DNA of 64,000 nt, taken from Haematococcus lacustris (lineage: Eukaryota; Chlorophyta; Chlorophyceae; Chlamydomonadales; Haematococcaceae). The notes under the pieces were generated by a model. The model did not search any database. It saw only the letters and a program-made list of their open reading frames with translations, and was not told where the DNA came from. The DNA is taken from assembly GCA_030144725.1 (NCBI GenBank), contig JASKMD010000003.1:21501937-21565936 (forward strand), in the 5' to 3' direction. This document shows positions 1 to 64,000 of this stretch, piece by piece. Each line of letters opens with the position of its first letter. The first letter of the stretch is position 1. The position numbers were made by a program, and so were the translations under genes.

Positions 1-350
1 CTATCTGTACAGATTTACTCTACGGGCATCTGTACAAATTAATTATAGGTGTATCTGTACAGATACTTATTATCGCCATCTGTACAGATACATACCCCCG
101 GCATCTGTACAGATAACCTCTCAAAATCTGTACAGATGTTACCTTAACGCTATCTGTACAGATTTACCTATAAATATTTGTACAGATTCACGTATCTGTA
201 CAGATATTCCAAAATAATCTGTACAGATGACAACAAGTGGTATCTGTACAGATGCAAGGAAGGCATCTGTACAGATGCCGTATATCCTTGTGGCCATCGA
301 CATGCATCTGTACAGATGGCGGGCCCATTAGACGGGCATCTGTACAGATT
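1..350. repeat. Array of the 12-bp palindrome ATCTGTACAGAT
   Basis: The perfect palindrome ATCTGTACAGAT recurs about 12 times (for example 3-14, 53-64, 78-89, 103-114, 126-137, 242-253, 338-349), plus imperfect copies near 29 and 175. Copies are spaced mostly 23-35 bp apart with unrelated sequence between them. ORFs across it are artefacts. The layout (short palindrome at near-regular spacing) matches the subterminal arrays of the transposons at 36-58 kb, so it may be the subterminal part of an element whose end lies left of the window; that link is inference. Confidence 0.9.
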
Positions 351-798
351 CCCAAAAAGGGGGGGTAACCTCGCGCGCGGATTGTTGTATCTTCGCAACC
401 GCTGCGAGTTAGGACTTCATTCAAGAGCGAGGTCCCCCTTAAACTCAACGCTCTATCGTTCTATCGGAGCAGAATGTCCTTCCGATGCAAAAAAGAACCT
501 CGCGTCGGCCTTATTTATCGTGAGTGCTCCTACCCACCCCCTCCCCTCCCCATTGCAACCTTCGCCCCCTCCCACCATCCTCCTCCCACACCACAGAGGG
601 GCGGTGGCATGGAGCAGCAACCCTCCCCAGCCAGGCAGCAAGTGCGAAAGGCGAAAGGCAAGTAGTTAGCAGCGTGCAGGCAGTAGGTCTCTCCACTCTG
701 CTGCCGGCACCACTCAGTAGCGTGCTCATGCTGCTTGCCACTGATGCTGCTAATGTGCTTGCTGATCCAAACCAAGCTCTTGCCTGCTTTCAGTGAGA
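351..798. other. Gene-free stretch
   Basis: Pyrimidine-rich sequence (530-600) and unique DNA. I see no supported gene, terminus or RNA here. Confidence 0.5.
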
Positions 799-848
799 GT
801 GCTGGTTGCCAGCCAGTGCTGGTTGCAGACCAGTGCTGGTTGCCAGCC
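799..848. repeat. Left half of a CCAGTGCTGGTT repeat split by the retrotransposon
   Basis: Three degenerate copies of the CCAGTGCTGGTTGC motif lie here, and four more follow the 3' LTR at 7127-7195. The LTR element therefore inserted into a pre-existing array related to the AACCAGTACTGGTT array at 7.7-8.6 kb. Confidence 0.75.
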
Positions 849-1282
849 TGTAGTGGACATGCGCAGCATGGGCGGCTTGCATCTTTTAAACTGACTTGCA
901 TGTCTGATCTTTAGCGAACTGAGTACTTGTTCTTTTCTTATAGTGGATGCTTCTGTTGTTCTCTGTGCAAGGTGCTCCGAACCTAGGCGGATGCACCGAG
1001 CACAGAAGTTCACAGTTTACGTACACCTTTTCCCTTTACACGTGGATGACTAAGAATGTGAATGGTTTTCAGTACTTAAGGCTCTGTGAGGGCAGAGACA
1101 GGCACCTTGGCTCAGAACTCTATCTGACCCCGGGTCCTGTCTCGTTCTCCCGCCCTCACAGGTAAGCCGTGCTCTGTTGGTCATCTCTGCTATGTTGTAA
1201 CCTTGGCTCAGAACTCTATCCGACCCCGGGTCCTGTCTCGCTCTCCCGCCCTCACAGGCTCCCTGGTCTCAGCTCCGTTACA
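849..1282 (+). repeat. 5' LTR
   Basis: 434 bp, aligned base for base with 6688-7121 (offset 5839). The only difference I found is C at 1221 versus T at 7060. The LTR contains an internal duplication: the segment from CCTTGGCTCAGAACTCTATC to CCCGCCCTCACAGG occurs at about 1108-1161 and 1201-1258. A TGTAA motif at 1196-1200 is a candidate algal-type poly(A) signal. Confidence 0.95.
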
Positions 1283-1283
1283 T

Positions 1284-1301
1284 TGGTGCCTTCTCTCTCG
1301 G
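1284..1301 (+). other. Primer-binding site (PBS)
   Basis: One base after the 5' LTR the sequence starts TGGTGCC, the complement of a tRNA 3' end GGCACCA. This is the normal position and TGG start of a retrotransposon PBS. I cannot tell which tRNA is the primer. Confidence 0.65.
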
Positions 1302-1409
1302 GAACCGCAGTGCTCTTCCCTCGTCTCTCCCACTCCACCGCTCCTCTCTCCCACTCCGCATTCTCTCCGATAATCCCGCGCCGCCACGAACGCGGAAGAG
1401 ATCGCTCAG

Positions 1410-2315
1410 ATGCAACGCGTATTTTCGGAGCAGCAGGCCACAATCCAGCGGCTGGAACAGCAGCTCGCGCAACTGTCCCTGCAGCAAACCACTCCGGCGG
1501 CGCCCGCGCCTGCTCCTGCTCCTGCTCCTCCTCCTACTCCCGCTCCTGCCCCACAGCAGCGTATGCCCCGTGCCAATCCACCCGCCACTTTCTCTGGAAG
1601 CCGCACCACGGACGTGGCGGCTTGGCTATTCGCAGTGGATCTCTTTTTCACTATCGCCGAGCTGACGGACGCCCAACGGATCGTCTACGTCGCCACCCTC
1701 CTCTCCGGCCATGCTCTCCTGTGGTACCGCAGCAGCGTCAGCTCTTTCACCTCCTGGACGTGTTTTGTCGCTGCGTTCGAGCGGCAGTTCGCGCCCGTCA
1801 ACCGGCTGCGCCATGCAAGGGACCGCTTGGCAGCTCTCACCCAAACGAGCTCCGTGCGGCGGTACCTTGGCGAGTTCACAGCGCTCTGCCTGGAGGTCAC
1901 GGACCTCTCGCCCGCCGAACAGCTCGACCGGTTCATCCGGGGCCTCAAGCCCTCAGTGCGGCGTGAGCTGGAGCTGCGCGAGCCAACCTCTTTCTCCGAA
2001 GCCTCCACCATCGCGGATCGGGTGGACGCCATCTCCTATTTCACCTCAGCCTCCCGCTCCTCCTATCGCCCTCCCTCCACTCCCCGCCCTTCCCGCCCTG
2101 AGACTGCCGCGGTGCCCATGGAGCTGGACGCCATGCTCCACACCAGCCCAAGCCGCAGCCGTGGCACTCGTCTCTCCGATGCTCAGCGTGCGGCTCTGCG
2201 GGACAGCAAGGCGTGCTTCTACTGCCGCAAGGCGGGGCACACCATGAAGGACTGCCCCATCCGCCCTCCCCGCCCAAACGTCAGCAGCGGCCCACGGAAG
2301 GGGGACCGCCGCTAG
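1410..2315 (+). CDS. gag: Gag polyprotein of the Ty3/Gypsy element
   Basis: 301 aa. This is the structural capsid/nucleocapsid protein that packages the element RNA. The N-terminus is Gln-rich and coiled-coil-like (about residues 1-30), followed by a Pro/Ala-rich linker (30-50) and a retrotransposon-gag-type helical region (about 55-200). A CCHC zinc knuckle C-x2-C-x4-H-x4-C follows at residues 269-282 near the C-terminus. The first ATG in this frame after the LTR leader is taken as start. The stop at 2313-2315 lies inside the overlapping pol frame, and a slippery heptamer sits 34 nt before it. Confidence 0.92.
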
Positions 2316-5300
2316 ACGTCGCCTTCCGGACCCTCCCACCACCCCCTTCCACCACCCCCTCCCACCCCCTCCCACCCCCTCTCACCACCCCCTCCCAGCC
2401 CCTCTGCTTTTCCACCTCCTCTCCTTGTCCTCCCCGGTGCGCTCGTCCCCACCGCGCACCTTACTTCCTCCTCCCTGCCCCTGCACCCTCCTACCCTGGT
2501 CTGCATTCCACCTGCCAGCCGTACACTGGTAAGGTGGACACTGCTGGCCGGCCCTCCCTGCAGGTTGTCAGATCCATGCCCTTACCCCTGCAGCATGTTA
2601 GACCTGCTGGCAGCATTCTGAAGCAGCCTTCTATGGCTGGCTCCATGCCACCGGGACGACCTCGTAAGGTCGTGCGGTTCTCCCTGCCCCTACCTGCAGC
2701 TCTAGGTGGCAGCCCTCCTCGCCCTCCCCAGCCTGGCCGGACAGCCCGCCCAGCTGTGTTGCAGCGTGCCAATGCTGATGCACCTGCCTTCCTCCATGTC
2801 AACCCCTTTGCCGTGTTGGCTGTTCAGGACCAGCCGCCGGCCGATTCTCTCGCTCCCCGGTCCTTACCTCCTCCCCCTGCCCCTCCGTGTTCCCCTCCTG
2901 CTCCTTGTCCTTCCCGCACCTCCCCGCCCACTCCCACCCCTACCCCCACCCCTTCCCCCGCTGCTGCGCCCTCTCCCATCGTGCTCACTTCCCTTTCAGC
3001 CAGTAGCAGCAGCCCCTCCTCAGAGCTGATCATCCTCCATGGCACCTTTGCTGGTCACCCAGCCAGGTTCATGGTGGACAGCGGCGCCACCGGGAACATC
3101 GTCAGCCAGCAGTACCTCATGCGCAATGGGCTGCACTTGGCTACCACCCCCTCCCCCCGTCGCCTCCTCCTCCCAGGCCCCAAACACACTACCCTACCCA
3201 CCTACACCCTCCCACCGTGCTCCATCCGCATGGGTACCTACCGCGATCGCTTACAGCTCTCCATGGCAAACATCCCTAACCCTTCCTTTGACATCGTCCT
3301 CGGCAAGCCGTGGCTGGCAGCCAAGAACCCGTGTGTGGACTGGATCAACAACGTCGTACGCCTGGATCACGCCGGCTCCACCCACACCCTGACCCCACCC
3401 CCACTCACCCCACTCCAAGCGGATCAGCTAAACCTGCTGTCGGCGCCACGCTTCCGCCGGGCAGCGCGGCATGATGAGGTCTTCATGGCCCTGCTCACCC
3501 AGCAGCCCAACCCCTCTACCTCACCCTCTTCCTCCGCCCCTGCCCCTGATCCACCCCCTCTCCACCCCAAGGCGGCAGCACTGGTGCAGCAATACCCCTC
3601 TGTCTTTCCCAAGGAGCTGCCTGCAGTCCAGGACATGCCCCGCCGCTCCGTGGACCACACCATCCATCTCACCGGCCCTGCCCCCTCCCCCCGTCCCATC
3701 TACCGCATGTCGCAGCCAGAGCTGGACCAGCTGAAGAAGCAGCTGGACGACCTCCTGGCCAAGGGTTTCATCCGGCCATCCACCTCCCCCTTTGCTGCCC
3801 CTGTGTTGTTTGTGCGCAAGAAGGACGGCAGCCTGCGCCTCTGTGTGGACTTCCGTGCCCTCAACCAGCAGACCCTCAAGAACCGTTACCCCCTCCCCCG
3901 CATCGATGATCTGCTGGACCAGCTGTCAGGTGCCCAGGTCTTTTCCAAGATCGACCTCCGGTCTGGGTATCACCAGATCAGGGTGGCTGAGGACGACATC
4001 CCCAAGACCGCCTTCCGCACCCGGTACGGGCACTATGAATTCACTGTCCTCCCCTTTGGTCTTTGCAATGCCCCTGCCACCTTCCAGCAGCTGATGAACG
4101 ATGTCTTCAAGCCCCACCTGGATGACTTTGTGCTTGTCTACCTGGACGACATCCTTGTCTTCTCCAAGTCAGCCGCTGACCACGAGCGCCACCTCCACCT
4201 TACCCTCTCTCTCTTGCGGCAGCACCAGCTGTGCGCCAACCTGGCCAAGTGCGCATTCTGGCTGGACACCGTGGACTTCCTTGGCCACATCGTCTCCGCC
4301 GCCGGCATCCAGCCAGACCCCACCAAGGTCAAGGCTGTGCTGGACTGGCCTGCCCCACAGGACAAGCACCAGCTACGGTCGTTCCTCGGCACCGCCAACT
4401 ACTACCGGCGTCTCCTACACCACCATGCCCACCGTGTTCTCCCTCTCACCGACCTGCTGCGTGATGAGCAGCCATGGCGTTGGGGCGAGGCTGAGCAGCG
4501 AGCCTTTGCCGACATCAAGGCAGCCATGGCCAGCTCCCCCGTCGTGCGTCCCCCTGACTTCTCCCTCCCCTTTACTGTCAAGACTGATGCCTCCCTCTTT
4601 GCCATTGGTGCCGTGCTTACCCAACAGGACTCCTCCGGCGCCGAGTACGTGGTGGCCTACGAGAGCCGCAAGCTCAACCCGGCTCAGGTCAACTACCCAG
4701 CCCATGAGCGTGAGCTCCTGGCTGTGCTCCATGCCCTCACCACCTGGCGCCACTACCTCCTAGGTCGTCCCTTCATTGTGGAGACTGACAACAGCGCCAC
4801 CACCCATGTGCTCACCCAGTCCAACCTCACCGGGCGCCAGATGCGGTGGACCCAGCGCCTTGCGGAGTTTGACATCACCTTTGTGCACAAGGCTGGCAAG
4901 CACCACACCGTACCAGATGCCCTCTCCCGTCGCCCTGACCACCAACTCACCGCCCTCTCCATCGTTGACCCTGACCCCTCCTTCTTCTCCACCTTTGACC
5001 GCCATGCGCCCGAGGACCCGGCCTACCAAGCAGCCCTGTCCCAGGTCCTCTCCCCCCCTTCACCCTCCAGCCCTACCCACCTGCAGGTCATTGAAAGCCG
5101 CCTCTACACCACCTCCACCCCTCCCCGCCTCTACATCCCCTCCTCCCCTCTCCGCGCCCAGCTGTTGCATGAAGCTCATGACGCCCACACCGCTGCCCAC
5201 CTAGGGCGTGCCAAGACTCTGGAGCGGTTGCAGCGTCACTTCTATTGGCCGCAGATGCACAAGACCGTCCAGGAGTACGTGCGCACATGCGACAAGTGCC

Positions 5301-6646
5301 AGCGCAACAAGGCCACTAACCAGCTGCCCCCTGGCCTGCTACAGCCCCTCCCCATCCCCTCCCGCAATTGGCAGCAGGTCAGCATGGACTTCATTGGGCC
5401 CCTTCCAGCTACTCCCCGCGGCCACACCATGATCTTCACCATCGTCGACAAGCTCAGCAAGATGATCCACCTCATCCCCACCACCACCACCGCCACCGCC
5501 CAGGACACCGCCCGCCTCTTCTTTGACCACATCTTCAAGCACCACGGCCTGCCGGAGGCCATCATCTCTGACCGTGACCCTAAGTTCACTTCCGACTTCT
5601 GGACCTCCCTCTTCCACCTCACCGGCACCCGGCTCCTCCTCTCCTCTGCCTACCACCCCCAGACCGACGGCCAGACAGAGCGCGCCAACCGCATTGTGGA
5701 GGACATGCTGCGGCCCTACGTCAACGACCACAAGACTGACTGGGACCAGCACCTTGCAGCCGTGGAGTTTGCCTACAACAACTCTGAGCACGCTGGCACC
5801 GGCTTCACCCCCTTCTACCTCAACTACGGCCAACACCCCACCACACCCTCTGCTCTCTTGCTCCCCACTCCCACCCTTGTGCCCAGCCAGGCAGCCGAGG
5901 ACTTCGTCACCTCCATGCGCAACAACCTTACCGCCGCCCGCTCAGCCCTGCAGCGCTCCATTGACACCCAGAAGCTGCATGCTGACCAGCACCGCCGCCA
6001 TGAGGAGTTTGAGGTCGGTGATCTTGTGCTGCTCAGCTGTGCCAACCTGAACCTGCAGACTGCTGTCAACAGCGCCAAGCTCCAGCCTCGCTTTGTGGGG
6101 CCCTTCAAGGTCCTGGCCAAGCACTCCCCGGTCTCCTACAAGCTCGACCTCCCTTCCTCCATGCGTACCCTCCCCACCTTCCACATCAGCCGCCTACGCC
6201 ACTACCTTTCCTCCTCCTCTTTCCCTGAGCGCACCGTGGAGCTTCAGCCTTCGCCCGTGATCATCGACGGCGAGGCTTACTTCACGGTGGAAGCCATCCT
6301 GGGTCGTCGCTGGAACGACGCGCAGCACGCTTTTCAGTACCTCATCAAGTGGGCTGGCTACGACGACTCCTTCAACTCCTGGGAGTGGGGCCCAGCACTC
6401 GCGCAGCAGGACGCGGTCGCCGCCTTAATCCGGGATTACACCGCCCGCCATCATGCCCCGGTTGACGACGACCCTGCCTGCCAAGTCTGCGCCAGCCGTT
6501 CACCACGGCCTCCAATGTTGCTTTGTGATCAATGCGACAAGGGTTTTCACATCACGTGCCTGTCACCCCCACTTCGTTCTGTGCCTCGTGGTGCCTGGCT
6601 TTGTCATCAGTGCAAGCAAGCTAAGGCTCCCAAGAAGCGCAGGTAG
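2213..6646 (+). CDS. pol: Pol polyprotein: protease, RT, RNase H, integrase, chromodomain, PHD finger
   Basis: The frame is open from 1967; translation probably enters by -1 frameshift at 2273-2279, not at the ATG at 2213, giving a gag-pol of about 1,745 aa. Positions below are counted from 2213. The aspartic protease has DSGA at 289-292. The reverse transcriptase has YLDD at 643-646. RNase H has its first Asp at about 792. Integrase has an HHCC zinc domain at about 985-1030 and catalytic D1059, D1120 and E1156 (a D,D-35-E spacing). A chromodomain spans about 1350-1405. A C-terminal PHD finger (Cys pairs and a His-x2-Cys, about 1420-1467) ends the protein. The chromodomain is a chromovirus trait that targets chromatin. 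The added PHD finger, another histone-tail reader fold, is unusual to me. Confidence 0.95.
2273..2313 (+). promoter_or_regulatory. Programmed -1 ribosomal frameshift signal between gag and pol
   Basis: The heptamer C CCA AAC (2273-2279) is in the exact gag phase for the canonical X XXY YYZ rule; CCA and AAC are gag codons. Slipping back one base gives CCC AAA and enters the pol frame. After a 6-nt spacer, AGCGGC (2286-2291) can pair with GCCGCT (2308-2313). That is the right distance for a stimulatory stem-loop or pseudoknot. The stem prediction is by eye. Confidence 0.8.
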
Positions 6647-6675
6647 CATGTTTAGAGGCTAAACATCTTTTTTCC

Positions 6676-6687
6676 AGGGGGGGTGAA
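6676..6687 (+). other. Polypurine tract
   Basis: AGGGGGGGTGAA lies immediately before the 3' LTR, where plus-strand DNA synthesis would be primed. Confidence 0.8.
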
Positions 6688-7121
6688 TGTAGTGGACATG
6701 CGCAGCATGGGCGGCTTGCATCTTTTAAACTGACTTGCATGTCTGATCTTTAGCGAACTGAGTACTTGTTCTTTTCTTATAGTGGATGCTTCTGTTGTTC
6801 TCTGTGCAAGGTGCTCCGAACCTAGGCGGATGCACCGAGCACAGAAGTTCACAGTTTACGTACACCTTTTCCCTTTACACGTGGATGACTAAGAATGTGA
6901 ATGGTTTTCAGTACTTAAGGCTCTGTGAGGGCAGAGACAGGCACCTTGGCTCAGAACTCTATCTGACCCCGGGTCCTGTCTCGTTCTCCCGCCCTCACAG
7001 GTAAGCCGTGCTCTGTTGGTCATCTCTGCTATGTTGTAACCTTGGCTCAGAACTCTATCTGACCCCGGGTCCTGTCTCGCTCTCCCGCCCTCACAGGCTC
7101 CCTGGTCTCAGCTCCGTTACA
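6688..7121 (+). repeat. 3' LTR
   Basis: 434 bp, nearly identical to the 5' LTR and ending ...GTTACA, followed by the CAGCC target duplication. TGTAA at 7035-7039 is a candidate poly(A) signal for the element transcript. Confidence 0.95.
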
Positions 7122-7199
7122 CAGCCAGTGCTGGTTGCAAACCAGTGCTGGTTGTAAACCAATGCTGGTCACAGCCAGTGCTGGTTACATCCCAGTGCA

Positions 7200-7720
7200 G
7201 GATGCCTCACAGTAATGTGTGTCATGCATTGTAGTCATTGGGTCCAGTAGAGCATTGTATGTAAGATTAATCTGTGTTACTTCGCTTAGGGGCTGGAGCG
7301 TGGACGAGTACCTTCATTACCTCAAGGTCGTTGGACCCTATTAAGAAGAGGGCGTTGACTTAGGTCAACCAGCACATGAGATTGTGGAGGGTGTTAGTTG
7401 GCGCTACATAGCTTGATGATTGTATGGCGCTGTGTGCTATGTGATAACCAGGAGTGGGTCATGGCATATGCATGTTGTCCTCATGGTGATATGTACTCTG
7501 TATACCTTGCAACATCAGTAGCTCAGTGTCACGTGTAAGTACATCCAATGGCTCTAGCCTAACGTATAATAATTAATCTCCAACTTGGTAAATGTTTCTA
7601 AGCAAGCCCCCTCCTTCAGCCCTTCACCCAGCCTTTCAGCACTTGAGGGGTCACACAGTAATGGATGAGGGTCACACTGTACTAGATAGTGTGTGTTGTC
7701 GCTGCCCTCCTAGTTGGGTG
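7200..7720. other. Gene-free spacer
   Basis: Unique AT-richer sequence between the retrotransposon and the palindromic array. No gene or terminus is recognisable. Confidence 0.45.
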
Positions 7721-7721
7721 T

Positions 7722-8704
7722 CAGCCAGTACAAGTTGGGGGTCAGCCAATACTGGTTGGGTGTCAGCCAATACTGGTTGGAGGTTAGCCAGTACTGGCTG
7801 GGGTGAACCAGTACTGGTTAAATTTTTGTAAATTTTTTAATTTGGGGGGGTGTGTGAACCAGTACTGGTTTGGTGTGAACCAGTACTGGCTGATCACCAA
7901 CCAGTACTGGTTTGGTGTGAACCAGTACTGGTTGGGGGTGAACCAGTACTGGCTGGGGTGAACCAGTACTGGTTAAATTTTTGTAATTTTTTTATTTTGG
8001 GGGGGGGGTATGAACCAGTACAGGTTTGGTGTGAACCAGTACTGGCTGATCACCAACCAGTACTGGTTTGGTGTGAACCAGTACTGGTTGGGGGTGAACC
8101 AGTACTGGCTGGGGTGAACCAGTACTGTTTAGGAATAAACCAGTACTGTTTAGGAATAAACCAGTACTGGTTGGGAATATACCAGTACTGGTTGGGGGTA
8201 AACCAGTACTGGTTGGGAATAAACCAGTACTGGTTGGGAATGAACCAGTACTGTTTAGGAATATACCAGTACTGGTTGGGAATAAACCAGTATTGGTTAG
8301 GAATAAACCAGTACTGGTTGGGAATAAACCAGTACTGGTTGGAATAAACCAGTACTGGTTGGGAATAAACCAGTACTGGTTGGGAATAAACCAGTACTGA
8401 TTGGGGGTAAACCAATACTGGATAGGAATAAACCAGTACTGGTTGGGAATAAACCAGTACTGGTTGGGAATAAACCAGTACTGGTTGGGAATAAACCAGT
8501 ACTGGTTGGGGGTAAACCAGCAACGGTTGGGAGGCAACCAGTACTGGTTGGGGGTGGACCAGTACTGGTTTTCTCGTATCTCCTCAGCCCGATTTTTCCT
8601 CGATTTTAGGTTTACACCCCCATTCTTAGAACCGCTAAAAAATACAATCCATCAAGCCACTTTGTCAAAAAATTCAACTTTTCTCATGAACTTTTCTGCG
8701 AGTG
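7722..8704. repeat. Array of the 14-bp palindrome AACCAGTACTGGTT with a CACTC-type terminus
   Basis: More than 30 copies of AACCAGTACTGGTT or close variants occur every 22-24 bp from 7722 to 8573. A block of about 170 bp is itself duplicated (7801-7985 and 7970-8120). The following 130 bp is unique and ends in GCGAGTG at 8704. There the sequence joins a segment shared with 35.29 kb (CACATGCCATAGCCCC...). That junction looks like the outer end of an element with the same CACTCG... terminus as the transposons at 36-58 kb. The other end was not found. Confidence 0.8.
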
Positions 8705-8885
8705 ACACCATTGCACATGCCATAGCCCCAACCCTGGCAGCGGCGGTAGCAATCCCTGGTGGCTGAGCTGGTCGTGTTGTCGGGCGCCCCTGCTGGCTGC
8801 GCTGCAGGTGAAGCCCAAGACGGCCACACTGATCACGGCAGAGGACCTGGAGGTCAGCGGCATGAGCGGTTGCACCCGGGGTTGG
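8705..8885 (+). pseudogene. Fragment of PP2A B''/TON2-like exon
   Basis: DNA from 8713 to about 8870 closely matches 35297-35450, including the codons for KPKT.TLITAEDLEVSGMSG. After that the reading diverges into unrelated sequence. No splice-competent neighbours are present. It is an isolated copy of one exon and its upstream intron, most likely moved by segmental duplication. Confidence 0.6.
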
Positions 8886-10499
8886 GCGGAGGCAGACGCG
8901 CTATGGGAGCAGGCTGAGCAGGTTTATGAGGGAGGAGGTGGCGATGGTGAGGCCATGCTTCCCAGCAGCAGCCACCACACAGCTAAGCGAGACAGTGAAG
9001 CCCAGGAGAACATCCAGGTCTGCAGGCTGCTCCCAGATGCTGGCAGCACTGCCTGGTGTGCTGAACGGCAGCGAATGGGGACCAAGGCGGGTTGAAGCAG
9101 ATGTGGCTGGGCGTGTAACGAGCAGGCATCATATGAGAGCAATAGAAGAGGAGCAGGAGGAAGCAGGGGAGGGGCAGGCGGCTATGACGCCTGCAAGCTT
9201 GTGGCCCTCAATCCAGGCCACCGGGCAGCCAGCTGTGTCCAGCTACAGGCAAAGGCTGCAGCTCTTGTTGTCCCAACAGCGCTGCCCTGCACCGTATGAG
9301 TGTGCTGCCTCTGCTGCGGCCAGCTGGGATGATTAGGAGCAGCAGTCGGGGCATGGGGAGCAGGGCCCTCACCACCAGCGCCAGCCAACCTGGCAGCTTC
9401 CTCGCGAGCAGGCTGCTGTGGTGCAAGGAGGCTGCTGTGGCTTGCACCACAAGGGACAAGCAGCCCCAGGTGCAGCAGCAGGTGGTGTAGCCTCTCGACA
9501 TCAGTGACGAGGACGGCAATGGCTGGCAGGGGTCAGAACCATTTGGGTGGTGAGAGGGTGGTGAGTGCATTGATGTTGATGAGGGCCTGGCACAGCAGTC
9601 TGTGAGGGTGAGGCGCAGGGCTGTGGCTGGGAATGCCAGCCGGCCATGTGCAGCATGGCCCTCAGGGGTGCCTGTGGAGGGCTGGCAGCCTGCTGGAGCT
9701 GAAGGGGCTGGACCACTGCCTCACCCGCATTCGGGGAGCCTGCCTGGGGTGCACGTGTGTCCCCCCTTGGCTGACTGTATGCATTGGGGTGTTTTACCTA
9801 CATATTAGTGTGAGAGTGAGCAAAGTGGACAGCGAGCAGGATGCGGTGAGACAGGGCAGACAGGACAAGCAGGAAGGGCTTAGGTCATGGCTATGATTGA
9901 TGTAGGTGGGCTTGTACTATGTAAGCAGGTGACAGGATGTCAGCGTTGGCCTGGTTGTGCATGTTTGTCCACAAGCAGTGTCAGCTGCAAGGATGACAAG
10001 GCGAAGGTATGAAAGTGGTCGTTGCTACTGCTTGTGTGTGGTGGTGGTGTGGTTGGGCTTGGTGGTCGTTTGCTACAGTCCTCAAGATGGTGCAGCTCAG
10101 TTGCGGTGCATCAGCACACGAGCAACACAAGGCGCAAGTCAGCCACTGTGTCTGACTGCCGCTGCACACTTTATTGTACCCTGTCTATTTGTGCAGCAGC
10201 CTGCAACGATATGGCGCACATGGGAATGCCACACTGTCAGTGAGAGGTCGGATGTAACGGGGAGAAGCCACAGGAATCCGGGAGTGCGGTGACACGCACT
10301 TGAGTCTTACACCGAATGTCTCAATACAAGTGTCATGAGCTTAAAACAAGGTAGCTCGCACCGTCTCACAAATCTAGAAAGTCCCATGCAGAAAACAGAA
10401 GATATGTAAACCGGCATGATATGTAAAGATACCACCGCTGCCAGGCTGCATGGACGCCCCAGGGTCGATAGGATCCCAAACACGGTCGGTAAGATCCCA
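8886..10499. other. Gene-free stretch
   Basis: Several open frames exist on both strands but none shows a domain, repeat family link or convincing splice sites. Short GT-rich microsatellite-like sequence lies near 10030-10070. Confidence 0.4.
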
Positions 10500-10649
10500 A
10501 ACAGGACCCTGCGCAGGGTGGGCAGGACCCCTTTACAGGGTTTGTGCATTGTTGAATCGTTACAACATCGGCCTTTCATGGGGCTATCCGTGGTATGCCT
10601 CCCGGTTGAATATCATCTAGGCCACTTCCGGTCTTAATCGGCGCGAGTG
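10500..10649 (-). mobile_element. Right-terminus remnant of the CACTC-ended transposon family
   Basis: The stretch from GGACCCTGCGCAGGG (10502) to GGCGCGAGTG (10649) parallels the right ends of the large elements (56735-56889 and 58190-58344): the same order of CGGCCTTTC.TGGGGCTATC, TATGCCTCCCGG, and TTAATCGGCGCGAGTG. Beyond 10649 the sequence returns to the F-box flanking repeat (CAAGGCTGTCAGG), fixing the boundary. I could not identify its left end. Confidence 0.65.
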
Positions 10650-10879
10650 CAAGGCTGTCAGGATGTGAGGGCGCTAGTAGCAGCAGAAGCCCAGGTGTTC
10701 AGCCCAACTGGGTATAGGGCGTAGGGCTGGTAGGGTGCAGGTGGGCAGGCTGCAGTGCAAGCCCCTCCCACACCCCTACCCCACCCTGCTGCTCCAGGCA
10801 TGGCCTGCATGCTAGCAGAAAGCAGACCAGGCACCCCGCAATGTAGACAAGGCACCTCCAAGCAGCACGCCCACAGTGG

Positions 10880-11020
10880 ATAGTTGACTGGCAGGTGTGG
10901 CCGGGCAGCTTGGAAGCTTGTGCGGCAGGCAGTTGAGGCCCTGCATCAGGCTGCACCAGGTCAGGCCATGCCAATGTGAAGGTGATGAGGCAGCATGCAT
11001 TACACTGCGGACCGAGACTG
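10880..11020. repeat. Dispersed segment linked to the F-box gene duplications
   Basis: The block containing CCGGGCAGCTTGG and CCCTGCATCAGGCTGCACC recurs at about 16340-16830 (split by two MITEs), 21085-21210, 21970-22060 and 29225-29320. It marks one family of duplicated units. Paralogous copies provide empty sites for the MITE insertions. Confidence 0.75.
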
Positions 11021-11286
11021 CAAGGCAACTGCTGCAAATTCGTGAGCTGAAGTGTTCGTCATCATCAGGGTCGGGAACCTCGAGGGATGTCATTGTGAGA
11101 ATAAAATGCAATAGTTTAAAGGGTAGTAAGGGCCAACACTGTAGCTGTCTAGCAGCAAGGCAGAGAGCAACACACAAAGAAACTGTAGCAGCATAGGGGC
11201 TGGCCTCACACTGACCCTAGCTGTGCTGGCTGGTCACACATTGTCAAATGGAATGAACAACAACTGAAGAATCGTCCCCTTCTCTG

Positions 11287-13098
11287 TCACATCCTATACT
11301 CAGCCCACATGCTCACTTTGAATATGCCAGTCTTCATCCAGGTGCCAGCCTGCCAACATGCTGGCAGCTGAGAGTAGGGAGAGGAGGCATTCTTTTCGCA
11401 TTGGTAGTGAAGTGTGATGTCCAGCCACCGTGCCCATGGCTGCTTAGCCATGCGCTGCAGCGAATTGTGCATGGCCGCAGAAACACATCTCTCTACATTA
11501 TGAAACACGACCTGCTGCACAGCCGGCATGAGCTGCACCAGCTGGTGCCAGAACTTATGTGAGGGCTTCACGCTGCCGCCATCCAGCTGAAAGTGGGTGC
11601 AGTCCCGGCACAATGGGGCCAGTGCCAGGACATCAGCGGCTGTGACTTCTTGCAGGTCAGAGACCATCACCTTGCTGCAGCACCGCAGCGGCGGCAGCAA
11701 AGCTACCAGCCGCGCCAGGTCCACCCTCTGCTGCCGAAGTGTATTGACCCAAAGCCTTTTGCACATAGTGCTCCCCACCCCAAGGTGCTCCAGGCTCCGC
11801 ATGTTCAGCTCCAGCCGCGTGATCTGCATTGGTACCTTGATCGCTTCTGCTAGGAGCTGGAGTGCGGCTGCCACCTCAGGGTCTGTGATGTCCTCCACAC
11901 TGATTTTCAGATGCCCCAGCACTAGAGGTCGGGAGAGGGAGTGCAGGGGAAGGTATGTAATTGCCTTCCAGCCTAGTCGCCTAGTCAACTCCAGCCGCTG
12001 CCAGCTGCAAGGCGCATCACCATACGAGGTGTCCAATCCCCCGATGTCGCTCAGTTGGAGGCTTGTGATCTGGGTGGCTGCCAGGAGTGTGTTGAGCTCC
12101 TGCTGGCCTCGGACTTCTGCGTCAGGCAGCTGCAGAGTGTGGAGCTGAGGCAGCGCTTGCAGCAGCTCAGTGAGGCCATTCATGCGACGAGATTGGGATA
12201 TAGTCAGCACTTGCAGCTGAGCCAGAGGTTGCAAGTACTCCATGAAGAGGCCCAGATTAGTGTTAATGCTAGGCAAGCTCACGAGGTAACCCTTATTATG
12301 CGAAAAGTACTGGAGGTGCAGCTGAGTCAGGTGTTGCGCCAGGGGCTGCAAGGTAGGCAGCGGTGGTGTGCCAGGCTTAGGGCGTACGGAAGCTATGCTG
12401 AGCTGCTTCAGCCGCAGACCCTGAAACACAGGGCCCACTGCTCCACGCTCATCACCTTCCAAAAAGCAGATGTTGGTGAGGTCTAGCTGCTGCAGCTGCA
12501 GAGCCAGCGGTGGGTGGGAAAGCAGGCTGGCTAGCGCATCCCTTGAGACACAGGGGCCTTGGATGGACAAGGCGGTCAGGCTAGGGAAGCTGTCCAGAAG
12601 GTGCTGGGCAAGGCCAGGTGGGCAGTGAAGGTGATTAGGAGTGGTATAAGGAGAGTATACCCTGATGCTGATCAGGTTGCAAACCTCCACCGCTGCACAG
12701 TTGTTCAGCTTTGCCAGGGCATGGGCCAGCAGGTCGGTGTAATCTTGGGTGTACTCTGTCAACGGCAGATCCAGAGTCAGTTCTAGCTTGCTCTTCCTCG
12801 CTTGCAGGGCTGGAACAACTCGGGGCGTGAGCAGCTGGTCGCAGCGCCCCCTGCCCAACTGGATGCGCAAGGCTGGGCCGTGCAGCAGGCGGGCCAGTGA
12901 GAAGGCGCGGCAGGTCAGGGGCAGCAGGCTCCTGGCCCCAAGCTGCATGACCCGGCAAGCTATGTCATCCAGCAGCACTGGCGGGAGGTCCAGCAGCCTA
13001 GTGGCAGGAGGGGGCGCCTCGCCTGCTGGGCAGTACCCATTAGTTGCTGAGGCACCACCATCCACTGCGGCTTGATGTTGCATGTCACGCTGGCTCAT
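11287..13098 (-). CDS. F-box/LRR-like protein, copy 1
   Basis: 603 aa, single exon, starting at ATG 13098. Residues about 38-85 look like an F-box (LLDLPPVLLDDIACRV... then LPLTCRAFS), the motif that binds SKP1 in SCF ubiquitin ligases. The rest is a run of leucine-rich repeats of the form LxxLxLxxxxxxxLxxLL (about 150-500). A conserved tail follows, with DCTHFxLxGGS, FWHQLVQLMPAVQ, QPWARWLDIT and a final WQAG.W.KTGIFKVS. Paralogues are at 22991-24811 and 29970-31724, with broken copies at 15.5, 18.2 and 27.3 kb. SCF function and substrate recognition are inferred from the fold; the substrate is unknown. The F-box match is by eye and divergent. Confidence 0.75.
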   Translation of the reverse strand: MSQRDMQHQAAVDGGASATNGYCPAGEAPPPATRLLDLPPVLLDDIACRVMQLGARSLLPLTCRAFSLARLLHGPALRIQLGRGRCDQLLTPRVVPALQARKSKLELTLDLPLTEYTQDYTDLLAHALAKLNNCAAVEVCNLISIRVYSPYTTPNHLHCPPGLAQHLLDSFPSLTALSIQGPCVSRDALASLLSHPPLALQLQQLDLTNICFLEGDERGAVGPVFQGLRLKQLSIASVRPKPGTPPLPTLQPLAQHLTQLHLQYFSHNKGYLVSLPSINTNLGLFMEYLQPLAQLQVLTISQSRRMNGLTELLQALPQLHTLQLPDAEVRGQQELNTLLAATQITSLQLSDIGGLDTSYGDAPCSWQRLELTRRLGWKAITYLPLHSLSRPLVLGHLKISVEDITDPEVAAALQLLAEAIKVPMQITRLELNMRSLEHLGVGSTMCKRLWVNTLRQQRVDLARLVALLPPLRCCSKVMVSDLQEVTAADVLALAPLCRDCTHFQLDGGSVKPSHKFWHQLVQLMPAVQQVVFHNVERCVSAAMHNSLQRMAKQPWARWLDITLHYQCEKNASSPYSQLPACWQAGTWMKTGIFKVSMWAEYRM

Positions 13099-13740
13099 AG
13101 CTGGGACTATTTGTTGACCTGCAGAGTGGGTGGAGCAAGAAGGCTGTCAGGGTGTGAGGGCGCAAGTAGCAGCAGCAGCGGCTGACTGGCTGGGTGTGGG
13201 TACGCACCTGGTTGCTCCTGGCTGCCCTCAGCTCACTCCTGTCGGCGATGCCTTCAAATAAGCCTGCAGAGCAGGAAGAGAGGAGCAGCGCGGACCTCGG
13301 ACATAAGCCAGTAGATCACAGCTGGCGAGAGACACTACTCGCTGGCTAATCCCACAGGCGCTCCCGATGACTTACGAGCGGTTCAGCTTGTGCGGCCCGA
13401 TGTTACAGCCGGTATCAGCTTCGTCTTTCGCGGCCCGATGTTAAAGCGCAAGTACAGCTGGGCGAGGCAGATTGTCGATCAGCATCATGATAGCTTCGCG
13501 CAGAACCCAGGGCGCACCGTCTAGGGTTTTTCCCATGCAACCTTTTCCAGCCCCCCCACCCCCACCACCGGAGTGGGAATGCGTGAGAGCGGTCAAATGT
13601 TTCCTCATTCAGTTCTTCTTCCCTTCGTCCTTCCTTTCCTTCCTTTCTTTGTGTTTCTTCAAGCCTTGTGTCTTTCGAGGGGAGAACCTTCTGGCTAGCG
13701 GCTGGCCAGCCCCGTCCAGCCACTAGCGCAGCAGCCTGCG
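13099..13740 (-). promoter_or_regulatory. Duplicated 5' flank of F-box copy 1
   Basis: This upstream region is duplicated at 24812-25440 ahead of copy 2. The last 25 bases before the ATG follow a CTGCAG that could be a 5'-UTR intron acceptor in both copies. A pyrimidine-rich C-run and CTTCCTTTCCTTTC stretch lie at 13545-13665. Duplication of the flank suggests both genes kept a promoter. Confidence 0.45.
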
Positions 13741-13813
13741 AGGGTCCGTGACGACCTCGTGATGCAGGCAGGCAGGCGGGCGCTGACACATGGCAGATTG
13801 GGCGAGTGGGGAC

Positions 13814-14213
13814 CAGTGATGGGCGATTACGTAATAATGAAACCCAGCGCCAAAAACGGTAATAAGTCCGAAAAGTCGTCCTCAAAATGAGTGAACTTTA
13901 TTACATCGGTAATAGCTCCACCGCCCGTCTGGTACTCCGCTTATTACTTATCCCCCAACAATGTATCCCATCTTACAAAGAGGCCATTGATTACTGGATG
14001 GCATCTGCCAGGGGCCGTTACCTAGGGCACAGCGGCTAGGGCTACAGCCCAGCCTGTAGCATGCTGACGCACTAGGTCTGGGGTGTGGGGCTATGTTGGT
14101 TATTTTTGCATCCATATAGAATAATAATAATCTATTACAAGTAATAAAACACCCCTGTTTTGATGTCTTTTATTACTCTGAGTAATACGTCTTTGGCGAA
14201 TCGCCCATCACTG
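13814..14213. mobile_element. hAT-type MITE
   Basis: A 400-bp non-coding element with terminal inverted repeats CAGTGATGGGCGATT at the left and AATCGCCCATCACTG at the right. It is flanked by a perfect 8-bp duplication GTGGGGAC (13806-13813 and 14214-14221). The termini and 8-bp duplication are hAT hallmarks. Subterminal GTAATA/TATTAC motifs recur on both sides, as expected for transposase-binding sites. The same host context without the insert occurs near 26590 and 28310. Confidence 0.93.
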
Positions 14214-14599
14214 GTGGGGACAGACTCTGTCACAGAGTCAGCCTAAAGACTGCCTGCCACTGCCTCCCACTGCCTGGCCATCCAGGTCACCTGTCAGGGC
14301 TAGGGCTGCAGCTGGCTCAGTAGGAGGTGTGGGTCAGGAGCTAGGGGAGGCATGACACTGCCCTTTGAGGCAGCAGCCTGAAGCAAACCCTGTGCTGCTT
14401 TGCAGGGCGGCAGGGCGGCAGGGCGGCAGGGCATGGGTCAGCGACTAATGCATGGCTGCATAAGAAGGCTCCTGTAAGAGCATGAAGTTGCGCATTGGAG
14501 AACACTGCATCATGTTACAGCCTGCATATGTAAGCATACTGTATGTCAGCATAACACATGCACACGCCCACCATGTCATATCATGAATACCGCACCCAG

Positions 14600-14735
14600 C
14601 TGAGCATATCGCCATGATTCATGTGCATCGCCAGCACGACTGCAACATTGCTGCACGCAGGATCGTGTTCTTCCATGGCAAGAAGGGTAGTGTTAAGATC
14701 AAGGAGTTGCTGACCTCCCTGCTGATGAAGGTGAG
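14600..14735 (+). pseudogene. Fragment of PP2A B''/TON2-like exon
   Basis: It encodes AARRIVFFHGKKGSVKIKEL followed by a short Leu-rich end and a GTGAGG donor at about 14730. The segment 14570-14900 is a copy of 34300-34590, and here the exon keeps a C-terminal eight residues that the 34-kb copy has lost. No neighbouring exons are present, so this is a displaced exon. Confidence 0.6.
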
Positions 14736-15508
14736 GGGTTCCTCAGGCAGGCAGGCAGCCATCACATACAAAGCCGATAGCCATCATCATGATGACAATG
14801 AGCCAAACTAGACGTTGCTCAAGAACCAGGTGGGGACTGCAGGTGGCACAGCCCCAAATGCCCTCCACACCTCACCCTCGCCGCCTGCTGCCAGAAGCTG
14901 TAGTCATGCACACGAGGCACACAGGGTGGCTGACATGGTGGCACCAGGTTAGGAACATTAGATTACGCCTCTGCTGCTGCACCTGGACGTCCTGTCAGGG
15001 CCAGCTTGCCTGTGCAGAAGCACCTGCTGCTGCGTGCACACCCCATGGAGCACTCCACTGTCCTATCAAACTCAAACCCCTCATTTTCATAGAGGCTGTA
15101 TGGTGTGACCGGCACTAGAATCATTCGAAGCTAAGATGGGTGGTGAAGCATAACACCTCTTGCACCACCCCTACACCAAGCCCATCACCCTCAGTGATGC
15201 CCATGTCATACCCATGTCATGCCCAGTGGTACCCTGGACCTCACAGCTTGCTACAGCGATGCAGCCCAGCCACTGCCAACGCTTGCAACACAAGCACCCA
15301 TGACTCCATGGCCACCCTGACCCTGCCAGCCTGAACTACACTGGTCATCAGTCAGCCAGCACCAGGTTAGATTGTAGAAGGTGAATGCATGGGAGGAAAT
15401 GTGATGTCAAATGGAAGTCACAGTGACTCATACATGGCTGTGGCACATGCAACTCAGGCAGGGCAGGCACGCTGCTGGCCTTGCCTTCCTGCCATCCCAC
15501 ACGCCTCA

Positions 15509-15990
15509 TCACACTGACCTGGCTGCAGGTGGCTGCTGGCTCACTAGCGCCTGCCATGATCCAGCACCGCCATCATGCTCAGCGCCAGTGCAGTGACTCA
15601 GCCACAGCCACTGGCAGTAAGCACCAAACACTACCTGGATGCGCCCCGGCTGAGAAGGGGTGTTGGGCTTCACAGCCATCAACAGCAGTGACTTGCACAT
15701 GGCCTCGCTGGCAGCACCTGCCACAGACCAGAAACTGACCTGCTGCACTGCAGGCATGAGCTGCACCTGCTGCTGCAAGAAGTCTAGCAAGGCTCAGGCG
15801 CTGCCACCAAGAAACTGAGGCGGGTGCAGGCTTGGCACAGTGTAGCCAATGCCGTGAAACAGGCTGCGCTGGCAGCAAACAGACAGCTGACTGCAACCAT
15901 GTCTCAAGTCCAGGCTGTGGGGCCCAGGGCCAGCGGTGGGTGGGTGAGCAGGCTGGTCAGGTCACTAGGTAGTGGAGCCCCTACTCTCTG
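15509..15990 (-). pseudogene. Remnant of an F-box/LRR-like copy
   Basis: The part near 15740-15790 encodes VQLMPAVQQVSF and continues to a degraded tail. A second piece (15915-15990) matches the LRR region (GGGTGGGTGAGCAGGCTGG). The reading frame is broken and the middle is missing. Confidence 0.55.
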
Positions 15991-16409
15991 ACAGCTGCTC
16001 CAGCTTCTTGTCAACTGCCAAGCAGGGCGGACGGGCAGCAGATCTGAAGGGCGGCAGGGCAGCAGGCCGGCGGGGCAGCAGGCCGGCAAGGCAGCAGGGC
16101 AGTAGGGCAGCAGTGCGGCCTTAGTACAAGGGCTAGGGAGGGATGAGTGTGGAGACAGCCGACAATGCATTGTCCTGCAGGCCAAGCAACTCATCAGCAG
16201 GACCAGGACAGTGTTCAAGGTGTAGGATGGGCAGGGTGCAAAAGGGTGCAAGCCCCTCCCACACACCCTGCCCCACCCTGGTCCTCCAGGCATGGCCTGC
16301 ATGAGGGCAGACCAGGCACCCCGCAAAGTAGACAAGGCCCCTCCCAGCAGCACACCCACAGTGGAAAGGTGTGGCCGGGCAGCTTGAAGACTTGGATGCT
16401 TGTGTGGCA

Positions 16410-16756
16410 CACTCCTACAAATTAATCCCTGCGTCCGTCCCTGCGTGTTGACCGACCTTGTCCGATCGGGCTGAAGTTTTGATAGATGGTAGTTTGCAGA
16501 AAACAAAACATATTTTTCAGAAAATATATTTTTTTAAAAAACAAAGGCGGCTGCGCTGTGGCCCTGTGGCTAGAGTGCAGGGATGAGTGCAGGGATAGGT
16601 TGCGGGCCACAGCGCAACAGCTTTTGGATTTTTCCAAATAATTTTCTTGAAAAATATGTTTTATTTTCCGAAAACTGCCATCTATCAAATTTTCAGCCCG
16701 ATCGGACAAGGTCGGTAGAACGCAGGGACAAACGCAGGGACTAAATTGTAGGAGTG
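16410..16756 (+). mobile_element. CACTC-ended MITE, copy 1
   Basis: 347 bp, non-coding, with long inverted ends (CACTCCTACAAATTAATCCC at the left, ...GTAGGAGTG at the right). A 2-bp duplication CA flanks it (16408-16409 and 16757-16758). The empty paralogue at about 10921 reads GTGCGGCAGGCAG, which confirms the boundaries. The first 16 bases resemble the terminus of the large transposon at 36452. Confidence 0.88.
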
Positions 16757-16818
16757 CAGGCAGGTGAAGCCCTGCATCAGGCTGCACCAGGTCAGGCCAT
16801 GCAAATCACACTGCGCAG

Positions 16819-17164
16819 CACTCCTACAATTTAGTCCCTGCGTTTGTCCCTGCGTTCTACCGACCTTGTCCGATCGGGCTGAAAATTTGATAGATGGCAG
16901 TTTTCGGAAAATAAAACATATTTTTCAAGAAAATTATTTGGAAAAATCCAAAAGCTGTTGCGCTGTGGCCCGCAACCTATCCCTGCACTTACACCTGCAC
17001 CTACGCTCCAGGGCCACAGCGCAGCCGCCTTTGATTTTTTCAAAATTATTTTTTCTGAAAAAAATGTTTTATTTTCTGCAAACTATCATCTATCAAAAAT
17101 TCAGCCCGATCGGACAAGGTCGGTAGAACGCAGGGACAAACGCAGGGACTAAGTTGTAGGAGTG
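16819..17164 (-). mobile_element. CACTC-ended MITE, copy 2 (inverted relative to copy 1)
   Basis: 346 bp. Its interior is the reverse complement of copy 1, so the pair forms an inverted repeat around a 62-bp spacer. A 2-bp duplication AG flanks it (16817-16818 and 17165-17166). The empty paralogue near 29315 (CACACTGCGCAGCCTGAGAGG) confirms the site. Confidence 0.88.
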
Positions 17165-17789
17165 AGACTGAGAGGTGGATGTTGCAAGTGTGAACTTTAT
17201 GCAGTAAGGTCACCCGGGAGGGCAACACGCAACAACACTGTAGCAGCACAGGGGCTGCCCTCTCCCTAACCCTAGCTGTGAATGGGGTGAGGGATCCTGA
17301 TAGGGATCTGGGACAGCACTGTAGCAGCATGATCGCTGTGCTGGCCTGTCCCTGGACCTAGCTGGCTGGCTGGTCACAAACTGAGGAATGGTAGTGCACT
17401 GCCTGGCCATTCTCCCACTGCCTGGCCATTCAGGTCACCAGTCAGGGTCAGAGCTGCAGCTGGCTCAGGAGGAGGGGTGGGTCAGGAGGTAGGGGGCAGC
17501 ACCAGAGTCCGCCACCAGCAGGGACACAAGCAGAGCTGCCAGGCAGCAGCCGGCCACCAGGCAGCCCTGAAGCTGGCTGGCAGCAAGGCAGAGGGAAACA
17601 CACAGGGCTCAGGCAGAGAGCAGCAGCATCTGGGCTAGAGCAGGCAGTGGGGAGGTGATGTCGCAATGCTGGCTGGTCACAAACTGTGGAACGGAAAGCA
17701 ACTGAGCAGCCATCCCTCTCCTCCTCTAACATCCTATTCACCGCCCAGCACACAATCATGACAACCGTTGCTCCCTAGCAGCAGCAGCA

Positions 17790-18180
17790 GGCTGTGGCGT
17801 TGCATGCGCTGTGGCCGAGCTATATAGTGTTCTCTTCGTGGAGCATGTGCCTTCACAATGTGTTACTCATGATCTCTCACTTTCTTCCCATGCAACCTCT
17901 CAGCCACTGTCACATCAGCCTCAACACCTGGAAACCCAGTTTTAGCTACAACACCGACCCTGCCTGGCCACCACTGTCATGCATGATGTCAGGGCAGGCT
18001 CATCATGGGTGGTGACAAAGCTGTTGTCATCAAGCATGATGCAAGCGTTGATGCTGTCTAATCTGGTTCAGCCACGCATGTATTGCTGGTGTCATCGCTC
18101 CTGGGTCTTCCAGCATGGCATCAATCAGTTCTTTGGCATGCATGGCCAGCCAACCACTGTTAGTCGCCAGATCAATCACG
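17790..18180. repeat. Duplicated 3' flank of F-box units
   Basis: This block (from GTTGCATGCGCTGTGGC to the F-box tail) recurs at about 21460-21800, 22570-22990 and 29590-29990. At three of the four sites it directly abuts the 3' end of an F-box copy. It marks the boundaries of the duplicated unit. I see no supported gene in it. Confidence 0.75.
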
Positions 18181-18696
18181 CAACATGCTCACTTTGAATG
18201 TGCCAGCCTTCACCCAGCTACCAGCCTGCCAACATGCAGTGGGCGCAGGGGCAGTGTGGTGATTCATTACTGTGATGTCCAGCCACCGTGCCCAGGGCTG
18301 TTCAGCCATGAGCTGCAGTGACTCATGCATGGCTGAGCTTGTGGTCCCCTTCACATCGAAAAGATTGACCTTCTCCACAGCTGGCATGATCTGCACCAGC
18401 TGGTGCCAGAACTCCAGTGAGGGCTCCATGCTGCCGCCCTCCAGCTGAAAGTAGGTGCAGTCCTGGCACAATGGAGCCAGGGCCACAACATCACCGGCCG
18501 TGACCTTACGCAGGTCATAGACCACCACCTTGGCCACGCAGAAGCTCCGCAGCGGTTGCAGCAGAGATAACTGCCGCGCCAGGCCCACCCTCTGCTGCCG
18601 GGCTAGGCGCCCTTCTGTCATAGAGTTGTCATCCCATAGTGCGCGCTGGTGCCAGCTCCGGGTAGACAGCATCAGCTGCGTGATCTTCACTGGCAC
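18172..18696 (-). pseudogene. C-terminal fragment of an F-box/LRR-like copy
   Basis: About 174 aa match the conserved tail of the intact copies (DCTYFQLEGGS, FWHQLVQIMPAVEK, QPWARWLDIT, WQAGSWVKAGTFKVS). The N-terminal two thirds, including the F-box, are absent. The frame runs into a CTCCCT minisatellite at 18700 and then the (CCCCG)n tract. Beyond that tract the sequence resumes in a different part of the duplicated unit. Confidence 0.8.
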
Positions 18697-18699
18697 CTT

Positions 18700-18890
18700 G
18701 ATGTCCTCCTCCCTGTCTCCCTCCCTATCCTCCTGCCTGTCCCCCTCCCTATCCTCCTCCCTGTCCCCCTCCCTATCCTCCTCCCTGTCCCCCTCCCTAT
18801 CCTCCTCCCTGTCCCCCTCCCTATCCTCCTACCTGTCCCCCTCCCTATCCTCCTCCCTGTCCCCCTCCCTATCCTCCTCCCCGCCCCCCT
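18700..18890. repeat. 24-bp pyrimidine minisatellite
   Basis: Tandem copies of CTCCTCCCTGTCCCCCTCCC-TAT lead directly into the pentanucleotide tract. They probably seeded it. Confidence 0.85.
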
Positions 18891-21032
18891 CCCGCCCCGC
18901 CCCGCCCCGCCCCGCCCCGCCCCGCCCCGCCCCGCCCCGCCCCGCCCCGCCCCGCCCCGCCCCGCCCCGCCCCGCCCCGCCCCGCCCCGCCCCGCCCCGC
19001 CCCGCCCCGCCCCGCCCCGCCCCGCCCCGCCCCGCCCCGCCCCGCCCCGCCCCGCCCCGCCCCGCCCCGCCCCGCCCCGCCCCGCCCCGCCCCGCCCCGC
19101 CCCGCCCCGCCCCGCCCCGCCCCGCCCCGCCCCGCCCCGCCCCGCCCCGCCCCGCCCCGCCCCGCCCCGCCCCGCCCCGCCCCGCCCCGCCCCGCCCCGC
19201 CCCGCCCCGCCCCGCCCCGCCCCGCCCCGCCCCGCCCCGCCCCGCCCCGCCCCGCCCCGCCCCGCCCCGCCCCGCCCCGCCCCGCCCCGCCCCGCCCCGC
19301 CCCGCCCCGCCCCGCCCCGCCCCGCCCCGCCCCGCCCCGCCCCGCCCCGCCCCGCCCCGCCCCGCCCCGCCCCGCCCCGCCCCGCCCCGCCCCGCCCCGC
19401 CCCGCCCCGCCCCGCCCCGCCCCGCCCCGCCCCGCCCCGCCCCGCCCCGCCCCGCCCCGCCCCGCCCCGCCCCGCCCCGCCCCGCCCCGCCCCGCCCCGC
19501 CCCGCCCCGCCCCGCCCCGCCCCGCCCCGCCCCGCCCCGCCCCGCCCCGCCCCGCCCCGCCCCGCCCCGCCCCGCCCCGCCCCGCCCCGCCCCGCCCCGC
19601 CCCGCCCCGCCCCGCCCCGCCCCGCCCCGCCCCGCCCCGCCCCGCCCCGCCCCGCCCCGCCCCGCCCCGCCCCGCCCCGCCCCGCCCCGCCCCGCCCCGC
19701 CCCGCCCCGCCCCGCCCCGCCCCGCCCCGCCCCGCCCCGCCCCGCCCCGCCCCGCCCCGCCCCGCCCCGCCCCGCCCCGCCCCGCCCCGCCCCGCCCCGC
19801 CCCGCCCCGCCCCGCCCCGCCCCGCCCCGCCCCGCCCCGCCCCGCCCCGCCCCGCCCCGCCCCGCCCCGCCCCGCCCCGCCCCGCCCCGCCCCGCCCCGC
19901 CCCGCCCCGCCCCGCCCCGCCCCGCCCCGCCCCGCCCCGCCCCGCCCCGCCCCGCCCCGCCCCGCCCCGCCCCGCCCCGCCCCGCCCCGCCCCGCCCCGC
20001 CCCGCCCCGCCCCGCCCCGCCCCGCCCCGCCCCGCCCCGCCCCGCCCCGCCCCGCCCCGCCCCGCCCCGCCCCGCCCCGCCCCGCCCCGCCCCGCCCCGC
20101 CCCGCCCCGCCCCGCCCCGCCCCGCCCCGCCCCGCCCCGCCCCGCCCCGCCCCGCCCCGCCCCGCCCCGCCCCGCCCCGCCCCGCCCCGCCCCGCCCCGC
20201 CCCGCCCCGCCCCGCCCCGCCCCGCCCCGCCCCGCCCCGCCCCGCCCCGCCCCGCCCCGCCCCGCCCCGCCCCGCCCCGCCCCGCCCCGCCCCGCCCCGC
20301 CCCGCCCCGCCCCGCCCCGCCCCGCCCCGCCCCGCCCCGCCCCGCCCCGCCCCGCCCCGCCCCGCCCCGCCCCGCCCCGCCCCGCCCCGCCCCGCCCCGC
20401 CCCGCCCCGCCCCGCCCCGCCCCGCCCCGCCCCGCCCCGCCCCGCCCCGCCCCGCCCCGCCCCGCCCCGCCCCGCCCCGCCCCGCCCCGCCCCGCCCCGC
20501 CCCGCCCCGCCCCGCCCCGCCCCGCCCCGCCCCGCCCCGCCCCGCCCCGCCCCGCCCCGCCCCGCCCCGCCCCGCCCCGCCCCGCCCCGCCCCGCCCCGC
20601 CCCGCCCCGCCCCGCCCCGCCCCGCCCCGCCCCGCCCCGCCCCGCCCCGCCCCGCCCCGCCCCGCCCCGCCCCGCCCCGCCCCGCCCCGCCCCGCCCCGC
20701 CCCGCCCCGCCCCGCCCCGCCCCGCCCCGCCCCGCCCCGCCCCGCCCCGCCCCGCCCCGCCCCGCCCCGCCCCGCCCCGCCCCGCCCCGCCCCGCCCCGC
20801 CCCGCCCCGCCCCGCCCCGCCCCGCCCCGCCCCGCCCCGCCCCGCCCCGCCCCGCCCCGCCCCGCCCCGCCCCGCCCCGCCCCGCCCCGCCCCGCCCCGC
20901 CCCGCCCCGCCCCGCCCCGCCCCGCCCCGCCCCGCCCCGCCCCGCCCCGCCCCGCCCCGCCCCGCCCCGCCCCGCCCCGCCCCGCCCCGCCCCGCCCCGC
21001 CCCGCCCCGCCCCGCCCCGCCCCGCCCCGCCC
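18891..21032. repeat. Perfect (CCCCG)n tract, about 2.14 kb
   Basis: About 428 uninterrupted pentamer units; the 2.1 kb shows no variant that I could find. The minus strand is (GGGGC)n, a strong G-quadruplex former. Long ORFs across it (repeating RPAPP/GRGGA) are trivial consequences of the repeat. Actual length may differ from the assembly. Confidence 0.97.
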
Positions 21033-21049
21033 GGGCAGCAGGTCGGCAA

Positions 21050-22160
21050 GGCAGGGCAGGTAGGGTGCAGGTGGACAGGCCCGAGTACAGTGGAAAGGTG
21101 TGGTCGTGCGGCAGGCTTGTGCGGGACTTGTTTGGAAGGCTGGTGAGGCCCTGCATCAGGCTGCACCAGGTCAGGCAATGGCAATGTGAAGCTGATGAGG
21201 CAGCACTGAGAGGCGCATACTGAGAGGCTGCTGCTGCAGTCCAAAAGATGTCTTTTGGACCAGGCATCCACTGGGACAGCACTGTAGCAGCAGAGTAGCT
21301 GTGTTGGCCTTACCCTAACAAGAGCTTACCGGTCACAAACTGTCAAACGGAATGAACAGCAACCGAACAGTCGTCCCACCCCTCGTGGTACTTCCTATTC
21401 ATCACCCAGCAAACCATCATGACAGCCATTGCTTCCTAGCAGCAGCAGCAGCAGTAAGCTGTGGCGGTGCATGCGCTGTGGCCGAGCTATTACACCCTTC
21501 ATGGAGCACACGCCTTCACAATGCGGATCTCATCTTTATGGGGTTCGTCCCATGCAACCTCCCTGCCACTGTCACATCAACCTCAACACCTGGAAACTCA
21601 GTTTTAGCTACGACATCGACCTTGCCTGGCCACTACTGTCACGCATGATGTCAGGGCAGGCTCAACTTGTGTGGTGACAAAGCTGCTGTCATCAAGAATG
21701 ATACAAGCGTTCAAGCTTGCCTAGTCTGGTCCAGCCACGCATGTCTTGTTGGTGTCACCGTTCCTGGGTCTTCCAGAATGGTAACAATCAGTGCTTTGGC
21801 ATACACGAAACATCACAAACCATCAAGGGCCAACCATCAAACCATCAAGGGCCAAAGCAGGGCAGCAGGGCAGCAGGTCTGCAAGGCAGGGCAGGTAGGC
21901 AGGGCAGGTGGACAGGCTGCAGTGCAAGCCCGAGAGTAGACAAGGCACCTCTCAGCAGCCCACCCACAGTGGAAAGGTGTGGTCGGGCAGCTTGGGGACT
22001 TGTGCGGCAGGCAAGTGAGGTGAAGCCCTGCATTAGGCTCCGGCAGGTCAGGCCATGCCATTATGAAGGTGATAAGGCAGGATACATGACAATCACAATG
22101 TGAAGGTGGTCACAGCGCGGACTGGGAGGTGATTGTGAGCTGCAATTGTGAACGTTGAGT
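21050..22160. repeat. Partial duplicated unit without an F-box gene
   Basis: It contains copies of the dispersed blocks described at 10880 and 17790 but no recognisable F-box coding part. It appears to be a truncated duplication between the 18-kb and 23-kb copies. Confidence 0.55.
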
Positions 22161-22163
22161 CCA

Positions 22164-22351
22164 CACTCCGGCAAATTAAGGCCTGGCTGGCTTGGAAAAC
22201 TTGAGAGTTCAGCTCTGAAACTTGGTATGTAGGCTGCTGTGACCTAGGGGAGTACAAGACTCTCTGGGGCCAAAGTGTAATTCTTAGTCGTTGGGGAGTT
22301 GCTGGACCAGGTGTGGGGCTGTGACCTAGATTTTTTTGAGACCAGGCCTTG
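22164..22351 (+). mobile_element. Isolated left-end fragment of the CACTC-ended transposon family
   Basis: CACTCCGGCAAATTAAGGCC and the next 165 bp align with 36452-36620 and 49888-50060 (for example GGTATGTAGGCTGCTGTGACC and GGCCAAAGTGTAATTCT). The empty paralogue at 29355 reads AACGTTGAGACCAGG. Here the insert is bordered by GAG on both sides. No opposite terminus is present, so this is a truncated copy. Confidence 0.7.
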
Positions 22352-22990
22352 CATTTATAAGGGTCGGGAAACCTGAAGGGACAGCAATGTAGCATCAGAG
22401 TAGCTGTGCTGGCCTTACCCTAACCCTAGCTGTGCTGGCTGGTTATAAACTGTGAGACGGAATGAATAGCAACTGAGCAGTCATCCCACCCCTCGTGTTA
22501 CCTCCTCTCCACCGCCCATTACACCATCATGACAGCCATCGCTTCCTAGCAGCAGCAGCAGTAAGCTGTGGCGTTGCATGCGCTGTGGCCGAGCTAATGT
22601 GCCCTTCATGGAGCCATGTGCCTTCATGATGCGTTTCTCATCTTGTCCAGGGCTCTTCCCATGCAACCTCCCAGCCACTGTCACATCAACCTCAACACCT
22701 GGAACCTCAACCTCAACTACAACATAAATTATGTTCAGCAACGACACCGACCTTGCCTGGCCACTACTGTCACGCATGGTGTCAGGGCAGGCTCGACGTG
22801 TGTGGTGACAAAGCTGCTGTCATCAAGAATGATAAACGCGTTTAAGCTTGTCTAGTCTGGTCCAGCCACGCATGTCTTGTTGGGGTCATCGCGCTTGGGT
22901 CTTCCAGCATGGCATCATACAGTGCTTTGGCATGCACGAAACATATCAAATCATGAAGGGCCAGCCAATCACTGTATGTCGCCAGATCAA

Positions 22991-24811
22991 TCAGCACCTA
23001 GAATTGTACACGCTCACATTATATATGCCAGTCTTCAACCAGCTGCCAGCCTGCCAATATGAAGGCACATCAGAGGAAGTTGATCTGTCGCGAAGGATTG
23101 TGACATCCAGCCACCGTGCCCAGGGCTGCTGAGCCATGAGCTGCAGCGACTCATGCATAGTTTCAGAGACACATCCCTTTACACAAATGAAGCTGACCTT
23201 CTGCACAGCGGGCATGAGCTGCACTAGCTGGTGCCAGAAATCTAGTGAGGGATCCACGCTGCCACCATACAGCTCAAAGTGGGTGCAGTCTTGGCACAAT
23301 GGAGCCACTGCCTGGACATCAGCGGCTGTGACTTCATGCAGATATGTGACCTTCACCTTGCCGCAGCACCGGAGCGGTTGCAGCAAAGCTCCCAGTACCG
23401 CCAGGTCCTTCCTCTGCTGCTGTAGGAGTGGTGGAGTGATGACCTTACGGCTCGGGTCCCGCATCACCAGGTCCACCTCCTTGATCCTCACTGGCACCTT
23501 GCACGCTTCTGCCAGGTGGTGGAGTATGGCTGCCACTACTGGATCTGCGATGTTCTTCACAATGATGTGCAGTCGCCCCAACACTAGAGGCTGGGTGAGG
23601 GAGTGCAGGGGCAGATACGCAATGCCACTGCTGTTAATCCTCCTTGTCAGCTCCAGCCGCTGCCAGCTGCAGGGCACATCTGCATATGAGGTGTCACATG
23701 CCTGAACTGAGTAAAACTGGAGGCTTGTGATCTGGGTGGCTGCCAGGAGTGCGTCGAGCTGCTGATGGCCAGAGACTGAGACATATGGCAGCTGCAGGGT
23801 GTGGAGCTGAGGCAGCACCTGCAGCAGCGCCTGCAGCAGCTCTGTCAAGCCCTCCATGCGACTGTCCGGGTTGCACCAAGTGGTTATGGTCAGCACCTGC
23901 AGCTGAGCCAGAGGCTGCAAGTACTCCAAGAAGAAGCTCAGGTCAATTTCACACCTGTACCCAATCACGAGGTGCAGCTTGGTCAAGTGTTGCGCCAGGT
24001 GCTGAAAGCTAGGCAGCGGTGGTGTGCCATGACGTTCGGGGTCTACGGCAGCTATGCTGAGCTGCTTCAACTGCAGACCTTGGAACAGAGTGCCCACTGC
24101 TCCAGGCGTATCACCATCCTGACTGATGATATGGGCGATGTCTAGCTGCTGCAGATGCAGGGCCAGGGACGGGTGGGAGAGCAGGCTGGCTAGCGCATTG
24201 CTTGAGACACGGAGCCCCTCCAGGGTCAGGGCAGTCAGTCTGGGGAAGCTGTCCAGCAGGTGTTGGGCAAGGCCAGGTGAGCAGCGCAGATCTTTAAGCT
24301 CGTCATCGGGATTTACCCCACTGCTGACCAACTTGCAGACCTCCACTGCTGCACAGTTGTCCAGCTTTGCCAGGGCATGGGCCAGCAGGTCGGTACAGTC
24401 TTGGGTGTACTCTGTCTGCGGCAGCTGCAAGGTGGGAGCCAACTGCTCCTCGTAGCACTTGCTGTCCTCTGTCTCTGGCTGCCACAAGGTGAGAGCCAGC
24501 TTGCTTGTCCTCGCTTGCAGGGCTGCAACAACTCGGGGCGTGAGCAGCTGCTCGCAGCACTGCCTGCCCAGCTGGATGCGCAAGGCTGGGATGTGCAGCA
24601 GGCGGGCCTGGGAGAAGGCGCGGCAGGTCAGGGGCAGCAGGCTCCTGGCCCCAAGCTGCATGACCCGGCAAGCTATGTCATCCAGCAGTGCTGGCGGGAG
24701 GTCCAGCAGCCTAGTGGCAGGAGGGGGCGCCTCGCCGGCTGGGCTGTACCCGTCTGTTGCTAAGGCACCGCCATCCACTGCGGCTTGATGTTGCATGTCA
24801 CGCTGGCTCAT
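22991..24811 (-). CDS. F-box/LRR-like protein, copy 2
   Basis: 606 aa, single exon from ATG 24811. The N-terminus is nearly identical to copy 1 (MSQRDMQHQAAVDGGA, then the F-box-like LLDLPPALLDDIACRV). LRRs diverge more, and it has an extra segment near residues 125-145. The conserved tail (FWHQLVQLMPAVQKVSF, QPWARWLDVT) is present. The frame is intact. Strong similarity in both the coding part and the upstream 650 bp indicates a recent duplication with copy 1. Role as an SCF substrate receptor is inference. Confidence 0.75.
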   Translation of the reverse strand: MSQRDMQHQAAVDGGALATDGYSPAGEAPPPATRLLDLPPALLDDIACRVMQLGARSLLPLTCRAFSQARLLHIPALRIQLGRQCCEQLLTPRVVAALQARTSKLALTLWQPETEDSKCYEEQLAPTLQLPQTEYTQDCTDLLAHALAKLDNCAAVEVCKLVSSGVNPDDELKDLRCSPGLAQHLLDSFPRLTALTLEGLRVSSNALASLLSHPSLALHLQQLDIAHIISQDGDTPGAVGTLFQGLQLKQLSIAAVDPERHGTPPLPSFQHLAQHLTKLHLVIGYRCEIDLSFFLEYLQPLAQLQVLTITTWCNPDSRMEGLTELLQALLQVLPQLHTLQLPYVSVSGHQQLDALLAATQITSLQFYSVQACDTSYADVPCSWQRLELTRRINSSGIAYLPLHSLTQPLVLGRLHIIVKNIADPVVAAILHHLAEACKVPVRIKEVDLVMRDPSRKVITPPLLQQQRKDLAVLGALLQPLRCCGKVKVTYLHEVTAADVQAVAPLCQDCTHFELYGGSVDPSLDFWHQLVQLMPAVQKVSFICVKGCVSETMHESLQLMAQQPWARWLDVTILRDRSTSSDVPSYWQAGSWLKTGIYNVSVYNSRC

Positions 24812-25440
24812 AGCTGGGGCTGTCTGTTGACCTGCATTGTGGATGGAGCAACAAGGCTGTCAGGGTGTGAGGGCGCCAGCAACAGCAGCAGCGTATGATT
24901 GGCTGGGTGTGGGTGCAAGTTCGCACCTTGCTGCTCCTGGCTGCTCTCAGCTCACTTCTGTCGTCGATGCCTTCGGATTAAGCCTGCAAAGCAGATAGAG
25001 GGCAGCAGCGTGGACCTCGGACATGAGCCAGTCATTCACAGCTGGCGAGATACTCTACTCGCTGGCTACTCCCACAGGCGCTTCCGATGACTTACGAGCG
25101 ATTCGACTTCTGCGGCCCGATGTTACAGCCGATATCAGCTTCGTCTTTCGCTGCCCGATGTTAAAGCGCAAGTACAGCTGGACGATGCAAGTCGCCGAGC
25201 AGATCTAAGTTAGCTTCGCACGAAACCGAGGGCGATGCGCATAGGGTTTGTCCCATGCAACCCTCTTCGCCCCCCCCCACCCCCCCACCAGAGTGGGAAT
25301 GTGTGAGAGGGGGCACATGTTTCCTCAGGCAGTGCTTTTGCCCTATGTCCTTCTTATCCTTCCTTTCTTTCTTCTCTTTGTTTCTTCAAGCCTTGTGGTC
25401 ACCCCCGCCATTGGCTGCACCCCCGTGGCTCAAGAGATAA
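24812..25440 (-). promoter_or_regulatory. Duplicated 5' flank of F-box copy 2
   Basis: Parallel to 13099-13740, including the CTGCAG before the ATG and the C-run/CTTCCTTTC tract. Confidence 0.4.
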
Positions 25441-27268
25441 CTTTCTTACTCATTTCTGCACGGATGAGGCCGCCGATTGGTGCGATGAGCTGCTTATGGC
25501 CTGAATAGAGTGCAGCCAGCCACAGCGATTTGCCGGCTGGCTGGCCCCAACCCGCGACGGACAATTCAAATTTTTAGGTCAGCACGCGACAGTGCTGCTG
25601 CGTCCCAGCACACATCGATACCATCTCCCAAGCTGGGGGCGTGTACACGACGGCGGATTGCTGCTGAACCTGCAATTTCGGAACTTGCGCGTTACGCCGG
25701 GTTGCTGGCCTCCAACCCGCGACGGACATTTAAATTATCAGGTTGCACAGGATGCTTCGATCATTGATGTCTGTGGCTTCCGAGCAACCAGGAGCAGCAA
25801 GAATATGTCAAAAAGATGTAAAAACTGAGCTGATAACTGTGCCCGCCCACACACATGAAACGGCACACAAATGAAGGCAACGCGTTTCTGTCGTGATTAA
25901 ACGTTAGAAGCCCACACAGCGAGTCGCACAGAACCGGCAGTACATCATCTGACGTCCTGGTTGGACTGTTAACTGGACAGCAAAAAGGCCAGAATTTAAA
26001 AAATCTGACATGGGGTGACGTGAAACGAGTTCTGTCTTGACGTGACACGAGTTGCACGCTGTTCGGGTACAGGGACAGCCCAAGCCATACCAGCACTCCC
26101 AAGCATATCATCAGCACTAGCACTAGCACTTGAACACATGTCAGGGTTATGTCAGAACACATGTCAGGGTCCTGCGCCCGACAAGAAATTCAAAATTTTA
26201 ACGAGGGGGGGCCGCTGAGCGCGATAGCTATGCGCTGATCACAGCCCCACTAATCAGGCCATTCCCGGCACACCGCGACAGGAATTCTCAACACCCCCGC
26301 CCGCCCCGGCACAGGTGCACATCAGCCCAAGCAGCCCGCTAGCTTCGCTTTCGTGAGCTGCACCGCCCTGCGCAGAAATCGCTGTTAAACTCTTGAAGAC
26401 CGGTCGGATAGTTATCAGGGGTACAGCCAATGGCGGGGGTGACCTTGTGTTGTTCGGGGGTATAACCCTCCAGCCAGGGCATGCACAGCATTACAGCAGT
26501 AAGCTCACCCTTGGCTAGAGCAGCAGCCTGCCAGGGTTCCTGATGACCTCGTGATGCAGGCAGGCAGGCAGGCGCTGACACAAGGGCAGGATGGGCGAGC
26601 GGGGGCAGAGTCAGCCGAAGGACTGCCTGCCACTGCCTCCCACTGCCTGGCCATCCAGGTCACCTGTCAGGGTCAGGGCTGCAGCTGGCTCAGGAGGAGG
26701 GGTGGGTCAGGAGGTAGGGGGCAGCACCAGGGGCTGGCACCAGCAGCGGCGCAGACAGAGCTGCCGGGCAGCAGCCTGAGTCAGACCCTCTGCTGCTCTG
26801 AAGCGCGGCGGGCTTGAAGGACGAGTCATATGTGTTTGTGGAGGCAGAGGGCAACACACAGGGCTGAGACTGAGAGCAGTGGCACCTGAGTCAGAGCAGG
26901 CTGGTGCTGACATGCACGGCCCCGGTAGTAGGGGACAGCGGCAGCCGAGCGCAGCGTTTGCCCCCAGCCGCTGTACCCTCACCTCATTGCGGCACCCGGC
27001 AGGGTAGGGAGTGGTGGGCGCCAGGCAGCTGGTGTTGGGGCGTCATGACCTCTGCACTTTACAAGGTGTGCCTGTTGCATCAACAGCTCCCGAGCTTTGG
27101 CACTTTCCCAACACCCTCTCCTTACCACGAAATGGCCAGATTCATACACAGCACCCACACCATGACAGTCATACACAGCACCCACAGCATGGCACATGCA
27201 CACACCCCACCATGTCATGTCATAATTCTCGCATATAGCTGAGCATATCCCCATGATTCATGTGCACA
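25441..27268. other. Gene-free stretch
   Basis: CCAACCCGCGACGGACA occurs twice (25548 and 25710). 26300-26400 resembles the interior of the hAT-like element at 59.12-59.20 kb. 26520-26720 is a dispersed duplicate of 13730-14340 without the hAT insert. No gene is supported. Confidence 0.45.
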
Positions 27269-27272
27269 TCAC

Positions 27273-28085
27273 TCAATCTTCACTTTGAAAAGGTCTCTCT
27301 TGGACCAGCTGTCGTTCTGCCAACATGCAGGTGGAAAGTGATGTGCAGATTGTGATGTCCAGCCACTGTGCCCAGGGGTGCTCAGCCATAAACTGCAGTG
27401 ACTCATGCATGGCTGCAGGAACATACTTATCTGAACCGAAGGTGACCAGTTGCACTGCGGGCATGAGCTGCACCATCTGACGCCTGAATTCGATAGAACT
27501 TTCTTCCTCCACCTCAAAGTGTGTGCAGTCCCGGCACATACAAGCCAGTGCCAGGATGTCAGCGGCTGTGACTCCATGGAGGTCAGCGATCAACACAGCA
27601 CTGCAGCACTGCAGCGGCTGCAGCAAGGCTACCAGCTGCGCCAGGTCCACCCTCTGCTGCTGTAGGAGTGCTGGAGTGATGACGCCAGATCGTTCGTCTT
27701 CCGTGGTCAGCGTATCAAGTTGCATGCAATTGATCATCACTGGCACCTTGACTGCATATGCCATGTTGTGTAGTGCCGCTGCTACCGCAGGACTGGAAAT
27801 GCTCCACGCCACTGTGCCGGAGTAGTATCAGCACTAGAGGCTGGGAGAGGGAGTGCAGAGGCAGGTAGGCGAGTGCCTTCCAGTCACTCCTCCGAGTCAG
27901 CTCCAGTCGCAGCCAGCTGCAGGGCGCATCTGCATATGAGGTGTCCAGCTTCTCAAACCCTCCCAACTGGAGGCATGTGAGCTGCGTGGCTGCCAGGAGT
28001 GTGTCACATTGTTGCTGGTCCTTGGTTTGGGTTCTTGGCAGCTGCAGGGTGTAAAGCTGAGGCAGCGCCTACAGCAGCGCAGTTG
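27273..28085 (-). pseudogene. Truncated F-box/LRR-like copy
   Basis: The tail is readable (FRRQMVQLMPAVQLVTF, HPWAQWLDIT) and upstream LRR sequence continues. However, the frame shifts near 27815, so two different frames are needed. A stop occurs near 28070, and the F-box half is missing. It is clearly a pseudogene of the same family. Confidence 0.8.
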
Positions 28086-29969
28086 CTTGCACCGCACCTG
28101 CAGCTGCTTGACAGGGCCAGGGCCAGGGGATGATCTCACCCCTGGCTGCAGCCCAGCACCAGCTCCAGCACCCTTCAGCCTGGCCAGCTGTCCCCGCATC
28201 CCTCCAGTCAGCCCCCTCCAGCCTCTAGAGCAGCAGCCTGCCAGGGTCCCTTACGACCTCGTGATGCAGGCAGGCAGGCAGGCAGGCAGGCGCTGACATA
28301 ATGGCAGGATGGGCGAGCGGGGCAGAGTCAGCCTAAAGACTGTCAGCCACTGCCTGCCACTGCCTGGCCATCCAGGTCACCTGGCAGGGTCAGGGCTGCA
28401 GCTGGCTCAGGAGGAGGGGTGGGTCAGGAGGTGGAGGGCAGCACCAGGGGCCGCCACCAGCAGCGGCGCAGACAGAGCTGCCAGGCAGCAGCCGGAGTCT
28501 GAGTGGGCCAGGAGCTTGGGGGCAGCACCAGGGGTGGGGGCCAGCAGCAGCCTAGACTGAGCTGTCAGGCAGCAGCCGGCCACCAGGCAGCCCTCAAGCT
28601 GGCTGGCAGCAAGGCAGAAGGCAACACAGAGGGCTGAGGCAGAGAGCAGAGGCAGCTTGGCCAAACCAGGCAGTGGTGAGATGATGTCGAGATGCCACTG
28701 CAGAAAACAGGTACATTATGATGATTGCGTCCATGTGTTGCTGTGCCACTGTCATCACCCTGTCAGGCTTCTCTAAGACCTTGTAACCATGCTACTCTGC
28801 CTGAGGCAGGGAGGTCAGCGCAGCAGGGCAGTAGAGAGGGTATTGCACATGGGCAGCCTGGCCCCTTCCCGGGCTATCAGCAAGTTTGACTGGGTCAACG
28901 GGCTGGTGTGTGATGGTGGGTGGAGACAGCCCACAATGGGTTGTCTTGCAGGCCAAGCAACTCATGAGCAGGACCAGACTAGTTCCAGGGTGTAGGACTG
29001 GAAGGGTGCAGGTGGGCAGGCTCCAGTGCAAGCCCCTCCCACACCCCCTCACACTCTTCGACTTTCTACCTTTGGATGTTGGCTTGTATCCATCCAAGCC
29101 CTGCCTCCTCAGTGTAACAACTACTACTACCCCCTGCCCCTGCCTGCTGCTCTAGGCATGGCCTGCATGCGGGCAGAGAGCAGACCTAACACCCCGCAAA
29201 GTAGACAAGGCGACTCCCAGCAGCACACCTGCATGGGGGCAGGCAGGTGAGGCCCTGCATCAGGCTGCACCGGGTCAGGCCATGCCAATGTGAAGGTGAT
29301 GGGGCAGCATGTATCACACTGCGCAGCCTGAGAGGTGGGTGCTGCAATTGGGAACGTTGAGACCAGGCCTTGCATGCATAGGGCACGAGAATGCTCAAGG
29401 GACAGCACTGTAGCAGCAGAGTGGCTGTGTTGGCCTTACCCTAACCCTAGCTGTGCAGGCTAGTCACTAGCTGTGTCACAGAATAAAGAGCAATGAGCAG
29501 TCATCCCACCCCTCTTGTTACATCCTATTCACCACCCATTACACTATCATGACAGCCATTGCTCCCTAGCAGCAACAACAGCAGGATGTGGGGTTGCATG
29601 CGCTGTGGCTGAGCTATCGCGCCCATGATGGAGCCATGTGCCTTCACAATGCGTATCTCATCTTGTCTAGGGTTCTTCCCATGCAACCTCCCAGCCACTG
29701 TCACATCAGCCTCAACACCTGGAAACTCAGTCTTAGCTACAACCGACCTTGCCTAGCCACTACCGTCACGCATGGTATCAGGGCAGGCTCAACGTGTGTG
29801 GTGACAAAGCTGCTGCCATCAAGCATGATGCAAGCATTGAAGCTGTCTAGCCTGGACCAGCCACGCATGTCTTGTTGGTGTCATCGCTCTTGGGTCTTCC
29901 AGCATGGCAGCAGTCAGTATTGTGGCATGCATGAAACATCACATAGCATCAAGGCCGTGCCAACCACTG
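28086..29969. repeat. Duplicated non-coding blocks
   Basis: 28200-28660 repeats the (GCAG)n-containing block also seen at 13730 and 26520. 29160-29340 and 29590-29969 are copies of the blocks at 10880 and 17790. No gene is supported. Confidence 0.5.
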
Positions 29970-31724
29970 TCAATCACAAGATGAATCAGCCCACATGCTC
30001 ACTTTGAACATGCCAGTTTTCATCCAGCTGCCAGCCTGCCAACATGCAGGCAGCCCCTCGCCACTGTCATGGTAACGAACTGTGATGTCCAGCCACCGTG
30101 CCCAGGGCTGCTCAGCCATGAGCAGCATCGACTCATGCATGGCTTCCGAAATACCTCCTTTCACGCAGTAAAAGCTAACCTTCTGCACAGCGGGCATGAG
30201 CTGCACCGGCTGGCGCCAGAACTGCAGTGAGGGCTCCATGCTGCCGCCATGCAGCGCAAAGTGGGTGCAGTCCCGGCACAATGGAGCCAGTGCCAGGACA
30301 TCATCGGCTGTGACTTCATATAGGCCCCGGACATTCACCTTGCCACAACATTGCAGAGGTTGCAGCAAAGCTACCAGTTGCGCCAGGTCCACCCCCTGCT
30401 GCTGTAGGAGTTCTGGAGTGATGACCTCAAGGTAATCCGGGCTCCGCATGTTCACTGCCAGCTCCATGATCTGCACTGGCACCGTGATCGCTTCTGCCAG
30501 GAGGTGGAGTGCCGCTGCCACATCAGGGTTATCCCGCGCACGGATTCCCAGATGCCCCAGCACCAAAGCCTGGGAGAGGGAGTGCAAGGGCAGGTACGTG
30601 AGTGTCATCCAGCCACCCCTGCCAGTGAGCTCCAGCCGCTGCCAGCTGCAGGGCACATCTGCACATGAGCTGGTCAGCCCCTTCATTGAGCTCAGCTGGA
30701 TGCTGGTAAGCTGGGTGGCTGCCAGCAGGGCGTCCATTTGCTCCTGCCCCTTGACTGCTGCGTCTGGCAGCTGAAGGGTGTGCAGCCGGGGCAGTGCTTG
30801 CAGCAGCCTAGGCAGCCCCTCCAGGCGATGAATACAGGAGATTTTGAGCACCTGCAGCTGAGCTAGGGGCCGCAGGGGTGCAGTGAACTTGTCAAGGCCC
30901 TCACCACTCTGCAGCATGAGGCACAGCTGTGTCAGGTGCTGGGACAATGGCTGCAGGTTGGGCAGGAGGAGCTTTTGTCTATTCCATCCTTCTCCGGCCG
31001 TGCTGCTGATCAACAAGCTCAGCTGCTTGACCCTGGATGCATGAAACAGGTTGGCCAGGGTGGCTGCCCCTGGCCCAGGCCGCTTGAGATGGGTGATGGT
31101 GCTGCTGCTGAGGTCCAGCTGCTGCAGCTGCAGGGCCAGCTGTGGGTGGGAGAGCAGGCTGGCCAGACCACTGCAGGGAATGGCATAGTTGTGGAGTGAC
31201 AGGGATGTCAGGCTTGGGAAGCCGTCCATCAAGTGCTGAGCAAGGTCGGGGCTGCAGCCCAGACGCTTATAACGCTTGTGAGGGAGTGAGGGACCCTTGC
31301 TGGTGCATAGCTTGCAGACTTCGACGGCTGCACAGCTGGTCAGCTTCATCAGAACATTGGTCAGCAGTGGTATGTACTGCGTGTGGCATTGAGCCCGCTG
31401 CTGCTCCAGAGTCAGGGCCAGCTTGCATGTCCTGGCTTTCAAGACTGCGACGACGCGTGGTGTGAGCAGCCGGTCGCAGCGCTGGCTCTCCAGCTGGATG
31501 TGGAGAGCGGGAGCGTGCAACAGGTTGGTCTTAGAAAGGGAACGGCAGGTGAGCGACAGGGCTCCCCCAGCACCAAGCTGTATGGCCCGGCGGGCGACGT
31601 CGTCGAATAGTGCAACAGGCAGATCCGGCAGGGAGATGCCAGGAAGAGGCCCAAGTGTTGTTGAAGGCACCTCGACGGGCACGCCGTCGACGGATGCATC
31701 GCTGTGCCTGCGCCGCATTTTCAT
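29970..31724 (-). CDS. F-box/LRR-like protein, copy 3
   Basis: About 584 aa from the ATG at 31724. The frame stays open to about 31865, but no upstream ATG is available there, so an upstream exon is possible. The F-box-like segment (SLPDLPVALFDDVARRAIQL, LTCRSLS) is followed by LRRs and the conserved tail (FWRQPVQLMPAVQKVSF, QPWARWLDIT, WQAGSWMKTGMFKVS). It has a different N-terminus from copies 1 and 2 and is the most divergent intact copy. Function as a substrate receptor is inferred. Confidence 0.72.
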   Translation of the reverse strand: MKMRRRHSDASVDGVPVEVPSTTLGPLPGISLPDLPVALFDDVARRAIQLGAGGALSLTCRSLSKTNLLHAPALHIQLESQRCDRLLTPRVVAVLKARTCKLALTLEQQRAQCHTQYIPLLTNVLMKLTSCAAVEVCKLCTSKGPSLPHKRYKRLGCSPDLAQHLMDGFPSLTSLSLHNYAIPCSGLASLLSHPQLALQLQQLDLSSSTITHLKRPGPGAATLANLFHASRVKQLSLLISSTAGEGWNRQKLLLPNLQPLSQHLTQLCLMLQSGEGLDKFTAPLRPLAQLQVLKISCIHRLEGLPRLLQALPRLHTLQLPDAAVKGQEQMDALLAATQLTSIQLSSMKGLTSSCADVPCSWQRLELTGRGGWMTLTYLPLHSLSQALVLGHLGIRARDNPDVAAALHLLAEAITVPVQIMELAVNMRSPDYLEVITPELLQQQGVDLAQLVALLQPLQCCGKVNVRGLYEVTADDVLALAPLCRDCTHFALHGGSMEPSLQFWRQPVQLMPAVQKVSFYCVKGGISEAMHESMLLMAEQPWARWLDITVRYHDSGEGLPACWQAGSWMKTGMFKVSMWADSSCD

Positions 31725-32276
31725 GGCTGGTAAGATGGGCTTGCCAAGCACAGAGCCGCGGAGGACGAGCTCATCCAATATCACATTTGCATACCGCGAC
31801 TTCTCCGCAGCATTCACATGCGAATGAAGCTGAACTGCCAGGCCCCTAGCTCCAGTCCTCCTCACCTAGGTCAACCAATGCAGCGCTGACCTGATCTTGA
31901 GGTTGGAGGCAGATGGGAGCGTCGATTCCATTTCAAGCGAACCACACTGTGTGGTCCACACAGCGGCAACAAGCTATGGCACCCTTAGGTCGAGGTTTGT
32001 TGTACCCTAATATTTGTTGCACCCTAGTAGGACACAGGCAAGATAGAGCAGGGAGCACCAGCCGGAGTGCAGCTGCAACAACAGGGCTGGCCTGCCCCGC
32101 CCCTGCCTGGCCAGGGAGCAGCAGCCAAGGGGCCCTCCCTCAACACACCTGCCTCTGCTTCCATCATCAGCACATCTGCTTCTGTCATCACCGGTAGCAA
32201 GGCAGCTGTCCAAGCCAGGCTCTTTACTCCGTTTGCTTGCTGTTCCTGCCCACCTCTGTAGGACAGAGTCTTGCTG

Positions 32277-35200
32277 CTGGGCATGCCGCCCCTGGCATCA
32301 ACCTGGTAGCCAACAAGGCGCGTGAGATGTTTGGCGGCATGGCGGACCCGTGTTTCAAGCCATCCCTGTTCGCCCGCTTCGCCCAGGTGCTAACCCACCC
32401 TAACCCCAATTTTCCCTTTGCACAGCTTCAGCTCAACAGCCTACAAGCAGCTGCATGTGCATGTGCAGGATTAGAGTTAAGGTCAGGGTTAGGGCCAGGG
32501 TCCCTCCCCTTACCCAAGGGTCGTTGTAAGTGCCCCCCTGTGCCACCACAGGCTGTTGGGATGGTCTGTTGCGCAGGACTCAGACGGTTACATCTCCGCC
32601 ACCTTGTTTGCGGCCCACCTGATCATGCGGGCTCACATGCAAGCGCTGGTACGCAGCCATGCCTGCTGCGGTCAGCCTTTTGCAGGCCAGGGCTGACCCT
32701 GACCCTAGCCCTGACCCATTGTGGAGTCACAGCGTGCGGGTGCAGGGAGCAGCAGCCAAGGGGCCCTCCCTCCCACACCTGCCTCTGCTTGTCATCAGCA
32801 CACCTGCTTCTGTCATCAGCTGAGCAACATCATCCTGCCAGTAGCAAGGCAGCTGTCCAAACCTGCGCTTGCCCACCTCTGTAGGACAGCGCCTTGCTGC
32901 TAGGCATGCCGCTCCTGGCAGCGCCCAACAAGGCACGTGAGATGTTTGGCAGCACAGGCTGTTTGGATGGTCTGCTGAGCAGGACTCAGACGGCTGCATC
33001 ACTGCCAACTTGTTTGCGGCGCACCTGAGCATGCGGGCTCACTTGCAAGCGCTAGTGCGCAACCATGCCTGCTGCAGTCTGCCTGGTACGTGACCCTGAC
33101 CCTGACCCTGACCCTGACCCTGACCCTGACCCTGACCCTGACCGTGACCCTGACCCTGACCCTGACCCTGACCCTGACCCTGACCCTGACCCTGACCCTG
33201 ACCCTGACCCTGACCCTGACCCTGACCCTGACCCTGACCCTGACCCTGACCCTGACCCTGACCCTGACCCTGACCCTGACCCTGACCCTGACCCTGACCC
33301 TGACCCTGACCCTGACCCTGACCCTGACCCTGACCCTGACCCTGACCCTGACCCTGACCCTGACCCTGACCCTGACCCTGACCCTGACCCTGACCCTGAC
33401 CCTGACCCTGACCCTGACCCTGACCCTGACCCTGACCCTGACCCTGACCCTGACCCTGACCCTGACCCTGACCCTGACCCTGACCCTGACCCTGACCCTG
33501 ACCCTGACCCTGACCCTGACCCTGACCCTGACCCTGACCCTGACCCTGACCCTGACCCTGACCCTGACCCTGACCCTGACCCTGACCCTGACCCTGACCC
33601 TGACCCTGACCCTGACCCTGACCCTGACCCTGACCCTGACCCTGACCCTGACCCTGACCCTGACCCTGACCCTGACCCTGACCCTGACCCTGACCCTGAC
33701 CCTGACCCTGACCCTGACCCTGACCCTGACCCTGACCCTGACCCTGACCCTGACCCTGACCCTGACCCTGACCCTGACCCTGACCCTGACCCTGACCCTG
33801 ACCCTGACCCTGACCCACTGTGGAGTCACAGTGTGCGTGGCAGCAGCTGTGCCCTGGGTGGGCTCAGTGGTGTCAGTGTACTCAGTGCTGCAGTGAGCGG
33901 GGCAGCAGCTGGGCCCAGGCGTAAGGCTGGGGTGCCTGTGAGCCTTGCCCTCTTTCCAATACCCCTCAAACCCTTTGAGCCTCCTTAAACGTTGAGCCCC
34001 TCTCCCCTCCCCGCCCCTGCTGCAGCGCATCCAGCTGTCCAGCTTTGATGAGGGGGACACGGGCTGCCTGAAGGAGCAGCAGCTGGGGGAGTTCCTGCGC
34101 ACCCAGGCCATGGAGCTGGAGCTGCTGGAGGACATGCAGGTGCAGGGGCCTACACCGCCAGCCATCAGCGCAGGCAGTGGGTCAGGCAGTGTGACAGCAT
34201 CGCACAAGTGGGTGGTGGGTGGGTTGGTGGGAGGTGGGTCTGTCCTCACCGCTACCAGCAGCTGTGTGTGTTCAGGTACATGTGTTCATGTGTGTTCATG
34301 TGCGTCCTCATGGTGCTGAGCATCAGCCGTCATTCCTCCAACACTACTGCAACACCGCTGCACGCAAGATCGTGTTGTTCCATGGCAGGAACGGTAGTGT
34401 CAAGATCAAGGAGCAGGCAGGCAGGCAGGCAGCCATCATCAGCATCATCCTCACATACAAAGCCAATAGCCATCATCATAATGACAGTGAGCCAAACTAG
34501 ACAATGAGCCAGAAGGAGCAGGTGGGGACTGCGGGTGGCCCAGGCCCTCCACACCTCACCTTCGCCGCCTGCTGCCAGCAGCTGTGAGGGGCAGTGACGG
34601 CTGCACTGTACAGCCTGCAGGCTGAGGGATGTGGTGTGGTGTGATGTGGTGTGATGTGGTGTGGTGTGCACGCAGGGTTTTGTCACCTCAGCGGAGATCT
34701 ACACCTTCTTCGCGGAGGTCCATGTTATGTGGGTCAACATGGGCGAGTATGCAGACCTCGCAATCTACGACGTGGTGGACGAGATTCTGGACATGGTTGG
34801 TCCAGGGGCATGGAGGGGCTGCCCTGCCCACCCTCAGCTCATGTTTCACCATGGACCCCTGGAGTCATGCCGTGTGCCTGCCGTTGCTGCTACTGCTGCT
34901 GCTACTGCAGCGTGTGGTGGTGATTATGGTGGTGGCAGTGATAGCTTCAAATGCATTCAGCGAGGGGTATAGGTCTATAGAGGAGGGAATAGGCCTGCAG
35001 GGGAGGGCCTGTAGGGAAGGGAGTTGGCTGAGGGCGGTGCGGCCTCATACAGCTGCATCAACCTGGGGACCCGGGGCAATGGCCCCATCGTCCTCACTGC
35101 CTGACATGTGCCCTTGGAATGACAACAAGGGCCTTGCTGCCTAAGATGGGCGTGGGCAGTGCAAGGCCATGCCTGGAGAGCAGCAGCACCAGAGCTGGGT

Positions 35201-35490
35201 CAGTCAGTGCCTGATGAGACCACACTGCATGGCGACCACTAGGGTATGGCAACCACTAGCACTGTCCCAAGTACAGCTGCTCACATTCTACACTGCTGCA
35301 CATGCCATAGCCCCAACCCTGCTGGCTGAGCTGTTTGTGTTGTAAGGTGCCCCTGCTGGCTGCGCTTCAGGTAAAGCCCAAGACGGTCACACTTATCACG
35401 GCAGAGGACCTGGAGGTCAGCGGCATGAGTGGCATCTCCTTCTCCATGCTGGCAGACGTCAAGCTCTTCCACAACTACAACTACCGGGAG
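32277..35490 (+). pseudogene. PP2A B''/TON2-like gene remnant with duplicated first exons
   Basis: Exon-like blocks in one direction, mostly with phase-0 AG/GT borders: 32577-32648 (DSDGYISATLFAAHL), 34026-34139 (RIQLSSFDEGDTGCL), 34327-34413 (ARKIVLFHGRNGSVKIK), 34676-34795 (FVTSAEIYTFFAEV...DEILDM) and 35371-35490 (VKPKTVTLITAEDL). The order and the DM-VKPK junction resemble the PP2A regulatory B'' gamma/TON2 family. Decay is visible: the block at 32280 needs a frame change, it is re-duplicated with a deletion at 32884-33065, the 34327 exon has lost its donor, and the central EF-hand exons were not found. Exon copies are at 8.7 and 14.6 kb. Confidence 0.6.
33091..33816. repeat. (TGACCC)n hexanucleotide tract, 121 units
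   Basis: 726 bp of TGACCC with one variant unit near 33142. It lies in the intron before the RIQLSS exon. The parental copy of the duplicated unit has only about three units (32693-32720), both followed by the same GTGGAGTCACAG..TGCG sequence, so the tract expanded after duplication. Confidence 0.95.
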
Positions 35491-36451
35491 GTGGGACCAT
35501 TGCAGCAGCAGCCTCAGCGCAGGCTGGCTAGGGTCACCTCACATGGTCAGGCCAGGCCAGCACTGCTGCCCCAGTCCCAACCTGGCTGCTAGGCTTGCTG
35601 CCAGACCCCTGCTGCCCTCCAGCCAGGCGCTGTGCCTGCCCTGCTGCCTGGCTGGGTGGATGTGGGCATCAGGAGTCCTAGACATGGTGCCAAGCTGTGT
35701 GCTCACACCTACACCTACACCTGCATGCCACCCAGTCTGCCTTATTAGATAACCTAAGTTACCTGGATGGTAACCTATTGAGCTGTCGAAGCTGGCGTTA
35801 TCTCCAGGCGTGCAGCCTGGCCTTGCGTGCCTTGTTGTGTGCTGTCTTTGTGCCTGCTGAACTTCGACCACCAGGAGGAAAGCTAAGGGCCAGGCGCAAG
35901 GCCACCAGGTGTTGTGCAGCATGATTATTATCATGTCCTGATTAGCAGGCTGGATGGTGATGCTTGCATGGTGTCCTCTGTATGGCGGTTGCCGCGTGCA
36001 GGGCTGCTGGCACCTGGAGATCGCACTTGGAGCGGGACAGGACAGGATGCGCATGTTTAACTGTATAAGGCCTCGACTGGCTGGGTCATTGGCTGTCTGT
36101 TGTGCTGTTGATGTCATTATGTTGTGGCGTGGTCCAGCAATAGGGGCTGGGACCACAGCGGCAGCTGGGGCTGGGGCAGCAGCGTCTTGCAGGCCGTGCT
36201 TTCGTGATATGCATGGGACTCTCATGATGCTAGAGTAGTGCCCCAGTGATGCTTGTATGCATGGTGCTTGACTACCCTAGCTACTGCCAGGCTGGCCTGA
36301 CCATTGCTGTGTGGGACCACACTGCTCGTCCTGGTCTGGCTGCTGGGTTGACTGTTGACTGAATGACACGCATCTGTTGCATCCAGTCACGTCCTGCCTG
36401 ATGTGACTAGGCTCTGTCTCACACTCAGCTCATGGCGTTCCACCTTGTATT
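35491..36451. other. Gene-free flank of the large transposon
   Basis: 35800-36000 (CTCCAGGCGTGCAGCCTGGCC... to ATGCTTGCATGGTGTC) is repeated at 58750-58912 on the other side of the transposon. No gene is supported. Confidence 0.45.
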
Positions 36452-36765
36452 CACTCGTGCAAATTAAGGCCTGGCTGGCTTGAAAAACCTGAGAGTTGAG
36501 GTCTGAGACTTGGTATGTGGGCTGCTGTGACCTAGGGGATGACAAGACTCTCTTGGGCCAAAGTGTAATTCTCACTCGGTGTCGAGTTGCTGGGCCAGGT
36601 ATGGGGCTGAGACCCTGATTTTGGCTAAGGGAGTTGGCACCGTGTGACCAAAGTGACTTTTCATGAAATGTGAGTATGAGAGGTTGTGGAGGGTGGTTAC
36701 AGCTGCCCAACCTAGTAGGTTGCATGCAAAAAGTCTCAGCCAGTGATGAGCTATGGCCCGTGTCA

Positions 36766-38715
36766 TAGGACCCTGCACCGGGTCCTAGCGTCACCATGGT
36801 CGTAGGACCCTGTACCGGGTCCAGTGTACCCTGTGAGTGTTGATATTATAATCTTGCTTTGCATCCCTATGTGATAGAACCCAATTAGGATCCCTACATA
36901 CCAGGTTGTTGGTCCTGTTGACCCCGTTTGGATGCTTTTGACCATGTGTGCCTGGACCCTGTACAGGGTCCTACGATGAGTGCCTTTCCACACAGGGTCC
37001 TGGCACCTCACCACAGGGTTCTGGTACCACAGGGTCCTGGCACCACACCACAGGGTCCTGCTGCACACCTACAGGGTCCAGGCCCACAGGGTCCTGGCAC
37101 CTCACCACAGGGTCCAGACACCACCGGGTCCTGGCACCTCACCACAGGGTCCTGCTGCACACCTACAGGGTCCTGGCACACAGGGTCCTGGCACCTCACC
37201 ACAGGGTCCTGCTGCACACCCACAGGGTTCTGGCACACAGGGTCCTGCGACGTTCATCTACAGGGTCCTGCCGCACGCCTGCAGGGTCCTGCGACGATTG
37301 GCTACAGGGTCCTGCCGCACTCCTACAGGGTCCTGCGACACACGGCTACAGGGTCCTGCCGCACGCCTACAGGGTCCTGCGACCCACGTCTACAGGGTTC
37401 TGCCGCACGCCTACAGGGTCCTGCGACACATGTCTACAGGGTTCTGCGACGTTTAACTACAGGGTTCTGCCGCACGCCTACAGGGTTCTGCGACGTTTAA
37501 CTACAGGGTTCTGCCGCACGCCTACAGGGTCCTGCGACGTTTGGCTACAGGGTTCTGCCGCACGCCTACAGGGTCCTGCGACACACGGCTACAGGGTCCT
37601 GCCGCACGCCTACAGGGTCCTGCGACACACGGCTACAGGGTTCTGCCGCACGCCTACAGGGTCCTGCGACGTTTGGCTACAGGGTCCTGCCGCACGCCTA
37701 CAGGGTCCTGCGACACACGCCTACAGGGGTCTGCCGCACGACTACAGGGTCCTGCGACACACGGCTACAGGGTTCTGCCGCACGCCTACAGGGTCCTGCG
37801 ACACACGGCTACAGGTTCCTGGCGCACGCCTTCAGGGTCTTGCGACACACGGCTACAGGGTTCTGCCGCACGCCTACAGGGTCCTGCGACGTTTGGCTAC
37901 AGGGTTCTGCCGCACGGCTACAGGGTCCTGCTACACACGCCTACAGGGTTCTGCCGCACGTCAACAGGGTCCTGCGACACACGCCTACAGGGTTATGCCG
38001 CACGCCTACAGGGTCCTGCGACGTTTGGCTACAGGGTTCTGCCGCACGTCTACAGGGTCCTGCGACGTTTGGCTACAGGGTTCTGCCGCACGTCAACAGG
38101 GTCCTGCGACACACGCCTACAGGGTTATGCCGCACGACTACAGGGTCCTGCGACACACGGCTACAGGGTTCTGCCGCACGTCTACAGGGTCCTGCGACAC
38201 ACGGCTACAGGGTTCTGCCGCACGCCTACAGGGTCCTGCTGCACACGTCTACAGGGTTCTGCCGCTCGCCTACAGGGTCCTGCGACACACGCCTACAGGG
38301 TTCTGCCGCACGCCTACAGGGTCCTGCTGCACACGTCTACAGGGTTCTGCCGCACGCCTACAGGGTCCTGCGACACACGGCTACAGGGTTCTGCCGCACG
38401 CCTACAGGGTCCTGCGACACACGGCTACAGGGTTCTGCCGCACGTCTACAGGGTCCTGCGACATTTGCTTACAGGGTCTTGCCGCACGGCTACAGGGTCC
38501 TGGCACCACAGGGTCCTGGCTCCTCACCACAGGGTCCTGCTGCACACCTACAGGGTTTTGGCACCTCACCACAGGGTCCTGGCACCACAGGGTCCTGGCA
38601 CCTCACCACAGGGTCCTGGCACCATACCACAGGGTCCTGGCACCACACCACAGGGTCTTGCTGCACACCTACAGGGTCCTGTCTCCACACCGCAGAGTCT
38701 TGGTCCACAGGGCCC
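36766..38715 (+). repeat. Left subterminal array A of the outer transposon
   Basis: It begins with imperfect palindromes (36766-36835) and the perfect 18-bp palindrome GGACCCTGTACAGGGTCC (36954-36971). Units of CCACAGGGTCCTGGCAC type follow. From 37240 a 44-bp dimer takes over (CTACAGGGTCCTGCGACACA and CTACAGGGTTCTGCCGCACG halves of 23 and 21 bp). All three forward frames stay open, so the long ORFs here are artefacts. Probable role: binding sites for the element transposase or an accessory protein. Confidence 0.9.
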
Positions 38716-38780
38716 TGGCACCATACCAGACCCTCTGCTGTAGTTCAACCCCAGGTTGCTGTCCATGCATTGTCAAACGT

Positions 38781-41700
38781 TCAAATACGCTGATCAGGCC
38801 TGTATGGCTCTGAGATTCTGACCCACTGGCCTGCCATGCCGCGCCTGTTCCAGTCTGCCATCTTGGGCCCAAAGCCCTCATCCTGGATGGGCTGAAACAA
38901 CCCATGGTACAAGTCCCCCAGCTCAGAGGTGTTCATGGTGGTGTTGTCAGCCACTGTGTCAGGCCGGCCAAAGCCATACAGCCTGGCGCAGCACGAGCCA
39001 GCCACCCCCACGTTGCCAGCATGCACTGTGTTGCCTCGGAACAACACCAGCTGCCCAGCCTTCACCAGGACCTCTGTGCCCAGTTGATGACGCAAGGCCA
39101 GGGCCAGGGCATCCATGTCCTCCTCTTCCACCACTTGCTTCTGACCATCAGCCGTCCGCCGGCAATGGGCTGCAGCCAACCGGGACAGTTTGTGGCTGCC
39201 CATGTAGGCAACCAGGGGGAAGTCCTGGAGAGCCAGCAGGAACACCAGGCCGTCATCCATCCCTGGTCCAACAGGGAGGAAGTCGGTGTGGGGAGCCTGG
39301 GCCTGAGCCAGCTGCTCGGCCAGTGTAGTCACCAACTTCCCCGTCCTGGTCAGGCGACGCTGCCAGGTGGGGTCAGTGATGATGGAAGCTAGGGCGTTCA
39401 GGGGGCGGCCCAGCAGCTGCCTCAGCACCGGCTGCAGGAGGGTGAGGTACCGCGTCAACACCTTCTTGGCCTCATCCACCTGCAAACACACCCAAAGTGC
39501 TGTCTATTGTGCTTCATGCAGCCCTGAATCTTGGTAAGTTAGGAAATGCTTCTGCAGCAATGGCTATGTACTACTGTTGTGGCTTGTGTCATCTGCTGCA
39601 CACCTTAATCTATCTGTCTCTTACCTCCTTCTTCTTCTCTTCTGTCAGCGCGTTGTACACAGCCGCGTTGTACTTGTCTGTCAACAGCGTTAGGGTGGTG
39701 TCTAGGTCGCCACTGCTGTTCTTGTCCGACTTGGCCAACACCACCTGCACCCTCTGGCCAGTGCCATACTGTGTCTTGCTGTTGGCATTGACTGAGCTGA
39801 ACACCATGCGGTTATAGACCCTGGTGATCAAGATGCTGGCCGCAACCACCGCTGCCATATCTATGGCTAGCTGGGGCAGCTGGAAGATGGTCAGGCCATT
39901 AGCTAGAGCTGCTAGGCGACACTGCTCTAGCTCATGAGGCTGGTAGACATCCCCTGTGTATGGCAGCAAGGTGGGCAGCTGATACACCATTCCCTGCGTG
40001 CAAGGTAGCAATGCACGGCATGCTCACAAGTACCCGTCACTATCAATTCATATCAGCTAGTTATGCCACTCGTACCTGTTTATTCTTGGGGAACCGCACT
40101 GCTCCTCCATGCAGCAGGGTGCCTCCTGTGCTTGCCTGCAAACACAATCCACACATATCCTACTGAGCCATAGCTGGAGTCAGTTAAACCGTGCTCTAGG
40201 TTAATGAAACCCTGCACCATGTAGCTGAAACCCTGCACAAGGTCAACGTAACCTTGCACAAGGTTTAAACCTGTTGTAGGCTGTTTGTAGCTGATCACCT
40301 GCTCTCCTGACTGGCCACTTCCAGTCAGGGCTGTGTTTGCCAACACTTGGAGCCTCCTTCTGCCCACCAGCTCATCCTACATTCAGTGGGTCGTTTACAA
40401 GTTGGGAATGCTGTTATGCCTCTTTGGCAGCTTGGGTCTCACCTCCAATCTGTTGACTGTGTCCTGCACGGTGTCCACCTTCTGAATCAGGTACTGTACG
40501 AGGGCCTGCAATGGCAAATGAAGCAATGGGAATCTGAGCCACTGTCACAATGCTTTATGATGCTGTCTTGCTCCTATGTGCTGTAATGTTGTGATCCTAC
40601 CTGATCCTCGGCAAGCCTCGGCCTCTTGGATGATGAGGGACCAGCAACCTCCCCTCCAGGCTGCTGCTGCTCCTCTTCAGTCACCTGTCGCTGGTCCTGC
40701 TGCTGATGCTGGTGCTGCTGCCAACCTGCTGCTGTGCCTGTCGCCCGGGTGCTGGTGCCCACCTGTGCCCACTGCCCTCTGCGTGTCTGGCGGTGGGGCT
40801 GCACTGGCGGATGGTGCTGATGCTGCCCTCCTGCTGCTGGTGTAGGCAACAGGGGAATGGAGGGGGCAAGGCTGAGTTGCACACGTGCTGCTGGTGCACG
40901 CCGCATGACAGGTGAGGGGGCAGGGCTCCGCTGCACACCTGCAGGCAGGGCAGTTCCTAGGCCTGTGGTGGGGGCCTTCAACCTAGGTACACCCGCTGTT
41001 GGTGTGGCGGGGGACTGTCGCACAACCGCTGCTGAGGCTGGCTGTTGGACAGTGGATGGGGCTGGGTGCTGCTGCACACCTGCTTCTGGGGCTGGCTGTG
41101 GGGCAGGTGAGGGGGCAGGGGGCTGCTGCACTCCTGCTGCTGGGGATGGCTGGGGGGCAGGTGAGGGGGCAGGGGGCTGCTGCACTCCTGCTGCTGGGGC
41201 TGGATGGGGGGCAGGGGGGGGGGCAGGGGGCTGCTGCACTCCTGCTGCTGGGGCTGGATGGGGGGCAGGGGGGGGGGGCAGGGGGCTGCTGCACTCCTGC
41301 TGCTGGGGCTGGATGGGGGGCAGGGGGGGGGGGCAGGGGGCTGCTGCACACTTGCTGCTGGGGCTGGCTGTGGGGCAGGGGTGGTTGCAAGTGAGGGAAG
41401 GGTAGGGGGCTCTGTTCTCAACACAAATTCCGCCAAAGTAGCACACTCCTTTCTACCCTGCACTTCACATAGGTACACATAATCTGTGTCTCCTTGACTC
41501 TTCATCTCCGCATCTGCACATGATAGTTAACAGAAACATGAATGCATGGATACCTTGACGGCCTGCTGGCAACTAGTCAGCCAACTAACTCATCACCTCG
41601 CTTGTATGTGTCCCACAAGCTAGCGAACGGCTTTAACCCCTCAGGGGGACTGGCTTCTTGTATGCCTTTGAAATGGTGGTTGAAGTAGGCGAAGTACTTG

Positions 41701-42118
41701 TTCCACTTGAGCAGTTTTGGGGAACCTGGTTGGGGGTACTTCTGTGCAACCAGTTTCCAGGTCCTGTATTGCAAACAAGGCACACACTTGGGCACGTCCT
41801 CATGAGCATTGGGGTGCATTGGCACTCACCTGTCCACTATCGCCTCTGTGTTACTCTGTGTGGCCATATCACAGGGCACAACAGTTTTGGCCACGCAAAA
41901 TCCACAACACACATCACGCCAGGGGTCATTGATGCTGGCCAGCCCAGTCGCATCCTACATGCAAGTAGCCATCGTAGATGAGTGTAGTGCTACCGATGTG
42001 GCGTGTTAGGCTAGATTTTGCTTTTTACCTGGTTGCGGGGGCCGCATCGCGCCAGGAAGTTAATCATGTCTACGGCGACTTCTTCCAATGCCGCATTGCC
42101 TGCTGCTGCTGCTGCCAT
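38781..42118 (-). CDS. Transposon-borne predicted 2OG-Fe(II) dioxygenase (9 exons)
   Basis: Exons on the minus strand: 42029-42118, 41830-41954, 41597-41763, 40601-41513, 40443-40505, 40299-40376, 40076-40135, 39625-39993 and 38781-39479, all with GT-AG borders and matching phases. Exon 4 encodes a Pro/Ala/Gln-rich linker and is out of frame by two bases. Two of its tandem units are 55 bp instead of 54 because their G-runs are 11 long instead of 10. Allowing for that, the protein is about 853 aa. The last exon has an HTD (HxD) iron motif at codon 39290, YMGSHK, a distal His (NTVHAG, about residue 774) and an Arg 13 residues later. This is the signature of the jelly-roll 2OG-Fe(II) oxygenase fold. 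Substrate is unknown; nucleic-acid oxidation (TET/JBP-like) is one possibility. The N-terminal 400 residues are unrecognised. Confidence 0.75.
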
Positions 42119-42301
42119 TGTGCGTAGTCCTGATAGTGTGCGCGTGGCCGCAATGGACTTTCAAACTCTAGTCTGATGGCATGTGATCAATAATGCTGCA
42201 AGCCACGGGCATGGTGATATGCACAGCTTGCCTTATCCCAGTGTTCAGTTTGTCGCGTGTTAGGCCTCGTTTAGGTATATGTCAACACCTTCTAGTGCAC
42301 T

Positions 42302-42306
42302 TTACA
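42302..42306 (-). terminator. Candidate TGTAA poly(A) signal of the 42.4-45.2 kb gene
   Basis: TGTAA on the minus strand, about 94 nt after the stop codon at 42400-42402. This is the usual poly(A) signal in chlorophyte nuclear genes. Confidence 0.5.
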
Positions 42307-42399
42307 GGGGTCACTGAAACCCTGCACACGGTCAGCTTAACCCTGCACTAGGTCATCAAAACCCTGTGCAAGGTTTGTCCATGAACCTCTAGCATTTCA

Positions 42400-45207
42400 T
42401 CAATCAAACAAGTCACAGCGTGCTGCTGCTGCCGCCACTGCTGCATCTGCATCTGCTTCTGCTGCTGCCACTGTCTCTGCTACTGTCCCTGCCCCTGCCT
42501 CTGCCCCTACTGTGCCGGGTGCCACTGCCCCTGCCCCTGCCTCTGCCCCTGCTGTGCCGGGTGCCACAGGCCCAGCCCCTGCCACAGGCCCAGCCCCTGC
42601 CACAAGCCCAGCACCTGCCACAGGCCCAGCACCTGCCACAGCCCCTGCTGCCCCTGCTGCCCCTGCCACAGCTCCTGCTGCCCCCACTGCCTCTGCTGCC
42701 ACCACTGCCCCTGCCCCTGCCCTTGCCCCTGACACAGCCCCGGCCCCTGCCCTGCCCCTGCCCCTGTTGCCGCTGTTGCTCCTGACCCTGCTCTGCCTCT
42801 GACCCTGCCTTGCCTCTGCTGCTGCCTTTGCCCCTGCCCCTGTTGGCCCTGCCCCTGTCCCTGTCCCTGCTGCCCCTGCTGCTGCCCCTGTCGCCACTGC
42901 TGCCCCTGCTGCCAAGCCTGTCAGTAGCGCAGAGGCGAGCTCCTCTGCCTCTGCCCCTGCTTCTCTGCCTGCACGCCTCTTCTTGGCTGCAGCTGGTGTG
43001 GGGTGAGCTGCATTGGCAGCTGCCTTGCCCCCTTGGCGAGGGGGTGCCGCTGGGCCTGCCTGCTGCCCTGCACCGCTGGCATCCTGCAGCTCCAGCAACA
43101 GCTTCGCCTTGTACTCCACAAGCCGGGTCTTGGTCGTCAACTGCACACAAGTAGGTGGCAATATGAAGCTTGGAAGGTTAGGCATGGTATGAGGTATGGT
43201 AGGGCATGGTAGGGCATGGTAGGGCATGATAGGGCATGGTAGGGTATGCACGTAAGAAGTCAGCTACTTGCCTTCCACCAGGATTGGTCCTGGGTGCTTG
43301 CCTCCAACAGCAGAGTCTTGGCCTGCGCCTCCGCCGCCTCCTGCACATCATCAAGCAGAGCACACATACTCGGCCAACAAGTAAAATCACATACCCCTAC
43401 CAGCATTGAATCGAGATACTCACAGGGTCCTGCTTGCTGCCGCTTGGGATAGACCTTGCTAGGTCCCGGGCCACCTCGTCAAACTGGTCATAGAATGTCT
43501 GAGACATTGCTTTCCAGGCCTTGGCAGCTTCAGGGTGCTTGCCTTCTGGTGTCTTGTCTGGTTTCTTCCAGTTCTCTGCGATCAGGGGTGCACGCAATGT
43601 CATGGGTTAGTTCCACAGGGTCCTGGTACCTCACCACAGGGTCCTGCTGCACACCTACAGGGTCCTGGTACCTCACCACAGGGTCCTGCTGCACACCTAC
43701 AGGGTCCTGGTACCTCACCACAGGGTCCTGCTGCACACCTACAGGGTCCTGGCCCACAGGGTCCTGGCACCTCACCACAGGGTCCTGTCTCCACTCACCT
43801 GAGGCTGCTTTCAGCTGAGCAGCTAAGGGCAGGAATGACTCCATTTCAGTGGGTACCACATCGTCATTACTGAACGGGGTACCAGCAGCCACCGCTGCTG
43901 CCTTGGCTTCCAACAACCGGCCTCCAAACTTTGACTCCCACTCCTCATGTGTCTTCTGGGTCTCCTCTGCTTTACGAGTTGTCGGCGGCACCCGGGCCAG
44001 CTGCTTAGGAGTGCTCGGTCGTCTGACCCAATCGTACGACCTACACGTTCAAGGGTACCAGGTCGTTGATGACGACCTGTACTAATGATGGGTTGCATGC
44101 TATGGGTGCATGATGGGTGGATGCATGCTACCCACTTTTTGAATGCCGCCAGCAACATCCAGTAGCTCAGCAAATCCAGGTAGGGTGGGTTGGCCTTGGT
44201 GAACTCCTTCCAAACGAGGCCGATGATTGCCCGCATGGGGACATTCCACCTGGCCTCCACCGCGTTGCTGCCCAGTTTGGGGTATTCCCCTGGTACACAG
44301 TTGGGGATGGTGTACTGCACAACACACACCAATACTGATTCACTAACATCCACATCAGAGAGGAAATTAGGTTGGTCACATGGTTACACCATTCATTGCA
44401 CTATCACCTGGCCCACACAACGCGGGCACCACAGCCGGATGTATTTGGGGGCGAACTTGCCCCAGAGAGTGGAGGCATCTTCCTGCAAGGATGCATTGGG
44501 TATAGATAACCAAGGTGACATGGGCAGTAATGACTTAAGGCTATGGTCAATTGTTGTGTAAACCCTACACTAACCTCATATTTGCCCAACGCGCTGAAGG
44601 GCTTGTCGGCGTTGGGCACATGATCTCTGAACTGAAATCACATGGCAACGATGGGTCATGGTTAGCAAAGGACATTGAGGCACAGGCAACGTGACCACAG
44701 CAAATCAGGCAGCAGAGGCACGCAGCACCATGCTCACCCGCTTGAGGAGGATCTTGCTGAACTCATCAGGGACCCGCTTCCCCCCTTTGCGCGTGCGTTT
44801 CTTGGCTGGCCCCTGCTTCTGCTTCTCTTCCTCATCCTCCTCGTCCTCCCCCTCCATCTCCTCCTCGTCCTCCCCCTCATCCTCCTCCCCCTCCCCCACA
44901 TCCTCCAGGTCCTCCTCCTCTCCCACCCCCTCCCCTTCATCACCAGAAGGGGCAAAAGGCTCAAGGGGCTGCTCCCTTGGTCGCTGGGCCAAAGGCAATT
45001 CCTCGGACTCGTGCCCAGAGTCAGCTGTGCGAGGTGCTGCAACCGTAATCTGCAGCAACGATAGTTCATGGAGTTAATGAAAGCATGAAGGTGCCTGGCA
45101 CGGCAATGCATCGCGGCAGGCAGGCGGTATTGATACAAGAATTACTATACCTTCTTGGCGGTGGGCTTAGTGGCGACGGGCTTCTTGGCGAGCGTGTTGC
45201 GGTACAT
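42400..45207 (-). CDS. Transposon-borne protein of unknown function (9 exons)
   Basis: Exons: 45151-45207, 44738-45049, 44575-44631, 44408-44482, 44132-44314, 43799-44000, 43424-43575, 43272-43340 and 42400-43140. Phases agree throughout, giving about 615 aa. Intron 8 uses a GC donor (AAG/GCAAGT). The N-terminus is Lys-rich, followed by a long Glu/Asp tract and a basic KKRTRKGGKR (possible nuclear signal). A CPRC pair and a Trp/Lys-rich middle follow. The C-terminal 180 residues are Ala/Gly low complexity. I recognise no family. It is divergently transcribed from the transposase across 150 bp. That position would suit an accessory DNA-binding protein such as En/Spm TNPA, but this is inference only. 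Confidence 0.72.
43613..43797. repeat. Mini-array of CCACAGGGTCCTG units inside an intron
   Basis: About eight units identical in type to arrays A and B occupy most of intron 6 (43576-43798) of the unknown gene. The splice donor GTGAGTGG lies directly at its edge. It is spliced out and does not break the reading frame. Confidence 0.85.
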
Positions 45208-45357
45208 TTTAGAGGCTGTTGTTAGGGGCTGGCAAGACGACCACAACACGATGTAGCGGTACTTACTCACAAAATTCTCGTCCAAGCCACAGTTAACCAA
45301 AAGTCACTTTGTCGGCCAGCAAGCGACGCCGGGTGGGTACACTCACAGCGGGCCGCG
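45208..45357. promoter_or_regulatory. Divergent promoter region of the transposon
   Basis: 150 bp separate the ATG of the minus-strand unknown gene (45207) from the ATG of the transposase (45358). Both genes must be driven from here. I see no clear TATA box. Confidence 0.55.
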
Positions 45358-48300
45358 ATGGCCCAGCGGACACAGTGCGACCATTTGCTCTCCAGGCTTC
45401 CCAAGACACAGGCAATCATGGTGAAGACTGCCTATCAATGCCTAGTGTGCGGAGTATCAGGCGGCATAAAAGGAATGCGCACTCACTGTTCCAAGAGCCA
45501 TCCCCAGTTCGTGGGAGCCGAAGGCACGAAGGCTTGGGCAGAGTGGCAGGCAATGTCGAAAGCCCAGTCCCCAAACGCTCAGCAACACACATCGCAGGAG
45601 TCGGCAGTAAGATGTCGATTGCTTTTAGTTAGTACGTGCTGACGTACATGTGCGCATGAGCCAGCTAATGCGTGTACCTCACCGCGGACAATTTGCGCCG
45701 CAGGCCACATGTTGTCCGCATGTTGTGACGACATGTGTGCAGGGGAGCTGTGGAGATGGAGGAGGGGTGGATGAGAACGGGCAAGGAGATGGAGGAGGGG
45801 TGGCTGAGGACGGGCAAGGAGGCAGGGACCAGGCAGCCCCAGCGGGACAAGAGGGTGGCAGGATTCCAGAGGGTGCATGGAGAGGACAGGGAGGAGGGAA
45901 CGACCAGCGTGGGAGGGGAGAAGAGGACAACAGGGGGGGACAGCGCGAAGACAGAGAAGAGGGGGATGTAGGAGGAAGGGGAGGAGTCGACAGAGGAGGG
46001 GACGGAGGTGATAGTGATGACAGTGGGAGTGAAGACAGTGATGAGGAAGGGGATGGGTATCCAGGAGGTCCCGGGGGTCCAGGAGGTCCAGGAGGCCCAG
46101 GAGGTCCCGGAGGTCCAGGAGGTCCAGGAGGCCCAGGGGGTCCAGAGGGGGATGAAGGAGGGGGAGATGGCGCCAGGGCACGTCGAAGCAAGGTGTTCAA
46201 GCTTGATGCCAACCTTCAACAACCCGTGTTCAGGTATTTAGAAATAACAGATAATAGTACCACAAGCAGTGAGTTGTTCAATGTAATTGTTGCTTGTCTT
46301 TGTGCATGCCATTACAGGAACTGCCCCTTGACAGGCAAGGACATGATGGACGAGCTGAGCCGGCTTTTGGACATGAGGCTGACGAAGGAGCAGATGAAGG
46401 GGGTGTTGAAGCTGATCCGTAGGCTACTTGCAAACCAGCCAGATCTCAACCTCATCACCAGCTTCTACCAGCTGATGAGTTTGCAGGGCGTCCAGCACGC
46501 AAATGAGTACGAGGTGCATGTGTGCAACGCGGGCAAGGACAACAAGGCCAACAACAAGTACTGTCCAGGGTTCACCTACCCCAAGATACGACGGTGAGGT
46601 CAGGGGAATGGGTGTGGATTAGGCTATGCATGCATGGCGCAATACACATGGTGTTAGTTGGGGTCAAGGTTGCCTTAATGTGCATGCATGGTAGGTCTGA
46701 GTGGCTCGCCCACAAGGATGACAAGTGCTACTACTGCGAGACGCCTCGCTTCCACGTGAACGACAGAAAAGGTGAAACCAATCTACATGGGCATGGTCAA
46801 TTCTCAATGACACTTGTACAGGTATACATGTGTTGTATGCTGTCCCTTGCTTGGTTACAGGGAGCCCACAGGAGATCACCTTGAAGCCTCGGTGGAGCAT
46901 GTCTCTGTTCGGCTGGGACACAGTGGTGAAGAACATCATGGAGCGCAAGGACGTGATGACCTGGTTCAGGCGAGCTCGGGGCGTGGACCCACCTCCTGGC
47001 TCTTTCCGGGCAAGTGAGTAGGCATGGGTTGACCATGGCATAGAATTGACGGCTTAGAAAGGTGATTAGTACAGTGACATGCACCATACCATGATGTTGT
47101 TGTTTGGCAGGCCCTGCATGGCGAGAGATGCAGCCCAAGCTACCAGAGGTTGTGGCCACCTCCCCCAACACAGCCCACTTCATGATTGGGGTTGACTGGA
47201 TGACCCTGGGCAAGAACGGCACCTGGTCAGTGGGTGTGATCCTGTTGAGGCTGCTGGATGTGCCGGCTGAGGTGTGCGGCAAGCGGGCGTGCAGCTCAGT
47301 GCTGGCCGTCATCAACGGAGGAAAGCACCAGTCTCACCTGACAGGCTACATGAAAGCCATCTGCCAGGAAGTCAGCAAGCACATCGAGGGCCCGGGTGAC
47401 CTGGGTGTGATAGTGGAGCCACACCCAGGCCCAGGTGTTGATGGTGTGGCTCCCGCCCGTGTTGAGCCTGTCCGCATCCATGGAGTCCCAGTGGTATCAA
47501 TCGCTGATACCCCAGCCACGTGAGTGAGACAAAGGCCAACAGCTAGCACCTACAAATGATTCCACCACCTCCCAGTCCAGTCTATCCCTATACAACTTGT
47601 ACCCTGCCATGTATCATCCACAAACATATTACAACCATTGAGGAATGAATTGCGTGATTGTGTGCATGTAGAGCCACTTTGACCAGGGCCATGGGCCACA
47701 GCGCCCTGAAGATGTGCTACAACTGCAACATCAGCAAGCCCCCCAACCCCCCTACAGAGAAGGCGCCCCTTGGCTACGACTCGCCAACGCTGCAGACCCT
47801 ACCAGGCTCCAACCGGGAGGTATGGAACACTTGACACACTCGACAGCATGTGCTATTGAAAACAGACCAAGGATCCCTTGGCACACACAATCCATGCTTG
47901 CGGTGGCGGACTGCAGGAGTATGTGCTCATCTATGACGTGCGCATGAAGTTCAGCCACGAGCAGATCATGGACCGAGGTGCTCCCTTCATCCATGGGTGG
48001 TCCCAAGGCGACCCTAGGGTGGTGGGCTGCCACGCCCAGCCCCTCCTGCCCCTGCTGCTCCAACACCTGGACGCCCGGTTGGCCCACCTGGTGCCTGTGT
48101 ACCACAGCTTCATGTATGGCTTGCTGAAGCACCAGCTGGAGTGGTTCATGAGTGCAGATGGCCTTCACATTGATGTGCGGCGTGAGATAGTGAAGCGTGG
48201 AGCGGCCATCCAATCCCCATCTGACTTGGGACGGGACCTGGGAGACCTTGCCAACCGCACGTAAGCCATAAGCATGTAGTGCAGTATGTCATAATCACAT

Positions 48301-50202
48301 CACACTGAACGGAAAGGATGTGGACATCTCAAGGTGCATGTCATGACCACTTATGATTGCACTGGTGCTCCAATGCCCATGTCATCATGCAGTGGATGGC
48401 GCATGGAGGACTACAAGCACTGGTATGTGCACTTCTCACCCATCGTGTTGCGGGGCAACCTTTTGCCAGAGCCCTACCGTGGGTTGTGGACAGCCTTGGA
48501 GGGCGCTATGCTGCACTACTTGACACCAGGTAAATTACAAACAAGCAACTACAGGCACGGTCCCATGATGACTAACAAATACATAACAATCCCCCGGTGC
48601 ATGATGACTAACATATACCTAACAATGAGGATTTGTCTTCCCAATTCAGGCTCGGAGAACAGCGCCACACCTGAGGGAATGGCGGCAGGCTATGCACATC
48701 TGAAGACCTATGCAGCCAGGTTGGAGCGCTGCCGCCGTGATCCTCAGCTCCCAGCTGCACATGGAGACAACGAGGGCAAGCTGTCTGTGCCTACTGACCA
48801 AGTCTGCCCAAATCTCCACACAACGGCCTGCAGGTGAGAGTTTAAACAGTAGCATGCAGGCCAACCTTACCCATCAACAATGCATGCATGCTGCAGGCAG
48901 ACCATGCATAAACATGGTATCATGGCTGTGGTGTGCACAGGCTGTTCATGCAAGAGAGCAATGTGGGCAGGACATACCTGTTTGGCGAGCTCTGGATCGA
49001 GCGTGACCTGCATGACTTGAAGTCCATCACCACCAGCGGCATTCCTGGAGCCCAGCTGGATGCCCACATAGCCATGCGGGTGGCCGGGCATAACGCCAGC
49101 AACAGGCTGCTTGACCGGGCTGAGCCGGAGGCACAGCAGGACTACAAGGCCCGCCTGAAGGACGAGCTGACCCAGGACGGGCAGCAGGCCCTGCTGCTGG
49201 GAGCGGGCAGTGCAGAGTGCCCACTGCAGAACAGCCCGGGTGCCATGATGAGGGGCTGCATGAAGGCAGTCCAGGATCTGCAGAACAGCGACGAGGCCAC
49301 CCCATGGCGCCCATGGCACGTCAAGCAGGTGTTCGGTGAGGTCTTAACCCAAGGGGAGGCAGAGGAGGAGGCCAAGGAGGATCAACGGGTCGCTGACCCT
49401 GCACCCCCGTACCCAGTGCGGTACTACCAGCGAGCAGACTGCAATGGCACCATTGTGTTCAGCAGTGTTTACAAACGCCCCTCAACCCGCAACAACACCT
49501 GGGTCAGCATCCCGTTCGAGCTCGATGACGACAAGTGGGCCATTTGGGCTGGCCATGTGCAGTTCTGGGTTCGTTTGGAGCACCCCAAGCTGCCTGGGGT
49601 GTTCCTACGCCTAGCAGTCAGCCGCATCTACTTGACACGCCCTACATCCCACCCCTCATGTTTGGCAGCAACAGGTCAGGCTGTTCCCAGGCCACATCAG
49701 GCAGCAGGAGCTGGAGCAGCGGCTAACGCAGGAGGCCAGGGGGGAGAGCCACCAGGAGACGGGAATGCAGAAGGGGCTGCTGGGCCCAGCGGTATAGGTG
49801 GACCACAGCAGCACAGGTCAGCAAAGCGTGGGGTGGTGCAGGCAGCAGCGGAGGCAGCCAGCACAGGTGGCACCAGGAAGTCCCAGACACTCGTGCAAAT
49901 TAAGGCCTGGCTGGCTTGGAAAACCTGAGAGTTGAGGTCTGAGACTTGGTATGTGGGCTGCTGTGACCTAGGGGATGACAAGACTCTCTTGGGCCAAAGT
50001 GTAATTCTCACTCGGTGTCGAGTTGCTGGGCCAGGTGTGGGGCTGTGACCCTGATTTTGGCTAAGGGAGTTGGCACCGTGTGACCAAAGTGACTTTTCAT
50101 GAAATGTGAGTATGAGAGGTTGTAAAGGGTGGTTACAGCTGCCCAACCTAGTAGGTGGCATGCAAAACGTCCAAGCCAGTGATGAGCTATGGCCCGTGTC
50201 CT

Positions 50203-52375
50203 AGGACCCTGCACCGGGTCCTAGCGTCACCATGGTCGTAGGACCCTGTACAGGGTCCTGTGTACCTGATGAGTGTAGATGTTTTAATCATTCCTTGCAT
50301 CCCTATGTCATAGAACCATGTTAGGATTCCTACATAGCTTGTGGTTGGTCCTGCTGACCCCGTTTGGATGCTTTTGACCATGTGTGCCAGGACCCTGTAC
50401 AGGGTCCTACGATGAGTGCCTTTCCACACAGGGTCCTGGCACCACACCACAGGGTTCTGGCTCACAGGGTCCTGGCACCTCACCACAGGGTTCTGGCACC
50501 ACAGGGTCCTGGTACCTCACCACAGGGTCCTGCTGCACACCTACAGGGTCCTGGCACCTGACCACAGGGTTCTGGCACACAGGGTCCTGGCACCACACCA
50601 CAGGGTTCTGGCACCACAGGGTCCTGGCACCACACCACAGGGTCCTGGCACCACACCACAGGGTCCTGGCCCACAGGGTCCTGGCACCTCACCACAGGGT
50701 CCTGGCACCACAGGGTCCTGGCACCTCACCACAGGGTCCTGGCACCACACCACAGGGTCCGGCCCACAGGGTCCTGGCACCTCACCACAGGGTCCTGGCA
50801 CCACAGGGTCCTGGCACCTCACCACAGGGTCCTGGCACCACACCACAGGGTCCTGGCCCTCAGGGTCCTGGTACCACACCACAGGGTCCTGGAACCACAG
50901 GGTCCTGGTCCCTCACCACAGGGTCCTGGCTCACAGGGTCCTGGCACCACACCACAGGGTTCTGGCACCACAGGGTCCTGGTACCTCACCACAGGGTCCT
51001 GCTGCACACCTACAGGGTCCTGGCACCTGACCACAGGGTTCTGGCACACAGGGTCCTGGCACCACACCACAGGGTTCTGGCACCACAGGGTCCTGGCACC
51101 ACACCACAGGGTCCTGGCACCACACCACAGGGTCCTGGCCCACAGGGTCCTGGTACCACACCACAGGGTCCTGATACCACAGGGTCCTGGCACCACACCA
51201 CAGGGTCCTGGCACCTCACCACAGGGTCCTGGCCCACAGGGTCCTGGTACCACACCACAGGGTCCTGATACCACAGGGTCCTGGCTCTTCACCACAGGGT
51301 CCTGGCACCTCACCACAGGGTCCTGGCCCACAGGGTCCTGGTACCACACCACAGGGTCCTGATACCACAGGGTCCTGGCACCTCACCACAGGGTCCTGGC
51401 CCACAGGGTCCTGGTACCACACCACAGGGTCCTGATACCACAGGGTCCTGGCACCACACCACAGGGTCCTGGCACCACACCACAGGGTCCTGGCCCACCC
51501 CACAGGGTCCTGGCACCACACCACAGGGTCCTGGCACCACACCACAGGGTTCTGGCTCACAGGGTCCTGGCACCTCACCACAGGGTTCTGGCACCACAGG
51601 GTCCTGGTACCTCACCACAGGGTCCTGCTGCACACCTACAGGGTCCTGGCACCTGACCACAGGGTTCTGGCACACAGGGTCCTGACACCACACCACAGGG
51701 TTCTGGCACCACAGGGTCCTGGCACCACACCACAGGGTCCTGGCACCACACCACAGGGTCCTGGCCCACAGGGTCCTGGCACCTCACCACAGGGTCCTGG
51801 AACCACAGGGTCCTGGCACCTCACCACAGGGTCCTGGCACCACACCACAGGGTCCTGGCCCACAGGGTCCTGGCACCTCACCACAGGGTCCTGGCACCAC
51901 AGGGTCCTGGCACCTCACCACAGGGTCCTGGCACCACACCACAGGGTCCTGGCCCACAGGGTCCTGGCTACCACACCACAGGGTCCTGATACCACAGGGT
52001 CCTGGCACCACACCACAGGGTCCTGGCACCTCACCACAGGGTCCTGGCCCACAGGGTCCTGGTACCACACCACAGGGTCCTGATACCACAGGGTCCTGGC
52101 ACCTCACCACAGGGTCCTGGCCCACAGGGTCCTGGTACCACACCACAGGGTCCTGATCACCACAGGGTCCTGGCACCACACCACAGGGTCCTGCGCCCAC
52201 ACCCACAGGGTCCTGCGTCACACCCGTGGGTGTGACGCAGGACCCTGTGGGTGTGACGCAGGACCCTGTGGGCCAGGACCCTGTGGTGTGTGCCAGGACC
52301 CTGTGGGTGTGCAGCAGGACCCTGTGGGTGTGTGCCAGGACCCTGTGGTTGTGACGCAGGACCCTTTGCAACAGG
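50203..52375 (+). repeat. Left subterminal array B of the nested element
   Basis: Tandem units of 19-24 bp (CCACAGGGTCCTGGCAC type) with higher-order duplications. Perfect palindromes GGACCCTGTACAGGGTCC lie at 50241-50258 and 50390-50407. The array reverses orientation at 52226. Forward and reverse long ORFs here are artefacts. Confidence 0.92.
52199..52254. repeat. 27-bp-arm perfect inverted repeat where array B flips
   Basis: The arms 52199-52225 and 52228-52254 are exact reverse complements around a central GT. To the left the array runs as CAGGGTCC, to the right as GGACCCTG. It could extrude as a cruciform. Confidence 0.9.
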
Positions 52376-54500
52376 GTCAACTGTGGCTCACGATTTCAGG
52401 GCTGAAATTAGATATGTGGGCTGCTATGACTTTGAGGAGTACAAGTCTCTCTCAGGCCAAAGTGTAAATCTCAGTCGTTGGGGAGTTGCTGGACCATCAT
52501 GTGGCATGGAAAACATCAAGTTGCATGGAGGCTTGCATGGGGGGTTCGCAAAAGAACCGTGAAGGAAGCAAAGGAATCGCGAAGGGCATCTTGACTGCCC
52601 CGCCAAGCTCGCATGCTGCATAATGGCAGCCAGGAGCAGCCAGGAGCAGCGAACAGGACATCGTCGCGAGAAGGGTAGCCACGAGCTAGACAGCCATCTC
52701 TAGCCAGGAGCCTTACAGCATTCGCGACCAGCCATAGCAATCATGTCAGGCGATAGGATCAAGAGGCAGCACTGTACACAGCACACGCATATCGCAGGAG
52801 CTAGCAGCCAGGAGCAGCCAGGAGCAGCCAGGAGCAAATCGCAGCCTCATTCGTAGAAGACATCGCAAACGCAATACGCAAAAGAGGCATAGTGATGTTA
52901 GCGATGTAGCCATGCCAGCCAGCCATCGCCAGCTAGCAGCCTCACAACATAGCATATCGCAGCCAAATGCAAGCTATTGGCAGCATGCAGCCTCATCGCA
53001 ACCGCGACCAGGTCGAGCGAAAGGAGCAGAAAGCGCAGCGAGATAGAGAGCAGAAGGTGCAGGAAGGCTCATGTGGCGTGGCTTGCTTGCAGGTGGAGCG
53101 CCAAGAACCCGAAACAAGATGAACATGGCACAGCTAAGAGGACAGTCAAGAGCTAGGAGCCAGGAAGTGCAGCCATTGGAAGCAGTAAGGCGGCGCAGCT
53201 AGGAGCAGCCAGGAGCAGTTAGAAGCTGTAGCGATGAGCGGCAATGATGAGCGGCACCGATGAAAGGCAATCATGAGCAGCACCCTCCCATTTTCCCCCA
53301 TCACACACTCCACTCTACAAATGGTGAGTGGCTTGCTGTGGCAAATGTGTGGCTCCATGTACCCAGTCTGACTACTAGCATGCCCTTGGTAACTGCAGGT
53401 TCTTCTGGTCACACCCATCCCCCTTTTCCACTACCAATACCACCTCCACCAGCACCTCCCCTCCCCCTTTCCTTTCTTTATAAACCCACTTCCCCCTTCC
53501 CCGTCACCTCTCCCCAGACATCCCGGCAGCCAGGAGAAAGCCCACCCCACCCACCCTCTTTCCACCACCACCACCACCACCACCACCACCTCCCTTCCCC
53601 CTCTCTCTCCCTCTCCCCTCCCATACTCCCATGCTCCCATACTCCCAAGCCTCCCTTCCCCTCTCCTACCCTTCGATTGACGTGGCATCGCAGCCCCCAC
53701 CTCACCCTACCTTCCCTTCCCTACACCCTATACTCCTCATCGCAATCCCACCCCACTGACGCATGGGAGATGTTGCCTGGTGATATGGTAAGGCCACGGT
53801 GATAGCTAACACAGTGCCCAGCCTGGTCACCCTACCGCACGTGCACGCCCCTTGGTTGCAGGTCTGATGGGCACCTCCCCTCCACTCTCCCTACACAACC
53901 AACCCCTCCCAATTCATCCTCCCCAGCCCCCGCCCCCGCCCCCGCTCCCTCCCCCGCCCCCACCCAGGCCCATGCCCCCAACCCAGGCCCCCACCCAGCC
54001 CAACCCAGGCCCCCACCCAGCCCAAATCATGCCCCCAACCCACCCCCGCCCCGCCTCCCCCCCTCCCGCCTCCCTGCCTCCCCGCCTCCCGCCTCCCGCC
54101 TCCCGCCTCCCGCCTCCCGCCTCCCGCCTCCCGCCTCCCGCCTCCCCGCCTCCCGCCTTCCACATCTCCCCCCCCCTCCCCCTCCCACCCCCTTCCCAGC
54201 AGCATTCATCAAGCCGCCAAAAGGTAGGTAGGTGCTACAGTGCCCCTACTATATCTGCTGCTGCTACTGCTCCTGCAACTGCTGCCCCCCTGTTGCTGCT
54301 GCCCCCCTGCTGCCGCTGCCGCTGCCCCTCTGCTGCGGCTGCTGCCCCCCTGCATAGGCTGCTGCAACCATGTCTCCATGCTTGCTAGCAGTGTGACAAC
54401 AGCCTTGACCATGAGCATCACATGTGTAGTATGCTTGGTAATTACAGGCAAGGCTGCAACGGCGTAGAGCTGCAGCCAGAAGCAGCGAGGAGCAGCCCGG

Positions 54501-54842
54501 CCCAGCCCAGCCCAGCCCAGCCCAGCCCAGCCCAGCCCAGCCCAGCCCAGCCCAGCCCAGCCCAGCCCAGCCCAGCCCAGCCCAGCCCAGCCCAGCCCAG
54601 CCCAGCCCAGCCCAGCCCAGCCCAGCCCAGCCCAGCCCAGCCCAGCCCAGCCCCCCAGCCCAGCCCAGCCCAGCCCAGCCCAGCCCAGCCCAGCCCAGCC
54701 CAGCCCAGCCCAGCCCAGCCCAGCCCAGCCCAGCCCAGCCCAGCCCAGCCCAGCCCAGCCCAGCCCTCCCCTCCCCTCCCCTCCCCTCCCCTCCCCTCCC
54801 CTCCCCTCCCCTCCCCTCCCCTCCCCTCCCCTCCCCTCCCCT
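54501..54842. repeat. (CCCAG)n followed by (CTCCC)n
   Basis: About 265 bp of CCCAG with one CCCCCC interruption near 54652, then about 77 bp of CTCCC. Opposite-strand ORFs are repeat artefacts. Confidence 0.95.
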
Positions 54843-55520
54843 GCAGCCATGAGCAGAAAGCAAGAGTAGCAGCCAAGAGCAGCAGGTAGGAGGCGGCTGC
54901 CTGGAGCGGCAGCCAGGACTTCCGGTGAGTGCACATGCTTGGGAGGTGTCAGCCTAGCCTGCCCGGTTCTGGTCATGCATGTCCTAATCCATCTGCTTGC
55001 TGGCTGATGTTTGATTGCAGTTGTCGACAGCTGGAGCATGGCAGGTGAAGCATGGCCGGGTTGATTGCAAGCATGGCGGTAGAGCAGCAACCAACAAGGA
55101 GCCAGCAAGGACCGTACCCTCCTCGTACCCCGTACCCTCCCCCGGCGTCGTGACATGGAGCATAACTGTAAGTGGCCAGTCCCTGCACATGAGTGGTCCC
55201 CAATGCCAAGCCTAAATGCAAGGATGCCTCTTGCTGCCGCAGGTCTGATGGTCACACTGCTGCCCCTTGCCCCCTTCCCCCTTCCCCCTTCCCTGCCCAA
55301 GCCCACCACCACCACTTCCGAGTCTGCCACCTACCTACCCTCCTCCCCTCCTCCCCTCCTCCCCTCTTCTCTCCTCTCCCCCACCCAATGGCACCCAGCA
55401 GCCCTTGGCGTAGCAGCATGGAGCGGGCAGCCTGGAGCGGGCAGCCCGGAGTGGGCAGCATGGAGCGGGCGGCCTGGAGCGGGCAGCCTGGAGCGGGCAG
55501 CCTGGAGTGGGCAACCTGGA

Positions 55521-55680
55521 GCCAAGCCTAGCCCAGCCTACCCCAGCCTAGCCTAGCCTAGCCTACCCCAGCCTAGCCTAGCCTAGCCTACCCCAGGCTA
55601 GCCTTGCCTAGGCTAGCCTACCCTAGCCTACCCTAGCCTAGCCTACCCCAGGCTAGCCCAGCCTAGCCTAGCCCAGCCTG
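55521..55680. repeat. CCTAG/CCTAC pentamer repeat
   Basis: Irregular AGCCT/ACCCC pentamer tandem (AGCCTAGCCTACCCC types) just upstream of 55.7 kb. No coding potential. Confidence 0.85.
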
Positions 55681-55954
55681 ATTTGGTGCCATGGGGCATA
55701 GACAGCAAGGCAAAGTGCTTAGCAGTCCCGTGATGAGGTGTTAGCCCATAGCAATGAGGTGCAGCCAGTCCTTGTGGTTGTGCACATGGCATAGGTGGTG
55801 AGCAATGCATGAGTCGTTGTGTTGTTGTTGTAGTGATGTTGTGTGGTGTTGTTGTGTGGTGTTGTCACCTTGCATCAATGCATGTGCTTAGCACCAGCAA
55901 TACATGCCGTTTGTTGTGGTGTTGCAAGGTGTTCGGGCGTCGTTGCATACGTTG

Positions 55955-56735
55955 TGGCAGGACCCTGTAGGCGTGTGGCAGGACCCTGTGAACGTGTGTC
56001 GTAGGAACCTGTAGCCGTGCGGCAGGACCCTGTGGGAATATGTCGTAGGACCCTGTAGCCGTGCGGCAGAACCCTGTGAGAATGTGTCGCAGAACCCTGT
56101 AGCCGTGCGGCAGAACCCTGTGAGAACGTGTCGCAAAACCCTGTAGCCGTGCGGCAGAACCCTGTGAGAAAGTGTCGCAGGACCCTGTAGCCGTGCGGCA
56201 AAACCCTGTGAGAACGTGTCGCAGGACCCTGTAGCCGTGCGGCAAAACCCTGTGAGAACGTGTCGCAGGAACCCTGTAGCCGTGCGGCAGGACCCTGTGA
56301 GAAAGTGTCGCAAAACCCTGTAGCCGTGCGGCAGAACCCTGTGAGAACGTGTCGCAAAACCCTGTAGCCGTGCGGCAGAACCCTGTGAGAAAGTGTCGCA
56401 GGACCCTGTAGCCGTGCGGCAAAACCCTGTGAGAACGTGTCGCAGGACCCTGTAGCCGTGCGGCAAAACCCTGTGAGAACGTGTCGTAGGAACCTGTAGC
56501 CGTGCGGCAGGACCCTGTGAGAAAGTGTCGCAAAACCCTGTAGCCGTGCGGCAGAACCCTGTGAGAACGTGTCGCAGGACCCTGTAGCCGTGCGGCAGAA
56601 CCCTGTGAGAATGTGTCGCAGGACCCTGTAGCCGTGCGGCAGAACCCTGTAGACGTGTGTCGTAGGACCCTGTAGCCGTGCGGCAGAACCCTGTGGCCCA
56701 GGACCCTGTACAGGGTCGGTAGGACCCGGTACAGG
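55955..56735 (-). repeat. Right subterminal array C of the nested element
   Basis: A 44-bp dimer read on the minus strand: a CACAGGGT(T/C)(C/T)TGCCGCACGG half followed by a CTACAGGGTCCTGCGACACG half. It is inverted relative to array B and ends with GGACCCTGTACAGGGTC (56701-56717). Confidence 0.92.
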
Positions 56736-57170
56736 GTCGGGCGATTTTTCAAATAGTTATAACATCGCAGCAACTTTGAGTTTTTCAATGATTACAACGG
56801 CGATGAGTCGGCCTTTCCTGGGGCTATCTGCAGTATGCCTCCCGGGAAGAAATGACGTAGGCGACTTCCGGCCTTATTCGGCGCGAGTGGAGGCTTGCAG
56901 CCGGTGCATCACAGCGTCAGGCTGACCCCCTTCCACCTGTTCAGGAGCGCCCGCAGCAGTCAGCCATGGGCAGCATGCACCAAGGCTATGGAGATCAGCA
57001 TTGGTATATGTTTGATGCCACCAAGATCTTCACAGTCTTTGTGACCAGCTTTGAGGATGGGGAGGGCTACGGCCGTATGTTCTTTGTGCCAGCGCACAGC
57101 CTCAGCCGCAGCTAGTCATACATCAATCACGGTTCTGCACCCAGTAAGAACGGATGACAGATTAATTGCT

Positions 57171-57175
57171 TGTAA
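57171..57175 (+). terminator. Candidate TGTAA poly(A) signal of the transposase gene
   Basis: TGTAA lies 56 nt after the TAG at 57113-57115. It supports 57115 as the true 3' end of the transposase before the insertion. Confidence 0.55.
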
Positions 57176-57284
57176 TGCTGTTCTTGTTCTATGGTTGTTG
57201 GGCTGCGTCACTGTCATGTTGCTGCTGCTGCCACTGTCACACCATCAGCATTTAGTGATAGAATGCCTTAGATACCTAGCGGTA

Positions 57285-58190
57285 TGACCTGTAGGACCCT
57301 GTAGACGTGCGGCAGAACCCTGTAGCCGTGTGTCGCAGGACCCTGTAGGCGTGCGACAGACCCCTGTAGGCGTGTGTCGCAGGACCCTGTGACGTGCGGC
57401 AGAACCCTGTGGACAAGTGTCGCAGGACCCTGTAGGCGTGCGGCAGAACCCTGTAGCCGTGTGTCGCAGGACCCTGTAGGCGTGCGGCAGAACCCTGTAG
57501 CCGTGTGTCGCAGGACCCTGTAGGCGTGCGGCAGAACCCTGTAGACATGTGTCGCAGGACCCTGTAAGCGTGCGGCAGAACCCTGTAGCCAAACGTCGCA
57601 GGACCCTGTAGACGTGCGGCAGAACCCTGTAGCCGTGTGTCGCAGGACCCTGTAGACGTGCGGCAGAACCCTGTAGCCAAACGTCGCAGGACCCTGTAGG
57701 CGTGCGGCAGGACCCTGTAGCCAAACGTCGCAGGACCCTGTAGGCGTGCGGCAGAACCCTGTAGCCAAACGTCGCAGAACCCTGTAGGCGTGCGGCAGGA
57801 CCCTGTAGCCAAACGTCGCAGGACCCTGTAGGCGTGCGGCAGAACCCTGTAGCCAAACGTCGCAGGACCCTGTAGGCGTGCGGCAGGACCCTGTAGCCAA
57901 ACGTCGCAGGACCCTGTAGCCGTGCGGCAGAACCCTGTAGCCGTGTGCAGCAGGACCCTGTAGGCGTGCGGCAGAACCCTGTAGCCAAACGTCGCAGGAC
58001 CCTGTAGGCGTGCGGCAGAACCCTGTAGACGTGTGTCGCAGGACCCTGTAGCCGTGCGGCAGGACCCTGTAGACGTGTGTCGCAGGACCCTGTAGCCGTG
58101 CGGCAGGACCCTGTAGACGTTAGTCCTAGGACCCTGTAGCCGTGCGGCAGAACCCTGTAGCCCAGGACCCGGTACAGGACCCGGTACAGG
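57285..58190 (-). repeat. Right subterminal array D of the outer transposon
   Basis: The reverse complement of the array A 44-bp dimer (GCAGGACCCTGTAGGCGTGC and GCAGAACCCTGTAGCC halves), about 20 copies. It ends in GGACCCGGTACAGG palindromes before the unique terminal 150 bp. Confidence 0.92.
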
Positions 58191-58344
58191 GTCGGGCGGT
58201 TTTTCAAATAGTTATAACATCGCAGCAACTTTGAGTTTTTCAATGATTACAACGGCGATGAGTCGGCCTTTCCTGGGGCTATCTGCAGTATGCCTCCCGG
58301 GAAGAAATGACGTAGGCGACTTCCGGCCTTAATCGGCGCGAGTG

Positions 58345-58925
58345 TTCGTTCAATTGATGGTGATGGGTACATGGCATGTGATGGGTGCATGGCATCACCA
58401 TTGTGCCATTTGTTGGGGGGCAGTTCAGTCAGTTACCATGTACTATTGGCGATGTGTAGATGATCAGACACAGTACATGTGACATTGCTGACCGGCAAAT
58501 ACAGCGATAGTCCACGTGCTGAACGCAGCGAACCCGCCACGTGTCGGGGGACAACATAACTGCTACTGGCAAAACAGCCTATACGGAACCCATTGCTTGT
58601 GCACCGTCCGCTGCCATGCATGGCATTATGCTGGCTGGGTGGATGAGGGCTCACGTCAGGAAACGGGTGAAGGTCCACTGCCAGAGCTGAATTGCCTATT
58701 AACCAGATAGCCTGAGCTGATGAAGTGAGCTGATGAAGCCAGCATCACCTCCAGGCGTGCAGCCTGGCCTCACGTGCCTTGTTGTGTATTGTCCTTTTGC
58801 ATTCAGAACTTTCATCCACCCAAAGGAAGCTGAGCTCCAGGGCGCAGGGCCACCAGGTGCAGTGCAGCACAGTACAGGCAACAAGCTGCATGGTGATGCT
58901 TGCATGGTGTCTTCTGAATGGCAGC
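58345..58925. other. Flank of the outer transposon
   Basis: 58750-58912 matches 35800-36000 on the other side of the transposon. No gene is supported. Confidence 0.45.
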
Positions 58926-58933
58926 GTGGCCAG

Positions 58934-59369
58934 TAGAGCGTGACCCGGAATGTTAAACCATCTTTAACCATCTTTAACCAAGGGAAAAAGTTTAACCAAT
59001 CTTTAACACAACCGCCAGGTCGCACTCCGTAGCCGTGATGGAAGGCGAAGCAACCGCGATGGTTAATGGCTACTGCGGCTCTTGTCGGTGCATGTCTCAA
59101 CATGTGCATCGGAACGCACATCAGCCCGAGCAGCCCGCTAGCCTCGCGCTGGTAAGCTGCACCGCTCTGCGCAAGAGACGCTGTAAAACTCTTAAAGATC
59201 ACTAAGATAGGGGGTGACCAACTGGTCGGCTTACTATCGCCAAACCCCAAAATTTTGCACTCCGGGTCGTCAGGGTGTTAGGCTGGACTGGTTAAAGATG
59301 GTTAAAGATTTGTTAAAGCACGCTAGAGGCCCAAAACATCAGGAAGTTAGTTTAACCAGTCGCGCTCTA
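58934..59369. mobile_element. Second hAT-like MITE
   Basis: 436 bp with ends TAGAGCGTGAC and GTCGCGCTCTA (10 of 11 inverted match). It is flanked by a perfect 8-bp duplication GTGGCCAG (58926-58933 and 59370-59377). Subterminal TTAACCATCTTTAACC at the left and GGTTAAAGATGGTTAAAG at the right are inverted motif clusters. The middle shares sequence with 26.30-26.40 kb. Confidence 0.88.
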
Positions 59370-59377
59370 GTGGCCAG

Positions 59378-62215
59378 GTGCAGATCAGCTAGACTCAGGG
59401 TCACACAATGTCACAGGGCCCCCTTGGCATGGTTGTAACACCTTGGCATGGTTGTACCACAAGCCAACGCACCCGCTGCTCATGGTGTGAACAGATGGGG
59501 CACATCCAGCCTGCCCAATGCCATCATCGAGCCAGCACCAGGCCTCAGTCAGTGGCAGGCTGTGTGCAATCAGTGGTGATCACACCCACATGTGAGCACC
59601 GGGTGATCACCACTGATGCACCTGGGCACACGGCACTGGACACAGGGTGCCTGGGGCATGCCCTCAAACAATTTCGTAGAATGTTGTGATTGAATCTCGT
59701 AGGGTCGTAGGATGTCGGCTAAGGCTCCCTAGAGGGTGGGGCTGAGGGGTTTAGCTGAGGGGCTGGGTGGTTGGGTCACCGTCATCCACTTGCATGCAGT
59801 GCAATGTGAGGGGTGGGGTGCGTGGGGCAGTGCACACCTCAGTGGAGGAATCTACACAGACAAGAGCTTGAGTCGGGGCACACAGCTCTACAAATACCTT
59901 GGTTGGCAGCAGATTGTTCACTTCTGTTGATCGCACAGCATCAGATGGTGCAGCTGCCTGGCCAGTGGAGTGGCGCCGCAAACCAAACATCGCCACAGTG
60001 GGCAGCACAGTGGGCAGCACCGGGTCAGTATCCACCAGTTGCTTGTTCCACACTTACGGGGCACTGCTATAGCATCATGCATGAAGTTGCTTCAATCGTA
60101 TGCAGCCATGTCACACAGGGCATCATGCCATGCCCCCCATGGCATGACCCGCCTGGACAAAGCATGCTCACTGGGCAACGAGCCTGGTGTCAGCTTGGTG
60201 GAATGCATGAAGTTCGGAGCTCTGACCAGTCTCACCAGTTGCTTCCACACGCAGCACACTACACATGCCATACACACCCTTCTCTCAGACTCATCTCCTT
60301 CAGCCAGGTCTCATCACACCATATGCTACTGCTCCCTGAACCTTACACTGTCCACTGAACTTTACGACGAGAACCCTGCACTAACCCTGCTTTGTTACCG
60401 CTGCGCAGCATGACTGTCCACTGGCACGTGTTCAATGCAGTACTATGGATTATCTTAGCATCAATACCACAGCTCCACATACCAGCTCTAGCCGCAATCA
60501 TAGTTTACCATAGGCCTGCACAACATGAGGAACACCTTTGCACCTGCACTACGACATTCAAGTTACCGAATACTTGAGCGTTAGCACATGAAGTACTATC
60601 CCATTGCGGGACACTCCCACTCATTATGGCAGGCCACACCAGGCAAAGACAAGCTATGCGCAAGTCAGACCATGGCAGGGTGCCATGAGGGCTTGGGTGT
60701 CCCATAGCAGGCAGCTTGCGTATTGACACCAGGGGGCGAGAGCTCGGGTGTGTGCCCACAAGTGCTCGACCCTCTGCAGCCAAGTGGGCAGCCAGGGTGC
60801 GCTATGGCAGCCGCTACAGGGTGCCCTGTGTGCGTGGTGACAGCCTAACACACCAGGAGCTGGGGCAACCAGTCTACTAGTGCTGGTGGCAAGCAGTGCA
60901 GGGTTATGCCAGTGCTCACTAAAAGTCTCATTAGAAACGACAGTTGTGCAATGCTGGTTGGAAGGCTCTACTGCTTGCCCGGTGTGATGGCCTCAGCCTG
61001 GTTGTATCCTAGTCCTAGCAGTTGGGTCCCAGACTCAGCGATACTGCTTCACTGAACATTAGATGACACCGATAGATGTGCGTCACCACTGCCTTGGTTA
61101 GCATGCACACGTCATGACGCAAGAGCACATTGCTGGCAGCGGCTCACCTGGGCTAGTCTGGAGCGCCGCACAGCCACCAGGATACTGGGCTAAAGAACAG
61201 ACACCATGATTGTTGAATTGGGTATTTCGTTGTATCCTCTTTGACTTAGAAACTGTAGTCAGGGGAGCAAAAGCGGGTGATTGCGCTGGCAGCCTTGCAA
61301 CATTGCAGCACTTGCAGGCAATTGTACTGGCTTTCGCTGGGATGCTATTGAGACCGGGACGCCCAGCAGGCGCAAGAAGCCAGGCTGGCAGCGCAACATG
61401 GTGCGGCTGGGTGGCATGCACATCACACCAACAGGTCAGCTCAGCTGTGCAAACACTGTGAGGTGGCCTACCAGGTCTGAACGTCTGATAGCCATGCAGC
61501 AGTGGCTGGCAGGCGGTGGCGCAGAACCACCAAGAGCCTCAGCAACCAGCCGCGGCCTCAGGCAGCCCCAGGGATGCCTGAGGAGGATGGCTCGTGAAGG
61601 CTGGCCAGGCGGCATGTGGTAGCGTTGGTGAGGCGCCCTACCCCTGCCATGCTGCGCTGAGTGTGCAGTCACTAAGGTGCAGCCTTGTGCTGGCTTACAC
61701 CAGTGAGACCTCAGGCACCTGCCCTACCTGACTTCAGTGCAGCCTGAGTGCAGTGTCACTGCCGCACCTTGCTGAGTGCAGTGTCACTGCAGGCTGCTAC
61801 CTCGGCAGCAACCACCCTCGGCAGCAGCACTCAGCAAGGGGCGGTTCTGCAGGCCATAGCACCCAGCCTCCTGAGGCCCCTCGGCTGCAATGGTGATGAG
61901 ATAGGGTCATGGCGGCTGTCCTACAGCTGAGGGGTGCTCACCAGCCAATAGTTCACAAAGGGGGACAGCCTCCGGCCGACGATCGACAGTTGTGATCCAG
62001 ACGCGCAGGTGAGGGAGGTAGGGTAGTTGTCGCCTATGGCTTTCTGCATAGCCAGCAGGCTATGGGCTATGACACCATCACTAGAGGGTGGGGTCAGGGT
62101 GGTGGGGTCCAGTACAGCAAGGGCAGGTGGTGCAGCGGTTGCAACACTGCATGCCCAGCGCTGCACCCCTGAACTACGCCCTCGCCTACAGGTGCAAAGC
62201 TAAGGAAGCCGGAAA
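59378..62215. other. Gene-poor stretch
   Basis: The minus strand from 60060 to 59880 has a plausible short exon (codons for KQLVDTDPVLPTVLPTV, with an upstream GTAAGTG donor-like site near 60050), but I could not extend it into a gene. CAGTGTCACTGC motifs repeat near 61755-61790. No other feature is supported. Confidence 0.35.
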
Positions 62216-62875
62216 CTACATGCCCAGCCATGGCCTCAGTCTAGGAACATTATAGCAGGCTGCAGGGATAGGGGAACCCAGCTGGGAGGGTGAACCACTC
62301 AGGAGGAATCCGGCCTGAGCCCTGCTCCCAACATCCAGCAAGGCAGGGGCAGGCGAACCCACCGGGTCGGTAGAGCCACCGCAGTTAAGAGTCCCGGATG
62401 CTTCGGCAGACTCATACAATTCAAGCACCGAGTCCCAGCCTTGGACCCCTGCAGCCATCACAACAACATACAATACAGGCTCCCACGACGCCACTGGGCA
62501 CAAGCTTTGGAGCGGTAGTGGAGGCATTGGGGTGCGCAGGGACTGAGATAAACACACTAGCCAGCAACCCCGATCTGGCTGAGCCGACCAGGCGGCCAGC
62601 AGCACCTGGGATGCAGGTGGAGAAGATGATGGTCCTGTCATCGCCTTCGATGGGGCCAAACAGTACGACTGGGATATTGTTGATCCGGGTGTTCACTGGG
62701 AACGGGCCAGACACAAGAACGCTTGTACCTGCACAGCACACAGCCCCACAGAGCCTGGACTGGTGGAGGGGTTGGAGCTAGCTGAGCTGCTGGTGGTGCA
62801 ACACACCACCTGCACCTGCTCACACCCACCGTCTTGTGGGAGACTGACTGCAGTGGGGTTGGTACAAGTGTCCAT
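62216..62875 (-). CDS. 3' part of an unidentified gene (three exons visible)
   Basis: Exons: 62830-62875 (upstream limit uncertain), 62606-62728 and 62216-62448, joined by GT-AG introns with matching phases (G/GT and G/GG splits) and ending in TAG at 62216-62218. The middle exon encodes FPVNTRINNIPVVLFGPIEG and then IIFSTCIP. The last begins GVQGWDSVLELYESAEASG. This STC...WDSVLELY pattern is reminiscent of secreted beta-sandwich domains (PPC-like), but that is a guess. Any 5' exons would lie beyond the G-rich minisatellite, possibly outside the window. Confidence 0.45.
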
Positions 62876-62879
62876 CAAG

Positions 62880-64000
62880 GAAGGGGGTGGTGGAGGGGGT
62901 GGTGGAGGTGAGGGAGGGGGGGGGGTCAGGCGAGGGAGGGGGTGGTGCAGGTGAGGGAGGGGGGGGGTCAGGCGAGGGAGGGGGGTGGTGCAGGTGAGGG
63001 AGGGGGGGGGTCAGGCGAGGGAGGGGGTGGTGCAGGTGAGGGAGGGGGGGGGTCAGGCGAGGGAGGGGGTGGTGCAGGTGAGGGAGGGGGGGGGTCAGGC
63101 GAGGGAGGGGGTGGTGCAGGTGAGGGAGGGGGGGGGGTCAGGCGAGGGAGGGGGTGGTGCAGGTGAGGGAGGGGGGGGGTCAGGCGAGGGAGGGGGGGGG
63201 TCAGGTGAGGGAGGGGGGGGGTCAGGCGAGGGAGGGGGTGGTGTAGGTGAGGGAGGGGGGGGGGCAGGCGAGGGAGGGGGGGGTGCAGGTGAGGGAGGGG
63301 GGGGTGCAGGCGAGGGAGGGGGGGGGTCCAGGTGAGGGAGGGGGGGGGGCAGGTGAGGGAGGGGGGGGTGCAGGTGAGGGAGGGGGGGGTGCAGGCGAGG
63401 GAGGGGGGGGTGCAGGCGAGGGAGGGGGGGGGGCAGGCGAGGGAGGGGGGGGGGCAGGCGAGGGAGGGGGGGGGTGCAGGTGAGGGAGGGGGGGGTGCAG
63501 GCGAGGGAGGGGGGGGTGCAGGCGAGGGAGGGGGGGGGGCAGGTGAGGGAGGGGGGGGGGGCAGGTGAGGGAGGGGGGGGTGCAGGCGAGGGAGGGGGGG
63601 GGTCGCGAGGTGAGGGAGGGGGGGGGGGCAGGTGAGGGAGGGGGGGGGTGCAGGTGAGGGAGGGGGGGGGTGCAGGCGAGGGAGGGGGGGGTGCAGGCGA
63701 GGGAGGGGGGGGTGGCAGGCGAGGGAGGGGGGGGGGCAGGCGAGGGAGGGGGGGGGTCCAGGCGAGGGAGGGGGGGGTGCAGGCGAGGGAGGGGGGGGGT
63801 CCAGGTGAGGGAGGGGGGGGTGCAGGCGAGGGAGGGGGGGGGGCAGGTGAGGGAGGGGGGGGTGCAGGTGAGGGAGGGGGGGGGGCAGGTGAGGGAGGGG
63901 GGGGTGCAGGTGAGGGAGGGGGGGGGTGCAGGCGAGGGAGGGGGGGGTGCAGGCGAGGGAGGGGGGGGTGCAGGCGAGGGAGGGGGGGGTCCAGGTGAGG
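62880..64000. repeat. G-rich minisatellite running off the window
   Basis: Tandem units of about 20-23 bp, of the form GCAGGTGAGGGAGGGGGGGG or TCAGGCGAGGGAGGGG, with G-runs of variable length. It continues to the last base. Every unit contains a CAGGTGAGG splice-donor-like string on the plus strand. Strong G-quadruplex potential. G-run lengths are probably unreliable. Confidence 0.95.

What the first reader, a model, noticed from the sequence alone, without database searches (positions are those of the whole stretch)
36452..58344. A giant CACTA-like transposon with a dioxygenase, an unknown cargo gene and satellite-sized subterminal arrays
Seen: matching 20-bp inverted ends (17/20), TT on both sides, inverted 44-bp-unit arrays just inside both ends, and three multi-exon genes between. 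Known: EnSpm/CACTA elements have CACT- ends, 2-3 bp duplications and subterminal repeats that bind their proteins. Inference: this is one 14.9-kb element (21.9 kb with its nested guest). Its subterminal binding regions have grown to about 0.9-1.9 kb, and it carries a 2OG-Fe(II) oxygenase. I do not know of a described element with this layout.
Basis: partly seen in the sequence, partly recalled or inferred. Interest (0 to 1): 0.95.

Follow-up and report, generated by a model that had tools for sequence, protein, structure and literature searches.

The report
Algal jumping gene carrying a dioxygenase
A 15-kilobase mobile DNA element of the green alga Haematococcus, present in many copies, carries a transposase together with an oxygenase enzyme and a companion protein, framed by long repeat arrays, a set-up that looks like a self-made tool to escape silencing by its host.

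Summary
The element is 36452-58344: 17/20 inverted ends (CACTCG...CGAGTG), TT on both sides, and a paralogous empty site with a single TT. A second copy elsewhere in the genome has the same ends, arrays and three genes in 14,777 bp. It has one GA where the guest (49888-56889) is flanked by GA; the guest is a non-autonomous member of the same family. Twelve of 13 copies with both ends duplicate 2 bp.

The host is Haematococcus pluvialis, by scaffold lengths. Dioxygenase, gene 2 and a divergent transposase form a recurrent unit: of 76 gene-2 matches, 49 have both partners in place. The oxygenase is PhyH-type (20 of 21 members), with Fe/2OG residues invariant in 22 copies.

Dioxygenase + gene-2 pairs of about 52% identity occur with transposases of 93-95%, so the pair behaves as an exchangeable cassette. 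Best reading: a CACTA-like cut-and-paste element with an anti-silencing module acting at its ACAGGGTYCTG arrays. Structure is shown; the enzyme's role is inferred. CACTA membership is unproven: no profile match, 2-bp duplications.

The parts
36450..36451 (.). target-site duplication TT, left
   Evidence: a paralogous empty site has a single TT
36452..36471 (+). left terminal inverted repeat CACTCGTGCAAATTAAGGCC
36452..36790 (+). conserved left end; the first 301 bp are 98-100% identical in 40 of 40 scored genome copies (itself included)
36991..38709 (+). left subterminal arrays, 21- and 44-bp units, core ACAGGGTYCTG all forward (68 exact in 36452-38780)
38781..42118 (-). dioxygenase gene, exons 42118-42029, 41954-41830, 41763-41597, 41513-40601 (P-rich, frame break in this copy), 40505-40443, 40135-40076, 39993-39625, 39479-38781; exon 8 holds HTD, VHAG and ARLYGF
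   Evidence: PhyH
42400..45207 (-). gene 2 (628 codons incl. stop): exons 45207-45151, 45049-44738, 44631-44575, 44482-44408, 44314-44136, 44040-43799, 43575-43424, 43340-43272 (GC-AG intron follows), 43140-42400
   Evidence: no Pfam family above cut-off
43613..43787 (+). mini-array of the same motif inside an intron of gene 2 (9 exact forward cores); also in copy 2 (L027:7067-7226)
45208..45357 (.). 150-bp interval between the divergent start codons of gene 2 and transposase (promoter role inferred)
45358..49887 (+). transposase gene, 11 exons, 1155 codons up to the guest; N-terminal C2H2-like zinc finger by eye; candidate D (GVDW), D (IADTPA), CxxC, E (WIER)
   Evidence: motif names recalled
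49886..49887 (.). GA duplication left of the guest
   Evidence: single GA in copy 2
49888..56889 (+). guest: non-autonomous element of the same family (same ends; arrays 50427-52215 forward, 52222-52365 and 55953-56695 reverse; interior matches 10 of 10 fetched non-autonomous copies)
56890..56891 (.). GA duplication right of the guest
56892..57115 (+). remainder of the transposase last exon, ending ...PAHSLSRS-stop, after the guest
57293..58190 (-). right subterminal array, 44-bp units, core all reverse (37 exact in 56890-58344)
58163..58344 (+). conserved right end including inverted repeat 58325-58344; 99% identical to the guest's right end over 169 bp
58345..58346 (.). target-site duplication TT, right

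Best explanation
This is one copy of a large, CACTA-like (CMC-type) cut-and-paste transposon family of Haematococcus pluvialis. SHOWN: exact ends, 2-bp target duplication, a recurrent three-gene unit (dioxygenase and gene 2 transcribed leftwards, transposase rightwards from a 150-bp divergent interval), non-autonomous relatives sharing the ends, and oppositely oriented arrays of ACAGGGTYCTG units in both arms. INFERRED: the transposase (N-terminal zinc finger, DDE-type core) cuts at the ends. Gene 2 and/or the transposase finger bind the arrays, as TnpA does in Spm (recalled) or VANC in VANDAL elements. The PhyH-type Fe(II)/2OG oxygenase is brought to the element by gene 2 and reverses or blocks a silencing mark there, most likely 5-methylcytosine. 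The dioxygenase and gene 2 work as one cassette that has been exchanged between transposase lineages.
For: Element. Three-gene unit: intact in copy 2. Linkage: 81 of 136 dioxygenase match rows of 49-100% identity have a divergent transposase 1-30 kb away on the expected side, against 9, 5 and 9 of 136 for the three other arrangements. Of 76 gene-2 rows, 60 have the dioxygenase downstream, 58 the transposase upstream and 49 both; controls 3, 1, 4 and 2. Enzyme: PhyH above the gathering score in both copies and matched by 20 of 21 members at E<=0.01; APHTDF, LFRGNTVHAG and RLYGF invariant in 22 sequences; 140 of 150 scored match rows carry no stop; dN/dS 0.28-0.36 between the window copy and six members of two diverged subfamilies. 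Cassette: 10 of 10 gene-2 rows of 51-59% that have a dioxygenase partner have one of 49-53%, and 9 of these have a transposase of 93-95%; of 50 gene-2 rows of 77-100% with a partner, 47 have a dioxygenase of 80% or more and 3 one of 50-59%. Preconditions for methylation: C5-methyltransferase exons over the cut-off, flank CpG o/e 0.42-0.49, CpG transitions twice the GC-dinucleotide rate between the two copies. Arrays also inside a gene-2 intron, as reported for VANC21 (PMC5735166, passages).
Against: No profile places the transposase in any family, and the DDE and zinc motifs were read by eye against recalled CACTA patterns. Gene 2 has no known DNA-binding domain. The oxygenase is PhyH-type, a family best known for small-molecule substrates (recalled), not TET/JBP or AlkB; no usable structure could be modelled (mean pLDDT 36.5). 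Constraint on the oxygenase's catalytic half is weak within the young group (median dN/dS 0.51, pooled pN/pS 0.59; three of 15 pairs with the window copy above 0.8; copy 1 against copy 2 alone p=0.08). The CpG signal is modest: AC and GG dinucleotides reach 5.9% and 5.6% against 8.0% for CG, and CpG o/e varies from 0.08 to 0.90 within the element. No expression, methylation or binding data were available. 55 of 136 dioxygenase rows have no transposase found on the expected side (lists capped at 150).
Confidence: 0.55

Rival explanations
1. Same transposon, but the oxygenase is passenger cargo (for example a lipid or carotenoid-related PhyH enzyme) with no role in transposition or silencing.
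For: PhyH is the only matching family; constraint within the young group is weak (pooled pN/pS 0.59); no data tie it to DNA.
Against: Catalytic residues invariant across subfamilies with dS about 1.2-1.4; 150 scored match rows, 140 without a stop (a few loci give two rows); recurrent order with gene 2 and transposase. Passenger genes are expected to decay and to be missing from most copies.
Confidence: 0.2
2. The oxygenase writes rather than erases: it makes a modified base (as CMD1 or JBP do) that marks or protects the element's arrays during transposition.
For: A TET homologue of Chlamydomonas reinhardtii, CMD1, converts 5mC to a glyceryl derivative (PMC12730594, passages); the right arms are CpG-rich (o/e 0.79 and 0.90).
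Against: CMD1 is TET/JBP-type, this is PhyH-type; the guest's left arm is CpG-poor (o/e 0.08); no modification data.
Confidence: 0.15
3. Not a CMC/CACTA element but a separate superfamily (KDZ or undescribed) that converged on CAC..GTG ends.
For: No Pfam or NCBIfam transposase match; the 5-base end is CACTC, not CACTA; 2-bp duplication.
Against: A KDZ element (Dileera, Zisupton-1_PGr) makes 8-bp duplications (PMC12730594, section 3.1.1), seen in 0 of 13 copies here; the order D, D, CxxC, H-rich, E resembles CMC as recalled. PMC12730594 gives 2-5 bp for the CMCT group.
Confidence: 0.25
4. Chance assembly: a satellite-flanked gene cluster and not one mobile unit.
For: Arrays are satellite-like, and the first 339 bp occur without arrays in L022/L023.
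Against: Second complete copy, two empty sites, 12 of 13 two-bp duplications (binomial p about 4e-14 against 1/16), genome-wide linkage.
Confidence: 0.01

Closest known systems
EnSpm/CACTA (CMC, CMCT) transposons
   Same: CAC..GTG ends, short target duplication, inverted subterminal repeats, transposase plus a second protein (PMC8978399, passage), non-autonomous relatives; [quoted passage not shown]
   Different: CACTC not CACTA, 2-bp and not 3-bp duplications, arrays of 0.9 and 1.7 kb in this element, no detectable Transposase_21 profile, a PhyH oxygenase gene
TET+ DNA transposons of fungi (PMC12730594, sections 3.1 and 3.4 read)
   Same: a 2OG-Fe(II) dioxygenase gene carried by DNA transposons incl. 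EnSpm, passed between transposon lineages
   Different: fungi, TET/JBP family; here a green alga, PhyH family, coupled to a second gene and to subterminal arrays
VANDAL/VANC anti-silencing system of Arabidopsis (PMC5735166, PMC10398659, passages)
   Same: a transposon with same-orientation arrays of a short motif in noncoding regions, also in the intron of the gene thought to act on them
   Different: no oxygenase partner of VANC in the passages seen; VANDALs are MULE-type (recalled); binding of gene 2 is not shown
Spm TnpA (recalled)
   Same: second protein binding repeated subterminal motifs
   Different: gene 2 has no detectable similarity to any Pfam family
PhyH dioxygenases (PF05721)
   Same: profile above gathering score, HxD...H...R
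   Different: known members mostly act on small molecules (recalled); here mobile and multicopy

Membership tests
EnSpm/CACTA | CAC..GTG terminal inverted repeats | tested here: met
   CACTCG..CGAGTG in window and copies
EnSpm/CACTA | the pentanucleotide CACTA (or CACTG) at the end (recalled) | tested here: not met
   CACTC
EnSpm/CACTA | 3-bp target duplication (PMC4158355, passage) | tested here: not met
   2 bp in 12 of 13, 3 bp in 1 of 13; within the 2-5 bp that PMC12730594 gives for the wider CMCT group
EnSpm/CACTA | inverted subterminal repeats | tested here: met
EnSpm/CACTA | transposase profile PF02992 | tested here: not met
   no hit for the window copy at E<=1 or the core of copy 2 at E<=10; the whole-genome search for PF02992 found nothing, but its controls also rang nowhere, so that one is uninformative
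CMCT group | DDE core with C(2)C and H(3-4)H between second D and E | tested here: inconclusive
   candidate residues by eye, CxxC kept in both copies; H spacing not matched clearly; transposase not modelled
KDZ | 8-bp target duplication | tested here: not met
   0 of 13
KDZ | KDZ transposase profile in Pfam (that Pfam has one is recalled) | tested here: not met
   no transposase family matched
TET+ transposons | TET/JBP dioxygenase | tested here: not met
   PhyH is the only match above a cut-off
PhyH dioxygenases | PF05721 above curated cut-off | tested here: met
   25.6 and 27.5 bits against 22
PhyH dioxygenases | HxD...H facial triad and 2OG-binding R | tested here: met
   invariant in 22 sequences; residue roles recalled
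PhyH dioxygenases | Fe(II)/2OG-dependent oxygenase activity | not testable with these tools
   needs biochemistry
VANC-like anti-silencing | element-encoded protein that binds the arrays and removes methylation | not testable with these tools
   arrays present; gene 2 without known domain

The most novel reading that the evidence does not exclude
A mobile two-gene cassette (PhyH-type dioxygenase + gene 2), inherited as a pair and swapped between transposase lineages, is a DNA- or chromatin-demodifying machine addressed to arrays of a 22-bp motif. That would be the first anti-silencing oxygenase outside TET/JBP and AlkB, and an independent algal counterpart of fungal TET+ transposons ('first' rests only on the listings).
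Probability: 0.35. Interest if true: 0.88.

Novelty: new variant of a known kind. Interest (0 to 1): 0.72.

Why it matters
It shows a DNA transposon family in a green alga that has taken a 2OG oxygenase and a partner gene into its recurrent gene set, in parallel with TET+ transposons of fungi but using a different enzyme family. That makes a general question directly testable: do transposons repeatedly recruit oxygenases to beat silencing? Haematococcus pluvialis is grown in culture (strain SAG 192.80). The arrays, gene 2 and the enzyme can each be tested in vitro, and the family must account for some of a genome reported as 50.8% transposable elements (PMC10400597, Table 1).

Tried and rejected
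Homologue search in the large protein database: switched off, so relatives outside this genome are unknown; a scan of viral contigs with the transposase found none. AlphaFold on the single oxygenase exon gave mean pLDDT 36.5 and was not used; no fold search was run. Solved-structure searches gave only weak matches (best E 0.83, 0.048). Whole-genome PF02992 search was uninformative because its controls failed. Coding capacity of the non-autonomous interiors: only low-complexity frames in the two of 11 interiors listed. Shared N-terminal domain between dioxygenase, gene 2 and transposase: none (best E 0.3). The 29-30% dioxygenase group (14 rows): 0 of 14 linked to this transposase, one member read, PhyH below cut-off (20.3 bits against 22); set aside as another family. 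In one search the guest interior was cut wrongly (an inverted sub-array ends it early) and was redone. Iyer et al. 2014 (KDZ/TET) was not held and is recalled only.
Full report
Checking the observation. Tandem Repeats Finder reports 44-bp units at 37237-38556 and 57293-58162. The core ACAGGGTYCTG occurs 172 times forward and 66 times reverse in the whole window, all within the element. Left arms are forward and right arms reverse: outer 68/0 and 0/37; guest 94/1 in 49888-52220 and 0/28 in its remainder; the other 10 forward cores lie in gene 2. Twenty mononucleotide shuffles gave none.

The guest. A second left end starts at 49888 (97% over 300 bp) and a second right end stops at 56889 (99% over 169 bp). 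So the guest is 7,002 bp, flanked by GA, and lies in the last exon of the transposase gene. The second copy of the transposase gene reads AAGTCCCAGAGGCTCGCAGCC with one GA at that place, which is the empty site. The guest's interior matches 10 of 10 other non-autonomous copies examined (79-99% over the aligned stretches of more than 150 bp).

Other copies. The left 301 bp gave 40 scored matches at 98-100%, itself included, all starting at base 1 (1,188 first-look candidates). Of 20 copies fetched as 10-kb stretches, 10 had a right end inside the stretch and one more (L027) after a second stretch; 9 had none, 6 of them with runs of N. With the outer element and the guest, 13 elements have two ends: 12 match for 2 bp and one (L014) for 3 bp. 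L020 counts among the 12, but its last two end bases differ. The binomial probability of 12 or more of 13 against 1/16 is 4e-14.

The outer empty site. The joined flanks gave 9 matches: the window's own two halves, one place contiguously (C251, 87% over all 293 bases), two over bases 31-293 (76% and 73%), and four short ones. C251 reads TTGAATT|CGTTCAATTG, a single TT. The two weaker places read TATC|TGCT at the junction, so they are continuous but lack the TT. These are paralogous places, not alleles.

Copy 2. L027/L029 (C136:6261552-6276328) is 14,777 bp with TG/TG, arrays at both ends, no guest, and the three genes in the same order. The exon borders inferred in the window are conserved there, and all three genes are open; the transposase runs 74 codons beyond the guest's insertion point to its stop. 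Between the two copies dN/dS is 0.24 for the transposase; 0.63 for gene 2 as a whole (0.38 for its core, 1.14 and 0.88 for its acidic and alanine-rich ends); 0.37 for the oxygenase N-terminal exons and 0.57 for its C-terminal exons. For the oxygenase (exon 4 left out) the excess of synonymous change is significant (p=0.002); for its C-terminal exons alone it is not (p=0.08).

The oxygenase. Pfam gives PhyH above its cut-off in both copies (25.6 and 27.5 bits against 22), and 20 of 21 members of an exon-8 alignment match it at E<=0.01. No TET/JBP match appeared. In 22 exon-8 sequences of three subfamilies, APHTDF, LFRGNTVHAG and RLYGF are invariant. Between the window copy and six members of the two diverged subfamilies dN/dS is 0.28-0.36 at dS 1.2-1.4 (near saturation). 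Within the young subfamily it is weaker (median 0.51 over 120 pairs, pooled pN/pS 0.59), and three of 15 members exceed 0.8 against the window copy. The search scored 150 of 406 candidates and all 150 matched; 140 rows have no stop (some loci give two rows). Three sequences of 57-58% and three of 51-55% identity to the window copy form separate supported groups.

Arrays beside diverged dioxygenases. Two loci with diverged dioxygenases were read. L051 has 60 forward and 2 reverse exact cores. L050 has only 5 exact cores but a 0.7-kb array of a related 21-bp unit (ACCCTGCGCAGGGTCCTGGTG) and a piece of transposase exon 9.

Linkage. I compared the 150 scored dioxygenase and 150 scored transposase rows. 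A divergent transposase lies 1-30 kb away on the expected side for 56 of 103 dioxygenases of 82-100%, 4 of 6 of 59-62%, 21 of 27 of 49-55%, and 0 of 14 of 29-30%. The other three arrangements give 9, 2 and 5 of 103; 0, 0 and 0 of 6; 0, 3 and 4 of 27; and 1, 0 and 0 of 14. The median distance in the first group is 10.2 kb, as in the window. Both lists are cut at 150, so the counts are lower bounds. Direct reading at the expected offset found transposase exons in 7 of 10 loci.

Gene 2. Its 80-residue exon matched 76 rows (86 candidates, all scored). 60 of 76 have a dioxygenase on the same strand downstream, 58 a divergent transposase upstream, 49 both; four control arrangements gave 3, 1, 4 and 2. 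So it is part of the unit and not stray cargo. In 9 elements the dioxygenase (52-53%) and gene 2 (51-52%) are both diverged while the transposase is 93-95% identical. Gene 2 of 77-100% with a dioxygenase of 50-59% occurs in 3 of 50 pairs. Six of the 56 partners of dioxygenases of 82-100% are transposases of 57-58%. Exchange of the pair between transposase lineages, or gene conversion of the transposase end, would both explain this; either way dioxygenase and gene 2 mostly travel together.

Host. Of 23 chromosome-size scaffolds whose lengths the tools printed, 20 equal a chromosome length in Table 2 of PMC10400597 (section 5 read), for example 12,486,648 (Chr17), 21,499,393 (Chr8) and 16,037,447 (Chr26). 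Three differ by 4-10 kb, among them the window's own scaffold (21,597,500 against Chr3, 21,607,000). The genome is therefore Haematococcus pluvialis SAG 192.80, in a slightly different version (307.9 against 316.0 Mb). Exons of C5 DNA methyltransferases score above the cut-off (9 matches on two scaffolds). CpG is depleted in three flank stretches (o/e 0.42-0.49) and ranges from 0.08 to 0.90 within the element. CpG sites changed by transition between the two copies twice as often as GC sites (50/629 against 68/1713, p=0.0002), though AC and GG reach 5.9% and 5.6%. That fits cytosine methylation but does not show it.

How it works. Shown: a mobile unit with exact ends, 2-bp duplications, a recurrent three-gene core, non-autonomous relatives, and polar arrays in both arms, plus a mini-array in an intron of gene 2 in both copies. 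Inferred: transposase-mediated cut and paste; array binding by gene 2; an oxygenase acting on a silencing mark at the element. The nearest working models are VANC, whose targets are same-orientation motif arrays in noncoding regions and introns of VANDAL elements (PMC5735166, passages), and the fungal TET+ transposons (PMC12730594, sections 3.1 and 3.4).

Classification. The ends and arrays are CACTA-like; the 2-bp duplication fits the wider CMCT range of 2-5 bp (PMC12730594) but not the 3 bp given for CACTA (PMC4158355, passage); no transposase profile matches. I call it CACTA-like and do not file it as a member. KDZ is disfavoured by the duplication length and the lack of a profile match.

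Novelty. Large EnSpm elements are known in a red alga (PMC6431247, passage) and oxygenase-bearing transposons in fungi. The combination here (green alga, PhyH enzyme, paired gene, arrays) was not found in the listings, which cover only openly licensed papers. I rate it a new variant of a known kind.

Noticed in passing
window 18879-21032: 430 copies of CCCCG in one run (2.15 kb); a hexamer run TGACCC of 121 copies at 33091-33816.
   Followed up: no
window 1-278 and 7713-8570: Other short-unit arrays with palindromic cores (ATCTGTACAGAT; AACCAGTACTGGTT, 21-bp units) that look like arms of other transposon families of the same style.
   Followed up: no
window 62892-64000: 21-bp G-rich minisatellite running to the window end.
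   Followed up: no
window 41028-41381: 54-bp coding repeats of the oxygenase linker with varying G-runs; frame broken in this copy, open in copy 2.
   Followed up: partly
L062:404-1738: A second multicopy PhyH-like reading frame (14 rows at 29-30%) not linked to this transposase; perhaps another mobile family with an oxygenase.
   Followed up: partly
L066:3959-5001: Relative of the transposase at 33-36% identity (25 rows) with WVER in place of WIER: a second element family.
   Followed up: partly
L022, L023: The first 339 bp of the element occur 3.2 kb apart twice at 97% without the arrays and without a right end in the fetched 10 kb.
   Followed up: no
L051:6094-7743: A hAT-like transposase frame (named from recall) near a diverged dioxygenase copy.
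   Followed up: no
L012, L013: Two opposite-strand copies on C147 share the same left flank, a large inverted duplication or assembly duplicate.
   Followed up: no
window 43141-43271: GC-AG intron between exons 8 and 9 of gene 2, conserved in both copies.
   Followed up: no
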